NCBI RefSeq assembly: GCF_013366925.1
Contig: NZ_JAALDK010000001.1
Span: 3,713,165 to 3,777,164, forward strand
Direction: 5' to 3'
DNA from: Paraburkholderia youngii
GTDB taxonomy: Bacteria; Pseudomonadota; Gammaproteobacteria; Burkholderiales; Burkholderiaceae
DNA length: 64,000 nt
Shown: piece after piece, positions 1 through 64,000 of the stretch
Layout of the letters: each line of letters begins with the position of its first letter
How positions within the stretch are numbered: position 1 is the first letter of the stretch
Translations under genes and position numbers: made by a program
Notes under the pieces: generated by a model
What the model saw: the letters and a program-made list of their open reading frames with translations, nothing else
Databases searched by the model: none
What the model was told of the DNA's origin: nothing

Positions 1-185
1 CGTACTTCCGCAATGCGGTGCTGCTGCCCGGCGAGGCGATCACCAGTAATCCGTATCTGTCGCTCGCGAGCGGGCGGCCGTGCATCGCGGTGACACTGGC
101 CGTGCAATTGGCGAACGGGCGCTGTGTGATGGGGGTCGAGCTGGATTGGTCGGCGCGAGGCTTGCCCTGGCCGGCGGGGGAGTAG
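1..185 (+). CDS. Partial C-terminus of a PDC/Cache-like sensor protein
   Basis: The window opens inside a coding frame that is read from base 3 and ends at TAG 183-185, leaving about 60 residues. The segment contains YFRNAVL, TSNPYLSL, a hydrophobic VTLAV strand and GVELDW. This pattern resembles the end of periplasmic PDC/Cache sensor domains, in which an RPYF...PY(L/I)S block is followed by a G(V)xDxD/W strand. No effector domain follows, so this would be a protein ending in the sensor module or a short stand-alone sensor. The family assignment rests only on motif resemblance and the start lies outside the window. Confidence 0.5.
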   Translation, partial: YFRNAVLLPGEAITSNPYLSLASGRPCIAVTLAVQLANGRCVMGVELDWSARGLPWPAGE

Positions 186-242
186 GGGAAGGCCGCGAGC
201 GCGGATGGGGGGCGGCCCGCGGCTTTTGCGTCCGCTTTTGCG

Positions 243-1046
243 CTAATACCCGCCTTTGACCTGCGGTGCCATCGCCGCCGTGTTTTTGTACGACGCGGCG
301 AGGTCCGCGGCTGCGCGACTCAGCAAGCCGGTGTCCGTGCCGACCGCGACGAAGCTCGCGCCCGCTGCCAGATATTCAGCCGCCAGCGCGGGATCGGGTG
401 CGAGCACGCCCGCGGCCTTGCCAGCGCCGCGCACGGTATCGATGCCGCGGCGAATCGCGTCGCGCACGCGTGCGTCGCCCGGTTTGCCCAGCAATCCCAT
501 CGACGCGCTCAGGTCCGACGGCCCGAAAAACACGCCATCGACGCCATCCACGCGCGCGATCTCCGCGAGACTGTCGAGGCTCTGCACGGTTTCCGCCTGC
601 ACGATCACGCACAGTTCGTCGGCGGCGGTGTTCAGATAGTCGGGCACACGATTCCAGCGCGACGCGCGCGCGAGTGCGCTGCCGACGCCGCGAATGCCCA
701 GCGGCGGATAGCGCGTGGCCGCGACCGCATCGAGCGCCTGCGCGGCCGTGTCGATCATCGGCAGCAGCAGCGTTTGCGCGCCGATGTCGAGCAACTGCTT
801 GATCAGCGCGGCGTCGCTCTTCACCGGCCGCACGACCGGATGCGACGGATACGCGGCGACCGCCTGCAACTGCGACAGCGTGCTGCGTACGTCGTTCGGC
901 GCGTGCTCGTTGTCGATCAGCAGCCAGTCGAAACCGGCGGTGGCGAGCAGTTCGGTCACATAGGCGTCGGCGAGCGCGGCCCACAAGCCGAACTGCGGCC
1001 TGCCGTCAGCGAGTGCGCGTTTGAAGGGGTTGGTCGGCAAGGACAT
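243..1046 (-). CDS. hpaI: HpaI, 4-hydroxy-2-oxoheptanedioate (HHED) aldolase
   Basis: This class II pyruvate aldolase makes the last cut of the homoprotocatechuate meta pathway, splitting 4-hydroxy-2-oxoheptane-1,7-dioate into pyruvate and succinate semialdehyde in the cytoplasm. The 267 residues match the usual length. Expected active-site positions are visible: His48 in DNEHAPND, Arg73 in VVRPVK, and the metal ligands Glu152 (VQAETVQ) and Asp178 ([10 protein letters not shown]). It is the last gene of a seven-gene minus-strand operon and begins 10 nt after hpaH. Nothing is odd except a short C-terminal tail. HpaI-type aldolases act on several substrates, but the operon fixes the role. Confidence 0.93.
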
Positions 1047-1056
1047 GTCGTTGCTC

Positions 1057-1860
1057 TCAGATGAAATTCAAACCGATGCCGCCCAGCGGGCCATAGTCGA
1101 CGTGGAACGTGTCGCCCGCGCGGGCCGGAATCGGGCTCGTGAATGAGCCGCTCAGGATGACGTCGCCCGCGTTCAATGATTCGTCGTACGGAGCAATCTT
1201 GTTGGCGAGCCACGCGACGCCGGTGGCCGGATGGTTGAGCACCGCCGCCGCGAGCCCGCTTTCCTCGACCGCGCCGTTCTTGTACAGCAGCGCGCCGACC
1301 CAGCGCAGGTCGACGTCGAGCGGACGCACGGGCCTGCCGCCGAGCACGACGCCCGCGTTGGCGGCGAAGTCGGAGATCGTGTCGTAGACCTTGCGCGGCG
1401 CGCGCGTTTCGCGATCGAACTGCTCGATGCGGGCGTCGATGATTTCGATGGCCGGCGTTACATAGGCGGTCGCGTCGAGCACATCGAACAGCGTGACGCG
1501 TGGCCCCTTCAACGGTTTGTTCAGCACGAACGCGAGTTCCACTTCGACGCGCGGCGCGATGAAACGATCCGCGCGAATGTCCTGGCCGCTGTCGATGAAC
1601 ATGCTGTCGAGCAGCGGCGCGTAGTCGGGTTCGTCGATCTGCGACGAGCGCTGCATCGCGCGCGACGTCAGGCCGATCTTCCTGCCCTTGATGACATGGC
1701 CTTCGGCGAGTTTCAGCTTGACCCACTCGCGTTGAATCGCGTAGCCGTCCTGTACGGTCATCTGCGGATACTGCGCGGAAAAATGGCGCAGCTGCGTGCG
1801 GGTCTTTTCCGCGTGATCGAGTTGCGCGGCGAGGTCGCGAAGGGTTTGTTCGTCTAGCAT
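1057..1860 (-). CDS. hpaH: HpaH, 2-oxo-hept-4-ene-1,7-dioate hydratase
   Basis: This member of the FAH/MhpD hydratase superfamily adds water to 2-oxohept-4-ene-1,7-dioate and so gives the HpaI substrate. The protein is 267 residues, the normal length. It carries the family blocks KGRKIGLTS (about 58-66), [10 protein letters not shown] (metal-binding Glu pair, about 105-114) and the C-terminal [10 protein letters not shown]. It lies 6 nt downstream of hpaF and 10 nt upstream of hpaI, which supports co-transcription and probably translational coupling. MhpD-type hydratases are close relatives, but the surrounding hpa genes make HpaH the clear choice. Confidence 0.93.
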
Positions 1861-1866
1861 GATGTG

Positions 1867-2265
1867 TCAGCCCTTGAGCCGCGCATGCAGATTGTTGTGT
1901 TTCCAGGTGCCCGCTTCGCTGAACTCGTTGATTTCGAGCGACAACGCGAGCCCCTGCCGTTCGAACTCAGTGGCGAAGCACTGCTTGATCAGCGCGAACA
2001 GCGCGTCGCCGGTCGCCTTCTTGACGGCCTCCGACCGACCCGCGCCGATCTTCAGGTTTGCGTGCAGGAACGCGGCGTCGGGACGCCCATCGGCGATGCA
2101 GTACTGTTCGCAGCGCAGCGCGCGCACGCGAACGCCGCCGAGAGGATAGACGCGCTCGCCGTTGTCGCGCTGCGCGTCGAGGCACTGCGCGAGGTCTTTG
2201 CAGAGTTCGCCGAGCTGTTGAGCATCCGCGAGGTTGGCGCTGTATTCGAGTGTCAAGTGAGGCAT
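1867..2265 (-). CDS. hpaF: HpaF, 5-carboxymethyl-2-hydroxymuconate delta-isomerase
   Basis: HpaF is a small tautomerase-superfamily enzyme that isomerises 5-carboxymethyl-2-hydroxymuconate to its oxo form. The chosen ATG at 2265 gives 132 residues starting MPHLTLEYSANL. The proline after the initiator is the catalytic base in this family. The start follows a GAGGA ribosome site, and a longer reading from 2430 would bury the catalytic proline, so it is rejected. The gene sits 19 nt after hpaD and 6 nt before hpaH. Length and N-terminal sequence agree well with enterobacterial HpaF. Confidence 0.92.
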   Translation of the reverse strand: MPHLTLEYSANLADAQQLGELCKDLAQCLDAQRDNGERVYPLGGVRVRALRCEQYCIADGRPDAAFLHANLKIGAGRSEAVKKATGDALFALIKQCFATEFERQGLALSLEINEFSEAGTWKHNNLHARLKG

Positions 2266-2284
2266 GGCGATTTCCTCGCGAGAG

Positions 2285-3148
2285 TCAGACGGGTAGCGGT
2301 TTGACCGGGAAAATCGCGTTGATCTGACCGGTGCCCGAACTGCCGAAATAAGGCGTGATGACTTCGACCTTGCCGTCGTAACGATCCCAGCCGAGCGCAC
2401 CGAGCAGCATCGCGGTATCGTGCATGCCACCTTCGCCCCAGCATTTCTCGTTGTAGAGCGGCAGCATGTCGCAGAAGGTCTTCCAGTCGCCGGCTTCCCA
2501 CATGCGCACCACGCTGCGATCCATCTGTTCGAGGAACGGGCTCCAGACTTTGTGCAAGAACTGATCGGCGGTGCCGTTGTTCGCGAAGTGATGCGACAGC
2601 GAGCCGCTCGCGAGAATGGCCACGGTACCGTCGTAGCGTTCTTCGATGGCCTTGCGCACCGCGAGGCCGAAGCGGGCGCTGGTTGCGAGGTCGTGCCACA
2701 TGCACCAGCCCGCCACCGACACCGTCTTGAAGTGCTGATCGCCGTTCATATAGCGCATCGGCACCAGCGTGCCGTATTCGAGTTCGAGCGTGGTCTCGCT
2801 GTGCGCGCGGCTTTTCACGCCCATTTCGTTGGCGACTTCCGCGATCAGCTCACCGAGCCCGACATTGCCCGGGTACGCGTATGGCATGTTCCTGATGAAA
2901 TGCGGCAGTTCGTTGCTCGTATACACGCCTTGGAATTTCGGCGCGCAATTGATGTGGTATTCGCTATTCACGAGCCAGTGCACGTCGAACACGACGATCG
3001 TATCGACGCCGAGTTCGCGACAGCGTCGGCCGATTTCGTGGTGTCCGTCGATCGCGGCCTGACGGCAACCCTTGTGCGGACCGTCGAGCTCGGATAAGTA
3101 CAACGACGGCACGTGTGTGACTTTTGCTGCCAGCGCGAGTTTGCCCAT
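2285..3148 (-). CDS. hpaD: HpaD, homoprotocatechuate 2,3-dioxygenase (class III extradiol)
   Basis: HpaD is the ring-cleaving enzyme. It opens 3,4-dihydroxyphenylacetate next to the hydroxyls to give 5-carboxymethyl-2-hydroxymuconate semialdehyde and uses Fe(II). The 287-residue frame from ATG 3148 shows the LigB-type fold signature: KVTHVPSLYL with His12 and VVFDVHWL with His57 as likely iron ligands, SGSLSHHFA with paired histidines, and a C-terminal PYFGSSGTGQ. A longer upstream extension to 3253 has low-complexity arginine-rich sequence and is not used. It begins 31 nt after hpaE and fits second-last-but-two in the operon. Confidence 0.93.
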   Translation of the reverse strand: MGKLALAAKVTHVPSLYLSELDGPHKGCRQAAIDGHHEIGRRCRELGVDTIVVFDVHWLVNSEYHINCAPKFQGVYTSNELPHFIRNMPYAYPGNVGLGELIAEVANEMGVKSRAHSETTLELEYGTLVPMRYMNGDQHFKTVSVAGWCMWHDLATSARFGLAVRKAIEERYDGTVAILASGSLSHHFANNGTADQFLHKVWSPFLEQMDRSVVRMWEAGDWKTFCDMLPLYNEKCWGEGGMHDTAMLLGALGWDRYDGKVEVITPYFGSSGTGQINAIFPVKPLPV

Positions 3149-3179
3149 CGCGGTCTCCCAGTTTTTTTCGATGTCGCGG

Positions 3180-4637
3180 TTAGACGCCCCAGCGCGGAAT
3201 ATGATGCGAGCCGAGCGACACACAGACGTTCTTCGGTTCGAGGAATACTTCATAGCTCCACGTGCCGCCTTCGCGGCCCACGCCCGACGCTTTCGTGCCG
3301 CCGAACGGCTGACGCAGATCGCGCACGTTCTGGCTGTTCACGAAGCACATGCCGGCTTCGACGGCGGCCGCCACGCGCAACGCGCGGCCCGTGTTCTCGG
3401 TCCAGATATAGCTCGACAGACCATACGAAATATCGTTGGCGAGACGGATCGCCTCGGCTTCATCGTCGAACGGAATCAGGCATGCGACCGGTCCGAAGAT
3501 CTCTTCCTGCGCGATGCGCATGCGGTTGTCGACGCCGACGAACACGGTCGGCGTGACGAAGTTGCCGTGACGCAAGGCGTCGGGCAACTCGGGCGTATCG
3601 AGGCCGCCGCACGCGAGCGTCGCGCCTTCCTTCGGGCCGAGTTCGATATAGCTGCGTACCTTCGCGAGATGCCCCTGGCTGATCATCGGGCCGACGATCG
3701 TGCTGTCCGCGAGCGGATCGCCGACCGTCAGACGCTTCGCGCGCTCGATGAAGCGCTCGGCGAAGCGCGCGTAAATGGAGCGCTGCACGAGAATGCGCGA
3801 GCCCGCGGTGCAGCGCTCGCCATTGTTCGAGAAGATCATGAACACCGCGGCATCGAGCGCGCGTTCGAAGTCGGCATCGTCGAAGATCACGAACGGCGAC
3901 TTGCCGCCAAGCTCCATCGAGAACTTCTTCAGGCCCGCGGCTTGCACGATGCGATTGCCGGTCGCGGTCGATCCGGTGAACGATACCGCGTGCACGTCGC
4001 GATGCGCGACGAGCGGTTCGCCCGCTTCCTTGCCGTAGCCGTGCACGACGTTCAGCACGCCCGCCGGAATGCCCGCTTCGAGCGCGAGCTTGCCGAGCAT
4101 CGACGCGGTCAGCGGCGACAGTTCGCTCATCTTCAGCACGGCGGTGTTGCCGAACGCGAGGCAGGGCGCGACCTTCCAGGTTGCCGTCATGAACGGCACG
4201 TTCCACGGCGAGATCAGCGCGCACACCCCGACCGGATGAAACAGCGTGTAGTTCAGATGCGAGTCGGTCGGGTACGTGTGGCCGTCGACGCGCGTGCACA
4301 TCTCGGCGAAATAGCTGAAGTTGTCGGCCGCGCGCGGCACCAGTTGCTTGCGCGTCTGCGAGATCGTCTGACCGGTGTCTTTCGTTTCGGTCTCCGAGAT
4401 TTCCGGTACGTGCTTCGTGATCAGCTCGCCGAGTCTGCGGATCAGCTTCGCGCGATCCGCAGCGGGTTTCGCGGCCCAGGCGGGGAACGCGCCTCTGGCC
4501 GCTTGCACGGCCGCATCGACTTCTTTCGCACCGCCGCGCGCGACTTCGGCGAGCACTTCCTGCGTGGCTGGATTGACGGTTTCGAAGTAGTCACTCGAGG
4601 TGCACATCTCGCCGTTGATCAGATGGTCGATCGGCAT
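3180..4637 (-). CDS. hpaE: HpaE, 5-carboxymethyl-2-hydroxymuconate semialdehyde dehydrogenase
   Basis: HpaE is an NAD-dependent aldehyde dehydrogenase that oxidises the ring-cleavage semialdehyde to 5-carboxymethyl-2-hydroxymuconate. From ATG 4637 it is 485 residues, the normal ALDH length. Catalytic features are present: SPWN with Asn145, MELGGKSP with Glu242 and NNGERCTAGSR with nucleophile Cys276. The N-terminal MPIDHLINGE block matches HpaE proteins, and the 40-residue upstream extension is rejected. It starts 40 nt after hpaG2 and 31 nt precede hpaD. Confidence 0.94.
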   Translation of the reverse strand: MPIDHLINGEMCTSSDYFETVNPATQEVLAEVARGGAKEVDAAVQAARGAFPAWAAKPAADRAKLIRRLGELITKHVPEISETETKDTGQTISQTRKQLVPRAADNFSYFAEMCTRVDGHTYPTDSHLNYTLFHPVGVCALISPWNVPFMTATWKVAPCLAFGNTAVLKMSELSPLTASMLGKLALEAGIPAGVLNVVHGYGKEAGEPLVAHRDVHAVSFTGSTATGNRIVQAAGLKKFSMELGGKSPFVIFDDADFERALDAAVFMIFSNNGERCTAGSRILVQRSIYARFAERFIERAKRLTVGDPLADSTIVGPMISQGHLAKVRSYIELGPKEGATLACGGLDTPELPDALRHGNFVTPTVFVGVDNRMRIAQEEIFGPVACLIPFDDEAEAIRLANDISYGLSSYIWTENTGRALRVAAAVEAGMCFVNSQNVRDLRQPFGGTKASGVGREGGTWSYEVFLEPKNVCVSLGSHHIPRWGV

Positions 4638-4677
4638 TGCCTTGTCCTTTTGCTGTTCGCTGGGTTTTTGCTGTCCA

Positions 4678-5436
4678 TCAGGCGCGGCCGAAGTCCGCGT
4701 CCGATGCGATCGTGTTGACCAGGCGGCCGAGGCCGTCGATCTCGCAGACGACTTCATCGCCCGCGTTGACGTTGACGATGCCTTCGGGCGTGCCGGTCAG
4801 GATCACGTCGCCGGGCGCGAGCGTCATGAAGCCGCTCAGGTATTCGATCAGCGCGGGGATGTCGGTAACGAGATCGCGCGTATTGCCGCACTGCTGACGC
4901 GTGCCGTTGACGAACGTGCGCAGCTCGAGCTGCGTGACGTCGGCGATGTCGGCGGCGTCGACGAACCAGGGGCCGAGCACCGTGCCGCCGTCGCGATTCT
5001 TCACGCGCAGATTCGGGCGATAGTAGTTTTCGAGGTAGTCGCGAATCGCGTAGTCGTTCGCGATCATGTAGCCGGCCACGTGCTGCATCGCGTCTTCACG
5101 CGCGACGTTTTGCGCGGTTCGCCCGATCACGACCGCGAGCTCGCACTCGTAGTGCATGAACGTGACGTCGGCAGGGCGGCGCGTAACGCCGCGATGGCCG
5201 AGTACCGTGCCCGGTCCCTTTAGAAATACCAGCGGCTCTTCCTGCTTGCTGAACTGCAGTTCCTTCGCGTGCTCGGCGTAGTTCAGGCCGAGCGCGAAGA
5301 TAGTGCCGACTTCGATCGGCGCGAGCCAGACCACTTCGTCCTCGCGACACACGCGGCCGTCGGCGAGACGGACACCCTGCGCGTGCGGATACGCTTCGTG
5401 AATCGCTCCCGCATAGGCAACGCGGCCGCGCATCAT
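4678..5436 (-). CDS. hpaG2: HpaG C-terminal-type subunit (HHDD isomerase / OPET decarboxylase)
   Basis: This FAH-family enzyme corresponds to the second half of the fused E. coli HpaG and performs isomerisation of 2-hydroxyhepta-2,4-diene-1,7-dioate. The 252-residue protein has IFALGLNYAEHAKEL, FLKGPGTVLGH, the acidic metal-binding block HYECELAVVIGR and LAPGDVILTGTPEG. The start is set at ATG 5436. It overlaps the hpaG1 stop by four bases (ATGA) and lies 6 nt behind a GGAGG site, a clear case of translational coupling. An adjacent in-frame ATG at 5433 is the alternative. Confidence 0.9.
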   Translation of the reverse strand: MMRGRVAYAGAIHEAYPHAQGVRLADGRVCREDEVVWLAPIEVGTIFALGLNYAEHAKELQFSKQEEPLVFLKGPGTVLGHRGVTRRPADVTFMHYECELAVVIGRTAQNVAREDAMQHVAGYMIANDYAIRDYLENYYRPNLRVKNRDGGTVLGPWFVDAADIADVTQLELRTFVNGTRQQCGNTRDLVTDIPALIEYLSGFMTLAPGDVILTGTPEGIVNVNAGDEVVCEIDGLGRLVNTIASDADFGRA

Positions 5437-6206
5437 GATTGTCCTCCGGGGTGTTGAGCGACGCCCACGAACGAGACGGTCAAGGGCGGCAGCGTACCGA
5501 TCGACAGCGTGGCGGTATCGCCGACATGCGCGACCGGCGAGCCGTGCCGCACGCCGAGCGTGAGCACGTCGCCCGCGTTCAGCGTCATGAAGTCGGTGAC
5601 GTCGGCGAGTAATTGCGCGACGTTGCGCACCGACGATGCGGTGCTCGCCATAAACGGTTCGCCACCGTTCAGGGAGACAGCGATGTCGAGCCGATCCGGC
5701 GCGGCGACATGGCGCGCGGCGACGAGCGCGGGTCCGATCACGCAGAACCGGTCGCGTGCGCGCAGCCGTACGTTCGGGCGATACACGTTGGCATGCGGCA
5801 CGCTCAGATCCCCGACCAGCGTATAGCCAGCGATATAGTCCGCCGCGCACTCGACGCCGGCACGCGTCGCGGTGCGACCGATCACGATGCCGAGCGACGC
5901 GCCGACCTCGACGCCGAGCGTGTCATCCGGCACGACCACGCGCGCCCGATGCCCGGCCAGCGTATTGCGCGGCTTCAGATACAGAACCGGCGCTTTCGGC
6001 GGCGCCTTGTATGGTGCCGCATGCATTGCGTCGCCCAGCGCGTTCAAGGCGGCGCGATCGTTAAGCAGGACTCCATACACGGCGCCGCTGACCGGCGCGC
6101 GACACGCGACTCCCCGCGCGAGCAACGCGGCCGCGGTGTGCGCGTCCACGTCGCGAGGCAGCGCGTCGCCTTCGGGATGCAATAGATGATCGGCAAGGGC
6201 AAACAT
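5433..6206 (-). CDS. hpaG1: HpaG N-terminal-type subunit (5-oxopent-3-ene-1,2,5-tricarboxylate decarboxylase)
   Basis: This is the first gene of the hpa operon. It is a 257-residue FAH-family protein equivalent to the first half of E. coli HpaG, which decarboxylates 5-oxopent-3-ene-1,2,5-tricarboxylate. Family blocks include VLYLKPRNTLAGH, GVEVGASLGIVIGRTA with the metal-site Glu, and LNAGDVLTLGVRHGSP. The last replaces the LTGTPEG loop of the isomerase half, as usual in the G1 subunit. Split G1/G2 genes are common in beta-proteobacteria. The 159-bp gap to hpaR holds the putative HpaR operator. Confidence 0.88.
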   Translation of the reverse strand: MFALADHLLHPEGDALPRDVDAHTAAALLARGVACRAPVSGAVYGVLLNDRAALNALGDAMHAAPYKAPPKAPVLYLKPRNTLAGHRARVVVPDDTLGVEVGASLGIVIGRTATRAGVECAADYIAGYTLVGDLSVPHANVYRPNVRLRARDRFCVIGPALVAARHVAAPDRLDIAVSLNGGEPFMASTASSVRNVAQLLADVTDFMTLNAGDVLTLGVRHGSPVAHVGDTATLSIGTLPPLTVSFVGVAQHPGGQS

Positions 6207-6253
6207 AAGTGCGCAGCCTCGTGACGAAATTTCAGCGAAAGTTCGGCGAAAAC

Positions 6254-6298
6254 ACTAAGATGTTAGTAGTATCCGGCTTGATATGATTGACGGTCAAT
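6254..6298. promoter_or_regulatory. Putative HpaR operator region between hpaG1 and hpaR
   Basis: Two dyads lie in the divergent intergenic region. ACTAA-GATG-TTAGT (6254-6267) is a perfect 5-bp inverted repeat. ATTGAC-G-GTCAAT (6286-6298) is a perfect 6-bp inverted repeat with one central base, the typical layout of a MarR-family site. HpaR-type regulators are known to repress the divergent meta-pathway operon and to be released by the aromatic substrate. Assigning these dyads to HpaR is inference from position and symmetry. Confidence 0.6.
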
Positions 6299-6365
6299 AG
6301 GCTGTCGGTTGATTGCGGGTTTTCCCGTAAGCTTCGACAGCTTTTCTTTCCGATTCCTTGCCAAC

Positions 6366-6815
6366 ATGTCCGCTGCGTCCACCCGAGTTTTGCACCGCAA
6401 CCTGCCGATGCTGTTGTTACGCGCTCGCGAAAAAATGATGGAGCGTTTTCGTCCGTTGATCACCGCGCACGGACTCACCGAGCAGCAATGGCGAGTGATT
6501 CGTGCGCTCAACGAGCACGGCCCGATGGAGCCGCGCCAGATCTCCGACATCTGCACGATTTCGAGCCCGAGCATGGCCGGCGTGCTCGCGCGCATGGAGA
6601 GCATGGAGCTCGTGACGAAGGAACGTTTCGCGGAGGATCAGCGACGCGTACTCGTGTCGCTGACCGATACGAGCGTCAAACTGGTGCGGGTGATTTCGAA
6701 GGATCTCGAGGCGCACTATCGCGAACTCGAGCGCAAGGTGGGACCGGAGATCGTCGAGCGCGTGTATCGCGCGGTCGACGATTTGCTGGCGGGGTTGTCG
6801 GAAGAGGATGAGTGA
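6366..6815 (+). CDS. hpaR: HpaR, MarR-family repressor of the homoprotocatechuate operon
   Basis: This is a 149-residue MarR-family regulator transcribed divergently from the hpa operon. The central winged helix is recognisable: LTEQQWRVIRALNEHGPM (about 35-52), the recognition-helix segment TISSPSMAGVLARME and the wing sequence EDQRRVLVSLTDTS. The start ATG 6366 gives MSAASTRVLHRNLPMLL and the same length as enterobacterial HpaR. A 19-residue upstream extension from 6309 is hydrophobic and unlike the family. It presumably binds the palindromes just upstream and autoregulates. Confidence 0.9.
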   Translation: MSAASTRVLHRNLPMLLLRAREKMMERFRPLITAHGLTEQQWRVIRALNEHGPMEPRQISDICTISSPSMAGVLARMESMELVTKERFAEDQRRVLVSLTDTSVKLVRVISKDLEAHYRELERKVGPEIVERVYRAVDDLLAGLSEEDE

Positions 6816-6824
6816 CGCGGCGGC

Positions 6825-7973
6825 TTACCAGCCGTAAAACCTCTGCCACGCGACGCTGCTGCCGTCCGGTGCGACCGCGTGATATTCGGGAAACTGTGCG
6901 CCGGTCGCGCACGCGTGGTTTGGCATGATGCGCAGTTTCATACCGATCGGAAAGCGCTGCGCGATGTCGTCGCTCTGTGCATCGGCGTGCGGATCGGCCT
7001 GAGCCGCCGCAAGAATCCCGTGCTCCTGGTTGGCGCCGCTCACGACATAGCCCGGCAGCAACGTGCCATTGAGCAAACACGGCTGCCCATAGCCGAAATC
7101 GTGCGACTGCCGCGAGGTGCCGCGATCGCGGCTTAGCGCCATCCAGCCCGCGTCGAGAATCGCCCAGCCTTTGTCTTCCTGATGACCGATCACGGTCGTG
7201 AGTACGCTGAGCGCGATGTCATCGAGCGTGCAAACGCCCACGTTGTGCATGACCAGATCGAACAGCACGTAGACGCCGGCCCGCACCTCGGTGACGCCTT
7301 CGAGATTGCGTGCGGCGAGCGCGGTCGGCGTCGAACCGACGCTGACCGCCGGACACGCGATGCCCGCTTCGCGCAGCCGCTCGGCGGCGCGCACGCAGCC
7401 GGCGCGTTCCTGCTCCGCGAGCGCGGCGAGCGCTTCACGCGTATTCAACTCATAGCTCGAACCCGCATGGGTCATCACTCCGCCGACTTTCACACCGTTC
7501 TCGTGCAGAATCCGCCCGACGTCGAGCAGCGTCTGCTGTTCAGGCTGGATTCCGGAGCGATGGCCGTCCGTATCGACCTCGATCCAGACCTCGAACGTTT
7601 CGCCGTGCTGGTCGCCGAACCCGGCAATCGCCGCGGCGGCGGTCGGGTTGTCGACCACCAGCTTCAGATCGCAGCCCTGACGACGCAGCGCGAGCGCGCG
7701 CGGCAACTTCGACGGAACCATGCTGACGGCGTACAGGATGTCGTCGACGCCGGCCGCGAAGAACGCTTCCGCTTCCTTCAGCGTCGAAACCGTGATGCCG
7801 CGCGCGCCGGCGGCGATCTGCGCGCGCACGACGTCGATGCACTTGGTGGTCTTCACATGCGGCCGGAACGCGACGCCGAGCGCATTCATCCGCCCTTGCA
7901 TCCGAGCGATGTTCTTCTGCATCCGCGCGACGTCGATCAACGCGGCCGGGGTTTCTATCTGTTCGAGTTTCAT
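6825..7973 (-). CDS. D-threonine aldolase / D-serine dehydratase-like PLP enzyme
   Basis: This 382-residue fold-type III PLP enzyme has an alanine-racemase-like N-terminal barrel followed by a beta domain. The PLP lysine is Lys41 in FRPHVKTTKC. A C-terminal metal pair is seen in MPNHACAT (His353, Cys355), the layout of D-threonine aldolases and eukaryote-type D-serine dehydratases, which need a divalent metal. It starts at ATG 7973, 34 nt after the stop of a HAD hydrolase gene, so the two are probably co-transcribed. Substrate cannot be told from sequence; D-threonine, D-serine or D-threo-3-hydroxyaspartate are candidates. Confidence 0.8.
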   Translation of the reverse strand: MKLEQIETPAALIDVARMQKNIARMQGRMNALGVAFRPHVKTTKCIDVVRAQIAAGARGITVSTLKEAEAFFAAGVDDILYAVSMVPSKLPRALALRRQGCDLKLVVDNPTAAAAIAGFGDQHGETFEVWIEVDTDGHRSGIQPEQQTLLDVGRILHENGVKVGGVMTHAGSSYELNTREALAALAEQERAGCVRAAERLREAGIACPAVSVGSTPTALAARNLEGVTEVRAGVYVLFDLVMHNVGVCTLDDIALSVLTTVIGHQEDKGWAILDAGWMALSRDRGTSRQSHDFGYGQPCLLNGTLLPGYVVSGANQEHGILAAAQADPHADAQSDDIAQRFPIGMKLRIMPNHACATGAQFPEYHAVAPDGSSVAWQRFYGW

Positions 7974-8007
7974 GTTTGCACCTGAGGAACGAGGTGAGGT
8001 TCCAGGG

Positions 8008-8682
8008 TCAATGACGACGATCGCGGCCAAAGCTTGCGAGCCACGGCACGAGCCCGTCGAGCGATGCCGCTTCGACCTCGGGCGCTTGCGCACCCGCAAC
8101 GAGCGGCAGGCCGACGTGGTTGTGCCAGTAGGTCCGCAGACCCACGGCCGCGGTGCCGAACATGTCGTAGCTCGACCCGGCGACGAAGGCGGCGCGCCGC
8201 GGTTCGACGCCGAGCTCGTCGAGCGCGAGGCGGTACGGGAACGGGTCCGGCTTGTAGACGCCGGCTTCCTCGGCGGTCACGATCGCGTCCCACCGCACAG
8301 GCAACAGCGCGGCCGCCTGCAAGCCGAGCCGCGTCGAGCAGTTGGTGACGACCGCGAGCTTGCAGTGCGGCGCGAGCGCGCGCAATGCATCGAGCGCGCC
8401 AGGCCACGGCTTCAGGTTCAGCCAGTCCGTTTCGAGCGCGTTCGCGGCCGCCTCGGACAAACCGACTTGCGAGGCGGCCTCCCGCACCAGTTGTTCGTAG
8501 GGAACGTACCGGCCGCAGCCGTACGTCAGCCGCAGATAGGCGGCACGCCATGCGCGGCCCGCTTCGTCGGAGCCTGCCGCGCGGTTCCACGAGGTCCACG
8601 AGTCGAGCAGGGCGGTGAGCAGGTCGAACAGCACCGCGTCGGGGTAGGCGGGGGTGTCGGTGGCGTGGGCGGCAGCAGTCAT
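8008..8682 (-). CDS. HAD-superfamily hydrolase, 2-haloacid-dehalogenase-like
   Basis: This 224-residue HAD hydrolase has motif I in VLFDLLTALLD (nucleophile Asp20), motif II in AVVTNCS, the motif III lysine in AGVYKPDPFPY and motif IV in FVAGSSYDMFG. The architecture and length resemble type II L-2-haloacid dehalogenases and phosphoglycolate-phosphatase-like enzymes. The second Asp position of the usual DxD or DxYGT is a leucine pair here, which argues against a phosphatase needing the acid/base Asp. It lies upstream of the D-threonine-aldolase-like gene with 34 nt between. True substrate is unknown. Confidence 0.75.
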   Translation of the reverse strand: MTAAAHATDTPAYPDAVLFDLLTALLDSWTSWNRAAGSDEAGRAWRAAYLRLTYGCGRYVPYEQLVREAASQVGLSEAAANALETDWLNLKPWPGALDALRALAPHCKLAVVTNCSTRLGLQAAALLPVRWDAIVTAEEAGVYKPDPFPYRLALDELGVEPRRAAFVAGSSYDMFGTAAVGLRTYWHNHVGLPLVAGAQAPEVEAASLDGLVPWLASFGRDRRH

Positions 8683-8782
8683 GATTGCATGTGGGCCGGC
8701 TGTTGAGGATGAGTCGATTATAGGTTTTTCGACAGGTCGTCAGCGTTCAGATGGCATGACTCTTAGATTCAGACGAACTGAA

Positions 8783-9688
8783 TCACCGTCGCCACGGTGG
8801 CAGCGGCCTGAAGCGGCTTTGCAGATACTGCATGAAATGGCGCGTGCGCGCCGGCAGCCCCGTGCGCTGATGCGTGAGGGCGATCACGTTCGCATCCGGC
8901 GCTTTCCAGCCCGGCAGCAGACGCACGAGTTTGCCCTTCGCAAGGTCGTCTGCGACGTCCCATTCGGAGCGCAGAATCACGCCGCGTCCCTCGCAGGCCC
9001 ATTGGCGGATCACGTCACCGTCGTTGCAGCTCAGATGCGCGGACACGCGCACGCTGCGGCGCGTGCGGCCCTTGCTGAACTGCCACAGCGACACGTCCTC
9101 GTTGTTTTCGCGCAGCACGATGCAAGGCAGCCGGCTCAACGCTTCCGGCGATTCGGCTTGGCCGATTCGCTTGACGAGCGCGGGCGCCGCGCAGACGAAA
9201 CGCGCGTTCGGCGCGATCGTATAGCCGATCAGGTTCGACAGCGGCAGTTCGCCGATATGCACGACGATATCGAAGCGATCGAGCGTTTCGGTCAACGGCC
9301 GGTCGGACAGCGTCAGCGCGACGACGATATCGGGGTTCTGGCGCTGGAACTCGCCGATCAGCGGCGCCAGATGGCGTCGTCCGAAACCGAGCGGCGCATT
9401 GATCTTCAGCGTGCCGACGAGGCCGCCGCGGCGAGTTTGCAGATCGTCGAACAACGCATCGAACTGCGCGATCAGCTCGGCGCCGCGCTCGCACAGCAGC
9501 AGGCCTTCGTCGGTGAATTGCAGTCGTCGCGCGCTGCGGTTCACGAGCTGCGCGCCGAGCTTCCTTTCGAGTTGCTGCAGACGCTGCGTGACCGCCGACG
9601 GCGACAGCGCGAGCCGCCGCGCGGCGGCGATCAGGCTGCCGCTCGCGCGCAGTGTGAGCAGGAAGCGGATATCGGCCGAATCGTTCAT
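8783..9688 (-). CDS. LysR-family transcriptional regulator
   Basis: This is a LysR-type regulator of 301 residues from ATG 9688. An in-frame TTG at 9706 would add six residues. The N-terminal winged HTH is clear: RASGSLIAAARRLALSPSAVTQRLQQLERKLG (about 15-46), followed by LVNRSARRLQFTDEG. The C-terminal half is the periplasmic-binding-protein-like effector domain, with RGVILRSEWDVADDLAKGKLVRLLP, the pattern of CrgA/DmlR-type members. It is divergent from the sulfotransferase-like gene at 9806, a 117-bp gap. Target genes are not evident. Confidence 0.88.
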   Translation of the reverse strand: MNDSADIRFLLTLRASGSLIAAARRLALSPSAVTQRLQQLERKLGAQLVNRSARRLQFTDEGLLLCERGAELIAQFDALFDDLQTRRGGLVGTLKINAPLGFGRRHLAPLIGEFQRQNPDIVVALTLSDRPLTETLDRFDIVVHIGELPLSNLIGYTIAPNARFVCAAPALVKRIGQAESPEALSRLPCIVLRENNEDVSLWQFSKGRTRRSVRVSAHLSCNDGDVIRQWACEGRGVILRSEWDVADDLAKGKLVRLLPGWKAPDANVIALTHQRTGLPARTRHFMQYLQSRFRPLPPWRR

Positions 9689-9805
9689 GAGGGGAGGTGG
9701 GTGCAATGGCGGAGCGTGGAATCCAGCAGCATAATGCGTCCCGATCGATCACAGGGTAAAGTGGCGCTTCCGGTCTATCGATTCAATCATTGGAAGAGAA
9801 GTCCC

Positions 9806-10885
9806 ATGTCGTTGCCTCATGAGTCGTCCGCGAACGGCGCAGCGCCCAATACTCCGCTGAAACAGGCGGTTTTTCTGCATACGGGCTGGCGCAGCGCGGG
9901 CACGTGGGTGTGGTCGCGGCTGCGCGAGCTCCAAGGCGCGGCCGGTTTCTACGAGCCGCTCAGCAACGTGCTCGCCGATCTCAAGCTCGCCGACGTGCCC
10001 GCCTCGCGGCCGACCTTGACCTCGGGGCACCCGCCGCTCGCCGCGCCATACTTCGACGAATACCGGCCGTTTTTGCGCGAAGACGCGCGCGGCGTCGCGG
10101 GTTACGACCGGCGCTTCAGCATCGATCGCTTTACGCGCGAGCCCGATGCGACATTCCCGTCACTGCAGGCCTATTTGCGCGCGCTGAGCGCACACACGAT
10201 CGAGCAGGGCCGCGTGCCCGTGTTCAAGTTTTGCCGCACGGGCGGTCGTCTGCCGTGGCTGAAGCGCGCGTTTGCCGGGGCGCTGCACGTGGGTGTGCTG
10301 CGCAATCCCGCGTCGCAGTTCGCGTCGGGTTGGCTGCTGCGGCAGCAATGGAGCAATGCGTTTTTTGTCGCCGCGCCGTTTCGCGTGCTCGGACTGAATC
10401 AGATCGATCCGCTGGTGAGCGAGGCGATCGGCGTGTGCGGCGTGCGCCTGCCGCCGCTGCCGCCGATGCCTGATGACGCCTATGCGGTCGCGTGCGAGCA
10501 GTTCGCGCGCACGGTGGACAGCGACAACGCGTATCGCGCGTTCATCGCGTTGTGGATTCTCTGCGCGCTGCGCATGGGTGAGGGCGTCGATCTGCTGATC
10601 GATATGGAGCGGCTCGGCGAGTCACGCGACTACGCGACCAGTCTGAGCGCCGCGTTCGACGCGCAATGCGGCTTGGCACCCGACTTCACGAGCGCGCGCG
10701 ATCTGGTCGTTGAAACGCGGCGCAGCGCGGCGCGCATGACGGGCATCGACGGCGGCGCGTTGCGCGCCGTGCACTCCGCCGCGCTGAAATTTCTGAAGGC
10801 GCAGCCGGGTGTCGACCCGGCCTTCGTCGAGGTGGTCCGCCACAAAATGGTGCTGGCCAACGAGCTGACCGAAACGTGGCGCTAG
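9806..10885 (+). CDS. Sulfotransferase-like P-loop protein
   Basis: This 359-residue protein has an N-terminal FLHTGWRSAGTWVWSRL segment (about 17-33) that resembles the PAPS 5'-phosphosulfate loop of sulfotransferases. It is followed by FYEPL, and a later GVLRNPASQFASGW resembles the 3'-phosphate-binding RxP..RxxS block. The start ATG 9806 follows GGAAGAGAAG. A continuous upstream extension of the frame is the antisense of the LysR gene and is rejected. The stop overlaps the convergent aroQ stop by four bases. Acceptor and true activity are unknown; the family call rests on these two motifs. Confidence 0.6.
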   Translation: MSLPHESSANGAAPNTPLKQAVFLHTGWRSAGTWVWSRLRELQGAAGFYEPLSNVLADLKLADVPASRPTLTSGHPPLAAPYFDEYRPFLREDARGVAGYDRRFSIDRFTREPDATFPSLQAYLRALSAHTIEQGRVPVFKFCRTGGRLPWLKRAFAGALHVGVLRNPASQFASGWLLRQQWSNAFFVAAPFRVLGLNQIDPLVSEAIGVCGVRLPPLPPMPDDAYAVACEQFARTVDSDNAYRAFIALWILCALRMGEGVDLLIDMERLGESRDYATSLSAAFDAQCGLAPDFTSARDLVVETRRSAARMTGIDGGALRAVHSAALKFLKAQPGVDPAFVEVVRHKMVLANELTETWR

Positions 10886-11319
10886 CCCGCCGCCGACACC
10901 GCCGCGCGCAGTCCGAGCAGATAGCTGTCCACGCCGAAGCCGCAAATCTGCCCTTTGACGATCTCCGCGAACACCGACTGATGCCGGAACGCTTCGCGCG
11001 CGTGAATGTTCGACATGTGGATCTCGACCACCGGGACGGTCAGGATCGCGAGTGCATCGCGAATGCCATAGCTGTAGTGCGTCCATGCGCCGGCATTGAT
11101 CAGCACGCCGTCGGCGTTGTCGGTGAACGCCTGGTGAATGCGCTCGCACATCGCCGCTTCGCTATTGGTCTGAAAGCTGTCGACCCGCACGCCGAGCTCG
11201 TCGCCGAGCGCGCGCAGCCGTGCGTCGATTTCTTCGAGCGTGATGGTGCCGTATTGCGCGGGATCGCGCTTACCGAACATGTTGTGGTTGATGCCGTGCA
11301 GCATCACGAATGTTTTCAT
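10882..11319 (-). CDS. aroQ: Type II 3-dehydroquinate dehydratase
   Basis: This 145-residue small dehydratase interconverts 3-dehydroquinate and 3-dehydroshikimate. The family motifs are FGKRDPAQYG (catalytic Arg and Tyr), INAGAWTHYSYGIRDAL (His) and VEIHMSNIHAREAFRHQS (substrate Asn, His and Arg). The canonical NPGAYTHTS is slightly altered to NAGAWTHYS. The start at ATG 11319 is behind AGGATGG. It is grouped with an oxidoreductase and a ShiA-like transporter and lies far from aromatic biosynthesis genes. This suggests a catabolic (quinate/shikimate) dehydratase, not the housekeeping enzyme. Confidence 0.85.
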   Translation of the reverse strand: MKTFVMLHGINHNMFGKRDPAQYGTITLEEIDARLRALGDELGVRVDSFQTNSEAAMCERIHQAFTDNADGVLINAGAWTHYSYGIRDALAILTVPVVEIHMSNIHAREAFRHQSVFAEIVKGQICGFGVDSYLLGLRAAVSAAG

Positions 11320-11371
11320 ATAGCCATCCTGAGTGATCAACTGAGTAGTATCGACGCGACTTCAGCTTGTT

Positions 11372-12442
11372 TTAGTGGACCGCCGCCGCGACAGCGCGGG
11401 TCGTATCGACGACCGCGCCGGTCCTCGCCGCTTCGACGATCGCCTCGGTGATACGCAGATTCTGCAAACCGTCCTGCGCGCTGACGAGCGGCGGCTCCTT
11501 GCCGTGAATCACGCGCACGAAATGCTCGAGCTGCAGCTTTAGCGGATCGTCGCGCGTCATGTCGGCGACGCTGACGTCGAACGGCTTCCACCACGAGCGG
11601 TCCGCGGCTTTAGCATAAGTCTTCAGACGCATCGTCGGTACCGCGAGCGAGCCGAAGGTGCCCGCGATCACGTAGCAGTCTTCGTCCGGATACGACGGAT
11701 AGGCCTTGTTCTCTTGTGATGTTTGCTCCCAGCTGCGCGCGCTCGCGGCGGTATCGGACAGCATGAAGCTGCCGAGCGCGCCGTTCGCGAAGCGCAGGTT
11801 GATCGCGACCGTATCCTCGACCGGAAAGCCGCGCGTGGCATGCGACGAGAAGGCCTGCACGGCGACGATGTCGCCGCACAGCATGCGCAGGTTGTGCACC
11901 TCGTGAATCATGTTCAGCAGGATCGGACCGCCGCCGGGCTGGCGCCGCCACTCGGCGTCGGCGAAGTACTCGTCGGGTTTGAAGAACACCGCGCTGCCCA
12001 TCACCGCGACGAGCTTGCCGAGCCGTCCCTCGTCGATCAGCTGCCGCGCGCGCGCCATGATCGGACTGTGCGCGCGATGATGGCCGATCAGCAGCGGCAC
12101 GCCGCTGCGCTCGGCGTCGGCGGCGAGCGTTTCCGCTTCGTCGACGCTCGGCGCGATCGGCTTTTCGAGCAGCGTCGGCACGCGCGCCGCGAGGCAACGC
12201 GACGCGTGTTCGACGTGCAGCTGGTTCGGCGTTGCGAGAATCACGCCGTCGGGGCGATCGCGTTCGAGCAGCTCGTCGAGCGTGCGGAACAGCGGCACGC
12301 CCGCCTCGGCCGCGAGCGCGGCGGCCGCGGGCGACGGATCGACGATCGCCGACAGCGTGCACGCGTCGCTTTGCTGCGCGACCGCCATATGAGCGCGGCC
12401 GATGTAGCCCGCGCCGGCGACGGCGATCCGGGTGCTGGTCAT
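11372..12442 (-). CDS. Gfo/Idh/MocA-family NAD(P)-dependent oxidoreductase
   Basis: This 356-residue dehydrogenase has an N-terminal Rossmann motif IAVAGAGYIGRAH (about 6-18) and the family EKP motif LLEKPIAPS (about 92-100), whose lysine is usually catalytic. The C-terminal substrate domain includes GGGPILLNMIHEVHNLRML. The family oxidises cyclitols and sugars. Next to an aroQ-type dehydratase and an MFS carrier, it could act on quinate, shikimate or a related cyclitol. It lies 52 nt upstream of aroQ and 50 nt downstream of the MFS gene on the same strand, probably one operon. Confidence 0.82.
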   Translation of the reverse strand: MTSTRIAVAGAGYIGRAHMAVAQQSDACTLSAIVDPSPAAAALAAEAGVPLFRTLDELLERDRPDGVILATPNQLHVEHASRCLAARVPTLLEKPIAPSVDEAETLAADAERSGVPLLIGHHRAHSPIMARARQLIDEGRLGKLVAVMGSAVFFKPDEYFADAEWRRQPGGGPILLNMIHEVHNLRMLCGDIVAVQAFSSHATRGFPVEDTVAINLRFANGALGSFMLSDTAASARSWEQTSQENKAYPSYPDEDCYVIAGTFGSLAVPTMRLKTYAKAADRSWWKPFDVSVADMTRDDPLKLQLEHFVRVIHGKEPPLVSAQDGLQNLRITEAIVEAARTGAVVDTTRAVAAAVH

Positions 12443-12492
12443 GAGCGGGTTCCCTGAAAGTACTGATTAGACGCGCTAACCGGCAAGCGGGC

Positions 12493-13896
12493 TCAAGCAA
12501 CGGCCTTTTTTCCCGCGGCCATGCTTTGCGCGCGCATCGTTTCGTAGCTGAGCTTGTCCATCGGCACGACGTTCTTTTCGCCGAGGTCGCTGAGCCGCAC
12601 ACGGAAGTTCTCGCGCGCGCTCCATGCGGCGATCGCGCAGACGATCGTAATGCCGAACGTGATCGCGCCGATCGTCAGCGGCACGTTGTGCGATCCCGGC
12701 GGCGCGACGTACGCGAACAGAGCCGGCAGCAGCGCGGTGATCGTCGTGCCGATGTTCTGGCCGATCGCCATCGCGGAGACGCGCGAACGCGTCGGGAACA
12801 GTTCCGGGTAGAAGCTCGGGAAGATCGCGTTGTAGCCTTGATAGATGACGCCCCACATCAGGATCGACATCACCATCGCGAGCGGCACGTTGTGAATGCT
12901 GATCGCGTACAGATACGCGAAGGAAAGCAGCCCGGCGCCGAGCGAGCCGACGATGATCGGCAGACGCCGCCCGATCCGGTCGGACAGATTGCCCACGTAC
13001 GGAATCACCAGCACCGCGACGATGTTGCCGATCACCGGAATCCACAGATACAGGCTCTTCGAAAAGCCGATCCCGTACGATGGCTGCACCGCGTAGGCCG
13101 CGCCGAAAATCGTCGCGACGACCGGGATCACGTTCATCAGCGAGCACAGCACGACGCGCAGCATGTCGCGCCAGTTGTACTTGAACGCTTCGACGATCGG
13201 CGAGCGCGGCACACCGCCGCTCGCGCCTTCCTTCTCGAACGCCGGCGTTTCGTGGACTTCGCGGCGGATGATGTAGCCGGCGATCAGCACGATCGCGCTG
13301 AGCAGGAACGGAATGCGCCAGCCCCACGAGTTGAACGAGGCGTCGTCCATGTAATACGCGAGCGGCAGGAATACCGCGGCGGCGAGAATCTGGCCTGCCT
13401 GCACGCCTTGCAGCGTGAAGCTCGCGTAATAGCCGCGTCGTCCGAATGGCGCGTGCTCGAGGATCATCGAGCTGGCGCCCGAGATTTCACCAGCGACCGC
13501 GAAGCCCTGGATCAGCCGCAGCACGACGAGCAGCACCGGCGCAAGAAAGCCGATCTGGTGATAAGTCGGCAGCAAACCGACCGCCATCGTCGATAGGCCC
13601 ATCAGGAACATGCAGAGCAGCAGTACGTTCTTGCGGCCGTGTGTATCGCCCCAGTGCCCGAGCACGATTGCGCCGATCGGCCGCGCGACGTAGCCGACGC
13701 CGTAGGTTGCGAGCGATGCGACGATCGCGATCTTGGGGTTGCCGGAAGGGAAGAACAGTTGAGGAAAGATGAGCGCGGCGGCCTGCGCATAGATGAAGAA
13801 GTCGTAGTACTCGAGTGCCGAGCCGATCCAGCCGCTGGCGGTTGCCTTGCGCGCCTGCGAGCTATGCCCGCTACTTGCCGATGCGTTCGTTTGCAT
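12493..13896 (-). CDS. MFS metabolite:H+ symporter (ShiA-like)
   Basis: This 467-residue permease has about 12 hydrophobic segments. The MHS-family signatures are GSALEYYDFFIY in TM1 and the loop GHWGDTHGRKNVLL between TM2 and TM3, with a repeat GNLSDRIGRR in the second half. Members carry shikimate, proline/betaine, ketoglutarate or aromatic acids with protons. It is the first gene of the transporter-oxidoreductase-aroQ unit, divergent from a LysR gene across 283 bp. Transport of quinate, shikimate or a similar hydroaromatic is a reasonable inference. Confidence 0.85.
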   Translation of the reverse strand: MQTNASASSGHSSQARKATASGWIGSALEYYDFFIYAQAAALIFPQLFFPSGNPKIAIVASLATYGVGYVARPIGAIVLGHWGDTHGRKNVLLLCMFLMGLSTMAVGLLPTYHQIGFLAPVLLVVLRLIQGFAVAGEISGASSMILEHAPFGRRGYYASFTLQGVQAGQILAAAVFLPLAYYMDDASFNSWGWRIPFLLSAIVLIAGYIIRREVHETPAFEKEGASGGVPRSPIVEAFKYNWRDMLRVVLCSLMNVIPVVATIFGAAYAVQPSYGIGFSKSLYLWIPVIGNIVAVLVIPYVGNLSDRIGRRLPIIVGSLGAGLLSFAYLYAISIHNVPLAMVMSILMWGVIYQGYNAIFPSFYPELFPTRSRVSAMAIGQNIGTTITALLPALFAYVAPPGSHNVPLTIGAITFGITIVCAIAAWSARENFRVRLSDLGEKNVVPMDKLSYETMRAQSMAAGKKAVA

Positions 13897-14179
13897 GTCG
13901 TCTCCTGAATGGGAAATGTTTTTTGTCAGCTTCTACGGCTGAATCATTGGCGCTTTTAAACGGGCACCGCGCAAGCCAGGATTTTCCTGATCTCCTTGCC
14001 GCGGTGCAGCACAACGGCATGGTCGACGCATGTCATGCGCCGCCGCGGCGCACTGCGGGTTAACCATGTCTCAGCGCGCGGGGCATTGCATTCAGACCGG
14101 CATTCAAACGACCGGCCCTTGCCCAACCAATCCGTTGGAGCTAGGTTAATAGCGTTATGCGCCGACACAATGCGTCCAG

Positions 14180-15136
14180 ATGCAAAATCAGAATGCGCTC
14201 ACAGCCACGAATGAATCTTTCCTGCGCGATCTGCAGCTGTTCTGTCATATCGCGCGGCGCGGCAGTTTTGTCGCGGCCTCGACGGAGATGGGGCTGTCGC
14301 CGTCGCATGTGAGCAAGCGCATCGCAATGCTCGAAACCGGTCTGGGCGTGAAGCTCTTTCAGCGGACCACGCGCCGCGTCAGCGTAACGAGCGACGGCGA
14401 AGCCGCGCTGCAATGGGCGCAAAAAATCCTCGATGACGTGCAGGGCATGGCCGACGCGTTCGCCGATCGCCGCACCGAGCTGAGCGGCCTATTGCGCATC
14501 AGCACGAGTTTGCGGCTCGGCCGCAAGCACGTGTCGCCGATTCTCGCGATGCTGCGCGAGCGTCACCCGAACCTCGAAATCTGGCTCGAACTGCTTGATC
14601 GGCGCGCGGATGTGGTCGGCGAGAACTTCGATATCGACGTGCGCGTGGGCGAAGTGCAGGAGCCGCATCTGATCGCGCACAAGATGGTGGAGAGCGCGCG
14701 CATTCTGTGCGCGTCACCGGCTTATCTCGAGCAGCACGGTGCGCCGGTCGAACTCAACGATCTGACCGGCCACGATTGCCTGCTGTTTCGCGGCCGCGAC
14801 GACCGCTTCGGAGTCTGGCGTCTCAGTGGGCCGCACGGCGAAAAGAGCGTGAAGGTGACGGGCACGGTCGCGTCGAATCTGAGCGACATCGTCGTGCAGT
14901 GGGCGAAGCAGGGCTACGGGATCGTGATGGTGTCGGTCTGGGACGTGGCCGAGAGCCTGCGCGCGGGCGAACTGGTGCGCGTGCTGCCCGACTATCAGCA
15001 ATCCGCCGATGTGTGGGCGGTGACGGCCGAGCGCTTGTCGTCGTCGGCGCGGATTCAGGTGTGCATCGAGTTTCTCAGGGAGCAGCTGACACACGGACCG
15101 TATGCACTGGTGACGCGCGGCGTGGGCGGACTCTGA
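14180..15136 (+). CDS. LysR-family regulator, divergent from the MFS/oxidoreductase/aroQ unit
   Basis: This is a 318-residue LysR-type regulator. The winged helix spans RRGSFVAASTEMGLSPSHVSKRIAMLE (about 26-52), followed by LFQRTTRRVSVTSDG. The C-terminal domain contains GYGIVMVSVWDVAESLRAGELVRVLPDY, as in DmlR/CrgA-type regulators. It is divergently oriented to the MFS-led operon across 283 bp, the classic arrangement for a LysR activator of a catabolic operon. The inducer is unknown, but a hydroaromatic acid is plausible from the target genes. Confidence 0.88.
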   Translation: MQNQNALTATNESFLRDLQLFCHIARRGSFVAASTEMGLSPSHVSKRIAMLETGLGVKLFQRTTRRVSVTSDGEAALQWAQKILDDVQGMADAFADRRTELSGLLRISTSLRLGRKHVSPILAMLRERHPNLEIWLELLDRRADVVGENFDIDVRVGEVQEPHLIAHKMVESARILCASPAYLEQHGAPVELNDLTGHDCLLFRGRDDRFGVWRLSGPHGEKSVKVTGTVASNLSDIVVQWAKQGYGIVMVSVWDVAESLRAGELVRVLPDYQQSADVWAVTAERLSSSARIQVCIEFLREQLTHGPYALVTRGVGGL

Positions 15137-15175
15137 ACTGCGCCTGCCTGGGTCCGGCGCTCACCGCTTGCGTGC

Positions 15176-16525
15176 TTACACGCTCGATGCCGTATCCTCT
15201 TCCGCCGCGTCGAGCTCGCTGCGCTGAAGCGTCGTGACGGAGTCGGGAAACACCGTGGCGGCCGTGACGGGCCGCGGGTCTTCGATGCTATAACGCAGGC
15301 GCCAGCCTTCACGATAGAAGCGCAACTGCCGGTACCGCATCAGATAGACAAGACCGGCGAGCGCCGCGCCGAAGCCCGATGCCGCGCCGACGCCGAGCGC
15401 CCAGCGCGGGCCGAAACGGTCGGCGACCCAGCCGACCACCGGCGCGCCGAGCGGTGTGGTGCCGAGCGCGATTGCGAGCAGGATCGCGATGACGCGGCCG
15501 CGCATCGCGGGCTCGGTGGTCAGTTGCACGAGGCTATTGGTCGAGGTGGTGAAGGTCTGCGTCGACACGCCGATCACGACCAGCACGATGCCGAACAGCA
15601 CGTAGTTCGGCATCAGCGCGGCTGTCGTGCAGCCGATGCCGAATATCGCGCCCGCGCCGAGCAGCAGCCCGATGGTGGGCCGCGCGCGGCGCGCGGCGAG
15701 CAGTGCGCCGGTGACCGAGCCGATCGCCATCGTCGAACTGAGCAGGCCGTACTCGCTGGCGCCGGCACGGAACGCGGTGACGGACATCGTCGAGATGAAG
15801 ATCGGGAAGTTCAGGCCGAAGGTGCCGATCAGGAACAGCATCAGGAGCGCCGCCTTCAGATCGGGACGCGTCCACACATATTTGAAGCCTTCGACGAAGC
15901 TGCCGCGCGAGCGCACATTGCGCGGCTTGATATGCAACTGGTCGAGCCGCAGCATGCGCAGCGCGCCGAGCACCGCGACGAACGACAGCGCATTGATGAG
16001 AAACACCCAGCCGCTGCCCACCGACGCGATCAGCAGACCCGCGACCGCCGGGCCGAGCATACGCGCGGCGTTGAACGACGTGGAGTTCAGCCCGACCGCG
16101 TTGGCGAGATCGCGTTCGCCGACGAGGTCGGATACGAAGGTCTGACGCGCGGGGGAATCGAACGCGGTCACGCAGCCGAGCAGCCCCGCGAACACGTAGA
16201 CCTGCCATAGCTGCACGAGCCCCGTGACCGTGAGCAGACCGAGCGCCAGTGCCAGCGTGCCCATCGCCGTCTGCGTCGCGAACAGCAGTTTGCGGCGATC
16301 GAAGTGATCGGCCGCGTAGCCGGTGAGCGGCAGCAACAGCATCTGCGGGCCGAATTGCAGCGACATCACGATGCCCACCGCCGTCGCGTTGTGATGCGTA
16401 AGCTCGGTGAGCACGAGCCAGTCCTGTGCCGTGCGCTGCATCCACGTGCCGATGTTCGAGACGAGCGCGCCGCTCGCCCAGACACGATAGTTGAATATGC
16501 GCAGCGAACGGAACGTGGTGCTCAC
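15176..16525 (-). CDS. MFS transporter, EntS/MFS_3 type
   Basis: This is a 449-residue, roughly 12-helix exporter of the EntS/MFS_3 group. Family features include FRSLRIFNYRVWASGALVSNIGTWMQ at the N-terminus, QDWLVL, and FDSPARQTFVSDLV after TM4. The C-terminal cytoplasmic tail has about 50 polar residues. Relatives export siderophores or drugs, but many have no known substrate. The gene is convergent with the LysR gene that ends 40 nt away. An isochorismatase-fold gene lies 64 nt upstream on the same strand, so they may share a transcript. Confidence 0.83.
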   Translation of the reverse strand: MSTTFRSLRIFNYRVWASGALVSNIGTWMQRTAQDWLVLTELTHHNATAVGIVMSLQFGPQMLLLPLTGYAADHFDRRKLLFATQTAMGTLALALGLLTVTGLVQLWQVYVFAGLLGCVTAFDSPARQTFVSDLVGERDLANAVGLNSTSFNAARMLGPAVAGLLIASVGSGWVFLINALSFVAVLGALRMLRLDQLHIKPRNVRSRGSFVEGFKYVWTRPDLKAALLMLFLIGTFGLNFPIFISTMSVTAFRAGASEYGLLSSTMAIGSVTGALLAARRARPTIGLLLGAGAIFGIGCTTAALMPNYVLFGIVLVVIGVSTQTFTTSTNSLVQLTTEPAMRGRVIAILLAIALGTTPLGAPVVGWVADRFGPRWALGVGAASGFGAALAGLVYLMRYRQLRFYREGWRLRYSIEDPRPVTAATVFPDSVTTLQRSELDAAEEDTASSV

Positions 16526-16588
16526 GGCAGGGGTGTCCTCAACGCGGGGTGGACGGCATGCGGGTAGTGACTCGCTTCAATTCGGGCT

Positions 16589-17155
16589 TTAAGCACGCGA
16601 GCGTTCGAGCAGATCGAGCACTTCCTGCGTCGTGCCGGTTTCGCCGAGGCGCGGGAAGATGCGCGTGATGCTGTTGTTGTGCGCGTCGGCGTTCAGATCG
16701 GTCATCGCGTCGACGACGAGCGTGACGTTCAGGCCGGCCTCGATCGCGAAACGCGCGGTCGATTCGACGCCGATGCTGGTCGCGATACCGACGAGCACCA
16801 CTTGCGTGACGCCTTGTTGTTGCAGATACGAGGCCAGATCGGTGTTGGTGAAGGCGCCCCACGTGCGCTTCGTGACCAGATGGTCCGACGGCTGCTGTTT
16901 CAGTTCGGGCAGCAGATCGGCGAAACCGGCCGGGAAGTCGGCGGAGTGGCGACCTTGGTCGGTGCGGCCCGGTGCGCCGGCGGTGACGTTCACGAGCACG
17001 ACCGGCAGGCCGTGGCGGCGGAACGCGTCGAGCAGCGTAACCGAGCGTTCGACGATCTCGCCGGCCGGATGGGGCGCGGTGGGCAACGCGATGACGCCGC
17101 GCTGCAGATCGACGACGACCAGTGCGGTTTTGGCATCGAGGGTAGTGAGTGCCAT
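16589..17155 (-). CDS. Isochorismatase-fold hydrolase lacking the usual cysteine
   Basis: This 188-residue protein has the isochorismatase fold. Asp16 lies in LVVVDLQRGV and Lys96 in VTKRTWGAF, two of the usual catalytic triad. The third position, normally Cys in a TSICVEST context, is Gly129 in ATSIGVEST. Cysteine hydrolases (nicotinamidases, N-carbamoyl hydrolases) need this Cys, while true isochorismatases such as EntB/PhzD have Gly there. An ether- or vinyl-ether hydrolase chemistry is therefore more likely than amidase activity. It starts at ATG 17155, 45 nt after a MarR gene and probably under its control. Confidence 0.8.
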   Translation of the reverse strand: MALTTLDAKTALVVVDLQRGVIALPTAPHPAGEIVERSVTLLDAFRRHGLPVVLVNVTAGAPGRTDQGRHSADFPAGFADLLPELKQQPSDHLVTKRTWGAFTNTDLASYLQQQGVTQVVLVGIATSIGVESTARFAIEAGLNVTLVVDAMTDLNADAHNNSITRIFPRLGETGTTQEVLDLLERSRA

Positions 17156-17200
17156 GAGGTGCTCCTGCGAGTGGCGAGACGCGCGTGCGCGCATCGCGAG

Positions 17201-17653
17201 TTACAAATCGACGAGGCGTTTCAGCAGATCGACGCCCGTCGCGAGCTGTTGCTGTTCGGCTTGCGTGAAGCGGGTTTGAATCGTGCGGTACAGCCAGTCT
17301 TCGCGCGCCGCGCGGCTCGCCTTGACCTTCTTGCGAAAGGACGGAGTCAGCGATAGAACCGTCTGCCGTCCATCGTTGGGATCGGGCGCGCCGTTGACGA
17401 GCCCCGCGGCTTTCAATGCCGCGAGCGTTTCTCCCATCGACTGCGGACGCATGCCGTGCGCGCGCGCGAGCGCGGTGACCGTGGCCGGGCCTTCGCGTTC
17501 CAGCAAATTCAGCACCTGCACCTGCGACGGCGTGAAGTCGCCGACGTGCGACTCTTCGCGCAGACGCCGGCGTAGCTTGCCCACCAGCACGCGCAGGTCT
17601 TCGGCCAGCGTATGGAGTTCTTCCTGCGTAACGGGGAGAGGGGACTTGCTCAT
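17201..17653 (-). CDS. MarR-family transcriptional regulator
   Basis: This is a 150-residue MarR-type repressor. The winged-helix core runs FTPSQVQVLNLLEREGPATVTALARAHGMRPQSMGETLAAL (about 41-81), with the wing PDPNDGRQTVLSLT. ATG 17653 was chosen because the upstream extension to 17836 is arginine-rich and unlike the family. A long dyad lies 29 nt upstream of the start. It likely regulates itself and the isochorismatase-fold gene 45 nt downstream. Confidence 0.87.
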   Translation of the reverse strand: MSKSPLPVTQEELHTLAEDLRVLVGKLRRRLREESHVGDFTPSQVQVLNLLEREGPATVTALARAHGMRPQSMGETLAALKAAGLVNGAPDPNDGRQTVLSLTPSFRKKVKASRAAREDWLYRTIQTRFTQAEQQQLATGVDLLKRLVDL

Positions 17654-17681
17654 GCGATGAGCTCGCGCGATGACATGATCT

Positions 17682-17707
17682 GAAGGTATCCTGCTAAGGC
17701 TACCTTC
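17682..17707. promoter_or_regulatory. Dyad operator upstream of the MarR gene
   Basis: GAAGGTATCC (17682-17691) and GGCTACCTTC (17698-17707) are inverted repeats with nine of ten matching positions, separated by six bases; the outer seven bases match perfectly. The dyad is 29 nt upstream of the MarR start codon, where an autoregulatory operator would be expected. Binding by this MarR protein is inferred only from location and symmetry. Confidence 0.55.
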
Positions 17708-17774
17708 GTATTTCGCTCGGGTCAAGATTTGATGTGACGGGACGCCGTACGCGAGGGCGGCGCGACGATCGCGC

Positions 17775-18422
17775 TCAACGCGCCCGCATCCGCCGGTTGA
17801 AAAAGCGCCATGCCGCGGCGCCGGCCAGCATCGCACCGCCGAGCGCGAGGCCCAGCAACACCAGCGAACTCAGATGCTCGCGCACCACCGGGACGTTGCC
17901 GAACAGATAGCCGGCCGCGATCAGCGACACGATCCACAGCGCCGCGCCGGCGGTGACGAACGTGACGAACCGCGAGAACATCATTTGCGACACGCCCGCG
18001 GCGAATGGCGCGAACGTGCGCACCACGGCGATGTAGGGTGAAAGCAGAAAGGTCAGGCGGCCGCGCGCCTCGCTGAACGCGTGGGCGCGGCTCAGCGCAT
18101 TGCGGTTCAGCCAGTAGTAGTTGCGGGTGTATACCTTGTCGCCGACCGCGTGGCCGATCGCATACCCGACGATGCTGCCGGCCACCGTCGCGACGAACAG
18201 CACGGGCGCGATGATCCACACGTTCAATGCACCGGTGGCCGCGAGCGCGCCGCAGATGAATATCAGCGGATCGCCGGGCAGAAAGAACAGCGGCAGAAAA
18301 CCGTATTCGACGAACACGACGACGAACAGCAGTGCGTAGATTGCCGTGCCGAATTGCACGATCAGCGTACTCAGGTGCTGGTCGAGGTGCAGCGCGATCT
18401 GCAGCACATTCATCAGGTTCAT
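17775..18422 (-). CDS. DedA-family membrane protein
   Basis: This 215-residue integral membrane protein is of the DedA/VTT (SNARE-associated) family, which works in lipid flipping and proton-motive-force homeostasis. It shows the family glycine/proline-rich block FLPLFFLPGDPLIFICGALA (about 42-61) and RTFAPFAAGVSQM with the essential arginine, and about five membrane helices. It begins at ATG 18422 and is not obviously coupled to neighbours. Bacteria carry several DedA paralogues, so a specific symbol is not assigned. Confidence 0.88.
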   Translation of the reverse strand: MNLMNVLQIALHLDQHLSTLIVQFGTAIYALLFVVVFVEYGFLPLFFLPGDPLIFICGALAATGALNVWIIAPVLFVATVAGSIVGYAIGHAVGDKVYTRNYYWLNRNALSRAHAFSEARGRLTFLLSPYIAVVRTFAPFAAGVSQMMFSRFVTFVTAGAALWIVSLIAAGYLFGNVPVVREHLSSLVLLGLALGGAMLAGAAAWRFFNRRMRAR

Positions 18423-18573
18423 GTCGGCATGAGCCTCAGGTGGCGTTCGGATCTGATGAGTGTAGTCCCGCGAGCGTGGGTGCAGGGTGCTTGCGCGAGT
18501 TTATGTCGTTTGACGCTTGTCGATGTTGCCGCGCCGATGTCAAACTCGGGTCGTCTTCATCAGATGCAAGGCC

Positions 18574-19101
18574 ATGTCGCGCGACTCCGTCATCACCTTC
18601 CGTTTTGCCGCGCCGCACGAAGCGGAATCGATTCGTGCCATCGAATTCGAAGCGGGCCTGCGTTTCGTCAGCGTCGGCATGACGGGCATCGCCGACGCAC
18701 CGCCGATGGTGCGGGAGGTCGTCGAGCGCAAGATCGAAGCGCGCGAGATCATCGTCGCGCTCGATCAGCAGGAGATTTGTATAGGCTTCGTGATGTTCGA
18801 GCCGCAGCCGACGCGCATCTACGTTCAGGAGCTCGATGTACTGACCTCGCACGCGGGCAGACGCATCGGCGCGGCGTTGATCGAAGAGGTCGCGCGAATC
18901 GCGCGCGCGCGGAAATTGACGCAACTCGTGCTGTCGACGTATCGCGACGTGCCGTGGAACGCGCCGTACTACAGGCGGCTCGGCTTTCGCGACCTCGCCA
19001 CAGTTGAGCTCGACGCGGCATTGCTCGCGCGGCGCGACGCGCATATCGCGCGCGGGCTCGATGAGTCGAAACGGGTGTTCATGCAGCGCGATCTGGTCTA
19101 G
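18574..19101 (+). CDS. GNAT-family N-acetyltransferase
   Basis: This 175-residue acetyltransferase domain protein has its acetyl-CoA pyrophosphate-binding motif in LTSHAGRRIGAALIEEV (about 90-106), preceded by the beta-4 strand IYVQELDVL. APYYRRLGFRDL supplies the usual C-terminal Tyr region. The start ATG 18574 is preferred over an upstream frame opening. It lies between the divergent DedA gene and the convergent ene-reductase gene. The substrate is unknown. Confidence 0.83.
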   Translation: MSRDSVITFRFAAPHEAESIRAIEFEAGLRFVSVGMTGIADAPPMVREVVERKIEAREIIVALDQQEICIGFVMFEPQPTRIYVQELDVLTSHAGRRIGAALIEEVARIARARKLTQLVLSTYRDVPWNAPYYRRLGFRDLATVELDAALLARRDAHIARGLDESKRVFMQRDLV

Positions 19102-19104
19102 CGC

Positions 19105-19152
19105 GCAAAAAAAGCGGCGGCCGTGGCTGAAATTCAGTCGCGCCCGCCGCTT
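19105..19152 (-). terminator. Intrinsic terminator of the ene-reductase gene
   Basis: A perfect 9-bp inverted repeat (AAGCGGCGG at 19112-19120, CCGCCGCTT at 19144-19152) lies between the convergent GNAT and ene-reductase stops. Read on the minus strand the hairpin is followed by a run of seven T, giving a strong terminator for the ene-reductase transcript. It may act weakly in the other direction, where the T-tract is poor. Confidence 0.75.
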
Positions 19153-19194
19153 CATCATTTCATACAGCGGACATGAGCCCGCTGTCACTGCCGA

Positions 19195-20253
19195 TTACAC
19201 CGCTTCCAGCGCCGGATAATCGGTGTAGCCGATTTCACCACGCGCATAGAACGTCGCCGGAACCGGCTTGTTCAGCGGCGCATCTTCAGCGAAGCGGCGC
19301 ACCAGATCCGGATTCGCGATGTACAGCTGACCCCAGGCCACCGCATCCGCTTCACCGGCGTCGAGCACCTGCTGCGCGGTTTCCTTCGTGAACTTCTCGT
19401 TCACGATGTACGGGCCGCCGAACGCTTCCTTCAGCTGCGGGCCGAGGCGGTCGTCGCCGAGCGCTTCACGCGCCGCGATAAACGCGATCTTGCGCTTGCC
19501 GAGTTCGCGCGCGACATAGCCGAACGTTGCGGCCGGATCGGAGTCGCCCATCGTATGCGCGTCGCGGCGCGGCGCGAGATGCACGCCGACGCGGTTTGCA
19601 CCCCACACGCTGATGCACGCGTCGGTGACTTCGAGCAGCAGACGCGCGCGGTTTTCGATCGGGCCGCCGTAGGCATCGGTGCGCTTGTTGGTGCTGTCCT
19701 GCAGGAACTGGTCGAGCAGATAGCCGTTCGCGCCGTGCACTTCTACGCCGTCGAAGCCTGCGGCCTTGGCGTTTTCCGCGCCCTTGCGGAATGCTTCGAC
19801 GACACCGGCGATTTCATCGAGCTCGAGCGCGCGCGGCGTCACGAACGGACGCTCGGGACGCACGAGGCTCACGTGACCGCCGGCCGCGATCGCGCTCGGC
19901 GCGACCGGCAGCTCGCCGTTCAGGAACACCGGATCCGAAATACGGCCGACGTGCCACAACTGCAGGAAGATCTTGCCGCCCGCGTCGTGCACGGCCTGCG
20001 TGACGAGCTTCCAGCCTTCGACCTGCTCCTGCGACCAGATGCCCGGCGTGTCCGCGTAGCCGACGCCCTGCGGCGTGACCGACGTCGCTTCGCTGAGGAT
20101 CAGGCCGGCGCTCGCGCGTTCGGCGTAATAGCGCGCCATCAGCGCGTTCGGCACGCGAATTTCCTCGGCGCGCTGACGCGTGAGCGGCGCCATGATAATG
20201 CGGTTCGGCAGCGTGATATCGCCAATTTGCAGGGGATCGAAAAGAGTCGGCAT
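19195..20253 (-). CDS. Old yellow enzyme (NemA/XenA-like ene-reductase)
   Basis: This 352-residue FMN-dependent flavoprotein reduces activated alkenes and N-ethylmaleimide-like electrophiles with NAD(P)H. The OYE features are LFDPLQIGDITLPNRIIMAPLTR at the N-terminus, PGIWSQEQV, FLQLWHVGR, the substrate pair in VEVHGANGYLLDQFL, NKRTDAYGG and the C-terminal FYARGEIGYTDYP. An ArsR-type gene 83 nt upstream reads the same way and is probably co-transcribed. A decayed second copy lies at 25541-26480. It is likely part of an electrophile response with the neighbouring Ohr genes. Confidence 0.9.
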   Translation of the reverse strand: MPTLFDPLQIGDITLPNRIIMAPLTRQRAEEIRVPNALMARYYAERASAGLILSEATSVTPQGVGYADTPGIWSQEQVEGWKLVTQAVHDAGGKIFLQLWHVGRISDPVFLNGELPVAPSAIAAGGHVSLVRPERPFVTPRALELDEIAGVVEAFRKGAENAKAAGFDGVEVHGANGYLLDQFLQDSTNKRTDAYGGPIENRARLLLEVTDACISVWGANRVGVHLAPRRDAHTMGDSDPAATFGYVARELGKRKIAFIAAREALGDDRLGPQLKEAFGGPYIVNEKFTKETAQQVLDAGEADAVAWGQLYIANPDLVRRFAEDAPLNKPVPATFYARGEIGYTDYPALEAV

Positions 20254-20336
20254 GAGAGTTCACCTTTGGCGGCGGGCAGGGCCCGAGCCTCATAAAACTG
20301 CGTGAAAAAGGAAACGCGGCGATGCGAGTGCGGTGC

Positions 20337-20639
20337 TCAGAGCGTGGTGTTCATGTATTCGAGGAACGCCTGGATGACGGGCTCGTTGCGTTTGAAAAAC
20401 ACCCATTGACCGACCCGTTTCGACGTGACGAGCCCCGCGCGCTGCAATGCGGCGAGGTGCGCCGACACGGTGGACTGCGACAGGCCGCAGCGCGCGTCGA
20501 TCTTGCCTGCGCACACGCCGTGGTCGAGCGGCAGCTCCTGATCGGCGAAATGCGCTTGCGGTTCGCGCAGCCAGCCGAGAATCTCCCGGCGGACCGGGTT
20601 GGCCAGCGCTTTGTGGATCGCATCGAAATCGGGCGTCAT
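20337..20639 (-). CDS. ArsR-family winged-helix regulator of the ene-reductase
   Basis: This is an ArsR-family DNA-binding protein of 100 residues from ATG 20639. A GTG at 20672 would add 11 residues. The helix-turn-helix is CGLSQSTVSAHLAALQRAGLVTSKRVGQWVFFKRN near the C-terminus, preceded by HKALANPVRREILGWL. A cysteine pair (Cys in HGVCAG and ARCGLS) lies before the recognition helix and could sense thiol-reactive compounds. The gene precedes the ene-reductase gene by 83 nt, an arrangement common in proteobacteria. Confidence 0.83.
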   Translation of the reverse strand: MTPDFDAIHKALANPVRREILGWLREPQAHFADQELPLDHGVCAGKIDARCGLSQSTVSAHLAALQRAGLVTSKRVGQWVFFKRNEPVIQAFLEYMNTTL

Positions 20640-20716
20640 GTGGATGGTTTCAGGGGGTTCGACAAGCGGCACGCTGGTTGGCGTGCGCGCAATTGCATCG
20701 CTACAGTACGAATCAT

Positions 20717-20736
20717 ATATCGTAATTTAGCGATAT
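20717..20736. promoter_or_regulatory. Inverted repeat upstream of the ArsR gene
   Basis: ATATCG (20717-20722) and CGATAT (20731-20736) form a perfect 6-bp inverted repeat with an 8-bp AT-rich centre, 78 nt upstream of the arsR-type start codon. ArsR/SmtB proteins bind such AT-rich imperfect dyads, so this is a plausible autoregulatory site for the arsR/ene-reductase pair. Confidence 0.5.
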
Positions 20737-21260
20737 GGGTGAAGGCACTACTGCAAATGGGGCGATAGGTATCGACACACAAAAAAGCGCGCACTTTTTC
20801 GCCGCCGCGCTCCGCACACAAAAAAGAGCGCACCTTTCGTCTCATACCGTGAAAAACGTCTATAGATCGATGTTTTGATTGAGGTATTTTCAAGAAGCGA
20901 TTGGTCATCTGGCGTGCTGATTCCGGCTCAAACGATTGATTTGCCGGCCCAAGTAGATTTGGATTCCGAAATAAAAGAGCGCACTTGTCAGTATTCGCAA
21001 GCTTTTGGGCGACTATTTCAATATCCTTTCGATTTTGTCTGATGAGTTTGGTAGGTGCAGGCGTTTTGGCTGTCTACGCTAGTATCGGCGCACAACAAAG
21101 TGTGCGGGAACGCTAAAATTGCGTTTCGAGAACAACAAGGTGCGCGGGAATCGCGAAATTCGGTGTGCAGCACACAATTTTCGCTCTCTGCTATCGAGAG
21201 CTGATCTTGTTAGCAATGACACGCAGATTTAGCGCACATCGGAGCACGGGGCGCATCTTC
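20737..21260. repeat. Gene-poor stretch with short dispersed repeats
   Basis: No convincing coding region is seen here. An A6-GCGC-containing repeat occurs as CACACAAAAAAGCGCGCACT (from 20776) and CACACAAAAAAGAGCGCACC (from 20815), with a third partial copy AAAAGAGCGCACTT (20973-20986). Two further copies of a related 30-bp unit, beginning ACAACAAAGTGTGCGGGAA and ACAACAAGGTGCGCGGGAA, lie near 21092 and 21132. The repeats could be regulator sites, iteron-like elements or the debris of a lost element. They are too few and too irregular for CRISPR. Confidence 0.4.
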
Positions 21261-21287
21261 GTTGGCCTAAAAATTTAGGGGAATATT

Positions 21288-21540
21288 CAAGTCGACAGGC
21301 TCGCGGATTCGACGCGTCGGCTTACAGCCTACGTGTCCGCTGGCGGCCAGGCGCTTGGCGGAGCGTTGCGTTCGTATTGGGTCGCTTAAGAGGAGCTTCG
21401 TTGCGCAGGCGCTCAAGCAACGACGCGCCAGGGGGATGGTTCTGAGAGTCAACGGGATGGGCGCCACTGCCTTCGGCTCGGTGGTCAGACCGGAAACTCG
21501 TGAAGATGCGCGGCCTGTGGGGTCGCGCATTTTTGTTTCT
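21288..21540 (+). ncRNA. Candidate structured non-coding RNA with intrinsic terminator
   Basis: About 250 nt in a gene-free interval contain a series of well-paired stems on the plus strand. They are CTGG/CCAG (21340-21350), TGGCG/CGCCA (21356-21360 with 21426-21430) enclosing TCGTTGC/GCAACGA (21398-21404 with 21417-21423), and a GGT-T-CTGA/TCAGACC stem (21438-21445 with 21485-21491). The last encloses CCAC-GCC/GGC-GTGG, and a terminator hairpin ends the series. The consecutive order and absence of a credible protein suggest an expressed RNA. It does not match RNase P, tmRNA, SRP RNA or tRNA motifs that I can recognise. The 5' end is a guess; an AATATT box lies at 21282-21287. Confidence 0.5.
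21506..21538 (+). terminator. Intrinsic terminator at the 3' end of the candidate RNA
   Basis: ATGCGCG (21506-21512) pairs with CGCGCAT (21524-21530) across an 11-nt loop and is followed by TTTTTGTTT. This is a standard rho-independent terminator on the plus strand. No plus-strand protein gene ends nearby, which is the main reason to suspect a non-coding transcript here. Confidence 0.7.
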
Positions 21541-21945
21541 TGCGAGGTGCAGGCGAACTCGCAAGTGCGCTTGCTAGCGTCCTAGCGCATCCACCGCTGC
21601 GCGGCCAGCATCACGACCCTCACCTCCGCTCTTAGCCACGTCATGGGCTAACGTTTGTGCCTTAATGACAGACTACAAGCGTTCAAAGAACGCGCGAAAA
21701 CCAGACAGATCCGCTCAAGTACCCGATCCGCTTTTCCGGGACCAGCCTGGGATGTCATTAAACCCATCCCATTCGATCACCGAGATCCGGTTCACAGCAG
21801 TGCTCGTCGCACATTCGCCTTTCGTGGCTGCTCCGTCCTTCGCACGCGTCCGGTAGCGATTCGATTTTCGCGGGGCCACCCAGGCTGCGCGTGATGGGTA
21901 GCCATGTGACTACCGTGAAATGCGGCCCACCTGTTTAGACCGTCT
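21541..21945. other. Intergenic stretch before ohrR-A, no gene seen
   Basis: A further perfect inverted repeat (CTTGCGAG at 21539-21546 and CTCGCAAG at 21558-21565) directly follows the terminator but has no T-tract. The remaining 350 bases have only short open frames with no recognisable product. Confidence 0.5.
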
Positions 21946-21972
21946 TGCGATATAATCGCAAGCGATATATCG
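21946..21972. promoter_or_regulatory. OhrR-type operator upstream of ohrR-A
   Basis: Three half-sites TGCGAT-ATA-ATCGCA-AGCGAT lie at 21946-21966, followed by the overlapping palindrome CGATATATCG (21963-21972). The outer TTGCGA/TCGCAA repeat (21945-21961) is perfect. The site is about 40 nt upstream of the ohrR-A start and matches the motif before the ohr genes, the second ohrR and the BON gene in this window. Confidence 0.7.
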
Positions 21973-22011
21973 AAACAGCGAGTCATTGACCATCGTTCGA
22001 GGAGGATGTAC

Positions 22012-22464
22012 ATGAAACCTACTGAACTGCCAGTACCGGCACCCGTGCCGCTTGCGGACTATCTTTGCTTTGCTGTGTACTCCACGAATCTGGCGTTCGG
22101 CAAGGCTTACAAGCCCATCCTCGATGTACTTGGCCTCACGTATCCTCAATTCATCACGATCATAGCGCTCTGGGAGCAAGACAATCAGACAGTGAGCGGG
22201 TTGGGGGAGAAGTTATTCCTGGAGTCGAACACGCTTACGCCACTGCTGAAGAAGCTCGAAGTGATGGGCTACGTGGAGCGCAAGCGTGATCCCGAGGATG
22301 AGCGCCAGGTGCGCGTCAGCTTGACGAAAACCGGTCGGCGGTTGCGCGAAAAAGGCCTGAAAATTGCAGACCTTACCGATGCAACTGGACTCAGTCCGGA
22401 CGAGTTCCAGGAGTTGCAAAAAGCGATCGTGACGTTGCGCGGTAATTTGATCAACTCACTCTGA
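22012..22464 (+). CDS. ohrR: OhrR-type MarR-family peroxide sensor (copy A)
   Basis: This 150-residue MarR-family regulator has the OhrR hallmark near its N-terminus: DYLCFAVYSTNLAFGKAYKPILD, in which the Cys (residue 19) is the peroxide-sensing thiol and the following tyrosines hydrogen-bond it. LGLTYPQFITIIALWE and the wing DPEDERQVRVSLTKTG follow. The start at 22012 is preferred over 22006 because GGAGG then sits six bases upstream, as in the paralogue at 30038. OhrR proteins repress ohr genes until oxidised by organic hydroperoxides. The operator motif upstream suggests autoregulation. Confidence 0.88.
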   Translation: MKPTELPVPAPVPLADYLCFAVYSTNLAFGKAYKPILDVLGLTYPQFITIIALWEQDNQTVSGLGEKLFLESNTLTPLLKKLEVMGYVERKRDPEDERQVRVSLTKTGRRLREKGLKIADLTDATGLSPDEFQELQKAIVTLRGNLINSL

Positions 22465-22733
22465 CGCGCTTTCTCTGGAAGCAGGGTAGCCGACACGGAT
22501 CGACTTCTCTCAGAGCGATATTACTTCCGGCGCGAGTGACAACATCAGTTCTCGCTCTTACGTGTCCGTCAGTCGGAGTACGATTTGGCTAACGGGTGAA
22601 CTCCGCGCGTCATGTTTCGTCCCGCGCTGGTTGAGCGCAATCTTTCGACGACGCGCGGCCCGAAGTCCGCGCGCCCCCAGCGAAAGAGAGCTTAAGCTGA
22701 TCCCAGCTCGTGCAACTGGCTCAGGAAGCGGAG

Positions 22734-23126
22734 CTAACTGCGAATGCGGTACAACCCGCATATCTTGTTGCCATCCGGATCGCGTAGGTAAGCGAGATAC
22801 AGCTGACCACCAGGTGCTTCGCGCACACCCGGGGGCGCTTCAATCGACGTACCGTGGTTAGCAAGACCAGCCGCGTGCCAGAGATCCACCTGCGCGGCCG
22901 ACGAGCACTCGAAGCCGACCGTTCCGCCGTTGGCGTATGTGGCCGGTCGCCGATCGAGTGGCTCGGTAATGATGAATATTCCCGTGTTGTTGCGATACAC
23001 ATAGCGTCGACGGTGGACATTGTCATCTTTGATGCCTTGCTCATAGCCGAGTGCGCCCAGTACGGCATCGTAAAATCGCTTGGCCTTTTCGAGGTCGTTC
23101 GTACCTACCGCAATGTGACTGAACAT
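22734..23126 (-). CDS. VOC-family (glyoxalase/dioxygenase-like) protein, copy 1
   Basis: This 130-residue single-domain VOC protein begins MFSHIAVGTNDLEKAKRFYD and ends with LAYLRDPDGNKICGLYR, the two beta-alpha-beta-beta-beta modules of the superfamily. His4 in the first strand and the DPDGNK block would supply metal ligands in active members. The start ATG 23126 is set by an AGGAG site. A paralogue of equal length lies at 29448-29840. It probably detoxifies or binds a small electrophile; the specific reaction is unknown. Confidence 0.82.
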   Translation of the reverse strand: MFSHIAVGTNDLEKAKRFYDAVLGALGYEQGIKDDNVHRRRYVYRNNTGIFIITEPLDRRPATYANGGTVGFECSSAAQVDLWHAAGLANHGTSIEAPPGVREAPGGQLYLAYLRDPDGNKICGLYRIRS

Positions 23127-23260
23127 TACTGGCAATCTCCTGTTCGAATGGTGATTAGATCCGAGTGTGCCTGCCGCGGACTGGCTTTTGCTGATGTTGA
23201 GCAGTTGTCAGCCGCGCCGTGTTTAGTCTGACGCGACATATGTGGAAAGCGCGAAGAGAT

Positions 23261-23743
23261 TCAGTCCCTCATTCGTGACGTCAGTTGTCGAGGGCGCTCG
23301 AGGTTGGTCCGCAGCTTCGAAATGACCTCCTGTATATGCAGAACCTCGCCAAGCCCCAGACCCATCTTCCTGGCGGAATCGGCGCTCAGTGCTTTCTCGC
23401 GAAGCTGCCGACCGTTTTCTGTGAGGCTGATCAATACGCGACGTTTATTCTCGGGATCGCGCTGTCTATCCAGATAGCCCATGAGTTGCAGCCGTTTTAA
23501 TATTGGCGTTAGCGCGTTGTTCTTTAAAAGCAGCTTCGCTCCTAGCTCGCCGACGGCCTGAGGTGAACGCTCCCAGAGCGCAATGATTGTGACGTATTGC
23601 GGATAGGTGAGCCCCAGTTCGTCGAGGATCGGACGATAGGCTTTGACGAAGGCAAGGTTTGCTGAGTAGATCGCGAAACAGAGCGATTCAGAAAGCTTTA
23701 CGGATGCCACGAACAGGTGGTCTTTAGATCTCGTCTGCATCAT
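23261..23743 (-). CDS. OhrR-like MarR-family regulator (copy B)
   Basis: This 160-residue OhrR paralogue has SLCFAIYSANLAFVKAYRPILDELGLTYPQY, so the sensing Cys (residue 22) and the adjacent Tyr are kept. The wing reads DPENKRRVLISLTENG. It is more diverged than copies A and C, with a longer C-terminal tail. The three-half-site motif seen at other genes is not found upstream, so it may be controlled separately or be an older duplicate. It is 134 nt upstream of the VOC gene on the same strand and may be co-transcribed with it. Confidence 0.83.
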   Translation of the reverse strand: MMQTRSKDHLFVASVKLSESLCFAIYSANLAFVKAYRPILDELGLTYPQYVTIIALWERSPQAVGELGAKLLLKNNALTPILKRLQLMGYLDRQRDPENKRRVLISLTENGRQLREKALSADSARKMGLGLGEVLHIQEVISKLRTNLERPRQLTSRMRD

Positions 23744-24120
23744 CTTGAAAAACGTAGGAATCCAATGAGACTCTCGTATGGTGACCTGGAAAACTCGGGG
23801 TCACGAACGACTTCTACCTGCATGCGCCTCCAGGCTGCTGTGGAGCAGATAAAACACGACGTAGCGCCAGGCGACGGGACGGCTGACTCTGTCGAGCTTG
23901 TTGAAGTGGAGCAGTTCGGAACACTCTCGTTCCGCCGAACTCCGCGGAGTCTGATGGAGTTCATACGGCAACCGGTATCGTGACACCATTGGAATCAAGG
24001 CTAGTCGTTGTAGTCTCGAGCAATATCAGCAACGTCTTGGCGAGTTGGATGCCTTGTGGCGTGTGGATCTTGCAACCCGATACGTAAGCATCTGCAGCCA
24101 TATTGGCGGTTCGGCTCGGC
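23744..24120. other. Intergenic region between ohrR-B and msrA, no gene seen
   Basis: Open frames on both strands of 70-90 codons overlap here, but none shows a recognisable domain, a ribosome site or a plausible codon pattern. The region should contain the ohrR-B promoter. No copy of the island's two operator motifs was found in it. Confidence 0.4.
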
Positions 24121-24621
24121 TCACCTGTCTACCTTCCATTCCTGCCGAACGAAATGGCAGGTGTATCCGTCGGGATTGCGTTGCAGATATCCTTGATGCT
24201 CCGGCTCCGCTTCCCAGAATTCCCGCGCTGGCGCAATCTCGGTGACAACCCTACCAGGCCAGAGGTCGGACGCATCGATTTCGGCCACCGTGTTACCGGC
24301 TACCGCTTTTTGCTCTTCGCTGAGGTAGAAGATTGCTGACCGGTAACTCGGTCCGATATCATTGCCTTGTCGGTCAACAGTCGTCGAATCATGTATCTGG
24401 AAGAAGAACGCCAGGAGCTGGCGATAACTTATCGTTCGCTTGTCGAATACGACCTCAACGGCTTCTGCGTGTGTGCCATGATCGAGATAGGTGGCGTTAG
24501 GCGTGGAGCCACCGGTGTAGCCTACGCGCGTTGAGATTACGCCGGGAAAGCGACGCAATAGCGCTTCCATTCCCCAGAAGCACCCACCAGCCAAAATGGC
24601 AGTTTCGGTTTCCGTCGTCAT
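24121..24621 (-). CDS. msrA: MsrA, peptide methionine (S)-S-oxide reductase
   Basis: This 166-residue MsrA repairs methionine S-sulfoxide in proteins. The catalytic motif [11 protein letters not shown] places the nucleophile Cys14, followed by [13 protein letters not shown], the [10 protein letters not shown] strand, [18 protein letters not shown] and YRSAIFY. The C-terminus has [17 protein letters not shown], where recycling cysteines often lie; a single Cys is seen. It fits the surrounding peroxide-response genes functionally. It starts at ATG 24621 with its own promoter space. Confidence 0.92.
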
Positions 24622-24734
24622 TTCATTCCTTTTTCATAGTCAATGGATGCCTGGCTGGCATCCAATCGAAGTCCTGCTTGACTCGTGATCGTCAGGCGGA
24701 ATGCAAACTGCCTGACATGACAGTGGCAAAGCAA

Positions 24735-25127
24735 TTACCGAGGCGTTCTGATGCCAAGCCGGTTGTTCACAGAGGTCACGCCCTCTACTTTCCCGGCCGC
24801 ATTGCCAGCAAGGGTGATCTGATCGTCGCTGATGCAACTGCCGGTTAACGTGACCATGCCGTCGACGGCGTTGACGTAGATATTCGCGGGACTCAATCCC
24901 TTGGTGCGCGAGAGCACATGACGAACCTTCTTCGCGAGCGCGCGGTTTGCGGCCTTTGCAGTTTTGGGTGACGTCAGCACCGCAGCATTTGTCTGAGCCG
25001 GTGGTGACGTTGCGTCTTGCGCATGTGCACCAAGGCCAAGCGTCAACGCGAAAGCAGTGACAGCGGATTTGACGGCGCGAGTGACTCGCAATTTGGTATT
25101 CGTTGTGTGGATGAGCATGACATTCAC
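24735..25127 (-). CDS. Exported BON-domain protein
   Basis: This 130-residue protein has a signal peptide (positively charged N-terminus, then AVTAFALTLGLGAHAQ, cleavage near residue 37) and one BON domain: AKKVRHVLSRTKGLSPANIYVNAVDGMVTLTGS, then VEGVTSVNNRLGI. BON proteins bind phospholipid membranes in the periplasm and are often stress-induced (OsmY-like). The GTG start at 25127 is chosen because GAGGAG lies eight bases upstream; ATG 25118 is too far from it. Two OhrR-type operators precede it, linking it to peroxide control. Confidence 0.8.
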   Translation of the reverse strand: MNVMLIHTTNTKLRVTRAVKSAVTAFALTLGLGAHAQDATSPPAQTNAAVLTSPKTAKAANRALAKKVRHVLSRTKGLSPANIYVNAVDGMVTLTGSCISDDQITLAGNAAGKVEGVTSVNNRLGIRTPR

Positions 25128-25183
25128 GACAAGATCTCCTCGGTACATGGCCCAGTCATTCCGGGGCGGGTTTATAGTTCGTA

Positions 25184-25261
25184 TGCGATGTAGTCGCGTG
25201 CGTATAAGGATGCGACAAAGAGTCGCCAATGTCAATACCATGCTATCTAATCGCATGCGAT
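25184..25261. promoter_or_regulatory. Two OhrR-type operators upstream of the BON gene
   Basis: Two copies of the three-half-site motif are present: TGCGAT-GTA-GTCGCG-TGCGTA (25184-25204) and TGCTAT-CTA-ATCGCA-TGCGAT (25241-25261). The first is 57 nt upstream of the BON start and the second 114 nt. Spacing between half-sites is identical to that at the ohr and ohrR genes. The next gene on the other side is a decayed ene-reductase reading toward this site, so the BON gene is the likely target. Confidence 0.62.
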
Positions 25262-25281
25262 TTGTGCGAAGCTGGTGAAAG

Positions 25282-25317
25282 CGGGGCCCTCTTAGAGAGG
25301 CCTCGCGGACGGCCCCG
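25282..25317. terminator. Possible terminator hairpin after the decayed ene-reductase
   Basis: CGGGGCC (25282-25288) and GGCCCCG (25311-25317) form a perfect 7-bp stem, with a smaller CCTCT/AGAGG hairpin inside. It is followed by only three T on the plus strand and a short CTTT on the minus strand, so termination strength is doubtful. The segment between it and 25540 has no recognisable gene. Confidence 0.35.
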
Positions 25318-25540
25318 TTTGACATGCCGCGTGAACTTGTCAGTGGTTCAATTGGTCCCGGGTCGAACCATATAACCTTAGCGAACCTAAGCACCAGCAG
25401 CCGCAAAAGCAGCGACCGTGATCGTCTATCTGTTGCCGTAGCAACGACCTCAAAGTGACGCGGTTTGGATAGGGCGACTTCTGCCTCATGACGGAGCAGA
25501 CGAGTAGCTCCAGTGTCAACGCCGAGCGATGAATTGGACA

Positions 25541-26480
25541 TTTGCAGCGCCGGGTAGTCCGTGTAACGGGTTTCCGCTTCGGCGTAGTAAGTGTTTGGAT
25601 TGGGCGGGTTCAACAAAGCGTCGAGATTGAAGCGACGCGGCGGGTGGGCTTAGCTATAAAGAGCTGCCCCACGCGATGGCATCCGCTTCGAGCGCCTGCT
25701 GAGCCGATGCCTGCATTAACTTCTCGTTCGCCATGTACGGTCCGCCGACTGCGGCTTTCAGTTTTGGACCAAGAGGGTTCTCGCCGAGCAATTCCCGGAC
25801 GGCGATGAACGCGATCCTGCGCTTGCCGAGCTCGTGACCGACCTTAGCCGAATGCAGCCGCTGGGTCGGAATCACCCATCATACCCACGTCCCCTCGCGG
25901 CGCGAGGTACACGCCAACACGGTTACCGCCCCATACGTCGATGCAGGCGTCGGTTACTTCGAGAAGGAGGCGGCCGCGATTTTCGATTGAACCGCCATAC
26001 GCGTCGGTACGATGGGTTGTGCGTCCTGCAGGAACTGGTCGAGCAGACAGCCGTTCGCACTGTGCACTTCGATGCTATCAAACCCGCGGCCTTGGCATTC
26101 CTGGCGCCCGCACGTGGTGCGATTGCGCTTGGCGCCACCGCCAGATCACCGTTCAGGAAGATTGGATCCTGACAGACATGCCAAAGTTGCAGAAACATCC
26201 TGCCGCCAGCGGCGTGGACGGCTTCGGTAACGAGCTTCCACCGTGAGACCTCTTCCTGCGACCAGATGCCCGGCGTCCCGGCGTAGCCGACACCTTGCGG
26301 CGTGACGGACGTGGCTTCCATGATGATCAGTCCGGCAGACGCGCGCTCAGCGTAATACTTAGCCATCAGTGAGTTAAGCACGCATTCATCACCAGCGGGC
26401 TCGCGGGTTAGCGGGGCCATGATGATGCAATTAGGCAACGTGAAGTCGCCAACCTGGAGAGGGTCAAAAAGAGTCGGCAT
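25541..26480 (-). pseudogene. Decayed old yellow enzyme (ene-reductase) copy
   Basis: This is a broken paralogue of the intact ene-reductase at 19195-20253. It starts at ATG 26480 with LFDPLQVGDFTLPNCIIMAPLTR and stays in frame through PGIWSQEEV and FLQLWHV. It then loses about 50 residues after APSAIAP (the block containing the loop before the FRKGAENAKAA helix). The frame changes several times: NAKAAG, then DSDPAAAFG-like and GKRRIAFIAVRELLGE segments, and finally a C-terminal TYYAEAETRYTDYPAL in another frame near 25541. The active-site HGANGY segment is disrupted. It is almost certainly non-functional. Confidence 0.85.
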
Positions 26481-26653
26481 AACAGTTTGCTTTTCCTGAC
26501 CGACATATCGTCCGCGGCGATGAAACCAGCGCGATGCGGGAGCTGAAAAGGTCCAGCTTTCCTGCCAGCATCTGTTCACGAAAGGTTTTGACGCGCATCG
26601 ACGAAACCCAGGCGTGAGGGTCCCGGGCGTCACGCCACGGGACCGTTTCGGCG

Positions 26654-27358
26654 TTAGCGTTGCGCCGCGTCTTTCAAGTAGATGCCCTCAGACAGCCCGG
26701 CCTTTATTTGCCGACTGATGGCGTCTGTCGACACTTCCTCCGCGCCGGCCTCGATAGCTTCGTACGCCTGGCGCACGACGTCGGCCGGGGTTGCTTTCGG
26801 AACTTCCAGTCCGCGCACCAGATCCGTATCGATAAAGCCAGCATGCAGCCCGACAACCTGCGTGCGCTGTTCCCGCAGCGACTGGCGCAGGCCGTTAGTC
26901 AACGCCCACGCGGCCGACTTCGACACGCCGTAGGCAGAAAGAATTGGCCGGTTCACCCAGCTCGCGACTGATAGCACGTTCAGAATTGCGCCACCGCCGT
27001 TGGCGGCAAGGTTCCCTGCAAACGCTCGCGACGTCGCGAGCATCCCGACCACATTGGTCTCGAAGTGATCGCGCAGCGCCTCGATTGCGCTGTCGTCGGT
27101 CAGGCTCCCGAGTCGCGCGATACCCGCGTTGTTGATGAGTAAAGTGACATCTCGCGCTGCGTCCGCGGCCGCGGCTACGGCTGCCGGATCGGTCACGTCG
27201 AGCTTGACGGGAATGACTCCCGGTAACGTCACGCTGCCCGGATCGCGTGCAGCTGCATATACCTTCCACGCGCCTCTTTCTAGCGCCTGTTTTGCGAACT
27301 CGAGGCCAAGCCCGCGGTTCGCGCCCGTTACAAAAACGACAGCATCTTCGATCTTCAT
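26654..27358 (-). CDS. Short-chain dehydrogenase/reductase
   Basis: This 234-residue classical SDR has the cofactor motif VTGANRGLGLEFAKQALERG (residues 10-29), NNAG near residue 78, catalytic Ser in VLSVAS and YGVSKSA (Tyr, Lys). An arginine-rich loop after strand beta-2 (AAARDPGS) suggests NADP preference. ATG 27358 is chosen because AGGA lies six bases upstream. An HxlR-type palindrome sits 212 nt upstream in the shared divergent region with the ohr pair. It probably reduces a toxic carbonyl, in keeping with the island; the substrate is unknown. Confidence 0.85.
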   Translation of the reverse strand: MKIEDAVVFVTGANRGLGLEFAKQALERGAWKVYAAARDPGSVTLPGVIPVKLDVTDPAAVAAAADAARDVTLLINNAGIARLGSLTDDSAIEALRDHFETNVVGMLATSRAFAGNLAANGGGAILNVLSVASWVNRPILSAYGVSKSAAWALTNGLRQSLREQRTQVVGLHAGFIDTDLVRGLEVPKATPADVVRQAYEAIEAGAEEVSTDAISRQIKAGLSEGIYLKDAAQR

Positions 27359-27569
27359 AGTCATTCCTTTCGCATGTTGAATCGCATGCGCGTCGGCTCG
27401 CCGTGCGCGTGGGATCTGTTGGAAACAAGGCTGCATTCGCTTACCGAAACGTTGCGCCGTGACTTCCCGCGCAGCAGCTAATCACGGCGCGCACCCGGCG
27501 CCGGCTTGCTTTCGTCGGACGATTTGTGACCTTTCACGCACCGCAGACGACGATGGCGAAGGATATAAC

Positions 27570-27582
27570 TATGAAAATCATA
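27570..27582. promoter_or_regulatory. HxlR-type palindrome upstream of the SDR
   Basis: TATGAA-A-ATCATA differs by one base from the perfect palindrome TATGAT-A-ATCATA found at 32473 and 34933. The flanks AAC before and TCGTCAAG after are identical to those at 34933-34945. It lies 212 nt upstream of the SDR start. Confidence 0.55.
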
Positions 27583-27979
27583 TCGTCAAGTGCGGCGTGA
27601 GTTTCCCGGACGATTTCCTGCGGAGCCGGCAAGTGCCGTGGCAATGCAGTTCACCTCATCGCGAACGTGCCGGATAGGCGGCGCAATCGTCCTGGCATCC
27701 CCGTAACAGTGGTTGCCTCAGTCGTAACGTGCTGCGCGCCGTCGCCGCCTGACAGGGGCACCGGTTAGACGTGTGCACACCTACTCTTGACAGGCGCCGC
27801 AATGCACATCATTCGCCGGCCCCAGGTCGGCCACGCGGTGGTTGCTTGCTTACACATTGAAAGACCGGCGTCACCCTACTGGCCAACAGTGAGATCGGTA
27901 CTCAAGCTATCGAACAAGTGAATTCGATTAAAAAGTTTGCGATTGACATCGGCCGTGTCTTTCTCCATTATTCGACGCA

Positions 27980-28000
27980 AGCGATTACATCGCATGCGAT
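27980..28000. promoter_or_regulatory. OhrR-type operator upstream of the first ohr gene
   Basis: AGCGAT-TAC-ATCGCA-TGCGAT ends 37 nt before the ohr start codon. The last two half-sites form the perfect 12-bp palindrome ATCGCATGCGAT. The same sequence occurs at 35242-35262 before the second ohr pair. Confidence 0.68.
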
Positions 28001-28037
28001 CTAATAGCTTGCCCCCTTACTTACACAGGAACCCATC

Positions 28038-28484
28038 ATGACCAAGATCGATCAAGTCCTCTTCTCAGGCAACTCCCACGCCACGGTCAACCATGACCCC
28101 GATGTCCAGCGTGGTGAGCACGGCGTGCTCGACCTCAAGCTTTCGGCTCTTAACAGCGAAGGCCGCAACTTCATTGCCACCGAGCTGCACCCGCGCGCCG
28201 AACAGCTGTTTTCTGGTGCCTGGTCGGCTTGCTACATCAGCGCGTTCGAAATTGCTGCTTCGCTGAAGAAGGTCACGCTGCCGACCGACTATTCCGTGGA
28301 CATCAAGGTCAGTATCGGAACGGTCGGTAACGGATTCTGTCTTGGCGCCGAGTTCACCATCCGTGCACCGGGTCTGGCAACCGAAGTTATCGAGGCAATC
28401 GCGAAGCGCGCCCACGAAATCTGCCCGTACTCGAAGGCCGTTCACGGCAACATCGAAGTCGGCCTGAACGTCGTCGCTGCGTGA
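28038..28484 (+). CDS. Ohr-family organic hydroperoxide reductase (pair 1, first)
   Basis: This 148-residue OsmC/Ohr-superfamily peroxidase reduces organic and fatty-acid hydroperoxides using two cysteines. Both are present: AWSACYISAFEIAA (Cys about 65) and EICPYSKAVHGNI (Cys about 129). An Arg in LHPRAEQLF corresponds to the residue that activates the peroxidatic Cys in Ohr. The operator 37 nt upstream indicates OhrR control. It is 74 nt upstream of a second ohr gene and is closely related to the gene at 35300 (most residues identical). Confidence 0.87.
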   Translation: MTKIDQVLFSGNSHATVNHDPDVQRGEHGVLDLKLSALNSEGRNFIATELHPRAEQLFSGAWSACYISAFEIAASLKKVTLPTDYSVDIKVSIGTVGNGFCLGAEFTIRAPGLATEVIEAIAKRAHEICPYSKAVHGNIEVGLNVVAA

Positions 28485-28497
28485 CAAATAGATCGCA

Positions 28498-28518
28498 CAC
28501 GAGCACATCGGACAAGAT
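28498..28518. promoter_or_regulatory. Degenerate OhrR-type site between the paired ohr genes
   Basis: CACGAG-CAC-ATCGGA-CAAGAT keeps the spacing of the three-half-site motif but matches it at only part of the positions. It aligns with the better conserved TACGAT-TAC-ATCGGA-CGCGAG at 35760-35780 in the duplicated block, which suggests a once-functional internal operator. Confidence 0.35.
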
Positions 28519-28558
28519 GTAATTAGTTTTATTACCTTTATATACCCAGGAATCCATC

Positions 28559-29005
28559 ATGGAAAAGATCGAACAAGTCCTCGCTGCAGGCAACTCCCAC
28601 GCCACGGTTAACCGCGATCCCAACACCCATCGCGGCGAGTTCGGCGCCTACGACCTGAAGCTGACCGCGCCTTTCATCGAAGACGTCGAGTACATCGGCA
28701 CGGAGCCGCACCCGCGCGCCGAGCAGCTGTTTGCTGGTGCCTGGTCGGCCTGTTACACCACCGTGTTCGGAATGGCTGCCCAGTCGAAGAAGGTCACGCT
28801 GCCGGCTGACTATTCCGTGGACATCAAGGTGAACATCGGCCAGACCGGTGCCGCTTGGTTCCTCGGCGCCGAGTTCAACATCAGCGTGCCGGGTGTGGAA
28901 AAAGAAGTCGTCGAGAAGATCGCGCACCTGGCCCATCAGATCTGCCCGTACTCGAAGGCTGTGCGCGGCAACATCGAAGTCAGCACGAACATCGTCGCGG
29001 CGTAA
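28559..29005 (+). CDS. Ohr-family organic hydroperoxide reductase (pair 1, second)
   Basis: This is the second 148-residue Ohr/OsmC protein of the tandem. It keeps AWSACYTTVFGMAA and QICPYSKAVRGNIEVS, so both redox cysteines are in place, together with PHPRAEQLF. It differs more from its neighbour at 28038 than from its counterpart at 35818, showing that the two-gene unit was duplicated as a block. A CAGGAATCC ribosome site precedes ATG 28559. It likely shares the transcript from the upstream operator. Confidence 0.87.
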   Translation: MEKIEQVLAAGNSHATVNRDPNTHRGEFGAYDLKLTAPFIEDVEYIGTEPHPRAEQLFAGAWSACYTTVFGMAAQSKKVTLPADYSVDIKVNIGQTGAAWFLGAEFNISVPGVEKEVVEKIAHLAHQICPYSKAVRGNIEVSTNIVAA

Positions 29006-29070
29006 TCCGCCTGGGCACGCGCTTCTTTGGGACACGTGCCCTCCACTGAACACCTTTACGGAATCTCATC

Positions 29071-29343
29071 ATGAAGACCAAGCTAATCGTTGCACTGCTC
29101 GTCGCAGTTTCCGCGTCCGTCACCGCACCCGCGTTCGCCAGCGGCTATGGACCGGCTCCTTTCTACAAGCCCTCAGTCGGCGCGCCGGCATCTCAAAGCG
29201 GTCAGAGCCTGCGAACCGTCGCCGCGGAACGCGAGGACGCAGCCAGCACCGAGAATTCGTACGGCGGCGTAGTTTCCGGTGTATCACAAGCGGGGAGCCA
29301 GGTCGCGGCAACGCCGCGCGATAACTTCCTGTCGCATCACTAA
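29071..29343 (+). CDS. DUF4148-like exported small protein
   Basis: This 90-residue protein has a clear signal peptide (MKTKLIVALLVAVSASVTAPAFAS, cleavage near residue 23). Its C-terminal SYGGVVSGVSQAGSQ is typical of DUF4148 proteins that are abundant in Burkholderiaceae. The middle is low complexity. The function of the family is unknown, and members are often stress-regulated. It follows the ohr pair by 65 nt on the same strand and precedes the VOC gene, so it may be part of the same transcript. Confidence 0.72.
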   Translation: MKTKLIVALLVAVSASVTAPAFASGYGPAPFYKPSVGAPASQSGQSLRTVAAEREDAASTENSYGGVVSGVSQAGSQVAATPRDNFLSHH

Positions 29344-29447
29344 ATCGTGCATTCCGATCGCTGAGCCGTCGCGCATCTTCGTTATTCCTGCGCGCCGGCC
29401 ACAGCATCGGGCGGTCCATAACCTATTCACCGGAATTGAAGCAAGCA

Positions 29448-29840
29448 ATGTTCAGTCATGTAACGGTCGGCACCAACGACCTGGAAAAAGCAAAACGGTT
29501 TTACGATAGCGTGCTGAGTGTTCTCCACTATTGCGGCGGTCTTAACGACGACAACGAACTGCGTCGGCGTTATGTCTACCCCGCAGATACGGGTTTTTTC
29601 TTTATCACCCAGCCGCTCAATGGCCAACCGGCGACCAGCGCGAATGGTGGGACCGTGGGATTTAACTGCCAGTCGATCGAACAGGTCGACCGATGGCATG
29701 CCGCCGGTGTTGCCAACGGTGGAGAATCAGTTGAGGCGCCGCCCGGCGTGCGTGAGTCCAGGGTCGGTCGCCTCTACCTCGCCTATATGCGCGATCCGGA
29801 CGGCAACAAGCTCTGCGCCGTGTACCGGATGCCGGTATGA
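29448..29840 (+). CDS. VOC-family protein, copy 2
   Basis: This 130-residue paralogue of the VOC protein at 22734-23126 begins MFSHVTVGTNDLEKAKRFYD and ends YLAYMRDPDGNKLCAVYR. Metal-ligand positions (His4 and the C-terminal acidic block) are kept. ATG 29448 gives exactly the paralogue's length; a TTG twelve bases upstream is ignored. It sits between the DUF4148 gene and ohrR-C. In both copies the VOC gene is beside an ohrR gene, so they duplicated as a pair. Confidence 0.82.
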   Translation: MFSHVTVGTNDLEKAKRFYDSVLSVLHYCGGLNDDNELRRRYVYPADTGFFFITQPLNGQPATSANGGTVGFNCQSIEQVDRWHAAGVANGGESVEAPPGVRESRVGRLYLAYMRDPDGNKLCAVYRMPV

Positions 29841-29973
29841 GGCGTGCTCGGGAAGCGGAGACAATCGCCGCAGGGCGGGACGGCGCCGCGCAACCTCCGG
29901 GATGTGCGACAGGCGGCCCAGCAAATAACGAGGAGTTGTACTCCCTACGGCAGGGATGCGGCGCATGGTATGT

Positions 29974-29994
29974 TGCGATACAATCGCATGCGAT
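29974..29994. promoter_or_regulatory. OhrR-type operator upstream of ohrR-C
   Basis: TGCGAT-ACA-ATCGCA-TGCGAT is a perfect match to the consensus in this window, 43 nt upstream of the ohrR-C start codon. It contains the palindrome ATCGCATGCGAT (29983-29994) and runs into an AT-rich tract that could be the -10 region. Confidence 0.72.
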
Positions 29995-30037
29995 ATATAT
30001 TTTGTGATACGTCAGGCTCCTGCCAAGGAGGATACAC

Positions 30038-30496
30038 ATGAAATCCAGGGATCAACTGGCACCCGAAAACCTGATGCTTTCCGACTACCTGTGCTTTGCG
30101 GTCTACTCCGCGAACCTGGCTTTTGGCAAGGCGTACAAGCCCATCCTCGAGGAACTCGGACTTACCTACCCGCAATTCATAGCGATCATTGCGCTGTGGG
30201 AGGAAGACAACCAGACGGTCAGCGGTCTGGGCGCGAAGCTCTTTCTCGAATCCAACACGCTTACTCCGATGCTGAAGAAGCTCGAGGCGATGGGCTATCT
30301 GGAAAGGCAACGCGATCCCGGTGATGAACGCCAGGTGCGGATCAGTCTCACAAAGACTGGCCGGCGACTGCGCGAAAAAGCGCTGAAGATGGACCTTGTC
30401 GAGACGGGCCTCGCGCCCGACGATTTCGCAAAAGTTCAAACGGCGGTCGTGACGTTGCGAAACAACCTTATCAAGTCAGTCCAGAACGGCGAATAA
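30038..30496 (+). CDS. ohrR: OhrR-type MarR-family peroxide sensor (copy C)
   Basis: This 152-residue OhrR is very similar to copy A at 22012. The sensing Cys is residue 19 in SDYLCFAVYSANLAFGKAY, and LGLTYPQFIAIIALWEED and DPGDERQVRISLTKTG follow. AAGGAGG lies six bases before ATG 30038. The consensus operator upstream suggests autoregulation. Copies A and C, nearly the same protein with nearly the same operator 8 kb apart, point to a recent regional duplication. Confidence 0.88.
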   Translation: MKSRDQLAPENLMLSDYLCFAVYSANLAFGKAYKPILEELGLTYPQFIAIIALWEEDNQTVSGLGAKLFLESNTLTPMLKKLEAMGYLERQRDPGDERQVRISLTKTGRRLREKALKMDLVETGLAPDDFAKVQTAVVTLRNNLIKSVQNGE

Positions 30497-30929
30497 ACGC
30501 TTACCGGCGGTATTGCAGCGGCGTCCTTTTTACGGACATTCAACCGGCGCGTTGGCTCTTCGTGCACGACGATCTGAAGGGCGAGCTACTTTCGGAGAAA
30601 AGCGTCCGAAGCTAATCGGACTTCTGCGAAGAGACACGTTGGGAGCAGCCGTGCGGGTGCGACGATGGGACGGCCGACATCTGGGCGCCATGGCGTAGTC
30701 GACCGTCGCGCGCCGACTATGCCATCGGTTCGTGCATCTGCAGACGTACGTCTCAATTTATGTTTGTATTGCCGCAGATTCCTGGTTGATGGGAATGATG
30801 CGATGACTCATGCGTGGCGCCGGCCGCTCTACGACGTCGTCACAACCGGCTTGCAATGCTGCATCGCCCGGTTCAGGCAGATGTCTGCACAAAAGTGCCG
30901 CGGATCTGGAGGCCGACAGTTCTGCAACG
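30497..30929. other. Intergenic region after ohrR-C, no gene seen
   Basis: No coding region or recognisable RNA structure could be supported. Short open frames on both strands lack ribosome sites and domain features. Confidence 0.4.
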
Positions 30930-31572
30930 TTGCTGGCGAACGTTTGTAGAAACGTCTGCAGCGATGTACCGTTGTCTGCGCCCGATGAGCCAAACAAGGT
31001 GGTGAAATCCTGCTCCAACTTCGACACCACGTCGTTCACTGAAGTCGTCGAACCCGTATCGCTGCTTCCGCTGGCTTCTCCGGTCTGGCTGCTTTCCGCG
31101 CCAACGGCCCGTGCGAGCGATTCAAGCCCTGCAGCAAGCGGATTCGAGTAAGCCGTGGTTGATGCAACGTTCCCCTGATCACCAGAATTGCGCTGCGAGG
31201 CGGTGCCGTATTGCAGGCCTGGGGCGACCTGAAGGATCTGGCCCGATAAACTGCTCAAATGTCGCATCAACACCTGCTCCGGATAGCGACCCCGCATGCG
31301 AGGTGGTGCCAATGCCTTGGGCTCCTCCGGATGCAGGCGTACCGGTTTGGCCGAACGGGAGAGCGAGTCCCGGTTGAGAAAACGCCTGAACGATCGCTTG
31401 CACCAGCGGATTCCCGGGGGGCGACGATGGAGTCTCCGTCTGCTGCTTGTACGTTTGTGCGAGCGGCTCGCGCTGTACGCTGATCCCTGGTACTTGTCCC
31501 GAATCCAGCAATAGCTGAACACGGAGGTCTTTGTAGTCCTTGCTGTTGAGTTGATGTGCAATCGTCAGTGGT
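30930..31572 (-). pseudogene. Frameshifted conserved hypothetical (Gln/Ser/Gly-rich)
   Basis: Two minus-strand frames join to one low-complexity protein. The first carries NSKDYKDLRVQLLLDSG, a proline/glutamine stretch and a GAQGIGTTSHAG segment up to EQFIGPDPS (near 31230). The second continues with GLQYGTASQRNSG, AVGAESSQTGEASGSSD, VSKLEQDFTTLFGSSGAD and LQTFLQTFASNV. At least one frame change lies near 31220-31240, and the original start codon is lost behind a stop near 31565. The LQxDFxxLF...LxxFLxxxxxN pattern is one I associate with unstudied Burkholderia proteins. Function unknown. Confidence 0.55.
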
Positions 31573-31940
31573 CACTTTTCCTTGTCAGATCCGTTGTCGA
31601 ACAACTTCAATGCTGCGTTCGCCCGTTGAACAGCGTTAGTTCATCACACAGCTGCTACGAACGGAGAGCCCTTGGCAGAGTCGGGGAATGCGACGAGCAG
31701 TGCGATGATCCGGTATGTTTTCGTGGCGCAGACTCCAGGAAAGTGTTCTGTCGCGTTGAATCACTCAATTTATTGCATGCGATAAATGGTGACGAAGAAA
31801 TGTCAATTCCCAAAGCGTAGGTGAGCCTGTTTCATCGACTTTCAGTGTTGCTCGAGAGGGCCCCCCTGCGCTACAGCTGCCACAGCTATGGCTTCTCCCG
31901 CGGTCCTCTCTTATTGCGTCGACCTAGCGGCGCGTATGAA
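31573..31940. other. Intergenic region, no gene seen
   Basis: No gene could be supported. A partial OhrR-like half-site pair ATTGCA-TGCGAT (31773-31784) is present, but the first half-site is missing and no start codon of a recognised gene lies just downstream. Confidence 0.35.
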
Positions 31941-32447
31941 TCACGCGGACTTAGCGGTCTTCACTGCGTCCTGTCGCGCCGCGCGCTCCTGCGCGTAGGA
32001 AGGGCTAAATTCAGCCTTTAGATCTTCCCGTCGCAATGGTTCACCACAGGCTTGGCAGACTGTGCCAATCCCGGCATCGTGGCCACAGGTTAGGTGCGTA
32101 TAGAGGACTGCGACGTCCTCGTTCGGGGACTTGTGCCATGTCTCCCCCCATTCGCGGAGCGCAAGGATGACCGGGTAGAACGCCCGACCCATCTCCGTGA
32201 GCTCGTATTCGTAGCGAGTGGGCTTTTTCATGTAACGCTTGCGCTCGATCATGCCGTTTGCTTCAAGTCGTTTGAGGCGGGACGAGAGCATCTGCGGTGT
32301 TGCCTGCGACTGCGCCAACAGGCCGTCGAACCTTCGGTTGCCCATGAACAGCTCGCGCAAGACCAAGACAGTCCAGCGGTCGCCGATGACATCCTGAGAC
32401 CGCGCGACCGGGCACAGCGTATCGCTACTCTTGGACAACGCAGGCAT
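31941..32447 (-). CDS. HxlR-family transcriptional regulator
   Basis: This 168-residue HxlR-type winged-helix protein has the family hallmarks CPVARSQDVIGDRWTVLVLRELFMG (a conserved, possibly redox-active Cys near residue 12), FDGLLAQSQATPQMLSSRLKRLEANGMI and YELTEMGRAFYPVILALREWG. The C-terminus has a CGHDAGIG..CQACGE cysteine cluster that could hold zinc. ATG 32447 is set by a GAGG six bases upstream, a better site than ATG 32459. The upstream palindrome at 32473 suggests autoregulation. HxlR proteins often sense aldehydes or quinones. Confidence 0.87.
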   Translation of the reverse strand: MPALSKSSDTLCPVARSQDVIGDRWTVLVLRELFMGNRRFDGLLAQSQATPQMLSSRLKRLEANGMIERKRYMKKPTRYEYELTEMGRAFYPVILALREWGETWHKSPNEDVAVLYTHLTCGHDAGIGTVCQACGEPLRREDLKAEFSPSYAQERAARQDAVKTAKSA

Positions 32448-32472
32448 GCAAGACCTCATAAACGATGATAAG

Positions 32473-32485
32473 TATGATAATCATA
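32473..32485. promoter_or_regulatory. HxlR autoregulatory palindrome
   Basis: TATGAT-A-ATCATA is a perfect 6-bp inverted repeat 26 nt upstream of the hxlR-type start. It is part of an AT-rich block containing more TGATA/TATCA elements (up to 32497). The same palindrome occurs upstream of the isochorismatase gene and, with one change, of the SDR. Confidence 0.68.
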
Positions 32486-32592
32486 TCTATGATATCACGG
32501 GTTCGCCGCGCGCGCGTACGCCGCGAACTCGTGACTTCGCAGTCTGTGCGGATTACGCGCTGCTGCCACGCTACGTTCAAGCAGGCGGCCGT

Positions 32593-34170
32593 TCAGGCCT
32601 TGGACAACTCGCCGTCAGTCAGACGCCAGATGCCGCACGGGTTGCTATGCCGCAAAGCTTCCGGTAGCAGGTCATCCGGAAATCCCTGGTAGCAGACAGG
32701 CCGCAGGAAGCGCTCGATCGCAGTCATGCCGACAGAGGTAAAGCGGCTATCCGAAGTTGCCGGGAAGGGGCCACCGTGGATCGACGCATATGACACCTCT
32801 TGTGGATGCGCAAACGCATTGACGACGATCCGTCCCGTACGACGTTCGAGAAGGGGCAGCAGGCGCGCGGCGAGTGTGTGATCAGCGGGATCGATGTGCA
32901 TCGTTGCCGAGAGCTGGCCCCGAAACTGCTTGGCGATGGCGGTCAGTTGCTCGAGGTCCCTCACCCGCACCAGTAGTGCCGCGGGTCCGAAAACCTCTTC
33001 CGACAAAGCCGGATTCTCCAGCATCCGGGCCCCGTCGATTTCGAAGAGAATCGATTGACCGTCCCACGCACCCTGTGGTTCTCCGCCCGCTGCGATTCGC
33101 CTCGCCCCGGCGTTGCTCTGGCGTTCGACGTTCTTCCGATAAGCCGTGAAAATGCCTGGCGTCAACATCGTGCGCGCCTGCATTGCTTCGACGCGGGAGA
33201 TCATCGCCGCCTTCAGTTCAAGGTAACCCGGCCCGTCAATGGCGAGCAGGATGGCGGGCTTCAGGCATGCCTGACCGACGGTAACGAGCATGCGTTCGGC
33301 GAAACCATCGCCAATGACGCCACCCCTGGCAGCGAGCGCAGCTGGCATTACGAAAGTCGGATTCACACTCGTCATTTCGGTAAAGACCGGTATTGGGTCT
33401 GGACGCTGCTGGGCGCGCCGGAACAGTGCCATTCCACCGCCTTCCGACCCTGTGAAGGTGACTCCCCTGATGAGCGGATGGTCGACCAACGCCTCGCCGA
33501 TTTCGTTCCCACCGCCGCGGACCAGAGAAAACACGCCTTCATGGAAGCCCGAATCCTTCACGGCTTGCTGGATCACCCGACCCATCATTTCAGACGCGCC
33601 TGGGTGCCCGTTGTGGGCCTTCACGATGACAGTGCAGCCGGCAGCCAGCGCCGACGCAGTGTCCCCGCCCGCGACCGAATAGGAAATCGGGAAATTGCTC
33701 GCACCAAAAATCGCGACCGGGCCGAGTCCGATTTTTTGCATCCGATGGTCCATTCGTGCGCGCGGCTGACGTTCCGGTTGAGCACGGTCGATCGTCGCCT
33801 GGCGGAAGCGCCCCTGACGGACGACGGTCGAGAACTGACGAAACTGGAGTGCAGACTTCGCGGCCTCTCCTTCGAGTTGCGCCACCGGCAAGCCGGTTTC
33901 GAGCGACGCGCGTCGCGCGAGTTCCGGCGTCACGACGTCGAGGCCCTCGGCGATTCGCTCAAGGAATTCGGCGCGATCGATAAGGCTGGTGTGACTGTAG
34001 CTATCGAACGCCTCGTCGGCGAGTTGTGCTGCGCGATCAATCTCTTCAATTCCGCCGAATGCGAAGGTCGGTTCAATCTCGACATTCAATGTCGGATCAA
34101 GTGCCTTCATGCTGCCGGACGTCCCCGCGACTTCCTGCGCACCAATTAGTAGATTACCGGTGAGTTTCAT
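32593..34170 (-). CDS. Alpha-ketoglutarate-semialdehyde-type aldehyde dehydrogenase
   Basis: This 525-residue aldehyde dehydrogenase is of the KGSADH (2,5-dioxovalerate dehydrogenase) group, which is longer than common ALDHs. It shows FGASNFPISYSVAGGDTASALAAG, VFTEMTSVNPTFV (general-base Glu), VGQACLKPAI (nucleophile Cys; the family norm is VGQFCTNPG) and the C-terminal HGGPFPATSDSRFTSVG block typical of the group. It begins at ATG 34170, 15 nt after the isochorismatase-like gene, so both are expressed from the HxlR-controlled promoter. The usual sugar-acid genes are absent; a stress-derived aldehyde is possible. Confidence 0.85.
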   Translation of the reverse strand: MKLTGNLLIGAQEVAGTSGSMKALDPTLNVEIEPTFAFGGIEEIDRAAQLADEAFDSYSHTSLIDRAEFLERIAEGLDVVTPELARRASLETGLPVAQLEGEAAKSALQFRQFSTVVRQGRFRQATIDRAQPERQPRARMDHRMQKIGLGPVAIFGASNFPISYSVAGGDTASALAAGCTVIVKAHNGHPGASEMMGRVIQQAVKDSGFHEGVFSLVRGGGNEIGEALVDHPLIRGVTFTGSEGGGMALFRRAQQRPDPIPVFTEMTSVNPTFVMPAALAARGGVIGDGFAERMLVTVGQACLKPAILLAIDGPGYLELKAAMISRVEAMQARTMLTPGIFTAYRKNVERQSNAGARRIAAGGEPQGAWDGQSILFEIDGARMLENPALSEEVFGPAALLVRVRDLEQLTAIAKQFRGQLSATMHIDPADHTLAARLLPLLERRTGRIVVNAFAHPQEVSYASIHGGPFPATSDSRFTSVGMTAIERFLRPVCYQGFPDDLLPEALRHSNPCGIWRLTDGELSKA

Positions 34171-34185
34171 GAGAGTTCCTTTCGA

Positions 34186-34809
34186 TCAGGCGGGAAGTGC
34201 AGCAACCAGCTCTGCCGTCGTCAGGATTTCATGGGCGAACGTGGGACCATTCAGTTCGTGCGCGGCGCGCATCATTTCCCTGGTGAAAGCCGCTGTAGCG
34301 TCTCGAACGAGTGTGACGTGATAACCCAGTTCCATTGCAAAGCGGCTCGTTGACTCAATACAGGTATTCGCCAGCAGGCCGACCACGATCACGTGCGTGA
34401 TCCCTTGCTGTTTGAGCTGGAAGTCGAGGTCGGTGTTAGCAAAGCCGCTTTGGCCCCAGTGCTCGTGAGTGATGATGTCGCCTTCCTGCGGCACAAAGTC
34501 AGGATGCCACTCACCACCCCACGTGCCCTTGGCGAACGTTTGGCGCTTCTGCACGAGGCGTTGAGTTGGGTTCGGATGGTTCCAGTTTTCGTAATCACCA
34601 GGTTGCCAGCGGCGATGCGGCACATAGAAAACCTGGATATCTGCTTTTCGCGCGCTAGCGACAGCAGCACGGAGATTGTCGAGCAGCCGGACTTCGGCGG
34701 CGATATCACGCAGCATCGGAAAGAGCTTGCCGCCATCGGAGAGAAAATCGTTGTACGGATCGACCAGCAACAGTCCGGTGCGGTCCGCGTCGTATGCAGG
34801 GTTGGACAT
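34186..34809 (-). CDS. Isochorismatase-family cysteine hydrolase
   Basis: This 207-residue protein has the isochorismatase fold with Asp17 in LLLVDPYND and nucleophile Cys150 in LLANTCIESTSRFA. The position where a catalytic Lys normally stands reads ITHEHWGQSGF, so the Lys is replaced (His115 or Glu116 region). This may change chemistry or substrate. It is the first gene of a two-gene unit with the KGSADH-type dehydrogenase, and a perfect HxlR-type palindrome lies 124 nt upstream. The pairing suggests a route from an amide or ester to an aldehyde and then an acid, but this is inference. Confidence 0.82.
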   Translation of the reverse strand: MSNPAYDADRTGLLLVDPYNDFLSDGGKLFPMLRDIAAEVRLLDNLRAAVASARKADIQVFYVPHRRWQPGDYENWNHPNPTQRLVQKRQTFAKGTWGGEWHPDFVPQEGDIITHEHWGQSGFANTDLDFQLKQQGITHVIVVGLLANTCIESTSRFAMELGYHVTLVRDATAAFTREMMRAAHELNGPTFAHEILTTAELVAALPA

Positions 34810-34932
34810 TTCAATACTCCATTAGGTCAGTGTGCGAATGAAGCATTCGCGTTGCACAGTCGGCGCCGGGTTGCGTTTGTTGGACGATTCGTGACGCCTC
34901 ACGCATCGAAGATGGTGCGGGAAGAATATAAC

Positions 34933-34945
34933 TATGATAATCATA
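34933..34945. promoter_or_regulatory. HxlR-type palindrome upstream of the isochorismatase/KGSADH unit
   Basis: TATGAT-A-ATCATA is perfect here, with the same flanks as the site at 27570. It lies 124 nt upstream of the isochorismatase start. Confidence 0.65.
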
Positions 34946-35241
34946 TCGTCAAGGGAGACACGGCTTTTCGGACGATCCACCGGAAGCTGACCCTTCTTCG
35001 GTACGCTGTCCAGCGAACCGCAGAGCGTGCCGGGTGGGCGCGTCATTGACCCCGGCGACGCGCCAGAATTGACCTGCTCTCCGGTGGCGGACAAGAAAGC
35101 GCGCGGCCCGTACGAAGCCGCACCAGACAGGCGGCATCGGGCTGGCCAGCAGCGGATCCACATTCATGCTATCGACGAGGCGTATGCGATTAAATCTTTT
35201 TCGATTGACATCGGGCTCGTCTTTCTCCATTATTCGACGCA

Positions 35242-35262
35242 AGCGATTACATCGCATGCGAT
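35242..35262. promoter_or_regulatory. OhrR-type operator upstream of the second ohr pair
   Basis: AGCGAT-TAC-ATCGCA-TGCGAT is identical to the site at 27980-28000 and ends 37 nt before the ohr start, the same distance as in block 1. Confidence 0.7.
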
Positions 35263-35299
35263 CTACGGTGCTTGACACCTTTAACCAAACAGGAACCCC

Positions 35300-35746
35300 A
35301 TGACCAAGATCGACCAAGTCCTCTTCTCAGGCAACTCCCACGCCACGGTCAATCACGACCCCGATGCCCAGCGCGGTGAGCACGGCGTGCTCGACCTCAA
35401 GCTGTCAGCGCCCAACGGCGAAAGCCGGGATTTCATCGCCACCGAACTGCATCCGCGAGCCGAGCAGATGTTTGCGGGCGCGTGGTCGGCCTGTTACATC
35501 AGCGCGTTCGAGATTGCGGCCTCGATGAGGAAGGTCGCGCTGCCGTCCGACTATTCCGTGGACATCCAGGTCAGTATCGGCACGGTCGGTAACGGGTTTA
35601 GTCTCGGCGCCCAGTTCACCATCCGCGCGCCGGGTCTGGCAGCGGAAGTCGTCGAGGCACTTGCGAACCGCGCCCATCAGATCTGCCCGTACTCGAAGGC
35701 CGTGCACGGTAACATCGAGGTTGGCCTGAACGTCGTCACGGCTTGA
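35300..35746 (+). CDS. Ohr-family organic hydroperoxide reductase (pair 2, first)
   Basis: This 148-residue Ohr/OsmC protein is nearly the same as the protein at 28038. The redox cysteines are in AWSACYISAFEIAA and QICPYSKAVHGNI, with LHPRAEQMF carrying the activating Arg. Most differences from its paralogue are conservative, suggesting both copies are under selection. It is preceded by the OhrR-type operator and followed after 71 nt by the second ohr gene of this pair. Confidence 0.88.
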   Translation: MTKIDQVLFSGNSHATVNHDPDAQRGEHGVLDLKLSAPNGESRDFIATELHPRAEQMFAGAWSACYISAFEIAASMRKVALPSDYSVDIQVSIGTVGNGFSLGAQFTIRAPGLAAEVVEALANRAHQICPYSKAVHGNIEVGLNVVTA

Positions 35747-35759
35747 TACGTAAATCGCA

Positions 35760-35780
35760 TACGATTACATCGGACGCGAG
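35760..35780. promoter_or_regulatory. Partly conserved OhrR-type site between the paired ohr genes
   Basis: TACGAT-TAC-ATCGGA-CGCGAG keeps the motif spacing with about four mismatches to consensus. It could give the downstream ohr gene its own promoter control. Its counterpart in block 1 is at 28498-28518. Confidence 0.42.
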
Positions 35781-35817
35781 ATAAACCGTTTTATTACCTT
35801 ATACACAGGAATCCATC

Positions 35818-36264
35818 ATGGAAAAGATCGAAAAAGTCCTCGCTGCAGGCAACTCCCACGCCACGGTCAATCGCGACCCCGATGCCCAGAGCGGCGAGTA
35901 TGGCGTCTATGACCTCAAGCTGACAGCACCCGGCGTTGAGGATCTCGATTACATCGGCACCGAGCCGCACCCGCGAGCCGAGCAGCTGTTTGCTGGCGCC
36001 TGGTCGGCCTGTTACACCACCGTGTTCGGGATGGCGGCCCAGCTGAGGAAGGTCACGCTGCCGCCCGACTATTCCGTGGACATCCGGGTGAACATCGGGC
36101 AGACCGGTGCTGCGTGGTTCCTCGGCGCCCAGTTCGACATCCACGTGCCGGGTGTGGAAAAGGAAATCGTCGAGAAGATCGCGCACCTGGCCCATCAGAT
36201 CTGCCCGTACTCGAAGGCTGTGCGCGCCAACATCGAGATCAGCACGAACATCGTCGCGGCGTGA
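35818..36264 (+). CDS. Ohr-family organic hydroperoxide reductase (pair 2, second)
   Basis: This 148-residue Ohr/OsmC protein is closest to the gene at 28559. Cysteines lie in AWSACYTTVFGMAA and QICPYSKAVRANIEIS. An ACAGGAATCC ribosome site precedes ATG 35818, the same as in block 1. With four Ohr proteins in two pairs the island has unusual peroxide-reducing capacity. The two members of a pair differ mainly around the substrate pocket region (about 35-50 and 95-110), so substrates may differ. Confidence 0.87.
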   Translation: MEKIEKVLAAGNSHATVNRDPDAQSGEYGVYDLKLTAPGVEDLDYIGTEPHPRAEQLFAGAWSACYTTVFGMAAQLRKVTLPPDYSVDIRVNIGQTGAAWFLGAQFDIHVPGVEKEIVEKIAHLAHQICPYSKAVRANIEISTNIVAA

Positions 36265-36750
36265 TCCGCATGGGCACGTGTCTCTTTGCGGGGGCGCGTG
36301 CCCTTCACTGAACACCCTTGAGGCTGATTCTTCGAAAGCATGCTGCGATAGCAAACGTCTCATCTTCCGCGCGCTGCCATCGAGAGTCATGGGGCTTTTG
36401 ACCGTAGCCTGTCGAGGAGCAAGATCTGACGGGTAGGGTCATGCTGATAGGTTTTCGTAATTGTGCTGACCTACGATAGCACTCAGGCCTGCGACGGCGG
36501 GTGTTGCCAGCGCAGGGGGCTTTGCGTGTGCGTCGATGCTGGCGTCAACCGAATGCCAGGCCCGATCGTCGACGGCTAGATGCAGATGTCCAGGCCTGAG
36601 GGTCGAGCCGACCGCGCCCGCGCTGAACACCGATTTAAGCGATGATTCGCCGCAGTCGATCCTGCCCAAATTCCATCCAGCCCTCATCGCCGAGAGTTGC
36701 TGTCCTCAATCTCAAAGGCCGCGTTGCAGTGCGGGCAATCGGAGGTTCAC
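36265..36750. other. Intergenic region after the second ohr pair
   Basis: No gene could be firmly supported. A minus-strand open frame at 36439-36687 (82 residues, containing LRPGHLHLAVDDRAWHSVDAS) is coherent in composition but has no recognisable family or ribosome site. It could be the remnant of a larger gene. Confidence 0.35.
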
Positions 36751-37428
36751 ATGAGCAGTGCCGTATTTGAGACTCAAAATGTGCGTGGTGTGGACATGAA
36801 GCTCGAGGTCATTGTCGTCCCGGTTTCGGACGTCGAGCGCGCCAAGCGGTTTTATGGTCGCCTGGGATGGAGGCTTGATGCCGACTATGCCTCCGACGAC
36901 GGCAACTTCGGCGTAATCCAGTTCACGTCCCCCGGTTCCGGGTGTTCGGTCATCTTCGGCAAGAACGTCACCGCGGCAACACCTGGCTCCGCCCAGGGAC
37001 TGTACTTGATCGTCTCCGACGTCGAGGCGGCTCGCGAGGAACTGCTGGCTCGCGGGGTGGCGACGAGCGAAGTGTTCCACGACGCCGCTGGCGTGTACGC
37101 CGGCTCCGATGAGCCCTATCTGTTCGGGCGGGTCCGGGTTAGCGGCCCAGACCCCGAGCGTCGGAGCTACCGCTCGTTCGCCTCGTTCAGCGATCCAGAC
37201 GGCAATGGCTGGCTGCTTCAGGAACTCACTCACCGAGCGGCCGGTCGGGTGGACACAGACGCCATCACCTTCACCTCAACTGCGGATCTCGCGGCGGCGT
37301 TCCGACGGGCGGAGGCGGCGCATGGCGAGCACGAGAAGCGGACCGGAGGCCAACGCGATGAGAATTGGCCCGAGTGGTACGCGCAGTACATGGTTAGTGA
37401 GCAGGCAGGCAAGGAATTGCCTTTGTGA
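36751..37428 (+). CDS. VOC-family protein with C-terminal extension
   Basis: This 225-residue protein has one VOC domain (about 15-160: MKLEVIVVPVSDVERAKRFY through FSDPDGNGWLLQEL). A further 60-residue segment ends in ENWPEWYAQYMVSEQAG, a combination I know mainly from actinobacterial and rhizobial glyoxalase-like proteins. GGAGG lies five bases before ATG 36751. It is unlike the two 130-residue VOC proteins of the stress island. Four same-strand genes follow with gaps of about 100-120 nt, so it may head that series. The reaction is unknown. Confidence 0.8.
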   Translation: MSSAVFETQNVRGVDMKLEVIVVPVSDVERAKRFYGRLGWRLDADYASDDGNFGVIQFTSPGSGCSVIFGKNVTAATPGSAQGLYLIVSDVEAAREELLARGVATSEVFHDAAGVYAGSDEPYLFGRVRVSGPDPERRSYRSFASFSDPDGNGWLLQELTHRAAGRVDTDAITFTSTADLAAAFRRAEAAHGEHEKRTGGQRDENWPEWYAQYMVSEQAGKELPL

Positions 37429-37547
37429 GCAGGCACCTGCGACGAACGCTTTCGTAACGCGGAGGGGCGAAACCTCGCGGACGCGGTTGCTTGAAAAGGT
37501 CCAGGACCTGTCACTACTGCGCATAGCTTCTCAACGGAAGGTCGCCA

Positions 37548-38927
37548 ATGACGAGCGATTTCGACGCAATCATCATCGGGGCCGGGCAGGCCGGTCCATC
37601 CCTCGCGGGCCGGCTGACCGATGCCGGAATGATCGTCGCGCTCGTCGAGCGCAAACTCTTCGGGGGAACCTGCGTGAACACCGGCTGCATGCCGACCAAG
37701 ACACTCGTGGCCAGTGCCTATGCCGCGCACCTGGCGCGGCGCGGCGCTGAATATGGTGTCGTGCTGGATGGTCCCGTCCGGATCGACATGGTGCGGGTGA
37801 AGGCGCGTGCCGACGAAGTCTCGCGCAACGCGCGCACGGGCGTCGAGCGCTGGCTGCGCGGCATGAAGGGGTGTACGGTGCTACAGGGCTCCGCTCGCTT
37901 CGAGTCGCCGGACACGGTTGTGGTGGGTGACGAATACCTCCGCGCGCCGCGCATTTACGTCAATGTCGGCGGGCGCGCGATTGTCCCGAATCTGCCGGGC
38001 ATCGATCAGGTAAGCACTCTGACCAATACGTCAATGCTGGCGCTCGACCGCGTGCCCGAGCATCTGGTCGTAATCGGCGGAAGTTATATCGGACTGGAGT
38101 TCGCTCAGATGTACCGCCGGTTCGGCGCACGGGTGACCGTCGTGGAGCAATCGCCGCGCCTCGTTATGCGTGAAGACGAAGAGGTCTCGGTTGCGATCAG
38201 GGAGATTATCGAGTGCGAGGGCATCACCGTGCGGGCCGGTGCCCAATGCATTCGTTTCGCCCCGCACGCGGCAGGCGTTGCCGTCGGGGTCAACTGCACG
38301 GACGGCGAACCGGAGATCGTGGGCAGCCACGTCCTCCTGGCCGTGGGGCGTCGGCCCAACACGGACGACCTCGGGCTCGACAAGGCCGGAGTCGCGACCG
38401 ACGCGCGCGGCTACATCCGCGTCGACGATCAGCTCGCGACCAGCGTGCCCGGTATCTGGGCGCTCGGTGATTGCAACGGCCGGGGGGCCTTCACACATGC
38501 GGCCTACAACGACTTCGAGATCGTTGCGGCCAACGAGCTTGATGGGGAGGCGCGCCGAGTGAGCCAACGGATCCAGGCCTACGCCCTGTTTATCGATCCG
38601 CCCTTGGGCCGCGTCGGCATGACCGAGACCGAGGCGCGGGCGAGCGGCCGACCGCTGCTGGTCGGGCACCGGCCTATGACCCGTGTCGGGCGCGCCGTGG
38701 AGAAGGGCGAGACAAAGGGCTTCATGAAGGTGGTCGTTGATGCGCAGACGTCAAGAATCCTCGGTGCGGCTATCCTGGGTACCGGCGGCGACGAGGCAAT
38801 CCACGGTCTCCTCGACGTGATAAACGCAGGCATCCCGTATGCGGCCCTCCAGCACGCAGTCCCGATACACCCGACCGTATCTGAACTCATCCCGACCGTG
38901 CTTGGAGAGATGAGGGCGGTTTCTTGA
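37548..38927 (+). CDS. FAD-dependent disulfide reductase (mercuric-reductase-like)
   Basis: This 459-residue pyridine-nucleotide disulfide oxidoreductase has an N-terminal FAD motif IIIGAGQAGPSLAGRL, the redox-active disulfide GGTCVNTGCMPTKT (Cys about 42 and 47), an NAD(P) motif VVIGGSYIGLEFAQMY and a C-terminal dimer domain ending HAVPIHPTVSELIPTVL, which has the catalytic His. It resembles MerA/lipoamide-dehydrogenase relatives that lack the N-terminal metal-binding domain and the C-terminal vicinal Cys pair of true MerA. Mercury reduction is therefore doubtful, and the physiological substrate is unknown. Confidence 0.85.
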   Translation: MTSDFDAIIIGAGQAGPSLAGRLTDAGMIVALVERKLFGGTCVNTGCMPTKTLVASAYAAHLARRGAEYGVVLDGPVRIDMVRVKARADEVSRNARTGVERWLRGMKGCTVLQGSARFESPDTVVVGDEYLRAPRIYVNVGGRAIVPNLPGIDQVSTLTNTSMLALDRVPEHLVVIGGSYIGLEFAQMYRRFGARVTVVEQSPRLVMREDEEVSVAIREIIECEGITVRAGAQCIRFAPHAAGVAVGVNCTDGEPEIVGSHVLLAVGRRPNTDDLGLDKAGVATDARGYIRVDDQLATSVPGIWALGDCNGRGAFTHAAYNDFEIVAANELDGEARRVSQRIQAYALFIDPPLGRVGMTETEARASGRPLLVGHRPMTRVGRAVEKGETKGFMKVVVDAQTSRILGAAILGTGGDEAIHGLLDVINAGIPYAALQHAVPIHPTVSELIPTVLGEMRAVS

Positions 38928-39029
38928 GCCGGCTTTCTGCGCAGTAGGGGTTCCCGACGTGTATGCCGCCGCGACCTGAGATTCCCTTGAGCGAAACGCT
39001 GGTCTACCCATCCCCGTAGGAGAAGCACC

Positions 39030-39887
39030 ATGCCTGACGCCTCACAGTTCGACATCGACCTCAGCAGTCCGGGCCGGTGGACGATCACCTTCAACAACCC
39101 GCCGATCAACATGTTTGTTCCTGCGACGATCGTCGAATTGGGAACAGTAATGGCCGACCTCGACTCGGACCCGTCCGTGAAGGTCGTTGTCTTCCAGTCG
39201 GCGAATCCCGATTTTTTCGTCGCCCATCTTGATGTAGCTAAGGCGGCCGAACGGCCAGATGTGTTGGGTCTTTGGCGCGACTTCGTACTGCGACTCGCGT
39301 CATCGCCAGTGGTAAGCATTGCAAAGATTCGCGGCCGCACGCGCGGCATCGGGAACGAGTTTGTTCTGGCCTGCGATATGCGCTTTGCCAGCAGGCAGAG
39401 TGCCATATTTGGCAACCCCGAGGTCGGGGTTGGTCTGGTTCCGGGAGGCGGAGCACTGGAATGGCTCCCGCGCCTGGTCGGTCGGTCGCGGGCACTTGAG
39501 TTTGTTCTCAGCGCCGACGACTTCGACGCCGACATAGCCGAATGCTACGGCTGGGTAAACCGCACGTTGGAAGATGACGCTCTCGACGCCTTTGTCGATA
39601 CGCTGGCCCATCGCCTGGCCTCTTTCGACCGTGAAACACTCGGCGCGGCGAAAGCTCAGATCAATCGTTGCGGAATGCCGGCGGCTAGCGAAATCCAGTC
39701 GAGCATTGACATGTTCTTTCCAGCGCTGGCCTCGCCAAGTGGGCAGGCCCGCCGCGCCAAGCTCCGGACCCTGGCCTACGGAGTTCCGAGCGATTTCGAA
39801 TTGAACTTCGGCAGGTACCTGCCCGCGCTAGGGCAGGCGGGCGACGATGACACGGGCGCGCCGGTCGCCGGCGCGGCAAAGGGCTGA
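39030..39887 (+). CDS. Enoyl-CoA hydratase/isomerase-family protein
   Basis: This 285-residue crotonase-superfamily protein has the oxyanion-hole strand [26 protein letters not shown] and the second block [23 protein letters not shown]. The first acidic catalytic Glu of hydratases falls in [10 protein letters not shown] (Glu kept), but the second position is PGGG, so dehydratase/hydratase activity is uncertain. It follows the disulfide reductase by 102 nt and precedes an alpha/beta hydrolase by 112 nt on the same strand. The substrate is unknown. Confidence 0.82.
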
Positions 39888-39999
39888 GCCTCCTCCTGCA
39901 ATTCGCGCGGCGCCCGTCGACGCGGTGCGTCGCAGGTTTTTCCCTAGCCTCAGACTTCGTCTCGGACATCCGAGATGTCGCGATCAGGAGACGACGGCG

Positions 40000-40761
40000 A
40001 TGATGAAGCAGAAGGTTTCTTTCGAGAACGATCGGGGTGAATTGCTGGCCGGACTCCTTGAGCTTCCTGACAAACCTGTCGCATATGCGCTGTTCGCGCA
40101 TTGCTTTACTTGCGGTAAGGACTTGAAGTCCGCGTCGAAGATCGCACGGGCGCTGACTGAGCAGTCGATTGCCGTACTTCGCTTCGACTTTACAGGGCTT
40201 GGTAACAGTGACGGCGATTTCTCCAACAGTAACTTTTCCTCCAACATCAGCGACCTGTTGGCGGCAGCGGATTTCCTCAGGAGGGCACATCAGGCACCAA
40301 CCTTACTGATCGGTCATAGTCTGGGTGGGGCTGCAGTTTTAGCGTCGGCTTCCGACATACCGGAATCAAAAGCGGTCGTTACGATCGGGGCTCCTGGCGA
40401 CGTGCGGCATATTAAGCACTTGTTCAAGGACAGCATCGAATCAATCGAAAGGCTCGGCACCATGACGGTACAGCTTGCCGGTAGGGACTTCACAATCAAG
40501 CGTCAATTCCTTGAGGACGTTAACGAGCACCGGCTGGAAGAGAAAGTCGCGAGGCTGAAGAGGGCATTACTCGTCTTCCATTCTCCTCTGGACGATACCG
40601 TTAGCATTGAACAAGCGCAAAAGATTTTCCTTGCGGCGAAACATCCAAAGAGTTTCATATCGCTGGATCAGGCTGACCATCTACTCAGCGGCGGTAAAGA
40701 TGCAGAGTATGTGGCACGTTGTATCGCCGCGTGGGTGTCGCCATATATCCCTTCACGATAG
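40000..40761 (+). CDS. Alpha/beta hydrolase, N-terminal-domain type of OsmC fusions
   Basis: This 253-residue alpha/beta hydrolase has nucleophile Ser in [13 protein letters not shown], the oxyanion region [17 protein letters not shown], Asp in FHSPLDDTV and His in [10 protein letters not shown]. The [11 protein letters not shown]...L block is typical of the hydrolase half of bifunctional alpha/beta-hydrolase/OsmC proteins. Here the OsmC half is absent and the gene ends normally, but four separate Ohr/OsmC genes lie a few kilobases upstream. The start ATG 40000 lies nine bases after AGGAG. Confidence 0.83.
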
Positions 40762-41007
40762 GCGGTAATAACTTTAATCCAGCAGTGCAGCAGTTTGGGC
40801 GGTGACCAGCCAGAATTGGAAACGCATTGCCTGCCCGCAGGCAGCCGGGGGAAGTTGTGTTGTGACTTAGGCTTCGCGAAATCGGTCCCACACCCCAATG
40901 TCTTTAGCATTGACCACTGCGTACAGGTAGTCACAGTTCGCCCAACGTTCCGGTTGTGGAATTGCGAGATCACCGTTCGGATTCGTCACAACGCTGAAAA
41001 GGAGCAA

Positions 41008-41351
41008 GTGAAAAGGCTATTCAGGCAATCAGGCTGGCCGGTGGCACTCTGTTCGTCGCCGTTTCGGTCAGCGCATGGGCGAAGCGCACCGATACGGACA
41101 CGGCGCCTGCCACTTCGCAATCGTCGAAGCAGGCCAACTACGCATTGGCAAAGAAAGTGCGTGCCGCGCTGGATCACGCGAAGGACATCAGGCCGGAAAA
41201 TATTGTGATTCGCGCTCGCGGTGGCGCGGTAACGCTGGAAGACACCGTTCCGGATTCCTCGCAGGTCGACAAGGCCACTCAGGTCGCTCAAGGCGTTGCC
41301 GGCGTGACCTCTGTCAAGAATGCATTGACCATCAAGGAAGCGGGTCAGTAA
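41008..41351 (+). CDS. BON-domain protein with damaged start
   Basis: The frame ending at TAA 41349-41351 encodes a signal-peptide-like AIQAIRLAGGTLFVAVSVSAWA and one BON domain (LAKKVRAALDHAKDI, IVIRARGGAVTLEDTV, VAGVTSVKNALTI). Going upstream, this frame meets a stop before any ATG, GTG or TTG; the only early options are ATT 41019 or TTG 41145. A GTG at 41008 with AAGGAG just upstream is out of frame by one base, so a single-base indel in the first three codons probably disrupted it. The domain itself is intact and resembles the BON protein at 24735. Confidence 0.6.
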
Positions 41352-41514
41352 GGCTGGCCTTTGGCGAAGCAGTCGGAGGTTGACGCCCCTCTCGACGATG
41401 TGCAGATTGCCCTGTCGCGGGTGAACGCGGGCGAGTTCTCGACGATATGCACGCGCCTCGAAGCCATGTCGGGCGTGCGTGAATGTCGACGCGAGAAATA
41501 AGGCAGAGAGACAG

Positions 41515-41790
41515 TCATCACCCGAAGCTACGACTATGAAGGCTTCATGCTCGATATCTCTGTCGAGTCCGATTCCAGCATCGGACCGAACAGGCGCGAG
41601 CCAACGCGGCGAGGGTTACATTGCTATCGTCAGGATATTTCAGGCAGCGAGTACGGTAGCCATGTTCTCACCCTTGCGCTTCGGCGAAGCGCGCGGCCGT
41701 CCTTTCGCAACAGACGCCGACGCGCTCAGGGGTGGATACAGCGCCGCGTGCAAACTCGTCGATGATCTGTTCTGCCATGACCGGCACTGA
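41515..41790 (+). pseudogene. Frameshifted small conserved Burkholderia hypothetical
   Basis: Two frames complement each other. VITRSYDYEGFMLDISVESDSSI (from 41515) lacks a start codon. The reading then shifts near 41590-41610 to EGYIAIVRIFQAASTVAMFS, PLRFGEARGRPFATDADAL and GGYSAACKLVDDLF, ending at TGA 41788-41790. Together they give a protein of about 91 residues, a layout I associate with unstudied small Burkholderiaceae proteins. Either one base was lost or gained, or it is a sequencing error. Function unknown. Confidence 0.5.
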
Positions 41791-41894
41791 TTTGTCTGGT
41801 CAAGACCTGACCGTTACCTGTTCGATTCCTTCGCAGGCAGGCGGGCACAGGAGAGCCAGCATAGGGGCGCTTCCTGTTTGGCCGCGAGCGCGGT

Positions 41895-42320
41895 TTACTT
41901 CGATTTCGGTGGCCGGCCGGTCTTGACCGGTTCGACCGCCTTGACGGCCGCAAGAAGACGTTTCGTCGGCTCAGATGCCAGCAGGAGCAGCCCTGCACGG
42001 ACGAGCTCGCTCTTCTTCACGGCCATGCCAGCATCGAGGCACCGCTGCTTGAGTACCGCGAGCTGCTCGTAGTCCTTCCTCGGCATCGTGAAGGTGTCGC
42101 GCACGACCTTTTCCTGTTTGACAGGCTCCCTGCGATGCCGGACCGCGCGCGCAGAAGACGCTTCAACAGGCATCGCCTTGTGGGACCGTGGCTTGGCCGC
42201 CACACGTCGGGCTTGCGCAGTTTGGACTGACTTCGCGCCGGCCACTGCCTCGTTGGCACCGTTGTCCGGGGATGCATGCGCCCGCTTGCCGCTCCTGTTC
42301 CTGGTGGCCTTTGGCTTCAT
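41895..42320 (-). CDS. Basic protein with possible ribbon-helix-helix-like C-terminus
   Basis: This 141-residue, strongly basic protein has a low-complexity Ala/Lys/Arg N-terminal half, similar to H1-like tails. The conserved-looking C-terminal half reads DTFTMPRKDYEQLAVLKQRCLDAGMAVKKSELVRAGLLLL. The pattern FTMPxxDYxxL...KKSELVRAGL resembles a ribbon-helix-helix DNA-binding fold (beta strand, helix, helix). It faces phoU divergently across 65 bp. A nucleoid or regulator role is possible but not shown. Confidence 0.6.
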   Translation of the reverse strand: MKPKATRNRSGKRAHASPDNGANEAVAGAKSVQTAQARRVAAKPRSHKAMPVEASSARAVRHRREPVKQEKVVRDTFTMPRKDYEQLAVLKQRCLDAGMAVKKSELVRAGLLLLASEPTKRLLAAVKAVEPVKTGRPPKSK

Positions 42321-42385
42321 GGTTTTTTCAGGTTTGACAAACCGTACAAACAGTTTATCGTCAGTCTGGAAAGAGGGAGTTTTCT

Positions 42386-43093
42386 ATGTCAGACAAGCAC
42401 ATTTCCAGGCAATTCGATGCTGACCTTGAACACCTGTCGTCGAGATTTTTCGAAATGGGTGGGCTGGTTGAGTCCCAATTGGCCAATGCGATGGAGGCGC
42501 TCAACCGCTTTGACATGGGTCTGGTCGAGAAGGTGGTTGACGAGGAGCGTCGACTCAATGCGATGGAAGTCGAGATCGATGCCGAGTGCAGCAACATCAT
42601 TGCCCGGCGCCAGCCCATCGCGTCGGATCTACGCCGACTGTTGGCCTTCTCAAAGGGGATCAGCAATCTCGAGCGCGCAGGCGACGAAGCGCGCAAGATC
42701 GCAAAGCGGACGCGCAGAATCGCGAATGACACTGCGGGCAGAAGCATGAATATCGCAGAAATCCGGTCGTCCGGTCATATGGCGGGAACCATCTTTCACA
42801 ACGCGCTCGCTGCATTCGCGCGGCTAGATTCGGTTGAGGCAGCCCGGATCATCAGTGAGGATGAGGCGATCGATGAGCAGTACCGCGCATTCGTGCGCAA
42901 GCTGCCAACATTCATGGGGGAGAATCCCCGCATCATCACTTCCGCGCTCGACTACGTGTCCATCGCGTCGGCCATCGAGCGGATCGGTGACCATGCAAAG
43001 AACCTGGCAGAACTTGTAATCTATGTTGCCAAGGGTAAGGATGTCCGTCACATTTCGCGCGACCGACTTGAGCACGAAGCCCTCGATGGTTGA
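42386..43093 (+). CDS. phoU: PhoU, phosphate-signalling regulator
   Basis: This 235-residue PhoU is made of two repeats of a three-helix bundle. Metal-binding E/DxxxD motifs are seen in ERAGDEARKIAKRTRRIA (first repeat, about 91-108) and ERIGDHAKNLAELVIYVA (second, about 198-215). It starts HISRQFDADLEHLSSRFFEMGGLVE, as in PhoU of beta-proteobacteria. It normally acts with PstSCAB and PhoR to silence the Pho regulon, but no pst or pho genes are beside it. It is therefore probably a second, orphan PhoU. Confidence 0.9.
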   Translation: MSDKHISRQFDADLEHLSSRFFEMGGLVESQLANAMEALNRFDMGLVEKVVDEERRLNAMEVEIDAECSNIIARRQPIASDLRRLLAFSKGISNLERAGDEARKIAKRTRRIANDTAGRSMNIAEIRSSGHMAGTIFHNALAAFARLDSVEAARIISEDEAIDEQYRAFVRKLPTFMGENPRIITSALDYVSIASAIERIGDHAKNLAELVIYVAKGKDVRHISRDRLEHEALDG

Positions 43094-43208
43094 GAAGCGC
43101 ACAGCAGTGGCGCGAAGTCCCGACAGCCGCGTCCGCACGTGCGGCATCCAGTTGTGAGCTTCATGAAGTTCGCGCGGTGGACAGTCAGTGTGTCGGGCAG
43201 GTAGTGCT

Positions 43209-43428
43209 ATGAAAATGTCTCAAAGAATGCAGTCCGATTCGGCCGGGCCGGTTTGGGGGCTGATTACGGGGATTTTCCTGATGGTGGCTGGGATCGGCAT
43301 CTGGGATCTATGTGAAATCATCGGAACCCGGCAATTCCCTTGATGAATCGCTCGCGATGGCTGCAATGCTTGTCGGCGCCTTTCTGGCTGTCTATGCCGG
43401 CCTGGAAATCAGGCACAGACATCGATAG
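43209..43428 (+). pseudogene. Small two-helix membrane protein with frameshift
   Basis: From ATG 43209 the frame gives 44 residues with one membrane helix (VWGLITGIFLMVAGIGIW) and stops at TGA 43341-43343. A shift by one base at that point continues as SLDESLAMAAMLVGAFLAVYAGLEIRHRHR to TAG 43426-43428, adding a second helix. The interval length (220 nt) equals 73 codons plus one base, as expected for a one-base insertion in the CAATTCCCTTG stretch. The function of the intact protein is unknown. Confidence 0.45.
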
Positions 43429-43482
43429 TTCCGCAGTCGGCAGCCGGGGCAGCACACGCCAGGGCTCATCGAGGTAAGCGCG

Positions 43483-43940
43483 TTAGCGCGTACCTTCCGC
43501 GGAATCTTTGCGACCCGCAAACGGAAAGACGTCGGGACCTCGCTGGCACTGGCTATTGAGATTGACGCTGCACACCTGATTGACGAGGGGGTCGACCAGC
43601 GAGCCAATCTGGGCCGGGTCGGTGCCGAAAATGCTGACCTGCTGCCCATGCTCTGACGTGATGACGTACTCAAGGGGTGTTTCGATGTCATCGAACGCCA
43701 TGACCGGGATAATCGGCCCGAACTGTTCCTCTCGATAGAGCATCATCCCTTCCTTAACCGGGTACACCACGGCCGGATAGAACAGGGTTTTGCAGAATAC
43801 GGCACCGCCCTCGTTGACAATCTCTTCGCCTTTCGCTTTCGCGTCATCAATCGCCTGCGTCATGTAAGCGGTTCGATGCATGCCCGGGAGCGGGGTAATC
43901 GACACACCCAGTTCCCACGGCATTCGATCCTCGCGAACCC
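43483..43940 (-). pseudogene. Fragment of a GapN-like aldehyde dehydrogenase
   Basis: Only the C-terminal third of an NADP-dependent glyceraldehyde-3-phosphate-type aldehyde dehydrogenase remains. It includes MPWELGVSITPLPG, DDAKAKGEEIVNEGG, YPAVVYPVKEGMMLYREEQFGPIIPVMAFDD and NLNSQCQRGPDVFPFAGRKDSAEGT. The catalytic domain residues are missing, and the last residues are also altered, ending in a premature stop after SAEGTR. The left end abuts an IS21 istB remnant near 43940, so insertion and deletion around the element probably destroyed the gene. Confidence 0.75.
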
Positions 43941-44439
43941 CGACCAACCTGTCGGACGGCCGGGTGCCGGAAAAAGTCATCTAGGCTCCGCGATCGGACA
44001 TGCTCTGATTGACGCCGGCTACCGCGTGCTACTCACGCGCACCGGCGAGCTCGTACAGAAGCTGCAGGCCGCCCGCCAGAACCTGCAATTGCCTTCGATG
44101 CTCACGAAGCTCGACCGCTTCGACCTGATCATCCTGGACGACCTGTCGTACGTCCGAAAGGACCAAGCCGAAACCAGTGTGTTGTTCGAATTGATCTCCG
44201 AGAGGTATGAGCGCAAAAGTCTCCTGATAACGGCCAATCAACCGTTCTCGGGCTGGAAGGACGTGTTCCCCGATCCGTCGATGACGGTGGCCGCCATCGA
44301 CCGACTCGTGCATCACTCTACGATCTTCGAGATGAACGTCGAGAGCTATCGTCGGCGAACTGCCAGCGACAAACAGACCAGTCGGCGCCGACAATCATCC
44401 AGCGACAATCACGAAGGAGCGACAATCATGACCGAATAG
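43940..44439 (+). mobile_element. istB: IS21-family istB fragment
   Basis: The C-terminal part of an IstB ATPase remains. Walker A is in GRPGAGKSHLGSAIGHALID, then YRVLLTRTGELVQKLQAAR, Walker B in FDLIILDDLSYVRKDQAETS, ERKSLLITANQPFSGW and MTVAAIDRLVHHSTIFEM. The first hundred residues and the partner transposase istA are missing, so the element cannot move by itself. A GC-rich GGCC-containing segment at 44460-44500 may be the end of the original IS. It truncates the neighbouring dehydrogenase fragment. Confidence 0.78.
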
Positions 44440-44580
44440 CGAACGACACTTACCCGGTCGACCGGCCAAGATGGTTGTCGGTAAACCGGCCATGCCGCTT
44501 GACGCTATCCACGTCGAGAAATAAGCAAGCTTCAGGAGACCGCGACCGTCGCAAACGCGGAAGTTCAGAGGTACGCGGAC

Positions 44581-45291
44581 ATGGGACAGGTCGCTAACGA
44601 AAAACTTGACGAAATTGCAGCGAAAGCAAAGCAAGTCCTTGAGTGGTCGGAGGATGCCATGCGCTCATCAACGGCAGTCGGTTTGGCTGTCGCTTTCCAC
44701 GACCGGGCGGAGGACCTGCGAAAGTCGATGACGCCATGGGTTTGGGGACTCATTGTTGCTCTGATTGCGGGCGCGACCGTTGGCGGATTCCAACTGCACA
44801 GCTTGGCTGAGGCAATCCAATCCTCGACATCACCGATGATTGTGTGGACCCGCTTGGCAGTTTCGATGCTGTCGGTCGGAGCTCCGATATGGTTTGCGTG
44901 GCTGTCGACCAAGCAAATTGGGCAGCGGTTTAGACTTGCTGAAGATTACGCGTACAAGGCGTCGGTTTCGAAAGCGTACGAAGGGTATCGCAGGGAGGCC
45001 CTTGAGCTTGACGAGGACTTTCAGAAGCGACTCTTTGCTTCCGCACTCACACGGTTGGATGAGCAACCCCTTCGGTTTGTTGAGAATGAGACACACGGCA
45101 GCCCTTGGCATGAGCTTGCGAACTCCAAACTGATGAAGGAAGCCATTCGCATTGCCCCTGAGCTAGTGACCCGGTTCAGGAACGAGGCTAAGCAGGCCGT
45201 CGACAAGGCGAAGGGAGCAGAAAAGGAGGTGGCCGGAGGAGCAGGCGCTGCGGGGAACACCGGGACTGTCGATGCAGTCAACCCCGCGTGA
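44581..45291 (+). CDS. Two-helix membrane protein of unknown function
   Basis: This 236-residue protein has an N-terminal helical stretch (ANEKLDEIAAKAKQVLEW), two membrane helices (WGLIVALIAGATVGGF near 54-70 and LAVSMLSVGAPIWFAWL near 92-108) and a cytoplasmic domain containing RLAEDYAYKASVSKAYEGYRREALELD. The C-terminus is Gly/Ala-rich. The AEDYAYKA...AYEGYR block recalls membrane proteins encoded in accessory and defence islands, but I cannot name a family. It may be the surviving end of a longer protein, since an IS remnant lies immediately upstream. Confidence 0.65.
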   Translation: MGQVANEKLDEIAAKAKQVLEWSEDAMRSSTAVGLAVAFHDRAEDLRKSMTPWVWGLIVALIAGATVGGFQLHSLAEAIQSSTSPMIVWTRLAVSMLSVGAPIWFAWLSTKQIGQRFRLAEDYAYKASVSKAYEGYRREALELDEDFQKRLFASALTRLDEQPLRFVENETHGSPWHELANSKLMKEAIRIAPELVTRFRNEAKQAVDKAKGAEKEVAGGAGAAGNTGTVDAVNPA

Positions 45292-45478
45292 ATGGATGGC
45301 AGTCGAACCGGGAAGACTAGCTGATAGAGGGCTTTCGCATGATGCCCCTAACTGCACCGAGGGCGCTGGGTGTGGTTTACCTGAAGTCGAAACTGCCGCC
45401 ATTCTCCCTACTCGATGAGCCGCATATGACGTTCAACGGTGCGTGCTGGGACATGTTGTTAGGTCCCTTCAACGAGGG

Positions 45479-46957
45479 CTAAGCTTTTTCCGGAAAACTC
45501 CCCTCGACAAATTCCCTGAGCTGCGTGGTGTCGGTCCGCGCATAGGCCGCCGTCGTCTGCACAGACGCGTGGCCCAGCAGCGCCTGGGCCACCGGCAGCG
45601 GCACGCGGTGGTCGACCACGAGCGTGCGCGCATAGCCATGGCGCAGCCAGTGCGTCGAGGCCGCCTCCAGGGCCGCGCGCATCGCGCCGTCCTCCATCGG
45701 TGCGCGCATCGCGGCCAACGCAAACACGGCCCGCACCTCGTCGTAAAGACCACTCGCGCCGAGCGCGCGACCGCGCTCACTGTGAATCAGCGGCAGGCGT
45801 TCGTCTGCGGGCGGATCGGCTGGCAGTCCCACGGCGCGCCGGTACGCACGCAGCGCCGGCAGGCAGGCGGCCGGCAGCGGAATGGCGCGGGGCCGGTCGC
45901 CCTTGCCCAGCACGTGCAGGGTCCACTGCCGGGCCTCGTCGACTTCAATGTGCGGCAGCGCCAGTTCCTCATGCCACACCAGTTCCGCGAGCCGCACACC
46001 GGCGAAGCGGTACAGCGCCCAGATGGCCCAGCGTCGCGCCCAGACCGTGGACGGCACGTCCGGTGGTGCGTCGCCGGCCGCGACCGCGTCGCAGTGGGCG
46101 AGCGCGGTGGCGGGCAGGAACCGCACCGGGGTCCACGTCATGCGTGCGCGGCGTCCGGCGGCCAGTCCCTCGGCCGGATTGACGGTGAGATAGCCCGTGC
46201 GGTGCCACCAGGCGAACAGGCTCGAGATGGCGGCGAGGGCCCGGGAGACAGTCGCCGGGGCTGCGCGCCGTACGTTCCCGGCTGCATCGGCATGCGGCGC
46301 CTGCAGCACGTCGCGGTACGCCATCAGGTCCTGACGCGTCAGATCGGAAAACGGTCCCAGGCGTTCGCGTGTGCACCAGGCCGCGAGCCGTCGCAACTCC
46401 GTCACGTAGGCGCGCAGCGTGTGCGGCGAGTGCGAAGCCCGCTCGCGCAGAAACAGCCGCACCGCCTGCGCGTCATCGGCGACCCCGAGCGTGTTGGTCA
46501 GCGCGACCGGATTGGCGAAGCGGCCCGCGCGGGCGAGCCACGCCGCCTCGACGCCGCCAGGCAGCAGTGCTGCGTCCGGCGTGATGACAGTGGGGAGCCG
46601 CGCGCCGTCCGGCGCCGCGTCTGCCACGGCCGGGCGGAAGCGCCGCCGTTGCTGCCGCAGGACGCGTTCGAGCACCACCGTAGCGGAAGGCGCCGCGGCT
46701 TCGGGCACGACCTTGAGGCGCCCGCGCTCCCAGTACTCGATCGCGGTGTCGTACTTGAGCAGCAGCGCGAACACGGCGGGGTGCTCGCGCTTCGCGTCGG
46801 CCAGCGACGGGCAGCCCCGCTTGAGGGCGGTGAGGCTCCAGCGGAGATAGAGCGGGTGGCCGAGTGCGTGCGCGAGGTACGCGAGCGCGGCCTCGACGGA
46901 ATCGGGCAGACGCTGTGGGGGACGGCAGCCGGTATCGAGCCAGTCGGACGGATTCAT
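45479..46957 (-). CDS. Tyrosine-type site-specific recombinase
   Basis: This 492-residue integrase of the XerC/D-like tyrosine-recombinase class has an additional N-terminal domain (about 1-150) with LPDSVEAALAYLAHALGHPLYLRWSL. The catalytic set is complete: Arg322 (FAGVRLAEL), Lys352 (GKGDRP), His436 and Arg439 (THWLRHGYA), His463 (LLGHASVQTT) and Tyr472 (AYARTDT). It overlaps the kfrA-like stop by four bases, so translation is coupled. Such pairs are common on Burkholderia plasmids and islands. A local recombination site is not proven. Confidence 0.88.
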   Translation of the reverse strand: MNPSDWLDTGCRPPQRLPDSVEAALAYLAHALGHPLYLRWSLTALKRGCPSLADAKREHPAVFALLLKYDTAIEYWERGRLKVVPEAAAPSATVVLERVLRQQRRRFRPAVADAAPDGARLPTVITPDAALLPGGVEAAWLARAGRFANPVALTNTLGVADDAQAVRLFLRERASHSPHTLRAYVTELRRLAAWCTRERLGPFSDLTRQDLMAYRDVLQAPHADAAGNVRRAAPATVSRALAAISSLFAWWHRTGYLTVNPAEGLAAGRRARMTWTPVRFLPATALAHCDAVAAGDAPPDVPSTVWARRWAIWALYRFAGVRLAELVWHEELALPHIEVDEARQWTLHVLGKGDRPRAIPLPAACLPALRAYRRAVGLPADPPADERLPLIHSERGRALGASGLYDEVRAVFALAAMRAPMEDGAMRAALEAASTHWLRHGYARTLVVDHRVPLPVAQALLGHASVQTTAAYARTDTTQLREFVEGSFPEKA

Positions 46958-47907
46958 CGCGCTCTCCTCGGCGATGTGCTGGCGGCCGCCGTGGTCGTTC
47001 GGGTCGCGCTGCGCGCCGGCCGCCGGCCGCCGACCGCTTGCTTCTTAGCCGTCGCTGTGCCGACGAGCGCCAGCGTCTGCCGCTGCTGCTCCACCACGGT
47101 GCCGAGTGCGGCCGCCTCCGCCGCGGCGTGCTGCCGCGAATTTCGCTCCTCCGCGAGTTCGGCGAGCAGCCGGTCCCGCAGCGATTCCAAGGCCGCGAGG
47201 CGCTCGGCCGCGCGCGCGAGCTCCGCTTCAAGGCGCACGCGTTCGGTCTGGAACGTTTCGCGCTGGTGCGCCGTTTCCCGCAGCAGCTGTTTCGAGAGGC
47301 CCTCGTAGCGCGCGCGTTCGGCAGCCAGTTCGCTGGCATGCCGACGGGCGGACTCGGCCGTCGCTGTCTCAGCGTTCTTCAGCTGCGTCTGCAGCTGTCC
47401 CAGGGTGTTCTCGACAACAGCGGCACGTTTCTCGGCCGCCTCGAACGCGGCGCGGGCGACGGCCAGTTCCGCGTCGCGCGCACTGAGCTGGCTGCGCACG
47501 TCAGTGAGTTCGACCCGCAGCAGTTCGACCTTCAGCCCGGCGTTGCGCTGCGCCTCGGTGGCGCTTTCCACCACAGCTTCGGTCTCGCGGCGCAACTGGA
47601 CAATGCCGTCGAGTTGCGTCGCGACTGCGGCTTCCCACAGCGCGCGCATCTGCGCAGCGATCGCGGGCGGCACGTCCGGGATGGCAAAGCCGGCGAGACC
47701 TGCGTGGACGACTTCGGCCTCGATGGCGTTCAGGTGGCGCGAGAGCGTGGCGGGGTCACCGGCGCCCAGGCGCGCCCGGAGCTTCCTCACCGAAACGATC
47801 TTCCGGAACCGGGTATCGGACGCGGGAACGGGGTCGCCGGCCTCGGCGAGCAGGGCGAGGACGGTGGCGCGGATCGCATCGGGGGTGACGGCGGCGGGGC
47901 GCGACAT
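46954..47907 (-). CDS. KfrA-like DNA-binding coiled-coil protein
   Basis: This 317-residue protein has an N-terminal KfrA-type DNA-binding domain (VTPDAIRATVLALLAEAG, KIVSVRKLRARLGAGDPATLSRHLNAI). A long alpha-helical coiled coil rich in Ala, Glu, Arg and Gln follows (about 110-275), with a basic tail (SATRTTTAAASTSPRRAR). KfrA proteins of plasmids bind operators in their own promoter and help segregation. ATG 47907 follows GGAGG by five bases. Two perfect inverted repeats lie upstream (48052 and 48164), and the stop overlaps the recombinase start. Confidence 0.82.
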   Translation of the reverse strand: MSRPAAVTPDAIRATVLALLAEAGDPVPASDTRFRKIVSVRKLRARLGAGDPATLSRHLNAIEAEVVHAGLAGFAIPDVPPAIAAQMRALWEAAVATQLDGIVQLRRETEAVVESATEAQRNAGLKVELLRVELTDVRSQLSARDAELAVARAAFEAAEKRAAVVENTLGQLQTQLKNAETATAESARRHASELAAERARYEGLSKQLLRETAHQRETFQTERVRLEAELARAAERLAALESLRDRLLAELAEERNSRQHAAAEAAALGTVVEQQRQTLALVGTATAKKQAVGGRRPARSATRTTTAAASTSPRRAR

Positions 47908-48051
47908 GACGACCTCCGGCAGCGGAGTCCGGCGCGAGGCGGGGAGGTCGGGAAAAGCCGGCCGCGCGAAGCGCAGGGCGGGATGTCCAGTGTGGATTAC
48001 GCACGGATCTAACGCAAGACAACCCAGTTTCGCGCGATTAAAAAAGCCGTT

Positions 48052-48077
48052 GCCGTGATAAACGCCCTTATCACGGC
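48052..48077. promoter_or_regulatory. Inverted repeat upstream of the kfrA-like gene
   Basis: GCCGTGATAA (48052-48061) and TTATCACGGC (48068-48077) are a perfect 10-bp inverted repeat with a 6-bp centre, 145 nt upstream of the kfrA-like start. KfrA proteins bind repeats in their own promoters, so this is a plausible operator. Confidence 0.58.
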
Positions 48078-48163
48078 CAGCAGCGACCGGATGTGGCGTC
48101 GTCGGGCGGCGGCAGACGCGTCGCGACGCTGCGGTTTTGTGCACCTTCAAACACGAGCGGTCT

Positions 48164-48207
48164 GAAACGAAGGGTCGGATAGTTGGGGCTATCCGACCCT
48201 TCGTTTC
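48164..48207. repeat. Perfect 19-bp inverted repeat
   Basis: GAAACGAAGGGTCGGATAG (48164-48182) is followed by TTGGGG and then by its exact reverse complement (48189-48207). No T-tract follows on either strand sufficient for a terminator. The position, 257 nt upstream of the kfrA/recombinase operon, suits a recombination core site, an operator or a transcribed hairpin. Confidence 0.7.
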
Positions 48208-48418
48208 TGGACATTCGGGAAGCGCAAGAATGGCACGACCGTGCGATTTAGGCGTGGTTGACGCGTTGGAGACGGAAAGCATGGAAAAAGGCGGAGCACG
48301 GCACCTTGCCTGGGCCGCTGGATGACGCGAGCTCTATCGGCCGCGCGGCACGACCGTGTCGGCGCGCTGGTGCCAGCGATGTGAAGAAATGACAGGGCCC
48401 TGCGGGCGGTTGACCGGC

Positions 48419-48544
48419 TCAGTTGGGGCGGCCCACACCCGGTAGCCGGTCGAGCGCTGCGAGTAGCGCGCCGCTATCGAGCGGCTTGACGATCACCGCG
48501 TCAGCCTTGCCGGCAAAGCGGCTGACCCGATGGCGCCAGGCGAT
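48419..48544 (-). pseudogene. Fragment of a response-regulator receiver domain
   Basis: The last 41 codons of a receiver domain remain, ending RFAGKADAVIVKPLDSGALLAALDRL. The VIVKPLD segment contains the conserved Lys-Pro pair of the beta-5 strand. The phosphoacceptor half is missing and an in-frame stop precedes the fragment. It is evidence of an earlier signalling gene at the edge of the accessory island. Confidence 0.42.
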
Positions 48545-48731
48545 TCACCGATGAGTCAGCACCCGGTGCGCCTGCGGACGCGCGCCCGCTCAAGCTCTGA
48601 CGGTGCGGGTCAAAAGTAGAGGATGGCTGGCCATCGGCAGCCGGGCTCGTCGAGCGCGGCCAGCAGGGTCCACCGGAGGGCCGCCGCGTATTATGATAGC
48701 GACCCAACAAACCACAATGCAGCGGAGAGCG

Positions 48732-49223
48732 ATGGATTTCGGGGCAATCACTGACGCGCAACTAGATGACATGCGCGCGACGCTGAAGACTATCGTCAAC
48801 CCGGCAGCAAGGTGGGTCACGAAGGGTAGCCATCGAGAGAAGAATTTCCAGCTCGTTGCGTTGCGGGACATCGATGAAAAATATCGCGTGTTTGTTCGCG
48901 TGTCCGAACACAATCCTTCTGTATTCTCAGCGGGCCTCGTTCGGGTTTTTGATGCCGATCGTTCCCTCGTGCTCGCCCGCTACAACGGCGGCTATCACCC
49001 ACACCGGAACGTGTTGGAGCGAACCAAGGTCCCCGCAATTTGCCACCGGCACCTTGCGACGCAGCGTTACATTCAGGCGGGGTTGGATCCCGATGGATTT
49101 GCCGAGCCGATAGAGGGCTACAATACCGTGGAAGGCGCTTTCGAAATTCTGTCCCGGCACTGTGGAATTGCCGGTGAAGAGAGCGCTCCACCCGAAGTTC
49201 AGCGACAGGGAGATCTCTTTTAA
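48732..49223 (+). CDS. DUF6978-like protein, partner of the DUF1828 gene
   Basis: This 163-residue protein has VTKGSHREKNFQLVAL, FRVSEHNPSVFSAGL-like strand patterns, ARYNGGYHPHRN, ICHRHLATQRYIQAG and GFAEPIEGYNTVEGAFEIL. The RYNG-H-HxN...HxATxRY...G..AEP order fits what I recall of the DUF6978 family, commonly next to DUF1828 genes in accessory islands. ATG 48732 is chosen for its GGAG; an ATG at 48693 is possible. It ends 2 nt before the next gene, so both are made together. Molecular function is unknown; the histidines could bind metal or nucleic acid. Confidence 0.65.
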   Translation: MDFGAITDAQLDDMRATLKTIVNPAARWVTKGSHREKNFQLVALRDIDEKYRVFVRVSEHNPSVFSAGLVRVFDADRSLVLARYNGGYHPHRNVLERTKVPAICHRHLATQRYIQAGLDPDGFAEPIEGYNTVEGAFEILSRHCGIAGEESAPPEVQRQGDLF

Positions 49224-49225
49224 TC

Positions 49226-50011
49226 GTGCTGGGCGATCAGACGTCTGAAGCCGTCAAAAAACTTCTATGCGAGTCGTGGTGCTCCGAACTTGACGTGGTC
49301 GAGGACGGTGACACATTACGCCTGTCCATGCCGCTCACCGAACCAGATGGCGACTACGTTACTGTCTGGCTCCGTAAGACTTTGGGCGGCTGGAAACTCG
49401 AGGACGCCGGCTCGACCTTGATGCGCCTGTCATACGATACGGACGTTTCGGGCCTCCTTCGCGGACCACGTAAGGTGATGCTCGACAAGATGCTAGTGGA
49501 GTACGGTGCGCGCCTCGACGATTCGGGACAGGTCATCTCCGAGGCTGTAGAGCCAGATCTCGGTCACTCGCTGCTTCGCTATGGGCAGGCCTTGTTACGC
49601 GCGAATGAGATTCGGACGTGGTCTAAGACCCGGGTCGCGTCGACTTTTTACGACGACCTGCGTTCGAGACTGATCGAGATCGTTGGCGCAGATCGTGTGA
49701 TGGCCGACTACAGTGTGCCGAACATCCCGTCATCTGATGACTATCGGGTTGATTTTTCAATCAGCGGTACCCCAGAGCCGCTTTTCGTCTTTGGCGTGCC
49801 GTCGAAGGACCGCGCACGGCTCGCGACAATTGTGTTGCAGCACCTGCAGCAGCACTTGACGAATTTCAACTCGATCGTGGTGTTTCAAAACGCAAGCGAG
49901 ATCGGTACCGCCGACCTGCGGCGCTTAATGAACGCCGCCAACGACATGGTGGATTCGATAGATGCGAAGGATGCTCTAGAACGGAAAATCAGACACCGGG
50001 TGGCGGCCTGA
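49226..50011 (+). CDS. DUF1828/DUF1829 protein
   Basis: This 261-residue protein has an N-terminal DUF1828-like domain (about 12-95: DTLRLSMPLTEPDGDYVTVWL, then GGWKLEDAGSTLMRLSYD) and a C-terminal DUF1829-like domain (about 150-245: DDYRVDFSISG, LFVFGVPSKDRARLATIVLQHL). The acidic PDGD/DAG loop and the D-x-D strand patterns recall nuclease-like folds, but catalytic residues cannot be assigned. GTG 49226 starts 2 nt after the partner's stop. The gene pair lies beside a recombinase in a decayed region, typical of defence or toxin-antitoxin cargo. Confidence 0.75.
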   Translation: MLGDQTSEAVKKLLCESWCSELDVVEDGDTLRLSMPLTEPDGDYVTVWLRKTLGGWKLEDAGSTLMRLSYDTDVSGLLRGPRKVMLDKMLVEYGARLDDSGQVISEAVEPDLGHSLLRYGQALLRANEIRTWSKTRVASTFYDDLRSRLIEIVGADRVMADYSVPNIPSSDDYRVDFSISGTPEPLFVFGVPSKDRARLATIVLQHLQQHLTNFNSIVVFQNASEIGTADLRRLMNAANDMVDSIDAKDALERKIRHRVAA

Positions 50012-50311
50012 CCGAAGTGCTCACACAATCAAAACTGTGTCCCAGTTCAACAAAAGCCGGCACTACCCGGCGTTCCTGCATCAGGATGAGGTGATACGTT
50101 CGGGGCCACAATCTGAAGTAACGAGGCGCGGGTATACCGTGCGTGGCGTCCCACTCTCAACTTGCGCGGGCTCGCGTGTGCACGACCGCGGCGTCCTCAT
50201 GTCACCCTCGATCACGGCCGTCGAATTTATCAACGAATACTAGGCGGTTCAATTCCAGCGATATCCGAAGGGCCCGCATCAAAAAATAACGCTAACAACG
50301 AGAGATACCAA
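50012..50311. other. Intergenic region, no gene seen
   Basis: Between the DUF1828 gene and the next small gene I see no supported coding region, repeat or terminator. Confidence 0.4.
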
Positions 50312-50752
50312 ATGAGCGATGTCGCGGATGAATTACTGGAGCGGTTGCTAAGGGAACTGGAATCACCGGAAATCACAAGGACGAAGCGGTTTGTGAACAA
50401 GTTTGCGGCTCATGCGGACAACAAGGCACGTGAAGACGACCCCAAACCGAGGCCAACGGTCAACGATATCGAATCATCCTTGCGAATCTTGGCGCAGCTG
50501 TATCAATTTGTGATTGGTCCGCTACTCTACGACCGCTCAGGAACCCTTGTTCCGACGCCGCAATATGACCAAATCCGTTCGCTGGATGAACCCTTTGTCC
50601 GGACACAGCAGCTCGACGATGCGCGCGCGGTCTGGAAGGAGGAGGCAGCATGTATGGATGCTTGGGTCGCAGGAGACGAGATTCGCTACCGATTTGGCGC
50701 CGAGCGAGCTGGAAAGAATAAGGCAGGATGGCAAGCGGGAAGACGAGGGTGA
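50312..50752 (+). CDS. Hypothetical protein, 146 residues
   Basis: The frame from ATG 50312 encodes an acidic N-terminal helix (DVADELLERLLRELESPEI), a basic segment around KRFVNKFAAHADNK and a central RPTVNDIESSLRILAQLYQF. It ends in a Lys/Gly/Arg-rich tail that overlaps, in another frame, the start of a decayed gene. The overlap suggests that its natural end has been lost or altered. The family is not recognised. Confidence 0.45.
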   Translation: MSDVADELLERLLRELESPEITRTKRFVNKFAAHADNKAREDDPKPRPTVNDIESSLRILAQLYQFVIGPLLYDRSGTLVPTPQYDQIRSLDEPFVRTQQLDDARAVWKEEAACMDAWVAGDEIRYRFGAERAGKNKAGWQAGRRG

Positions 50753-51244
50753 CTTCGAGTATCTGAACGCTTCAGGCCGTCATGAGGCAGCGGAAGTCCG
50801 CCAGTTCCTTGAGGATTGCCTGGGTGCCTATCCGGCGCCACATCGTGCAGAGCTGGTCCGACGGTTCCGTGAGTCGGGACAAGCATGCCGCAGAGAAACA
50901 TTAAAAGACAACTACGACGCTGGCTTGATTCGCTGGACCGCACGGAGGTTGAAGCACAGCTGCTTGCGGGCGAGCCTCGGCAGGAGATGCTATACGAACA
51001 CGATGGCTGGACGCTGCGCTTTCGGGCCATTCCGCGCAGGTGGACGACAGACGGTACGTCGGGACGTACCATCGGCGTGCGAGGCCTCGGCGTTCGCACA
51101 GTCAGCATCGTTGACAGCGTCCGCCATGCCGCGAAATCCAAGGCATCAAGATATGGAGAGATCGACCTGCCTCTTGTCGTCGCAATCAATGTCCAAGAAG
51201 AGTTCGCGGACGTGACGCAGGAGCGCGACGCACTTTTCGGTTAG
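50658..51244 (+). pseudogene. Conserved hypothetical with internal deletion and frameshift
   Basis: An N-terminal part (LAPSELERIRQDGKREDEGD, FEYLNASGRHEAAEVRQFLEDCLGAYPAPH, ELVRRFRESGQA) is read from about 50658. A C-terminal part in another frame begins near 50900 (RQLRRWLDSLDRTEVEAQLLAGEP, WTLRFRAIPRR, GRTIGVRGLG, KASRYGEIDLPLVVAINVQEEFADVT) and ends at 51244. Full-length relatives as I recall them are near 400 residues, with a nuclease-like middle section between these two parts that is missing here. The gene is therefore a deletion remnant. Confidence 0.6.
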
Positions 51245-51737
51245 CTACAGTTTTGGTTTCCGCGTGACGGTCAGGGGGACGTACGGCCGGTCCGTATGCC
51301 GAAGGGGGTCTGGAACGGGTCACGCGGGCCGCAATGCACGCGGTTGAGCGGCGTCTGGCTCTTCCGGCGATTCGACTGCTGGCATTTTATAGCCCGGGGA
51401 TCTAATTTGCTCTATGTCAATCCCTTCGCTGCCCGATCGCTGGCACAGAGTGCACTTCGTTTTCCGTTTGCGACGGTCGAGGACGGTCCACTTGTTGAAC
51501 ACAGAGGAGTCAGCTTAGGCGGGCTATTCGAATTACCCGAAGCGTGGCCGTCCCGACAGGGCCCCGACGTTGTGTCGGACAACTGCCCGTAGAGTTGAAT
51601 TCAAAGCGGTGTGGGACGTTCCGGACCCCTAGTACTGTCAAAGCGAAATCGTCGCTATAGTCGGGTTGATGCGCGGCGGTTCCAGCCGGTTTTGTATTGC
51701 AGGCAGCACGCGGGCCAATTTGACCAGGAAAAAGATC
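51245..51737. other. Intergenic region, no gene seen
   Basis: One plus-strand open frame (51296-51592) has no ribosome site or recognisable domain and is not accepted. No repeat or terminator was found. Confidence 0.35.
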
Positions 51738-51884
51738 ATGTGGAAAGTTGAGTTTCTTTCGTGGCTGTCTGGTGAGTGGGAGGACGCTCGCCTGCGTTCC
51801 TTCTTTACCGAGGGCAAGGCCAAAGGCGCAGCGCAAAGCTACGGTCGCCTTGCGGACCACGCGAAGCGCGTAGTGCGTGCATAA
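51738..51884 (+). CDS. Very small hypothetical protein, 48 residues
   Basis: ATG 51738 has an AGGA eight bases upstream and opens a 48-residue frame: MWKVEFLSWLSGEWEDARL, then FFTEGKAKGAAQSYGRLADH, ending in a basic VVRA tail. It may be an amphipathic helix protein. It heads a run of three tiny genes on the same strand. The family is unknown. Confidence 0.4.
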   Translation: MWKVEFLSWLSGEWEDARLRSFFTEGKAKGAAQSYGRLADHAKRVVRA

Positions 51885-51902
51885 CGACAACGGAAGATTG
51901 TG

Positions 51903-52118
51903 ATGGCGCTGACGAAGAAGCAAATCGACAAAGCGGGGCGATTCTATGGCCTTGCGATGGCCGCTCACGCCGACTCGGGCGGCGCAACGAGCGCCGACGA
52001 ATCGGCGGTGATGGATCGGTCGCGGGACATTGCGATTGCAGCATTGGCCCGTCTTGGCTTCGCCCCTTCTGACACTGTTGGCATCAGCGATTGCATCAAC
52101 GCAGTACGCAACGGATAG
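51903..52118 (+). CDS. Small hypothetical protein, 71 residues
   Basis: ATG 51903 is preceded by GGAAG at a good distance and follows the previous tiny gene by 18 nt. The product reads MALTKKQIDKAGRFYGLAMA, then a Ser/Ala/Gly-rich linker and DIAIAALARLGFAPSDTVGI. It is probably a soluble small helical protein. Its partner genes suggest a phage- or island-derived cassette. Confidence 0.45.
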   Translation: MALTKKQIDKAGRFYGLAMAAHADSGGATSADESAVMDRSRDIAIAALARLGFAPSDTVGISDCINAVRNG

Positions 52119-52191
52119 GAAATCTAATCGGCGCGTGAGCGCCCCGCTGCCGGCCGGAAGCCGTGACGAAGACCAAACGGGAATTTCGAAC

Positions 52192-52335
52192 ATGCAGATG
52201 CAAAGGGAACTGGAACTGACAATGTCTGATATTGAACGCCGCGCCTACGAGGCGATGCGCGATGCTTTCGAGCGGCCGCGGTATCTGTCCAAATGCCCGT
52301 TGAATGAGCAAGGACGGCGACTATGTTCCTGGTAG
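52192..52335 (+). CDS. Very small hypothetical protein, 47 residues
   Basis: ATG 52192 opens a 47-residue frame with MQMQRELELTMSDIERRAYE, AMRDAFERPRYL and a C-terminal CPLNEQGRRLCSW with two cysteines. The ribosome site is weak. It is the third of three tiny genes in a row and is accepted with low confidence because of its coding-like composition and position. Confidence 0.35.
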   Translation: MQMQRELELTMSDIERRAYEAMRDAFERPRYLSKCPLNEQGRRLCSW

Positions 52336-52428
52336 CGGATGCGGCGCACAACCCAGATTAGCGGTCGCTACGCGGGGACGGAGCGCGTACGAGTGCATGA
52401 TATCTACAAATGCATGGGAGATTTGGTC

Positions 52429-53193
52429 ATGTTTAACAGATTTGACTTGACTGGAAAAGTTGCCGCGCTAACCGGTTCTACCGGTGGAATGGGATTCGCA
52501 ATAGCTCGCGGGCTGGCCGAACATGGGGCCCGGGTAATTGTTTCAAGCAACCGCGAAGAGGACGTCGAATCAGCGGTTGCAAAACTCACGGCGTCCGGGC
52601 TCGACGTCAAGGGTGTGCGATGCGACGTACTCGATCTCGAAGAAATCAAAACGTTCGGCGACAAGGCAAGAAGTGCCTATGGTCACGTCGATATTCTCTT
52701 TTGCCTTACCTCACCGCCCCCTCCCTCTGGACCGACAACGGCGCTCGATGGTTCGGCGCTTGGAGTGTTTGTTGATCAAACTATCAGCGGCACTCTCGCC
52801 GTCGCTCAGCAGTTCATCCCCGATATGGTGAGACGCAAGGACGGGAGTATCGTCTTCATGTCGAGCATTGGGTCCGTCCGCGCACTTCCGCTCCTTGGAG
52901 GCTATGGTGCGGCGAAAGCCGCACTAAATAGTCTTGTCCGTAGCCTAGCGGTGGAAGTGGGCCCGTTCAACGTGAGAGCGAACGCCATCGCGCCATCTTT
53001 CGTGCGAACAAACTTCTCCCGTGCGGTATGGAACGATCCGGACCGGGAGCGTGCGGTCATCGCCAAGATTCCGGCGGGAAGAATGGCGGATCCCGAGGAC
53101 GTGGTGGGCGCAGCTGTACTGCTAGCTTCACCTGCCGGAGCGTTTATCAGCGGGCAAACGATTTTGATCGACGGGGCAAGCTCTGTCGTATAG
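52429..53193 (+). CDS. Short-chain dehydrogenase/reductase
   Basis: This 254-residue classical SDR has cofactor motif GSTGGMGFAIARGLAEHGA (about 15-33), catalytic Ser in MSSIGS and YGAAKAALNSLVRSL (Tyr, Lys), with PSFVRTNFS after it. The usual NNAG is replaced by CLTSPPPP, an unusual change in the strand beta-4 motif. ATG 52429 follows GGGAG by eight bases; a longer start at 52339 is rejected. It is 590 bp upstream of a LysR gene. The substrate is unknown. Confidence 0.82.
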   Translation: MFNRFDLTGKVAALTGSTGGMGFAIARGLAEHGARVIVSSNREEDVESAVAKLTASGLDVKGVRCDVLDLEEIKTFGDKARSAYGHVDILFCLTSPPPPSGPTTALDGSALGVFVDQTISGTLAVAQQFIPDMVRRKDGSIVFMSSIGSVRALPLLGGYGAAKAALNSLVRSLAVEVGPFNVRANAIAPSFVRTNFSRAVWNDPDRERAVIAKIPAGRMADPEDVVGAAVLLASPAGAFISGQTILIDGASSVV

Positions 53194-53783
53194 GGCTGTA
53201 GTGATGTTCCCCGGAAATTTCGCCTTCTAGCAGGTCGCGCATAGACTCGCCCCAGAGGACGGAAAGTAGAGAAGTTCAAGTTACTGCCCGGTCCCATGTC
53301 CACGGAGTAACCCGGCTGTTTCGGGCTGCGACGGTTCCGATTGCTCGCCACGTGAAGGTACGTGGCCGGGCCAATCCATTTGACCCTGCGTGGTCGTCGT
53401 ACTTTGCCCGTCGCCGCACCATGACTGACGATTGAATGCCCGGTACCTCTTCCGGCTGCTCTGTCTGCCGATACTGCTGCCATCTCGTGTAATGATGAAA
53501 ACACGGCTTCGAGCGAGAAGCACCCAGCAAAGTGCATCCTTGTCGCAAGTGACACGCAGCGGAAAAACGCCACACCACCCGTAATTGACACTGCCGCAGC
53601 GCCGGCGATCGGTTCTGTTTGGGCCGACTCGAGACTCCACTGCCCAGAGGTGACTCGCAAGCGGTGTTGCGTCTTCTAAAACCATCGTATAAGGCGCCGT
53701 TTCCGAGGAGCTGATTTTGCGCGGCACGACGGTCTACTAGACTGCTCCTACCATTTCCTCAAGCAACAATTCCGGAGAACAGC
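53194..53783. other. Intergenic region before a LysR gene
   Basis: Two overlapping minus-strand open frames (for example 53281-53727) contain unusual, tryptophan- and arginine-rich sequence. They lack start signals or domains that I recognise. They may be remnants of a lost element. CCGGAGAACAGC just before 53784 is the ribosome site of the LysR gene. Confidence 0.35.
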
Positions 53784-54818
53784 ATGGACCGCACCCTGCA
53801 CGCAATGACGGTGTTCAGCCACGTCGCACGAGCTGGCAGCTTCACTGCTGCGGCAGAGACGCTGGGCATCAGCGCCGCTTCCGCGAGTACGCTCGTTCGT
53901 CAGTTGGAAGGACATCTAGGTGTGACGCTTCTTCAGCGTTCAACGCGTTGCGTTCGACCGACATTGGAAGGGGAGCAGTATCAGCAGCTCTGCGATCGAA
54001 TTCTCGGCGAGATCGAAGATATGGAACAGCATCTGAGCGGCGCTGGGAAAGTCGCTAGGGGTCGCCTCGCGGTGGATGTCGACCAGGAAGTTGCGCATGC
54101 GATCCTACCGGTCCTACCGTCCTTCCGGGCGACCTATCCGGATGTCGGCTTGCGAGTCGATGTTGGGGGCGACGCAGAGGGCCTTATAGTCAATGGGGTC
54201 GATTGCGCCGTCGTGGTGGGGAAACTCACCGATTCGTCGCTGCGCAGCCGACGCGTCGGCGATTTCCGCGCGGTGACTGTGGCCAGTCCCTCTTACCTGG
54301 CTGCAAGCGGAATACCGCGCAACCCGGAGGATCTGCATCGGCTCGATGTCATTCACTACAACCCGCGTCGCTTCGGTCCCGGACGCGAATTCCGCTATTC
54401 GGTGGGCGGCGCGGAGGCTCGGGTCAAGCTCGCCGAGCGGATCTCTGTCAATGATGCGCGTTCGGCCGTTCGATACGCAGTGGAAGGCGTCGGAATCGCG
54501 CAGGTATGCGAGAGGATGGTGGCGGAACATGTCGCGGCGGGGCGACTCGTCAGTATTCTCGGCGAATTCAGTCCGCCGCCCTTGCCCATTTCGGTGCTGT
54601 ATGCCGATCGGCGGCAAGTCCCAATGTCGATCCGCGCTTTCATTGACTGGATTCAGAGCCAGCTTGCTCAAAATGAGCAGCCCGGCATCCTGGCCGAGCC
54701 TACGCTAGCGATGTCGAGTGGAGTGAACTCATATTGGAACATAGATGGCTTTCAGTCGGCTTTGCCAATCTCACCGCGAGGTTTCGAGCGCATGGGTGCT
54801 TCGGCAGCGACTGCGTGA
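53784..54818 (+). CDS. LysR-family regulator (CrgA-type), copy 1
   Basis: This 344-residue LysR regulator has winged helix ARAGSFTAAAETLGISAASASTLVRQLEGHLG (about 15-46), followed by LLQRSTRCVRPTLEG. Its effector domain has DVDQEVAHAILPVLPSFRATYPDVGLRVDVGGDAEGLIVNGVDCAVVVGKL. The last 45 residues extend beyond the usual LysR end. A close paralogue lies at 62559-63581. Downstream, a TATAC-N4-GTATA repeat precedes the two-component genes. Which genes it controls is not evident. Confidence 0.87.
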   Translation: MDRTLHAMTVFSHVARAGSFTAAAETLGISAASASTLVRQLEGHLGVTLLQRSTRCVRPTLEGEQYQQLCDRILGEIEDMEQHLSGAGKVARGRLAVDVDQEVAHAILPVLPSFRATYPDVGLRVDVGGDAEGLIVNGVDCAVVVGKLTDSSLRSRRVGDFRAVTVASPSYLAASGIPRNPEDLHRLDVIHYNPRRFGPGREFRYSVGGAEARVKLAERISVNDARSAVRYAVEGVGIAQVCERMVAEHVAAGRLVSILGEFSPPPLPISVLYADRRQVPMSIRAFIDWIQSQLAQNEQPGILAEPTLAMSSGVNSYWNIDGFQSALPISPRGFERMGASAATA

Positions 54819-54860
54819 GGTGTACGTGCGACGCAAACGGCTGGCCAGCATAAAGGAACT

Positions 54861-54874
54861 TATACAAAAGTATA
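54861..54874. promoter_or_regulatory. TATAC-N4-GTATA site before the two-component operon
   Basis: TATAC-AAAA-GTATA is a perfect 5-bp inverted repeat 107 nt upstream of the receiver gene at 54981. An equivalent site (TATAC-CTTT-GTATA) occurs at 63674-63687, upstream of the paralogous LysR gene. The shared 14-bp layout suggests one regulator binding both. Confidence 0.5.
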
Positions 54875-54980
54875 GTTTTCGCGCTCCCCGCAGGGGCATA
54901 CGATGCGCTCGGGTCTCGGCCTCGAGCCTTCGTGCGCCCGCCATCCTGCAACTGAACTGAAGGCCAAGGACCCCGCTTGC

Positions 54981-55355
54981 ATGTCTAACCAGGGTATTGT
55001 TTCGATAGTTGACGATGACCGTTCTGTGCGCAATGCAACCAGAAGTCTGGTGCGTTCTCTGGGATGGGAAGTCAGAGTTTACGAGTCCGGAGAGGCATTT
55101 TTGGAGGATAGTTCGTTCGCGGACGTCGCCTGCATCATTTCGGACATTCAGATGGCTGGAATTACTGGCTTGGAAATGTACGAGACACTACTCCAGCTGG
55201 GTTCCGCGCCACCTATCATCTTCATCACAGCGTTTCCGTCAGATGCAACGCTTAAGCAGGCGATGACGCTCGGTGCGATCTGCGTTTTCAGCAAACCGAT
55301 AGATCCCGCCCAAATCCAGCAGCGTCTGGAAGAAATTGGCTCAGCAGACGCGTGA
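54981..55355 (+). CDS. Receiver-only response regulator (FixJ/CheY-like)
   Basis: This 124-residue receiver domain without an output module has acidic pocket SIVDDDRS, phosphoacceptor Asp55 in CIISDIQMAGITG, Thr in IFITAFP and Lys105 in FSKPIDPAQ. ATG 54981 gives a clean N-terminus; upstream codons are proline/arginine-rich. The stop overlaps the kinase start by four bases. It may serve as a phosphate sink or intermediate in a relay with the PAS kinase and the FixJ-type regulator that follow. Confidence 0.85.
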   Translation: MSNQGIVSIVDDDRSVRNATRSLVRSLGWEVRVYESGEAFLEDSSFADVACIISDIQMAGITGLEMYETLLQLGSAPPIIFITAFPSDATLKQAMTLGAICVFSKPIDPAQIQQRLEEIGSADA

Positions 55356-57271
55356 AAGCGCGCAACAATTCGCTCTTCATTCAGGTTCAACGTATGGATG
55401 CTGATCTTCAGCGAAGCCGCGACCCCGGCGCGAATATGACGCCCGAAGCGCCGTTGGGCGCGATACCGCGCGCCGATACAGAGAGCAATCCGCTGGCAAG
55501 CCAACGGGCAGTATATGCGGTCGCAATCGTGCTCGGCGTCGTCATATTCCTGGTTGACGCCTTCGCGCCGGTTGATGTCGCGGTTGCGGTTCTCTATGCC
55601 GTCGTCGTACTGCTCGTTTCGTCGGTTGCGTCACGAATCGTCACGGTCGCCGCAGCTTGGGCGTGTGTCTGCCTCACGGTACTCGGATTTCTGCTGGCCC
55701 AAAGCGACCAGACCGCGGTAGCGTCACTCGCCCGATGCGTGGTGAGCGTTATCGCAATCGTTACCGTTTCCGCGCTGGCATTGCGCAATCAAAGCAGCAG
55801 GGTGATGCTGCAAAAGCAAATTGACCTGCTGAATCTTACCCATGACGCAATCGTCGTGTACGGCCTTGATGGTCGTATCAGCTTCTGGAGCCAGGGTGCC
55901 GAGCGATTGTATGGATGGCGCCAGGCGGAAGCTTTGGGCAAGGAAATTCACGGGTTGACCCAAACGAATTCCGCGCTCCCGATTGCCGATCTGGTCAAAA
56001 TGGCACTAGAGAACGGCGACTGGCGGGGCGAGCTCACGCGTACGACGAGGAGCGGAACGGGTGTGGTGATTTCCAGTCGTTGGAATGTTTCCCGCGACAA
56101 GTGGGGACAACCTGTCGCGATACTGTCGACGGACAGTGATATCACCCAGGCAAAGTCTCTCGAAGCCGAATTGCGGCGTCAAAAGGAGGAGCTCGTTGCA
56201 ACGATCGACGCCATTCCGGCGATGGTTTGGAGCACATCTGACACCGGCCGACTCGTGTATCTCAATCGCCGTTGGTCCGATTGCGGCGTCAGCATTGGAG
56301 ACGAGAAGAATGTGTGGCGCGAAATCGTGCATCCCGAAGATATCAACGGTTTCGAAGCTGCATGGCGCAATGCAATATCGACGGGTAGCAGCTTCGAAGT
56401 CACAGCGAGAGTCCGCCTTGGCGTCGACGGATACCGCTGCATGATTATCGGTGCAGCGCCGTTGCGCGACGGCGATGGGAGAATCCGTCGCTGGTATGGC
56501 GTTAATACGGACATCGAGGAGCGTCGACGGGCCGAGCAGGCACTTGAGCGATCGAGGGCGGAGCTCGCGCACGTCACGCGGATCACGATGCTCGGCGAGC
56601 TTGCCACTTCCATCGCTCATGAAGTCACACAGCCGCTGGCCGCGATCGTGACGGCGGGAGAAGCCGGCATGCGCTGGCTGAACCGCGATACGCCCGATCT
56701 TGAGGAAGTGCGTTACAGTGTAGAGCAAATGACCCACGACGCCAGACGGGCGACGGAAATCATCCGGCAGATCAGAGCGATGGCCAAACGCCGCGACCCG
56801 GACTCACTGCCGGTGGATCTCAATGCCATCATCGAGCAGTCGATTGACCTCATGCGCCGGGATCTGAAAACTAACGATGTAGAGGTTTTACAGTCGTATG
56901 CACCGTCACTGTCGGTATGCGGAGACCGTGTACAGTTACAGCAGGTCGTCATCAATCTACTCATGAATGCCGTTCAGGCAATGTCTGACGTTACCCATCG
57001 CGCGCGATGCCTGATCGTTTCGACCCAGCAATTGGATAATGGACGTGCGAAAGTCGCTATCGAAGATTCAGGTCATGGCATTAGCGAAGCGAACACCGGT
57101 TCTCTCTTCACACCGTTTTTTACCACTCGAAAAGAAGGCGTGGGAATGGGTCTCTCGATCTGCCGCTCGATCGTCGAGGGACATGGAGGTCGCATCTGGG
57201 CAGAGTCACACGAGGGCAAAGGCGCTTTGATACAGTTCGTGCTACCGCTGAATAAGGAGTCCGTCGAATGA
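55352..57271 (+). CDS. PAS-domain membrane sensor histidine kinase
   Basis: This 639-residue kinase has about four membrane helices (55-143), a first PAS domain (about 158-268), a second PAS with PAC segment (about 280-392, RRWYGVNTDIEERRRAEQALE), a HisKA-type helix with His423 in SIAHEVTQPLAAI and a HATPase with G1/G2 boxes (DSGHGIS, GVGMGLSICRSI). The HEVxQPL signature is typical of FixL-type kinases. GTG 55352 overlaps the receiver gene stop. The signal is unknown, as the PAS domains have no obvious heme-ligand His in the visible motif. It overlaps the next regulator by 4 nt. Confidence 0.88.
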   Translation: MKARNNSLFIQVQRMDADLQRSRDPGANMTPEAPLGAIPRADTESNPLASQRAVYAVAIVLGVVIFLVDAFAPVDVAVAVLYAVVVLLVSSVASRIVTVAAAWACVCLTVLGFLLAQSDQTAVASLARCVVSVIAIVTVSALALRNQSSRVMLQKQIDLLNLTHDAIVVYGLDGRISFWSQGAERLYGWRQAEALGKEIHGLTQTNSALPIADLVKMALENGDWRGELTRTTRSGTGVVISSRWNVSRDKWGQPVAILSTDSDITQAKSLEAELRRQKEELVATIDAIPAMVWSTSDTGRLVYLNRRWSDCGVSIGDEKNVWREIVHPEDINGFEAAWRNAISTGSSFEVTARVRLGVDGYRCMIIGAAPLRDGDGRIRRWYGVNTDIEERRRAEQALERSRAELAHVTRITMLGELATSIAHEVTQPLAAIVTAGEAGMRWLNRDTPDLEEVRYSVEQMTHDARRATEIIRQIRAMAKRRDPDSLPVDLNAIIEQSIDLMRRDLKTNDVEVLQSYAPSLSVCGDRVQLQQVVINLLMNAVQAMSDVTHRARCLIVSTQQLDNGRAKVAIEDSGHGISEANTGSLFTPFFTTRKEGVGMGLSICRSIVEGHGGRIWAESHEGKGALIQFVLPLNKESVE

Positions 57272-58014
57272 CTCATGATGCTGATTCCATTGCGAAGCGC
57301 TCCATCGCCTATGTCGTCGACGACGACGATTCTATGCGTGCCGCACTCGGTATGTTGTTTCGTTCGGTAGGTTTGCGGGTTGAACTATTCGCCTCCGCGC
57401 AGGAATTCCTCGCTTTCAGTCGCCCGGATGTGCCGAGTTGCCTGATTCTCGATGTCCGGCTTAAAGGCCAAAGCGGTCTCGTGTTACAGGAGCAAGTCAT
57501 CGCCGGCGACATGGAGTTGCCGATTATTTTCATTACGGCACACGGCGATGTCGCTATGTCTGTAAAGGCGATGAAGAATGGAGCTTTCGACTTCTTGTCG
57601 AAGCCATTTCGCGATCAAGAGATGCTTGACGCGGTGCAAAATGCGCTATTGAGGGATGAGGTCCGCCGGAGGTCTCGCAGCCGGACCGCTGATATTCGTC
57701 GTCGCTATGAAACACTAACGCCTCGCGAGCGCGAGGTAATGACATACGTGGTCCGCGGATTACTGAACAAGCAGATTGCTGGCGAGATGGGCGTAAGTGA
57801 GATCACCGTGAAGATTCATCGAGGTCAAGCGATGCGAAAGATGGGCGCTCGTTCGCTTCCAGAACTCGTGCTAGACGCGAATTCGCTTGGACTGCACCCC
57901 GCGGGGGGAATAATCTTTCGAGCACGCCTTCGTGCCCGGTCTCACGTGTTATTCGCGACCGAGCGTCCCAATCATGCGACGCTGGACGCAACGATGACTC
58001 CGCTTACCGGTTGA
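57268..58014 (+). CDS. FixJ-family response regulator with extended C-terminus
   Basis: This 248-residue regulator has a receiver domain (VVDDDDS, Asp62 in LILDVRLKGQSG, Lys112 in FLSKPFRD) and a LuxR-type HTH (LTPREREVMTYVVRGLLNKQIAGEMGVSEITVKIHRGQAMRKM, about 150-192). About 35 residues follow the normal end, continuing to 58014 and overlapping the convergent MFS stop by 11 nt. This suggests that the original stop was lost. Its ATG overlaps the kinase stop by four bases, so kinase and regulator are co-translated. It likely activates local genes. Confidence 0.86.
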   Translation: MTHDADSIAKRSIAYVVDDDDSMRAALGMLFRSVGLRVELFASAQEFLAFSRPDVPSCLILDVRLKGQSGLVLQEQVIAGDMELPIIFITAHGDVAMSVKAMKNGAFDFLSKPFRDQEMLDAVQNALLRDEVRRRSRSRTADIRRRYETLTPREREVMTYVVRGLLNKQIAGEMGVSEITVKIHRGQAMRKMGARSLPELVLDANSLGLHPAGGIIFRARLRARSHVLFATERPNHATLDATMTPLTG

Positions 58015-59323
58015 CGATATGTTTCGGTAGCATCAGGGTGAGACAGAATCCGACGAGAAGGCACGCGATCATGCAGGATACCGGAAGTGCAAAGCTGCCG
58101 GAGGACTGTCTTAGCAAGCCAACGACATAGGGCCCGAAGAACGCGCCAATGTTCCCGATCGCACTAATCCAGGCAATCCCGCTCGCCGCGGTACCAGGAC
58201 CGAGTACGGCAGATGGCATTCCCCAAAAAACTGGTGGAACGGAAAGCAACCCAGCATTGGCCACACAAAGCGCCGCGACCGTAAGCCAAAGATCGTCGTG
58301 CCAAAGCAATGCGAATCCGAGACCTGCGGCTGCGACCAGCAGCAACGCAGCGGTATGCAGCCGTCGTTCCCGGGACCGGTCGGCGTTGCGTCCGACCATC
58401 ACCATGACGACAACGGCCACAGCGTTGGGTAAAGCCGCAATCAGACCGACTAGAAAATCCCCTTTGACACCCAGCGAATGGATCATGGTGGGCACCCAAA
58501 GCGTATAGCCATAGATGCCAAAGACATCGAGAAAGTAAATCAGCCCAAAGGTCCAAAAGAGCCAGTTCGTAAACATTTCGCTGTGGTTCGTGGAGGCCGC
58601 GATCGCGCGATCTTCAGCAAGGGTGCTTGCGAGATATTCCTTTTCCACGTCGGTGTGGTGACGACTCTGGGTGACGTCGTCTTCCAGGTATCTCCAGCAA
58701 AGAATGGCCGCCCCGAACGCAGGCAAGGCTTCGACCAGAAGCATCCATTTCCAGCCGGGCAGCGTCGCCAATCCATCAAAGTATTCCATGATGAATCCGC
58801 TCAATGGCGACCCAATCAGGCCGGCCAGAGGCAGCGCTGCATAAAAAGCGGATAACGTTCTTGCGCGGTGGTAGCGAGGAAATGACTGGGAAATATAATA
58901 GACAATCCCGGGAACGAGGCCGGCTTCTGCTAGCCCGAGGAGGTAGCGCATCACGTAGAACTGCTTAGGCGTGGAGATGAATGTCGTTAACGCCGAAACA
59001 ATGGCCCACGTCAAGATGATGCGCGTGAGCCATCGTTTGGCACCCACACGCTGCAAGATCATGTTGCTCGGAACTTCGAAGACGACGTAACCCAATGCGA
59101 AAGTACCCGCGCCGAATCCGAACACAGCGTCAGTGAAGCCGAGGTCGTGTCCCATCTGGAGCTTCGCAAAGCTCACGTTGATACGATCCACATATGCCGC
59201 CACGTACGCGAACATGAAGACGGGGAGGACGCGAAGCGCAAGTTTCCTAGCTATGCGGTTCCCTTGACCTTCGCCGGTCGTTAATCCGAATTCAATGTCA
59301 CCTCGTGAGCTCGTCGCGTTCAT
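58004..59323 (-). CDS. MFS transporter, anion:cation symporter (ACS) type
   Basis: This 439-residue carrier of the ACS family (tartrate, phthalate and hydroxyphenylacetate permeases) has AAYVDRINVSFAKLQMG in TM1, the loop PSNMILQRVGAKRWLTRI after TM3, FYVMRYLLGLAEAGLVPGIVYYISQSFP in TM4-5 and LWVPTMIHSLG in TM7. ATG 59323 is chosen; upstream residues are not family-like. It converges with the FixJ-type gene and follows another regulator gene that reads the same way. The substrate is unknown but is probably an organic acid. Confidence 0.86.
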   Translation of the reverse strand: MNATSSRGDIEFGLTTGEGQGNRIARKLALRVLPVFMFAYVAAYVDRINVSFAKLQMGHDLGFTDAVFGFGAGTFALGYVVFEVPSNMILQRVGAKRWLTRIILTWAIVSALTTFISTPKQFYVMRYLLGLAEAGLVPGIVYYISQSFPRYHRARTLSAFYAALPLAGLIGSPLSGFIMEYFDGLATLPGWKWMLLVEALPAFGAAILCWRYLEDDVTQSRHHTDVEKEYLASTLAEDRAIAASTNHSEMFTNWLFWTFGLIYFLDVFGIYGYTLWVPTMIHSLGVKGDFLVGLIAALPNAVAVVVMVMVGRNADRSRERRLHTAALLLVAAAGLGFALLWHDDLWLTVAALCVANAGLLSVPPVFWGMPSAVLGPGTAASGIAWISAIGNIGAFFGPYVVGLLRQSSGSFALPVSCMIACLLVGFCLTLMLPKHIVNR

Positions 59324-59479
59324 TTCCACGACGTTTCCCCGGTAGTTAGCGGCGGAGCAATCCATTCTGGGCGTGCCGCGGGATCCGCGCAGCCATTTGT
59401 TTTGAGCATTATTTTGCTGCCGACGTTCAGAATAAGTGAGATGTCGCGAGAGAGCGCTTGTCACGACGCGGTATTGCGA

Positions 59480-60130
59480 TCAATTTTGGGGCACCGCAGG
59501 CGCTTCGATGCCGAGCGCCTCGGACTTTCTCACGAGGTCCGCAAGCGACGAGGCATCCATTTTCCTCATCACCGCTGCGCGATGCAATTTCACCGTGATT
59601 ACGGTGACTCCGAGCCACCCAGCAATTTGCTTGTTCAATGCACCGCTTACGACGAAGGCCAACACCTCGCGTTCGCGGCGAGTCAGCTGTTCATAGGCGC
59701 GCGTTAGGACCGCTTGAGCCTGAACCTTTTCACGCCGCTTTTGGTCCGCGGCGAGTGCTCCATTTACCGCATCGATAACATCCTGGTCGGCGAAAGGCTT
59801 CACGAGAAAATCGACCGCACCGCCTTTCATTGCGCGTTTGCAGATATCGACGTCTGCAAAGCCTGTAATGAAAATGATGGGAATATCGGGTCGCTCGGAA
59901 ACTTGTTGCTGAAATGCCAGACCACTTTCACCGCGCAGCCTGACGTCCAGTAAAAGGCAACTGGGAGCGTTGGCCAATTGCGCCGCGCGAAATTCCCCAG
60001 TGCTGCCGAAAGACTGCACGCGCAGCCCGACAGAAAGCAAAAGGTTCGAAAGCGAGCGCCGGATCGCGTCGTCGTCGTCAACCACATAGACGATAGGGGC
60101 GCCTGCCCCCCCTGCCGGACCGACTACCAT
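59480..60130 (-). CDS. FixJ-family response regulator
   Basis: This 216-residue regulator has a receiver domain (VVDDDDA, Asp62 in LLLDVRLRGESG, Lys in FLVKPFAD) and LuxR-type HTH LTRREREVLAFVVSGALNKQIAGWLGVTVITVKLHRAAVMRKM. It is very similar to the regulator at 57268 but ends at the normal place. ATG 60130 is used; GTG 60139 would add three residues. No kinase is adjacent, so the kinase at 55352 may serve both regulators. Confidence 0.86.
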   Translation of the reverse strand: MVVGPAGGAGAPIVYVVDDDDAIRRSLSNLLLSVGLRVQSFGSTGEFRAAQLANAPSCLLLDVRLRGESGLAFQQQVSERPDIPIIFITGFADVDICKRAMKGGAVDFLVKPFADQDVIDAVNGALAADQKRREKVQAQAVLTRAYEQLTRREREVLAFVVSGALNKQIAGWLGVTVITVKLHRAAVMRKMDASSLADLVRKSEALGIEAPAVPQN

Positions 60131-60377
60131 TGCGCACACTCCACAGACGTGTTCTTAAAGATCGCGGAACGCGGTCGAGGGAGCTCACGCGTGCAGGGCG
60201 CATGCTGCGGAAGAGCTTGCCAGTTGCCGGTTCCACGGCCAGCCGATGTTACACGAATCGAAGTTCGTCAGGTCGGGGAGGCATGCGTCTGCACAGGACG
60301 AAAAGGGGCGTATTTTCGGTCAAACTGCGCCGTCCATATCCTCGCGGGCGGCGCGGTCTGGATTCCCGATGCGAGAC

Positions 60378-60914
60378 TTAATCGACCTTGGGAAAATCAA
60401 GTGTCGTATCGTTGACGCGATTCACCAGATTGGTAAAAGCAATCGACGTGATGACCAAAATGACCTCGATTATCTGGCGCTCGCTATAGCCGGCTTCGAG
60501 GATCGCCTCCAACACGTGCGGGGGGACCGTATCACGGGTCGTAACGACCGTTCGCACGAAAGTGAGTAAGGCATCACGACGGCTATTTCCCGAGACGCCG
60601 CCCGCCCGGATATTCTTCATGACATCAGGGGACAGTCCCGCCAGTTTGCCGAGCATTGTGTGTGCGGCCAGGCAATAGTCACAACCGGCCAATGCGCTAA
60701 CAGCCAACCGTACCGCTTCAATGTCGGCCTTCTCGAGTGAACTTGCCGCGATGACCGCGTCCACGTTCAGCATTGCAGCGAGCCCGCTAGGGCTGTGCGT
60801 GCCGATCGTCGCGTAGGCGTTCGGCACCTTGCCGAGTGCTCCCTTGATTTGGTCGAACACTGCAGCGATTTCGCCAGTGGCGTCAGTGGGCTTGAGTGTG
60901 GTGAGTCGTGTCAT
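60378..60914 (-). CDS. AhpD/carboxymuconolactone-decarboxylase-like protein
   Basis: This 178-residue all-helical protein of the AhpD-like group has the active site ALAGCDYCLAAHTMLGK with the CxxC pair (Cys78, Cys81) and His85. This is the arrangement of alkylhydroperoxidase-like reductases, not of true carboxymuconolactone decarboxylases. GGAG lies six bases before ATG 60914. It is the next gene after an exported esterase on the same strand. It may reduce peroxides, in line with the Ohr-rich region upstream. Confidence 0.86.
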   Translation of the reverse strand: MTRLTTLKPTDATGEIAAVFDQIKGALGKVPNAYATIGTHSPSGLAAMLNVDAVIAASSLEKADIEAVRLAVSALAGCDYCLAAHTMLGKLAGLSPDVMKNIRAGGVSGNSRRDALLTFVRTVVTTRDTVPPHVLEAILEAGYSERQIIEVILVITSIAFTNLVNRVNDTTLDFPKVD

Positions 60915-61008
60915 CGAATTCTCCAAGGTGGTGTCGTGCGCCGGCCACGAAAGCCGGCGTCAGAATCGGTCGCTACGGATGCTGCTGCCGGCAAATCACG
61001 CAGCGTTG

Positions 61009-62031
61009 TTAATGAAGCTCCCGCCGTAGCATTGCATTCGCCTGGTCAATCGCCGCGCGGGTGGCGGGCGTATTCGCCAACGCGTTAAGCATCACGAAAT
61101 CGTGAACACTTCCCAGGTAGCGAACCGCCGTGACGCTAACGCCGGCCTGCATCAGCTTGGTTGCATAGGCTTCGCCTTCATCACGCAGGACATCGTTTTC
61201 ATCCGTAATCACGAGAGCCGGCGGCAGCCCCTTGAGATCTTCTGGCGTCGCCTGCAACGGCGACGCGGTGATTTCTTTGCGCCGCGCGACGTCGGGCAGA
61301 TAGGCATCCCAAAACCACTTCATGGCGTTCTTTGTCAGCCACGGCCCTTGCGCGAATTCGTTGTAGGAGCCGTCTGCAAAATTCGCGTCGGTGACCGGAT
61401 AGAACAGTACCTGGAAACGCAGGTTGGGCCCATGACGCTCCTTCGCGAGAATGCTCACCGCGGCGACCATGTTGCCGCCCACGCTGTCGCCGGCAAGCGC
61501 CATGTGCGTGGCATCTACGCCAAACTCTTTTCCGTGTTGTGAGACATACACGGTGGCGGCATAGGCCTGTTCGATGGCGGTGGGGTAGCGGGCCTCCGGA
61601 GCGCGATCGTATTCGACGAAGACGACTGCGGCATTGGATCCGTTAGCGAGTTCCCTTACGAGCCGATCGTGCGTCGTCGCGTCGCCCAGCACCCAACCGC
61701 CGCCGTGGAAATACATGATTACGGGCAGAGTACCTGTCGAATTGCGCGGCTTCACGACGCGGATTTTGACTTCGCCGGTCGGACCGACTGCGAGGGTTCG
61801 GTCCTCGACACGAGCGGGTAGCTTGTTAACCGGAGCGCTTTGTGCTTCCATCAGAACCTTGCGTGCGTCGTCGGGCGACAGCGTGTAGATGGGCGGCCCC
61901 CCCTTCGCCGTCAGAGCGTCGATAAATTCCCCAGTTCCCTGTTCTAGAACCGGACCGGCCCACGCGTTGGTGGATAACATCGCTCGTGCAAACGAGGAGA
62001 GCAGTAACAATGCAATCAAGATTCTTTTCAC
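61009..62031 (-). CDS. Exported HSL-family alpha/beta hydrolase (esterase/lipase)
   Basis: This 340-residue hydrolase starts at GTG 62031, which follows AAGGA by nine bases. An N-terminal signal peptide (KRILIALLLLSSFARAML..AWA) directs export. The HSL-family oxyanion motif HGGGW is at residues 109-113, nucleophile Ser183 in AGDSVGGNMV, the acid in TDENDVLRDEG and His in GSVHDFVML. A frame extension to 62526 overlaps the DUF3331 gene antisense and is rejected. It lies 94 nt upstream of the AhpD-like gene. The substrate is probably a short-chain ester or lactone. Confidence 0.87.
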   Translation of the reverse strand: MKRILIALLLLSSFARAMLSTNAWAGPVLEQGTGEFIDALTAKGGPPIYTLSPDDARKVLMEAQSAPVNKLPARVEDRTLAVGPTGEVKIRVVKPRNSTGTLPVIMYFHGGGWVLGDATTHDRLVRELANGSNAAVVFVEYDRAPEARYPTAIEQAYAATVYVSQHGKEFGVDATHMALAGDSVGGNMVAAVSILAKERHGPNLRFQVLFYPVTDANFADGSYNEFAQGPWLTKNAMKWFWDAYLPDVARRKEITASPLQATPEDLKGLPPALVITDENDVLRDEGEAYATKLMQAGVSVTAVRYLGSVHDFVMLNALANTPATRAAIDQANAMLRRELH

Positions 62032-62093
62032 TTTTATCGTTCCTTTGGTAACCAAATTGATTCGAGTCCATATTACGAAACTGAAGCGTGGGA

Positions 62094-62519
62094 TTACACG
62101 GCATATTCGCGAAAACAGACTTTGCTCGCGAGTATCATTCGATCCCAATTTGAGGGGAGAGCGTTCCGCTTGACACGTGGGCGAAATATCTCGTCGCCCT
62201 TGAATATGGGATCGCCGCTGAGCGCGCACCTGGAGTCCCGCTTCGCGTACGTGAGGCGCCACGTCTGTTCGGCGTAGTGACCCGAACACGCGTCGCTCCA
62301 TAGAACGGTCAGCGCGTGCGCGGATGGCTGCTCGAGAATGGAAACACGTCGCGGTGGAGGTTGACATGGCGCGGCAGCGACGCGTTGCGCGGCGCCCGCG
62401 CGCCGCCTCACGCGTATCGTGAGCTCCCGTTCGTAGGCGTCGTTGGAGGCGTTGACGGCGCTCGGTGACAGCAGATTCACCAATGCGCGCTGAACGATAT
62501 GTTCTTGCGTCTCTTGCAT
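62094..62519 (-). CDS. DUF3331 protein
   Basis: This 141-residue protein has the conserved DUF3331 core LWSDACSGHYAEQTWRLTYAKRDSRCALSGDPIFKGDEIFRPR near the C-terminus, a family found almost only in Burkholderia relatives. A Cys in SRCALSG and others upstream may bind metal. The N-terminal half is variable and basic. The function is unknown. It is 62 nt upstream of the esterase gene, same strand, and downstream of a LysR gene. Confidence 0.75.
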   Translation of the reverse strand: MQETQEHIVQRALVNLLSPSAVNASNDAYERELTIRVRRRAGAAQRVAAAPCQPPPRRVSILEQPSAHALTVLWSDACSGHYAEQTWRLTYAKRDSRCALSGDPIFKGDEIFRPRVKRNALPSNWDRMILASKVCFREYAV

Positions 62520-62558
62520 CTTCCATTCCTCCCGTAGCGAACTAGTGGTAACGCCATT

Positions 62559-63581
62559 TCAGGCAGCCGCTTCGCCGACTGCGACGACGAATGCGGAGAG
62601 ATAGGTGGGGCACTCTGTTGGCACTATGTGGCAGGCACGCAGTGGCGCTTCGCTGATAAGTGGCACATGGATGGTTTCGCTACGTCGCCTGTGAGCTTCC
62701 AGCTTATCGGCGGCCCAATCCATGAAAGCGCGCTGAGCCATCGGCGCGCGGCGATGGTTGGCGTACACGCCAGAGATTGGCAATGGCGATGGACGTCGAT
62801 GCGCCAAGACTTCCTTGAGGCGCCCAGAGCGCAAATGCGGGAGTGCCATCAGGTAGCAGACCTGTGCCACTCCGGTCCCGTCGATCACACACTGCAGCAC
62901 GGCCGCTGCATCGTTGACGCAAACCCGCTCAGGCATTTTGACAACGACATCTTCGCCCTCCGCGCGGAACCGCAGGTGTCTTGCGTTGCCGAAGCGCTTG
63001 GGTATGTAATGAACAACGACGTGTTCTTGCAGTGATTCTGGTTCGGATGGGATACCGTGTCTGGATAGGTAGTCGCGACTTGCGACGGTGACAGACTGAA
63101 AGACGCCTAGGTGGCGACTCTTGAGAGAGGAGTCGGACAGGTTTCCCACGACCACGGCGCAATCGACCCCGTTGTCGATGAGCCCGTCGGCGTCTCCGCC
63201 AATGGCGATTTTGAGTTGGACATCCGGATAGGCGGTTCTAAATTCGGAAATCGAAGGGAGCAGAACACTCGCCACTTCACGGTCGATGTCGACACAAAGA
63301 CGTCCTCTTGCGACGTTCTCCGTGTTTCTCATCGTTTGAGTCATCGCTTCGATTTCGCCTAGAACTCCGATGCAATGCTCGTAATATTGGGCACCCTCAG
63401 CGGTCAAACGCATTGCCCGAGTCGAACGCTGCAGCAGCGTGACATTGAGATAGGACTCGAGCTGCCGAATGGTAGTGCTGACCGAACCCGTGGCAACTCC
63501 GAGCGCATCGGCCGCTGCGGTGAAAGTTCCCAATCTCGCTACATAAGCGAAAACCGACATCGCGTGTAGAAACCGATCCAT
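62559..63581 (-). CDS. LysR-family regulator (CrgA-type), copy 2
   Basis: This 340-residue LysR protein is paralogous to that at 53784. Its N-terminal HTH is ARLGTFTAAADALGVATGSVSTTIRQLESYLN, followed by LLQRSTRAMRLTAEG and the effector-domain block DIDREVASVLLPSISEFRTAYPDVQLKIAIGGDADGLIDNGVDCAVVVGNL. GGAG is six bases before ATG 63581; a TTG 15 bases upstream is less likely. TATAC-CTTT-GTATA lies 93 nt upstream. The first gene of the minus-strand series LysR-DUF3331-esterase-AhpD, it may control that series. Confidence 0.87.
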   Translation of the reverse strand: MDRFLHAMSVFAYVARLGTFTAAADALGVATGSVSTTIRQLESYLNVTLLQRSTRAMRLTAEGAQYYEHCIGVLGEIEAMTQTMRNTENVARGRLCVDIDREVASVLLPSISEFRTAYPDVQLKIAIGGDADGLIDNGVDCAVVVGNLSDSSLKSRHLGVFQSVTVASRDYLSRHGIPSEPESLQEHVVVHYIPKRFGNARHLRFRAEGEDVVVKMPERVCVNDAAAVLQCVIDGTGVAQVCYLMALPHLRSGRLKEVLAHRRPSPLPISGVYANHRRAPMAQRAFMDWAADKLEAHRRRSETIHVPLISEAPLRACHIVPTECPTYLSAFVVAVGEAAA

Positions 63582-63673
63582 TTTGGACTCCGCCAAAGGT
63601 CAATCCGAATTGCTCTGGCGTATTCTATTTCCGGCAATTCCCTGACTCCATTGGACGGTGGACGATATTGATC

Positions 63674-63687
63674 TATACCTTTGTATA
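63674..63687. promoter_or_regulatory. TATAC-N4-GTATA site upstream of LysR copy 2
   Basis: TATAC-CTTT-GTATA is a perfect 5-bp inverted repeat 93 nt upstream of the LysR start and 72 nt from the end of the response-regulator gene to its right. It matches the site at 54861-54874 in both arms and spacing. Confidence 0.5.
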
Positions 63688-63758
63688 TATTGGCACGATT
63701 GAAAAGATAGTCGTTGCTATTGAGTAGTCAGCGATGTTCGCTGGCAGGGGCGCGGTGA

Positions 63759-64000
63759 TTACGGTGTCCCTAGAATCGTAACGAGTAAAGCAGCGAGCTC
63801 GTCGGGCTCGATGGGCTTTTCCAGAAGCGGAGCATCGTAGCGTGAGATGACCAAGTGGTCATGGGCCGTCACGTGGCCCGATACGAAGATGAACGGGACC
63901 ACTTCTCCCAGCGTCCGCATATGGGAGAGCAACGCCGTCCCGGACATCCCACTCATCTGGATGTCGCAAACTAGACAGTCGATTCTTTCGGGAACGCCGG
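63759..64000 (-). CDS. Partial response-regulator receiver protein
   Basis: The minus-strand frame enters from the right window edge and ends at TAA 63759-63761, leaving 80 codons. It contains the phosphoacceptor region LVCDIQMSGMSG, IFVSGHV (Thr/Ser position) and LLEKPIEPDELAALL with the conserved Lys-Pro, then stops after 10 residues. It is therefore a receiver-only regulator or the C-terminal receiver of a hybrid kinase. The remainder lies outside the window. Confidence 0.75.
   Translation of the reverse strand, partial: GVPERIDCLVCDIQMSGMSGTALLSHMRTLGEVVPFIFVSGHVTAHDHLVISRYDAPLLEKPIEPDELAALLVTILGTP

Follow-up and report, generated by a model that had tools for sequence, protein, structure and literature searches.

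The locus analyzed here raises two questions: which regulator reads a motif repeated in front of ohr, ohrR and BON genes, and how its operators are laid out around their promoters. The window, i.e. the whole stretch of 64,000 nucleotides analyzed from Paraburkholderia youngii, was described in an initial annotation as carrying eight three-half-site operators of an OhrR regulon. All eight were located in the window sequence. The dyad TGCGAT-N3-ATCGCA is present without mismatch at 21946 and 29974, with one mismatch at 27980, 35242 and 25241, and with two at 25184 and 35760; the site at 28498 has more than two and is absent from the 2-mismatch list of the window scan. Three sites (25184, 28498 and 35760) have a degenerate third half-site. 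Inside the window by itself, the 15-mer dyad is only modestly enriched (12 matches at 2 mismatches against 6.2 expected, a number reached by 3 of 100 shuffles). The genome-wide specificity test is much stronger. With at most 2 mismatches the 21-mer gives 9 matches in the 9.49-Mb genome, two of them overlapping each other, and all 9 fall in the window cluster or in a second copy of the cluster at 1.02 Mb; with at most 3 mismatches there are 31 matches, compared to 2 for the reversed pattern. The motif is thus not scattered at random genomic positions, a point that had been left to be checked, and its restriction, at no more than 2 mismatches, to the two ohr/ohrR clusters bears out the proposal of a local OhrR-type regulon with an operator family specific to it. 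The same is observed at the genus level: 97 genomes searched with at most 1 mismatch gave 88 matches, spread over 42 genomes, and a single match for the control pattern.

Conservation was analyzed among ohrR relatives, taken as the best 80 of 551 by OhrR similarity. A site (at most 2 mismatches, -130 to -40) is present before 76 of the 80 and absent before 4, and the motif-bearing relatives span eight genera; these counts are inflated by shared ancestry since the relatives were chosen by OhrR similarity. The three half-sites of the ohrR operators carry 1.52, 1.85 and 1.44 bits per base, compared to 0.29 just upstream. An ohr or ohrR homologue is present in 27 of the 30 genus matches fetched as loci. 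The other three (L195, L204 and L219) carry the motif in front of different genes, and their 3-kb loci contain neither an ohr nor an ohrR homologue, so that the motif may be read by another regulator too. These three loci could even suggest that a different member of the MarR family uses the sites, which would then be near ohrR genes by chance. We consider this highly improbable, given the ohrR promoters of eight genera that carry the motif and its confinement, in its own genome and at no more than 2 mismatches, to the two ohr/ohrR clusters. The sites very probably serve as operators for a peroxide-sensing repressor of OhrR type (MarR family), encoded by the cluster itself, which would act through the sandwich mechanism proposed below.

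Three genes encode candidates for this repressor. ohrR-A (22006..22464, + strand; Pfam MarR over cut-off, alignment) is preceded by a three-half-site operator at 21946..21966 (+; matrix match 21940-21966, 23.3 bits), and ohrR-C (30038..30496, +; Pfam, alignment, PDB match) by another at 29974..29994 (+; matrix match 29968-29994, 27.4 bits), which overlies a promoter-like TTGCGA-N17-TATATT. The two genes are paralogous (75% identity by alignment). ohrR-B (23261..23743, -; Pfam MarR, alignment) is a more distant paralogue, 55% identical to ohrR-C, for which no own operator was found in the window with the 27-bp matrix described below. The three paralogues score 58.0, 46.4 and 55.9 bits on PF01047 (MarR, cut-off 24.6). 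Their best NCBIfam match is the OhrR equivalog NF052638, a model that is Vibrio-derived by its name, on which they reach 118.0, 116.4 and 119.5 bits, under its cut-off of 200. A PDB match to X. campestris OhrR was obtained (E 1.6e-32), with alignment to OhrR structures, and C19, Y33 and Y44 are invariant in the five-sequence alignment. We take the Cys of the LCFA segment to be the reactive one, and the tyrosines in AYKP and in TYPQ to be OhrR residues as well. OhrR-A, -B and -C do not belong to the two-Cys subtype, each having one Cys and no resolving Cys near the C-terminus; among the best 80 of 551 relatives, 61 proteins have one Cys, 18 have two and 1 has none. An ohrR gene adjoins ohr, with the operator at both promoters, which supports membership in OhrR. 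The helix segment reads ESNTLTP in OhrR-A and OhrR-C and KNNALTP in OhrR-B; LESNTLTP is present in 80/80 relatives, which were selected by similarity. The Asn of this recognition-helix segment was considered as dictating TGCGAT and was ruled out: the protein of locus L153 has DSATLTP and three Cys, and TGCGATTAGATCGCA is present upstream there too.

To score the sites we built a symmetric 27-bp matrix from 132 sites in relatives, leaving out the window, L031, L122 and L054. It recovers all eight sites and adds two, at 27917-27943 and at 35179-35205; each precedes an already listed site by exactly 57 bp. The weakest are 28492-28518 (15.9 bits) and 27917-27943 (15.3 bits); at this level 0.07 sites are expected per 64 kb, and both score under the best of 15 shuffles (17.8). 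ohr pair 1 is thereby preceded by a degenerate upstream operator (27917..27943, +), which was kept off the list of paired cassettes by its own mismatches, a promoter TTGACA-N17-CATTAT (27943..27971, +; promoter scan) and a downstream operator (27974..28009, +; 30.5 bits at 27974 and 20.3 at 27989), whose second abutting dyad reaches 28009. Then come ohr1a (28038..28484, +), the weak operator before ohr1b (28492..28518, +), ohr1b (28559..29005, +), an open reading frame for a small exported-protein-like product with no Pfam match (29071..29343, +), relatives of which adjoin ohr in many loci, and a glyoxalase-family gene (29448..29840, +; Pfam). ohr pair 2 has an upstream operator (35179..35205, +; 27.0 bits), the promoter TTGACA-N17-CATTAT (35205..35233, +; read from the sequence), a downstream operator (35236..35262, +; 30.5 bits), ohr2a (35300..35746, +), an operator before ohr2b (35754..35780, +; 29.9 bits) and ohr2b (35818..36264, +; Pfam OsmC). 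On TIGR03561, ohr1a, ohr1b and ohr2a are over the cut-off of 88.85 bits and ohr2b is slightly under it (87.1). The two pairs duplicate each other, with 86% identity between corresponding genes; since ohrR-A and ohrR-C are paralogous as well, the eight sites do not represent eight independent events. The catalytic residues of Ohr are presumably two Cys together with the GGRDG-loop Arg: both Cys are retained in all four proteins, whereas the aligned Arg is present in 1b and 2b and replaced by His in 1a and 2a. An SDR gene (26654-27361) facing ohr pair 1 was considered as a target and rejected, its promoter having no site of 4 bits or more with the matrix; a ATCGCATGCG string near 27382 has no matrix score.

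The basic unit of all these operators is the 15-bp dyad TGCGAT-N3-ATCGCA, which has the usual geometry of an OhrR box and is repeated side by side; its 6-3-6 arrangement equals that of the published TACAATTNAATTGTA. The three half-sites of the initial annotation hold for the ohrR promoters; at ohr and BON they are a truncated reading of operators with four half-sites in a 27-bp palindrome. The accompanying view of known OhrR sites as mostly simple palindromes of two half-sites is not supported, adjacent boxes being described for at least five species in the passages available. Nor is the three-half-site layout new, since canonical OhrR promoters of Burkholderiaceae share it (half-site-N3-half-site-half-site). 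In 10 canonical loci, 3-5 of 6 bases (mean 4.0) agree at the zero-gap third half-site, compared to an average of at most 2.6 for shifted placements, in a hand-picked set (15 promoters by eye from 30 loci, 2 without ORF; L133-L136 and L138 left out). The dyads abut every 15 bp, and three or four half-sites therefore correspond to one well-formed seat with flanking, partly degenerate ones; one dimer would most likely sit on each dyad. Dimers could also be placed on two 12-bp palindromes ATCGCATGCGAT (0-bp junction), 15 bp apart, a register unlike that of known OhrR. The first 12-bp palindrome is indeed well kept (1.28 and 1.74 bits per base) in the upstream operator of the paired cassettes, where the inner half-site h2 is degenerate (1.17 bits per base), and the C. 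violaceum authors also proposed, in the passages available, a 12-bp perfect palindrome as a possible operator (PMC3469484). We nevertheless find this register unlikely: equivalent bases would be 5-9 bp apart in the 0-bp palindrome, compared to about one helical turn, by our estimate, in the 3-bp dyad, which moreover shares its span and several bases with the published TACAATTNAATTGTA and is retained by the ohrR operators in those 76 of the best 80 of 551 relatives.

The BON-domain gene (24735..25118, -; Pfam BON) encodes a short protein with a signal-peptide-like N-terminus. Its promoter region contains an operator on the gene side (25178..25204, -; 20.8 bits) and another upstream (25235..25261, -; 28.2 bits), 57 bp apart. 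Between them a same-strand TTGACA (25230..25235, -), identified from the sequence and the cassette alignment, is the candidate -35, and CATCCT (25207-25212, -; 3 of 6 bases) a weak candidate -10 at 17-bp spacing; the promoter scan reported nothing at BON and there is no strong -10. The same strand carries msrA (24121..24621, -; Pfam PMSR, NCBIfam msrA), 113 bp beyond BON, and a glyoxalase-family gene (22734..23135, -; Pfam). The complete operator pair makes the suggested OhrR-type control of BON plausible on sequence grounds. Wide conservation of this control was rejected. A BON match came up in 22 of the 150 genomes surveyed; of the 30 loci retrieved, only 2 have sites (at most 2 mismatches, 400 bp upstream): the window's own locus and one 91% relative (L164), which is identical to L122 (P. 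nodosa) over the compared stretch and thus counts as one further lineage. Between the two lineages the flanks of the BON promoter are about as conserved as the operators.

While the repeated layout is of a known kind, the strictly fixed 57-bp pairing of operators at the ohr and BON promoters, missed in the initial annotation, is the unexpected part. At these promoters the upstream operator overlaps the -35 by one base and the downstream operator starts 2 bp past the -10. When the matrix was trained exclusively on ohrR operators and a single score threshold of 14 was applied, the 80 loci of relatives yielded 57 pairs at 57 bp, in 53 loci, the spacing being missing from 27; 35 pairs are at 15 bp, 17 at 72 bp and 4 at 54 bp, and none at 55, 56, 58, 59 or 60 bp. 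The list of 56 cassettes (54 distinct) gives no evidence on spacing or TTGA, since a 57-bp distance and a TTGA between the operators were its selection criteria. The literature searched, whose coverage lacks most subscription papers, among them the original operator studies of B. subtilis, Xanthomonas and Agrobacterium, yielded neither a 57-bp OhrR operator pair nor TACAATTAAATTGTA. The rule may well result from promoter geometry and shared descent, each operator blocking the polymerase alone, with no cooperation: TTGACA-N17-CATTAT takes up most of the 57 bp, sigma-70 fixes the distance between -35 and -10, and the cassettes derive from related genes, mostly ohr. Against this, either flank could shift a few bases clear of the promoter, yet spacings of 55, 56, 58, 59 and 60 bp are unseen in the 80 loci, and BON, a non-ohr gene, has the identical spacing. 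We regard as possible, if rather doubtful, that the two 27-bp four-half-site operators form a cassette in which OhrR-type dimers fill both sides and cooperate across the polymerase site over 84 bp, giving a steep peroxide switch; as part of the same claim, this unit would have been transferred in one Paraburkholderia lineage to the BON gene set, which may include msrA and ohrR-B.

The operator family itself is clear in its sites, specificity, conservation and geometry. Dimer seating, repression, redox release and the assignment of paralogues to sites are what we infer from it, as follows. A single three-half-site operator over the promoter core would make the ohrR genes autorepressed. The ohr and BON promoters would each be sandwiched by two operators of four half-sites, 57 bp apart, which would shut RNA polymerase out from either side. 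Once its single Cys (LCFA) is oxidized, the repressor would come off, and the Ohr peroxidases, the small exported proteins and the glyoxalase would be switched on, and here also BON, perhaps with msrA and ohrR-B. If so, a widespread OhrR-type branch of Burkholderiales and some Pseudomonas would have a precise operator code, and peroxide control would extend to the small exported proteins, to glyoxalase and, locally, to BON and perhaps to msrA. The two-operator promoter is unusually rigid, and any cooperativity would be directly measurable.

Several known systems can be compared to this cluster, on the basis of the passages available from each paper. Two adjacent motifs, as seen in B. subtilis, A. 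tumefaciens, S. coelicolor and X. campestris, are reported in PMC3107159; S. meliloti and these four species, together with S. avermitilis (PMC6034001), likewise have adjacent OhrR-type inverted repeats near ohr/ohrR. The two 13-nt boxes of S. avermitilis lie within one 28-nt footprint and fit a repeat of about 15 bp, like the dyads here (PMC6034001). In contrast to TGCGAT, the half-sites of these systems are AT-rich (TACAAT, GCAAAT, ACAATT), and two operators 57 bp apart, present here, do not appear in those passages (PMC3107159, PMC6034001). The footprints of Chromobacterium violaceum OhrR contain ATAGTGCACTAT besides CTATT-A-AATAG: as here, a 12-bp palindrome and a spaced dyad share half-sites over the -10/-35, but the half-site is CACTAT and each promoter has one footprint of about 42 bp (PMC3469484). 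Pseudomonas aeruginosa OhrR similarly protects a long region around the ohr promoter, from -39 to +48, with sites that differ by their AATT-N-AATT core; the passages state no distance between separate operators (PMC4999210). Agrobacterium EstR is also a MarR-family regulator adjoining an organic-hydroperoxide-linked gene, and its operator GTTATCGCGATAAC shares the ATCG half-sites; it differs by a 14-bp palindrome, two separate operators and an esterase target (PMC5201249). In the same genome, the canonical two-Cys ohrR-ohr locus (L051, C1:2.956 Mb) also has abutting 15-bp dyads before ohrR and ohr, but with CACAAT/TGCAAT-type half-sites, two Cys and one ohr gene. The B. cenocepacia cluster BCAL1761-1766 resembles ours in having ohrR, exported proteins and Ohr, with induction by peroxide and hypochlorite there, and differs by one ohr gene, three exported proteins and no BON; the passages describe no operator (PMC2830190). 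In these passages H2O2 raises BCAL1763-1766 by 5.3- to 18-fold and NaOCl by 15.3- to 75.2-fold; BCAL1761 is up only 2.4-fold with H2O2 and does not rise with NaOCl (PMC2830190). Locus L099 of B. cenocepacia, matched to BCAL1761-1766 by gene order and product names, combines this gene order with the 57-bp operator pair.

The window (G000:C1:3713165-3777164, in a genome of 9.49 Mb) carries three genes for OhrR-type MarR proteins, ohrR-A (22006-22464), ohrR-B (23261-23743, minus strand) and ohrR-C (30038-30496), and two ohr pairs: ohr1a (28038-28484) with ohr1b (28559-29005), and ohr2a (35300-35746) with ohr2b (35818-36264). BON, msrA, SDR, glyoxalase and small exported-protein-like genes belong to the same cluster. 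Among the matches listed, the nearest OhrR relatives are from Paraburkholderia. A second cluster copy at C1:1.02 Mb has the order SDR, ohr, ohr, small protein, ohrR (91% to ohrR-C), HxlR-like; at C1:2.956 Mb a canonical two-Cys ohrR adjoins a canonical ohr. The ohr pair is duplicated twice in the genome: two pairs lie in the window (27500-37000; 86% identity gene for gene) and the third, at 1.02 Mb (L031), is accompanied by its own ohrR. The Arg of the Ohr GGRDG loop is presumably the catalytic residue. This Arg is present in ohr1b, ohr2b and the genome's canonical Ohr, and is replaced by His in ohr1a and ohr2a, so the members of each pair may differ in activity.

The initial annotation had proposed that the motif, a 15-bp dyad TGCGAT-N3-ATCGCA extended to a 21-mer by a third TGCGAT, defines an OhrR regulon at these genes. 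In the window alone, enrichment of the 15-mer with 2 mismatches is mild (12 occurrences versus 6.2 expected; 12 was reached in 3 of 100 shuffles). Over the whole genome, the nine 21-mer matches with at most 2 mismatches (two overlapping) are all inside the two clusters, and at most 3 mismatches gave 31 matches versus 2 with the reversed control pattern. A scan of 97 genomes of the genus (at most 1 mismatch) found 88 matches across 42 genomes versus one control match; when genus matches were fetched as loci, 27 of 30 contained an ohr or ohrR homologue and three contained none. This concentration at ohr/ohrR loci argues against random placement, the outcome that would have refuted the proposal. 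In three genomes of the genus (L195, L204, L219; about position 1501 of each locus) the motif precedes an amidase-like gene, with a second ATCGCATGCGAT palindrome nearby and no ohr or ohrR homologue inside the 3-kb locus. An isolated near-palindrome, ATTTATTGCATGCGATAAAT (31767-31787), resembles part of the operator; the operator matrix gives it no score, and no target gene is apparent.

Conservation was analyzed in the best 80 of at least 551 relatives of the OhrR alignment, from Paraburkholderia, Caballeronia, Burkholderia, Trinickia, Cupriavidus, Variovorax, Pseudomonas and one Caulobacter MAG. A site with at most 2 mismatches lies at -130 to -40 of ohrR in 76 of these 80. There the half-sites average 1.52, 1.85 and 1.44 bits per base, versus 0.29 for the six bases just upstream, and where a fourth half-site would fall, the bases resemble TATAAT (0.72 bits per base); the three half-sites initially described at ohrR promoters are therefore confirmed. 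The ohrR-C operator sits on a promoter-like TTGCGA-N17-TATATT. The OhrR-type operator family is real and well conserved.

The ohr promoters differ in layout from these ohrR promoters. Distances between sites cluster sharply at 57 bp, a value shared by 32 of 57 close pairs with at most 2 mismatches and by 53 of 249 with at most 3; in three shuffled sets the most frequent distance was 5 bp, or counts were single. A further count used a matrix trained on 40 distinct ohrR operators only, with the operators of ohrR excluded from the pairs. Scanning 80 loci, which are related so that pairs are not independent events, showed a spacing of 57 bp 57 times, in 53 of the loci; 15 bp was found 35 times, 72 bp (57+15) 17 times and 54 bp 4 times, and no pair was spaced by 55, 56, 58, 59 or 60 bp. 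Alignment of 56 cassettes (54 distinct; the window and its second copy contribute 3) revealed the order upstream operator, TTGACA-N17-CAT.AT, 2 bp, second 27-bp palindrome. The operator is the 27-bp palindrome ATCGCATGCGAT-N3-ATCGCATGCGAT, its inner half-site degenerate in the upstream copy. In the window, the 57-bp pair is present at ohr pair 1 (27917/27974, the upstream operator degenerate), ohr pair 2 (35179/35236) and BON (25178/25235, minus strand). The upstream operators at 27917 and 35179 were missing from the sites listed initially. No description of a fixed 57-bp operator pair was found in the open-access papers searched. It is this double operator that merits testing.

Operators define both ohr pairs, ohrR-A, ohrR-C and BON as members in the window. 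Peroxide control of BON, as first suggested, is plausible, with the operator link seen in two lineages only. The BON promoter has a weak -10, and a promoter scan reported nothing there. On the same strand, 113 bp beyond BON, lies msrA, then ohrR-B and a glyoxalase; msrA is a believable candidate member, since it is located between ohr and ohrR in four relatives (L063, L064, L066, L067). In the B. cenocepacia NCTC13227 locus (L099), ohrR is followed by one ORF, by three similar exported proteins (DUF4148 in the single one examined) and by Ohr, with a 57-bp operator pair preceding ohr. From gene order and product names, it would correspond to the BCAL1761-1766 region. In excerpts of PMC2830190, BCAL1763-1766 are up 5.3- to 18-fold by H2O2 and 15.3- to 75.2-fold by NaOCl; BCAL1761, the ohrR next to them, is up 2.4-fold by H2O2, its NaOCl change not being significant.

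Reduced OhrR-type dimers would be seated on the 15-bp dyads, covering the promoter core at ohrR and occupying both promoter sides at ohr and BON; they would leave the DNA once the single Cys is oxidized. Since the helix segment ESNTLTP is common to ohrR-A, ohrR-C and the 1.02-Mb copy, and ohrR-B has KNNALTP, the first three are the likely readers and ohrR-B is the least certain. A second Cys occurs in 18 of the best 80 of at least 551 relatives (including L079, L082, L086 and L090). In several, it falls within a VEACGL-type segment, near the position where canonical OhrR has its resolving Cys; this branch may therefore switch between one-Cys and two-Cys forms.

The dyad TGCGAT-N3-ATCGCA spans 15 bp, as does TACAATTNAATTGTA in PMC6034001, which also places two 13-nt boxes in one 28-nt footprint of S. 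avermitilis. PMC3107159 describes OhrR motifs lying side by side in S. meliloti and in four other species, and the C. violaceum sequences excerpted from PMC3469484 are, in our reading, compatible with the same 0-bp and 3-bp junctions. For P. aeruginosa OhrR at ohr, an extract of PMC4999210 gives protection from -39 to +48. Canonical OhrR promoters of Burkholderiaceae likewise consist of half-site-N3-half-site-half-site plus a -10-like stretch: in 10 of 15 hand-picked promoters, those placed in register by the script, the third half-site matches at 3 to 5 of 6 bases (mean 4.0; shifted placements at most 2.6). The TGCGAT-type half-site is a sequence variant that also precedes a canonical-type OhrR (L153). 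Given these adjacent boxes and canonical promoters, the three half-sites, initially considered novel, are an ordinary arrangement, and multi-half-site layouts of this kind already have precedents.
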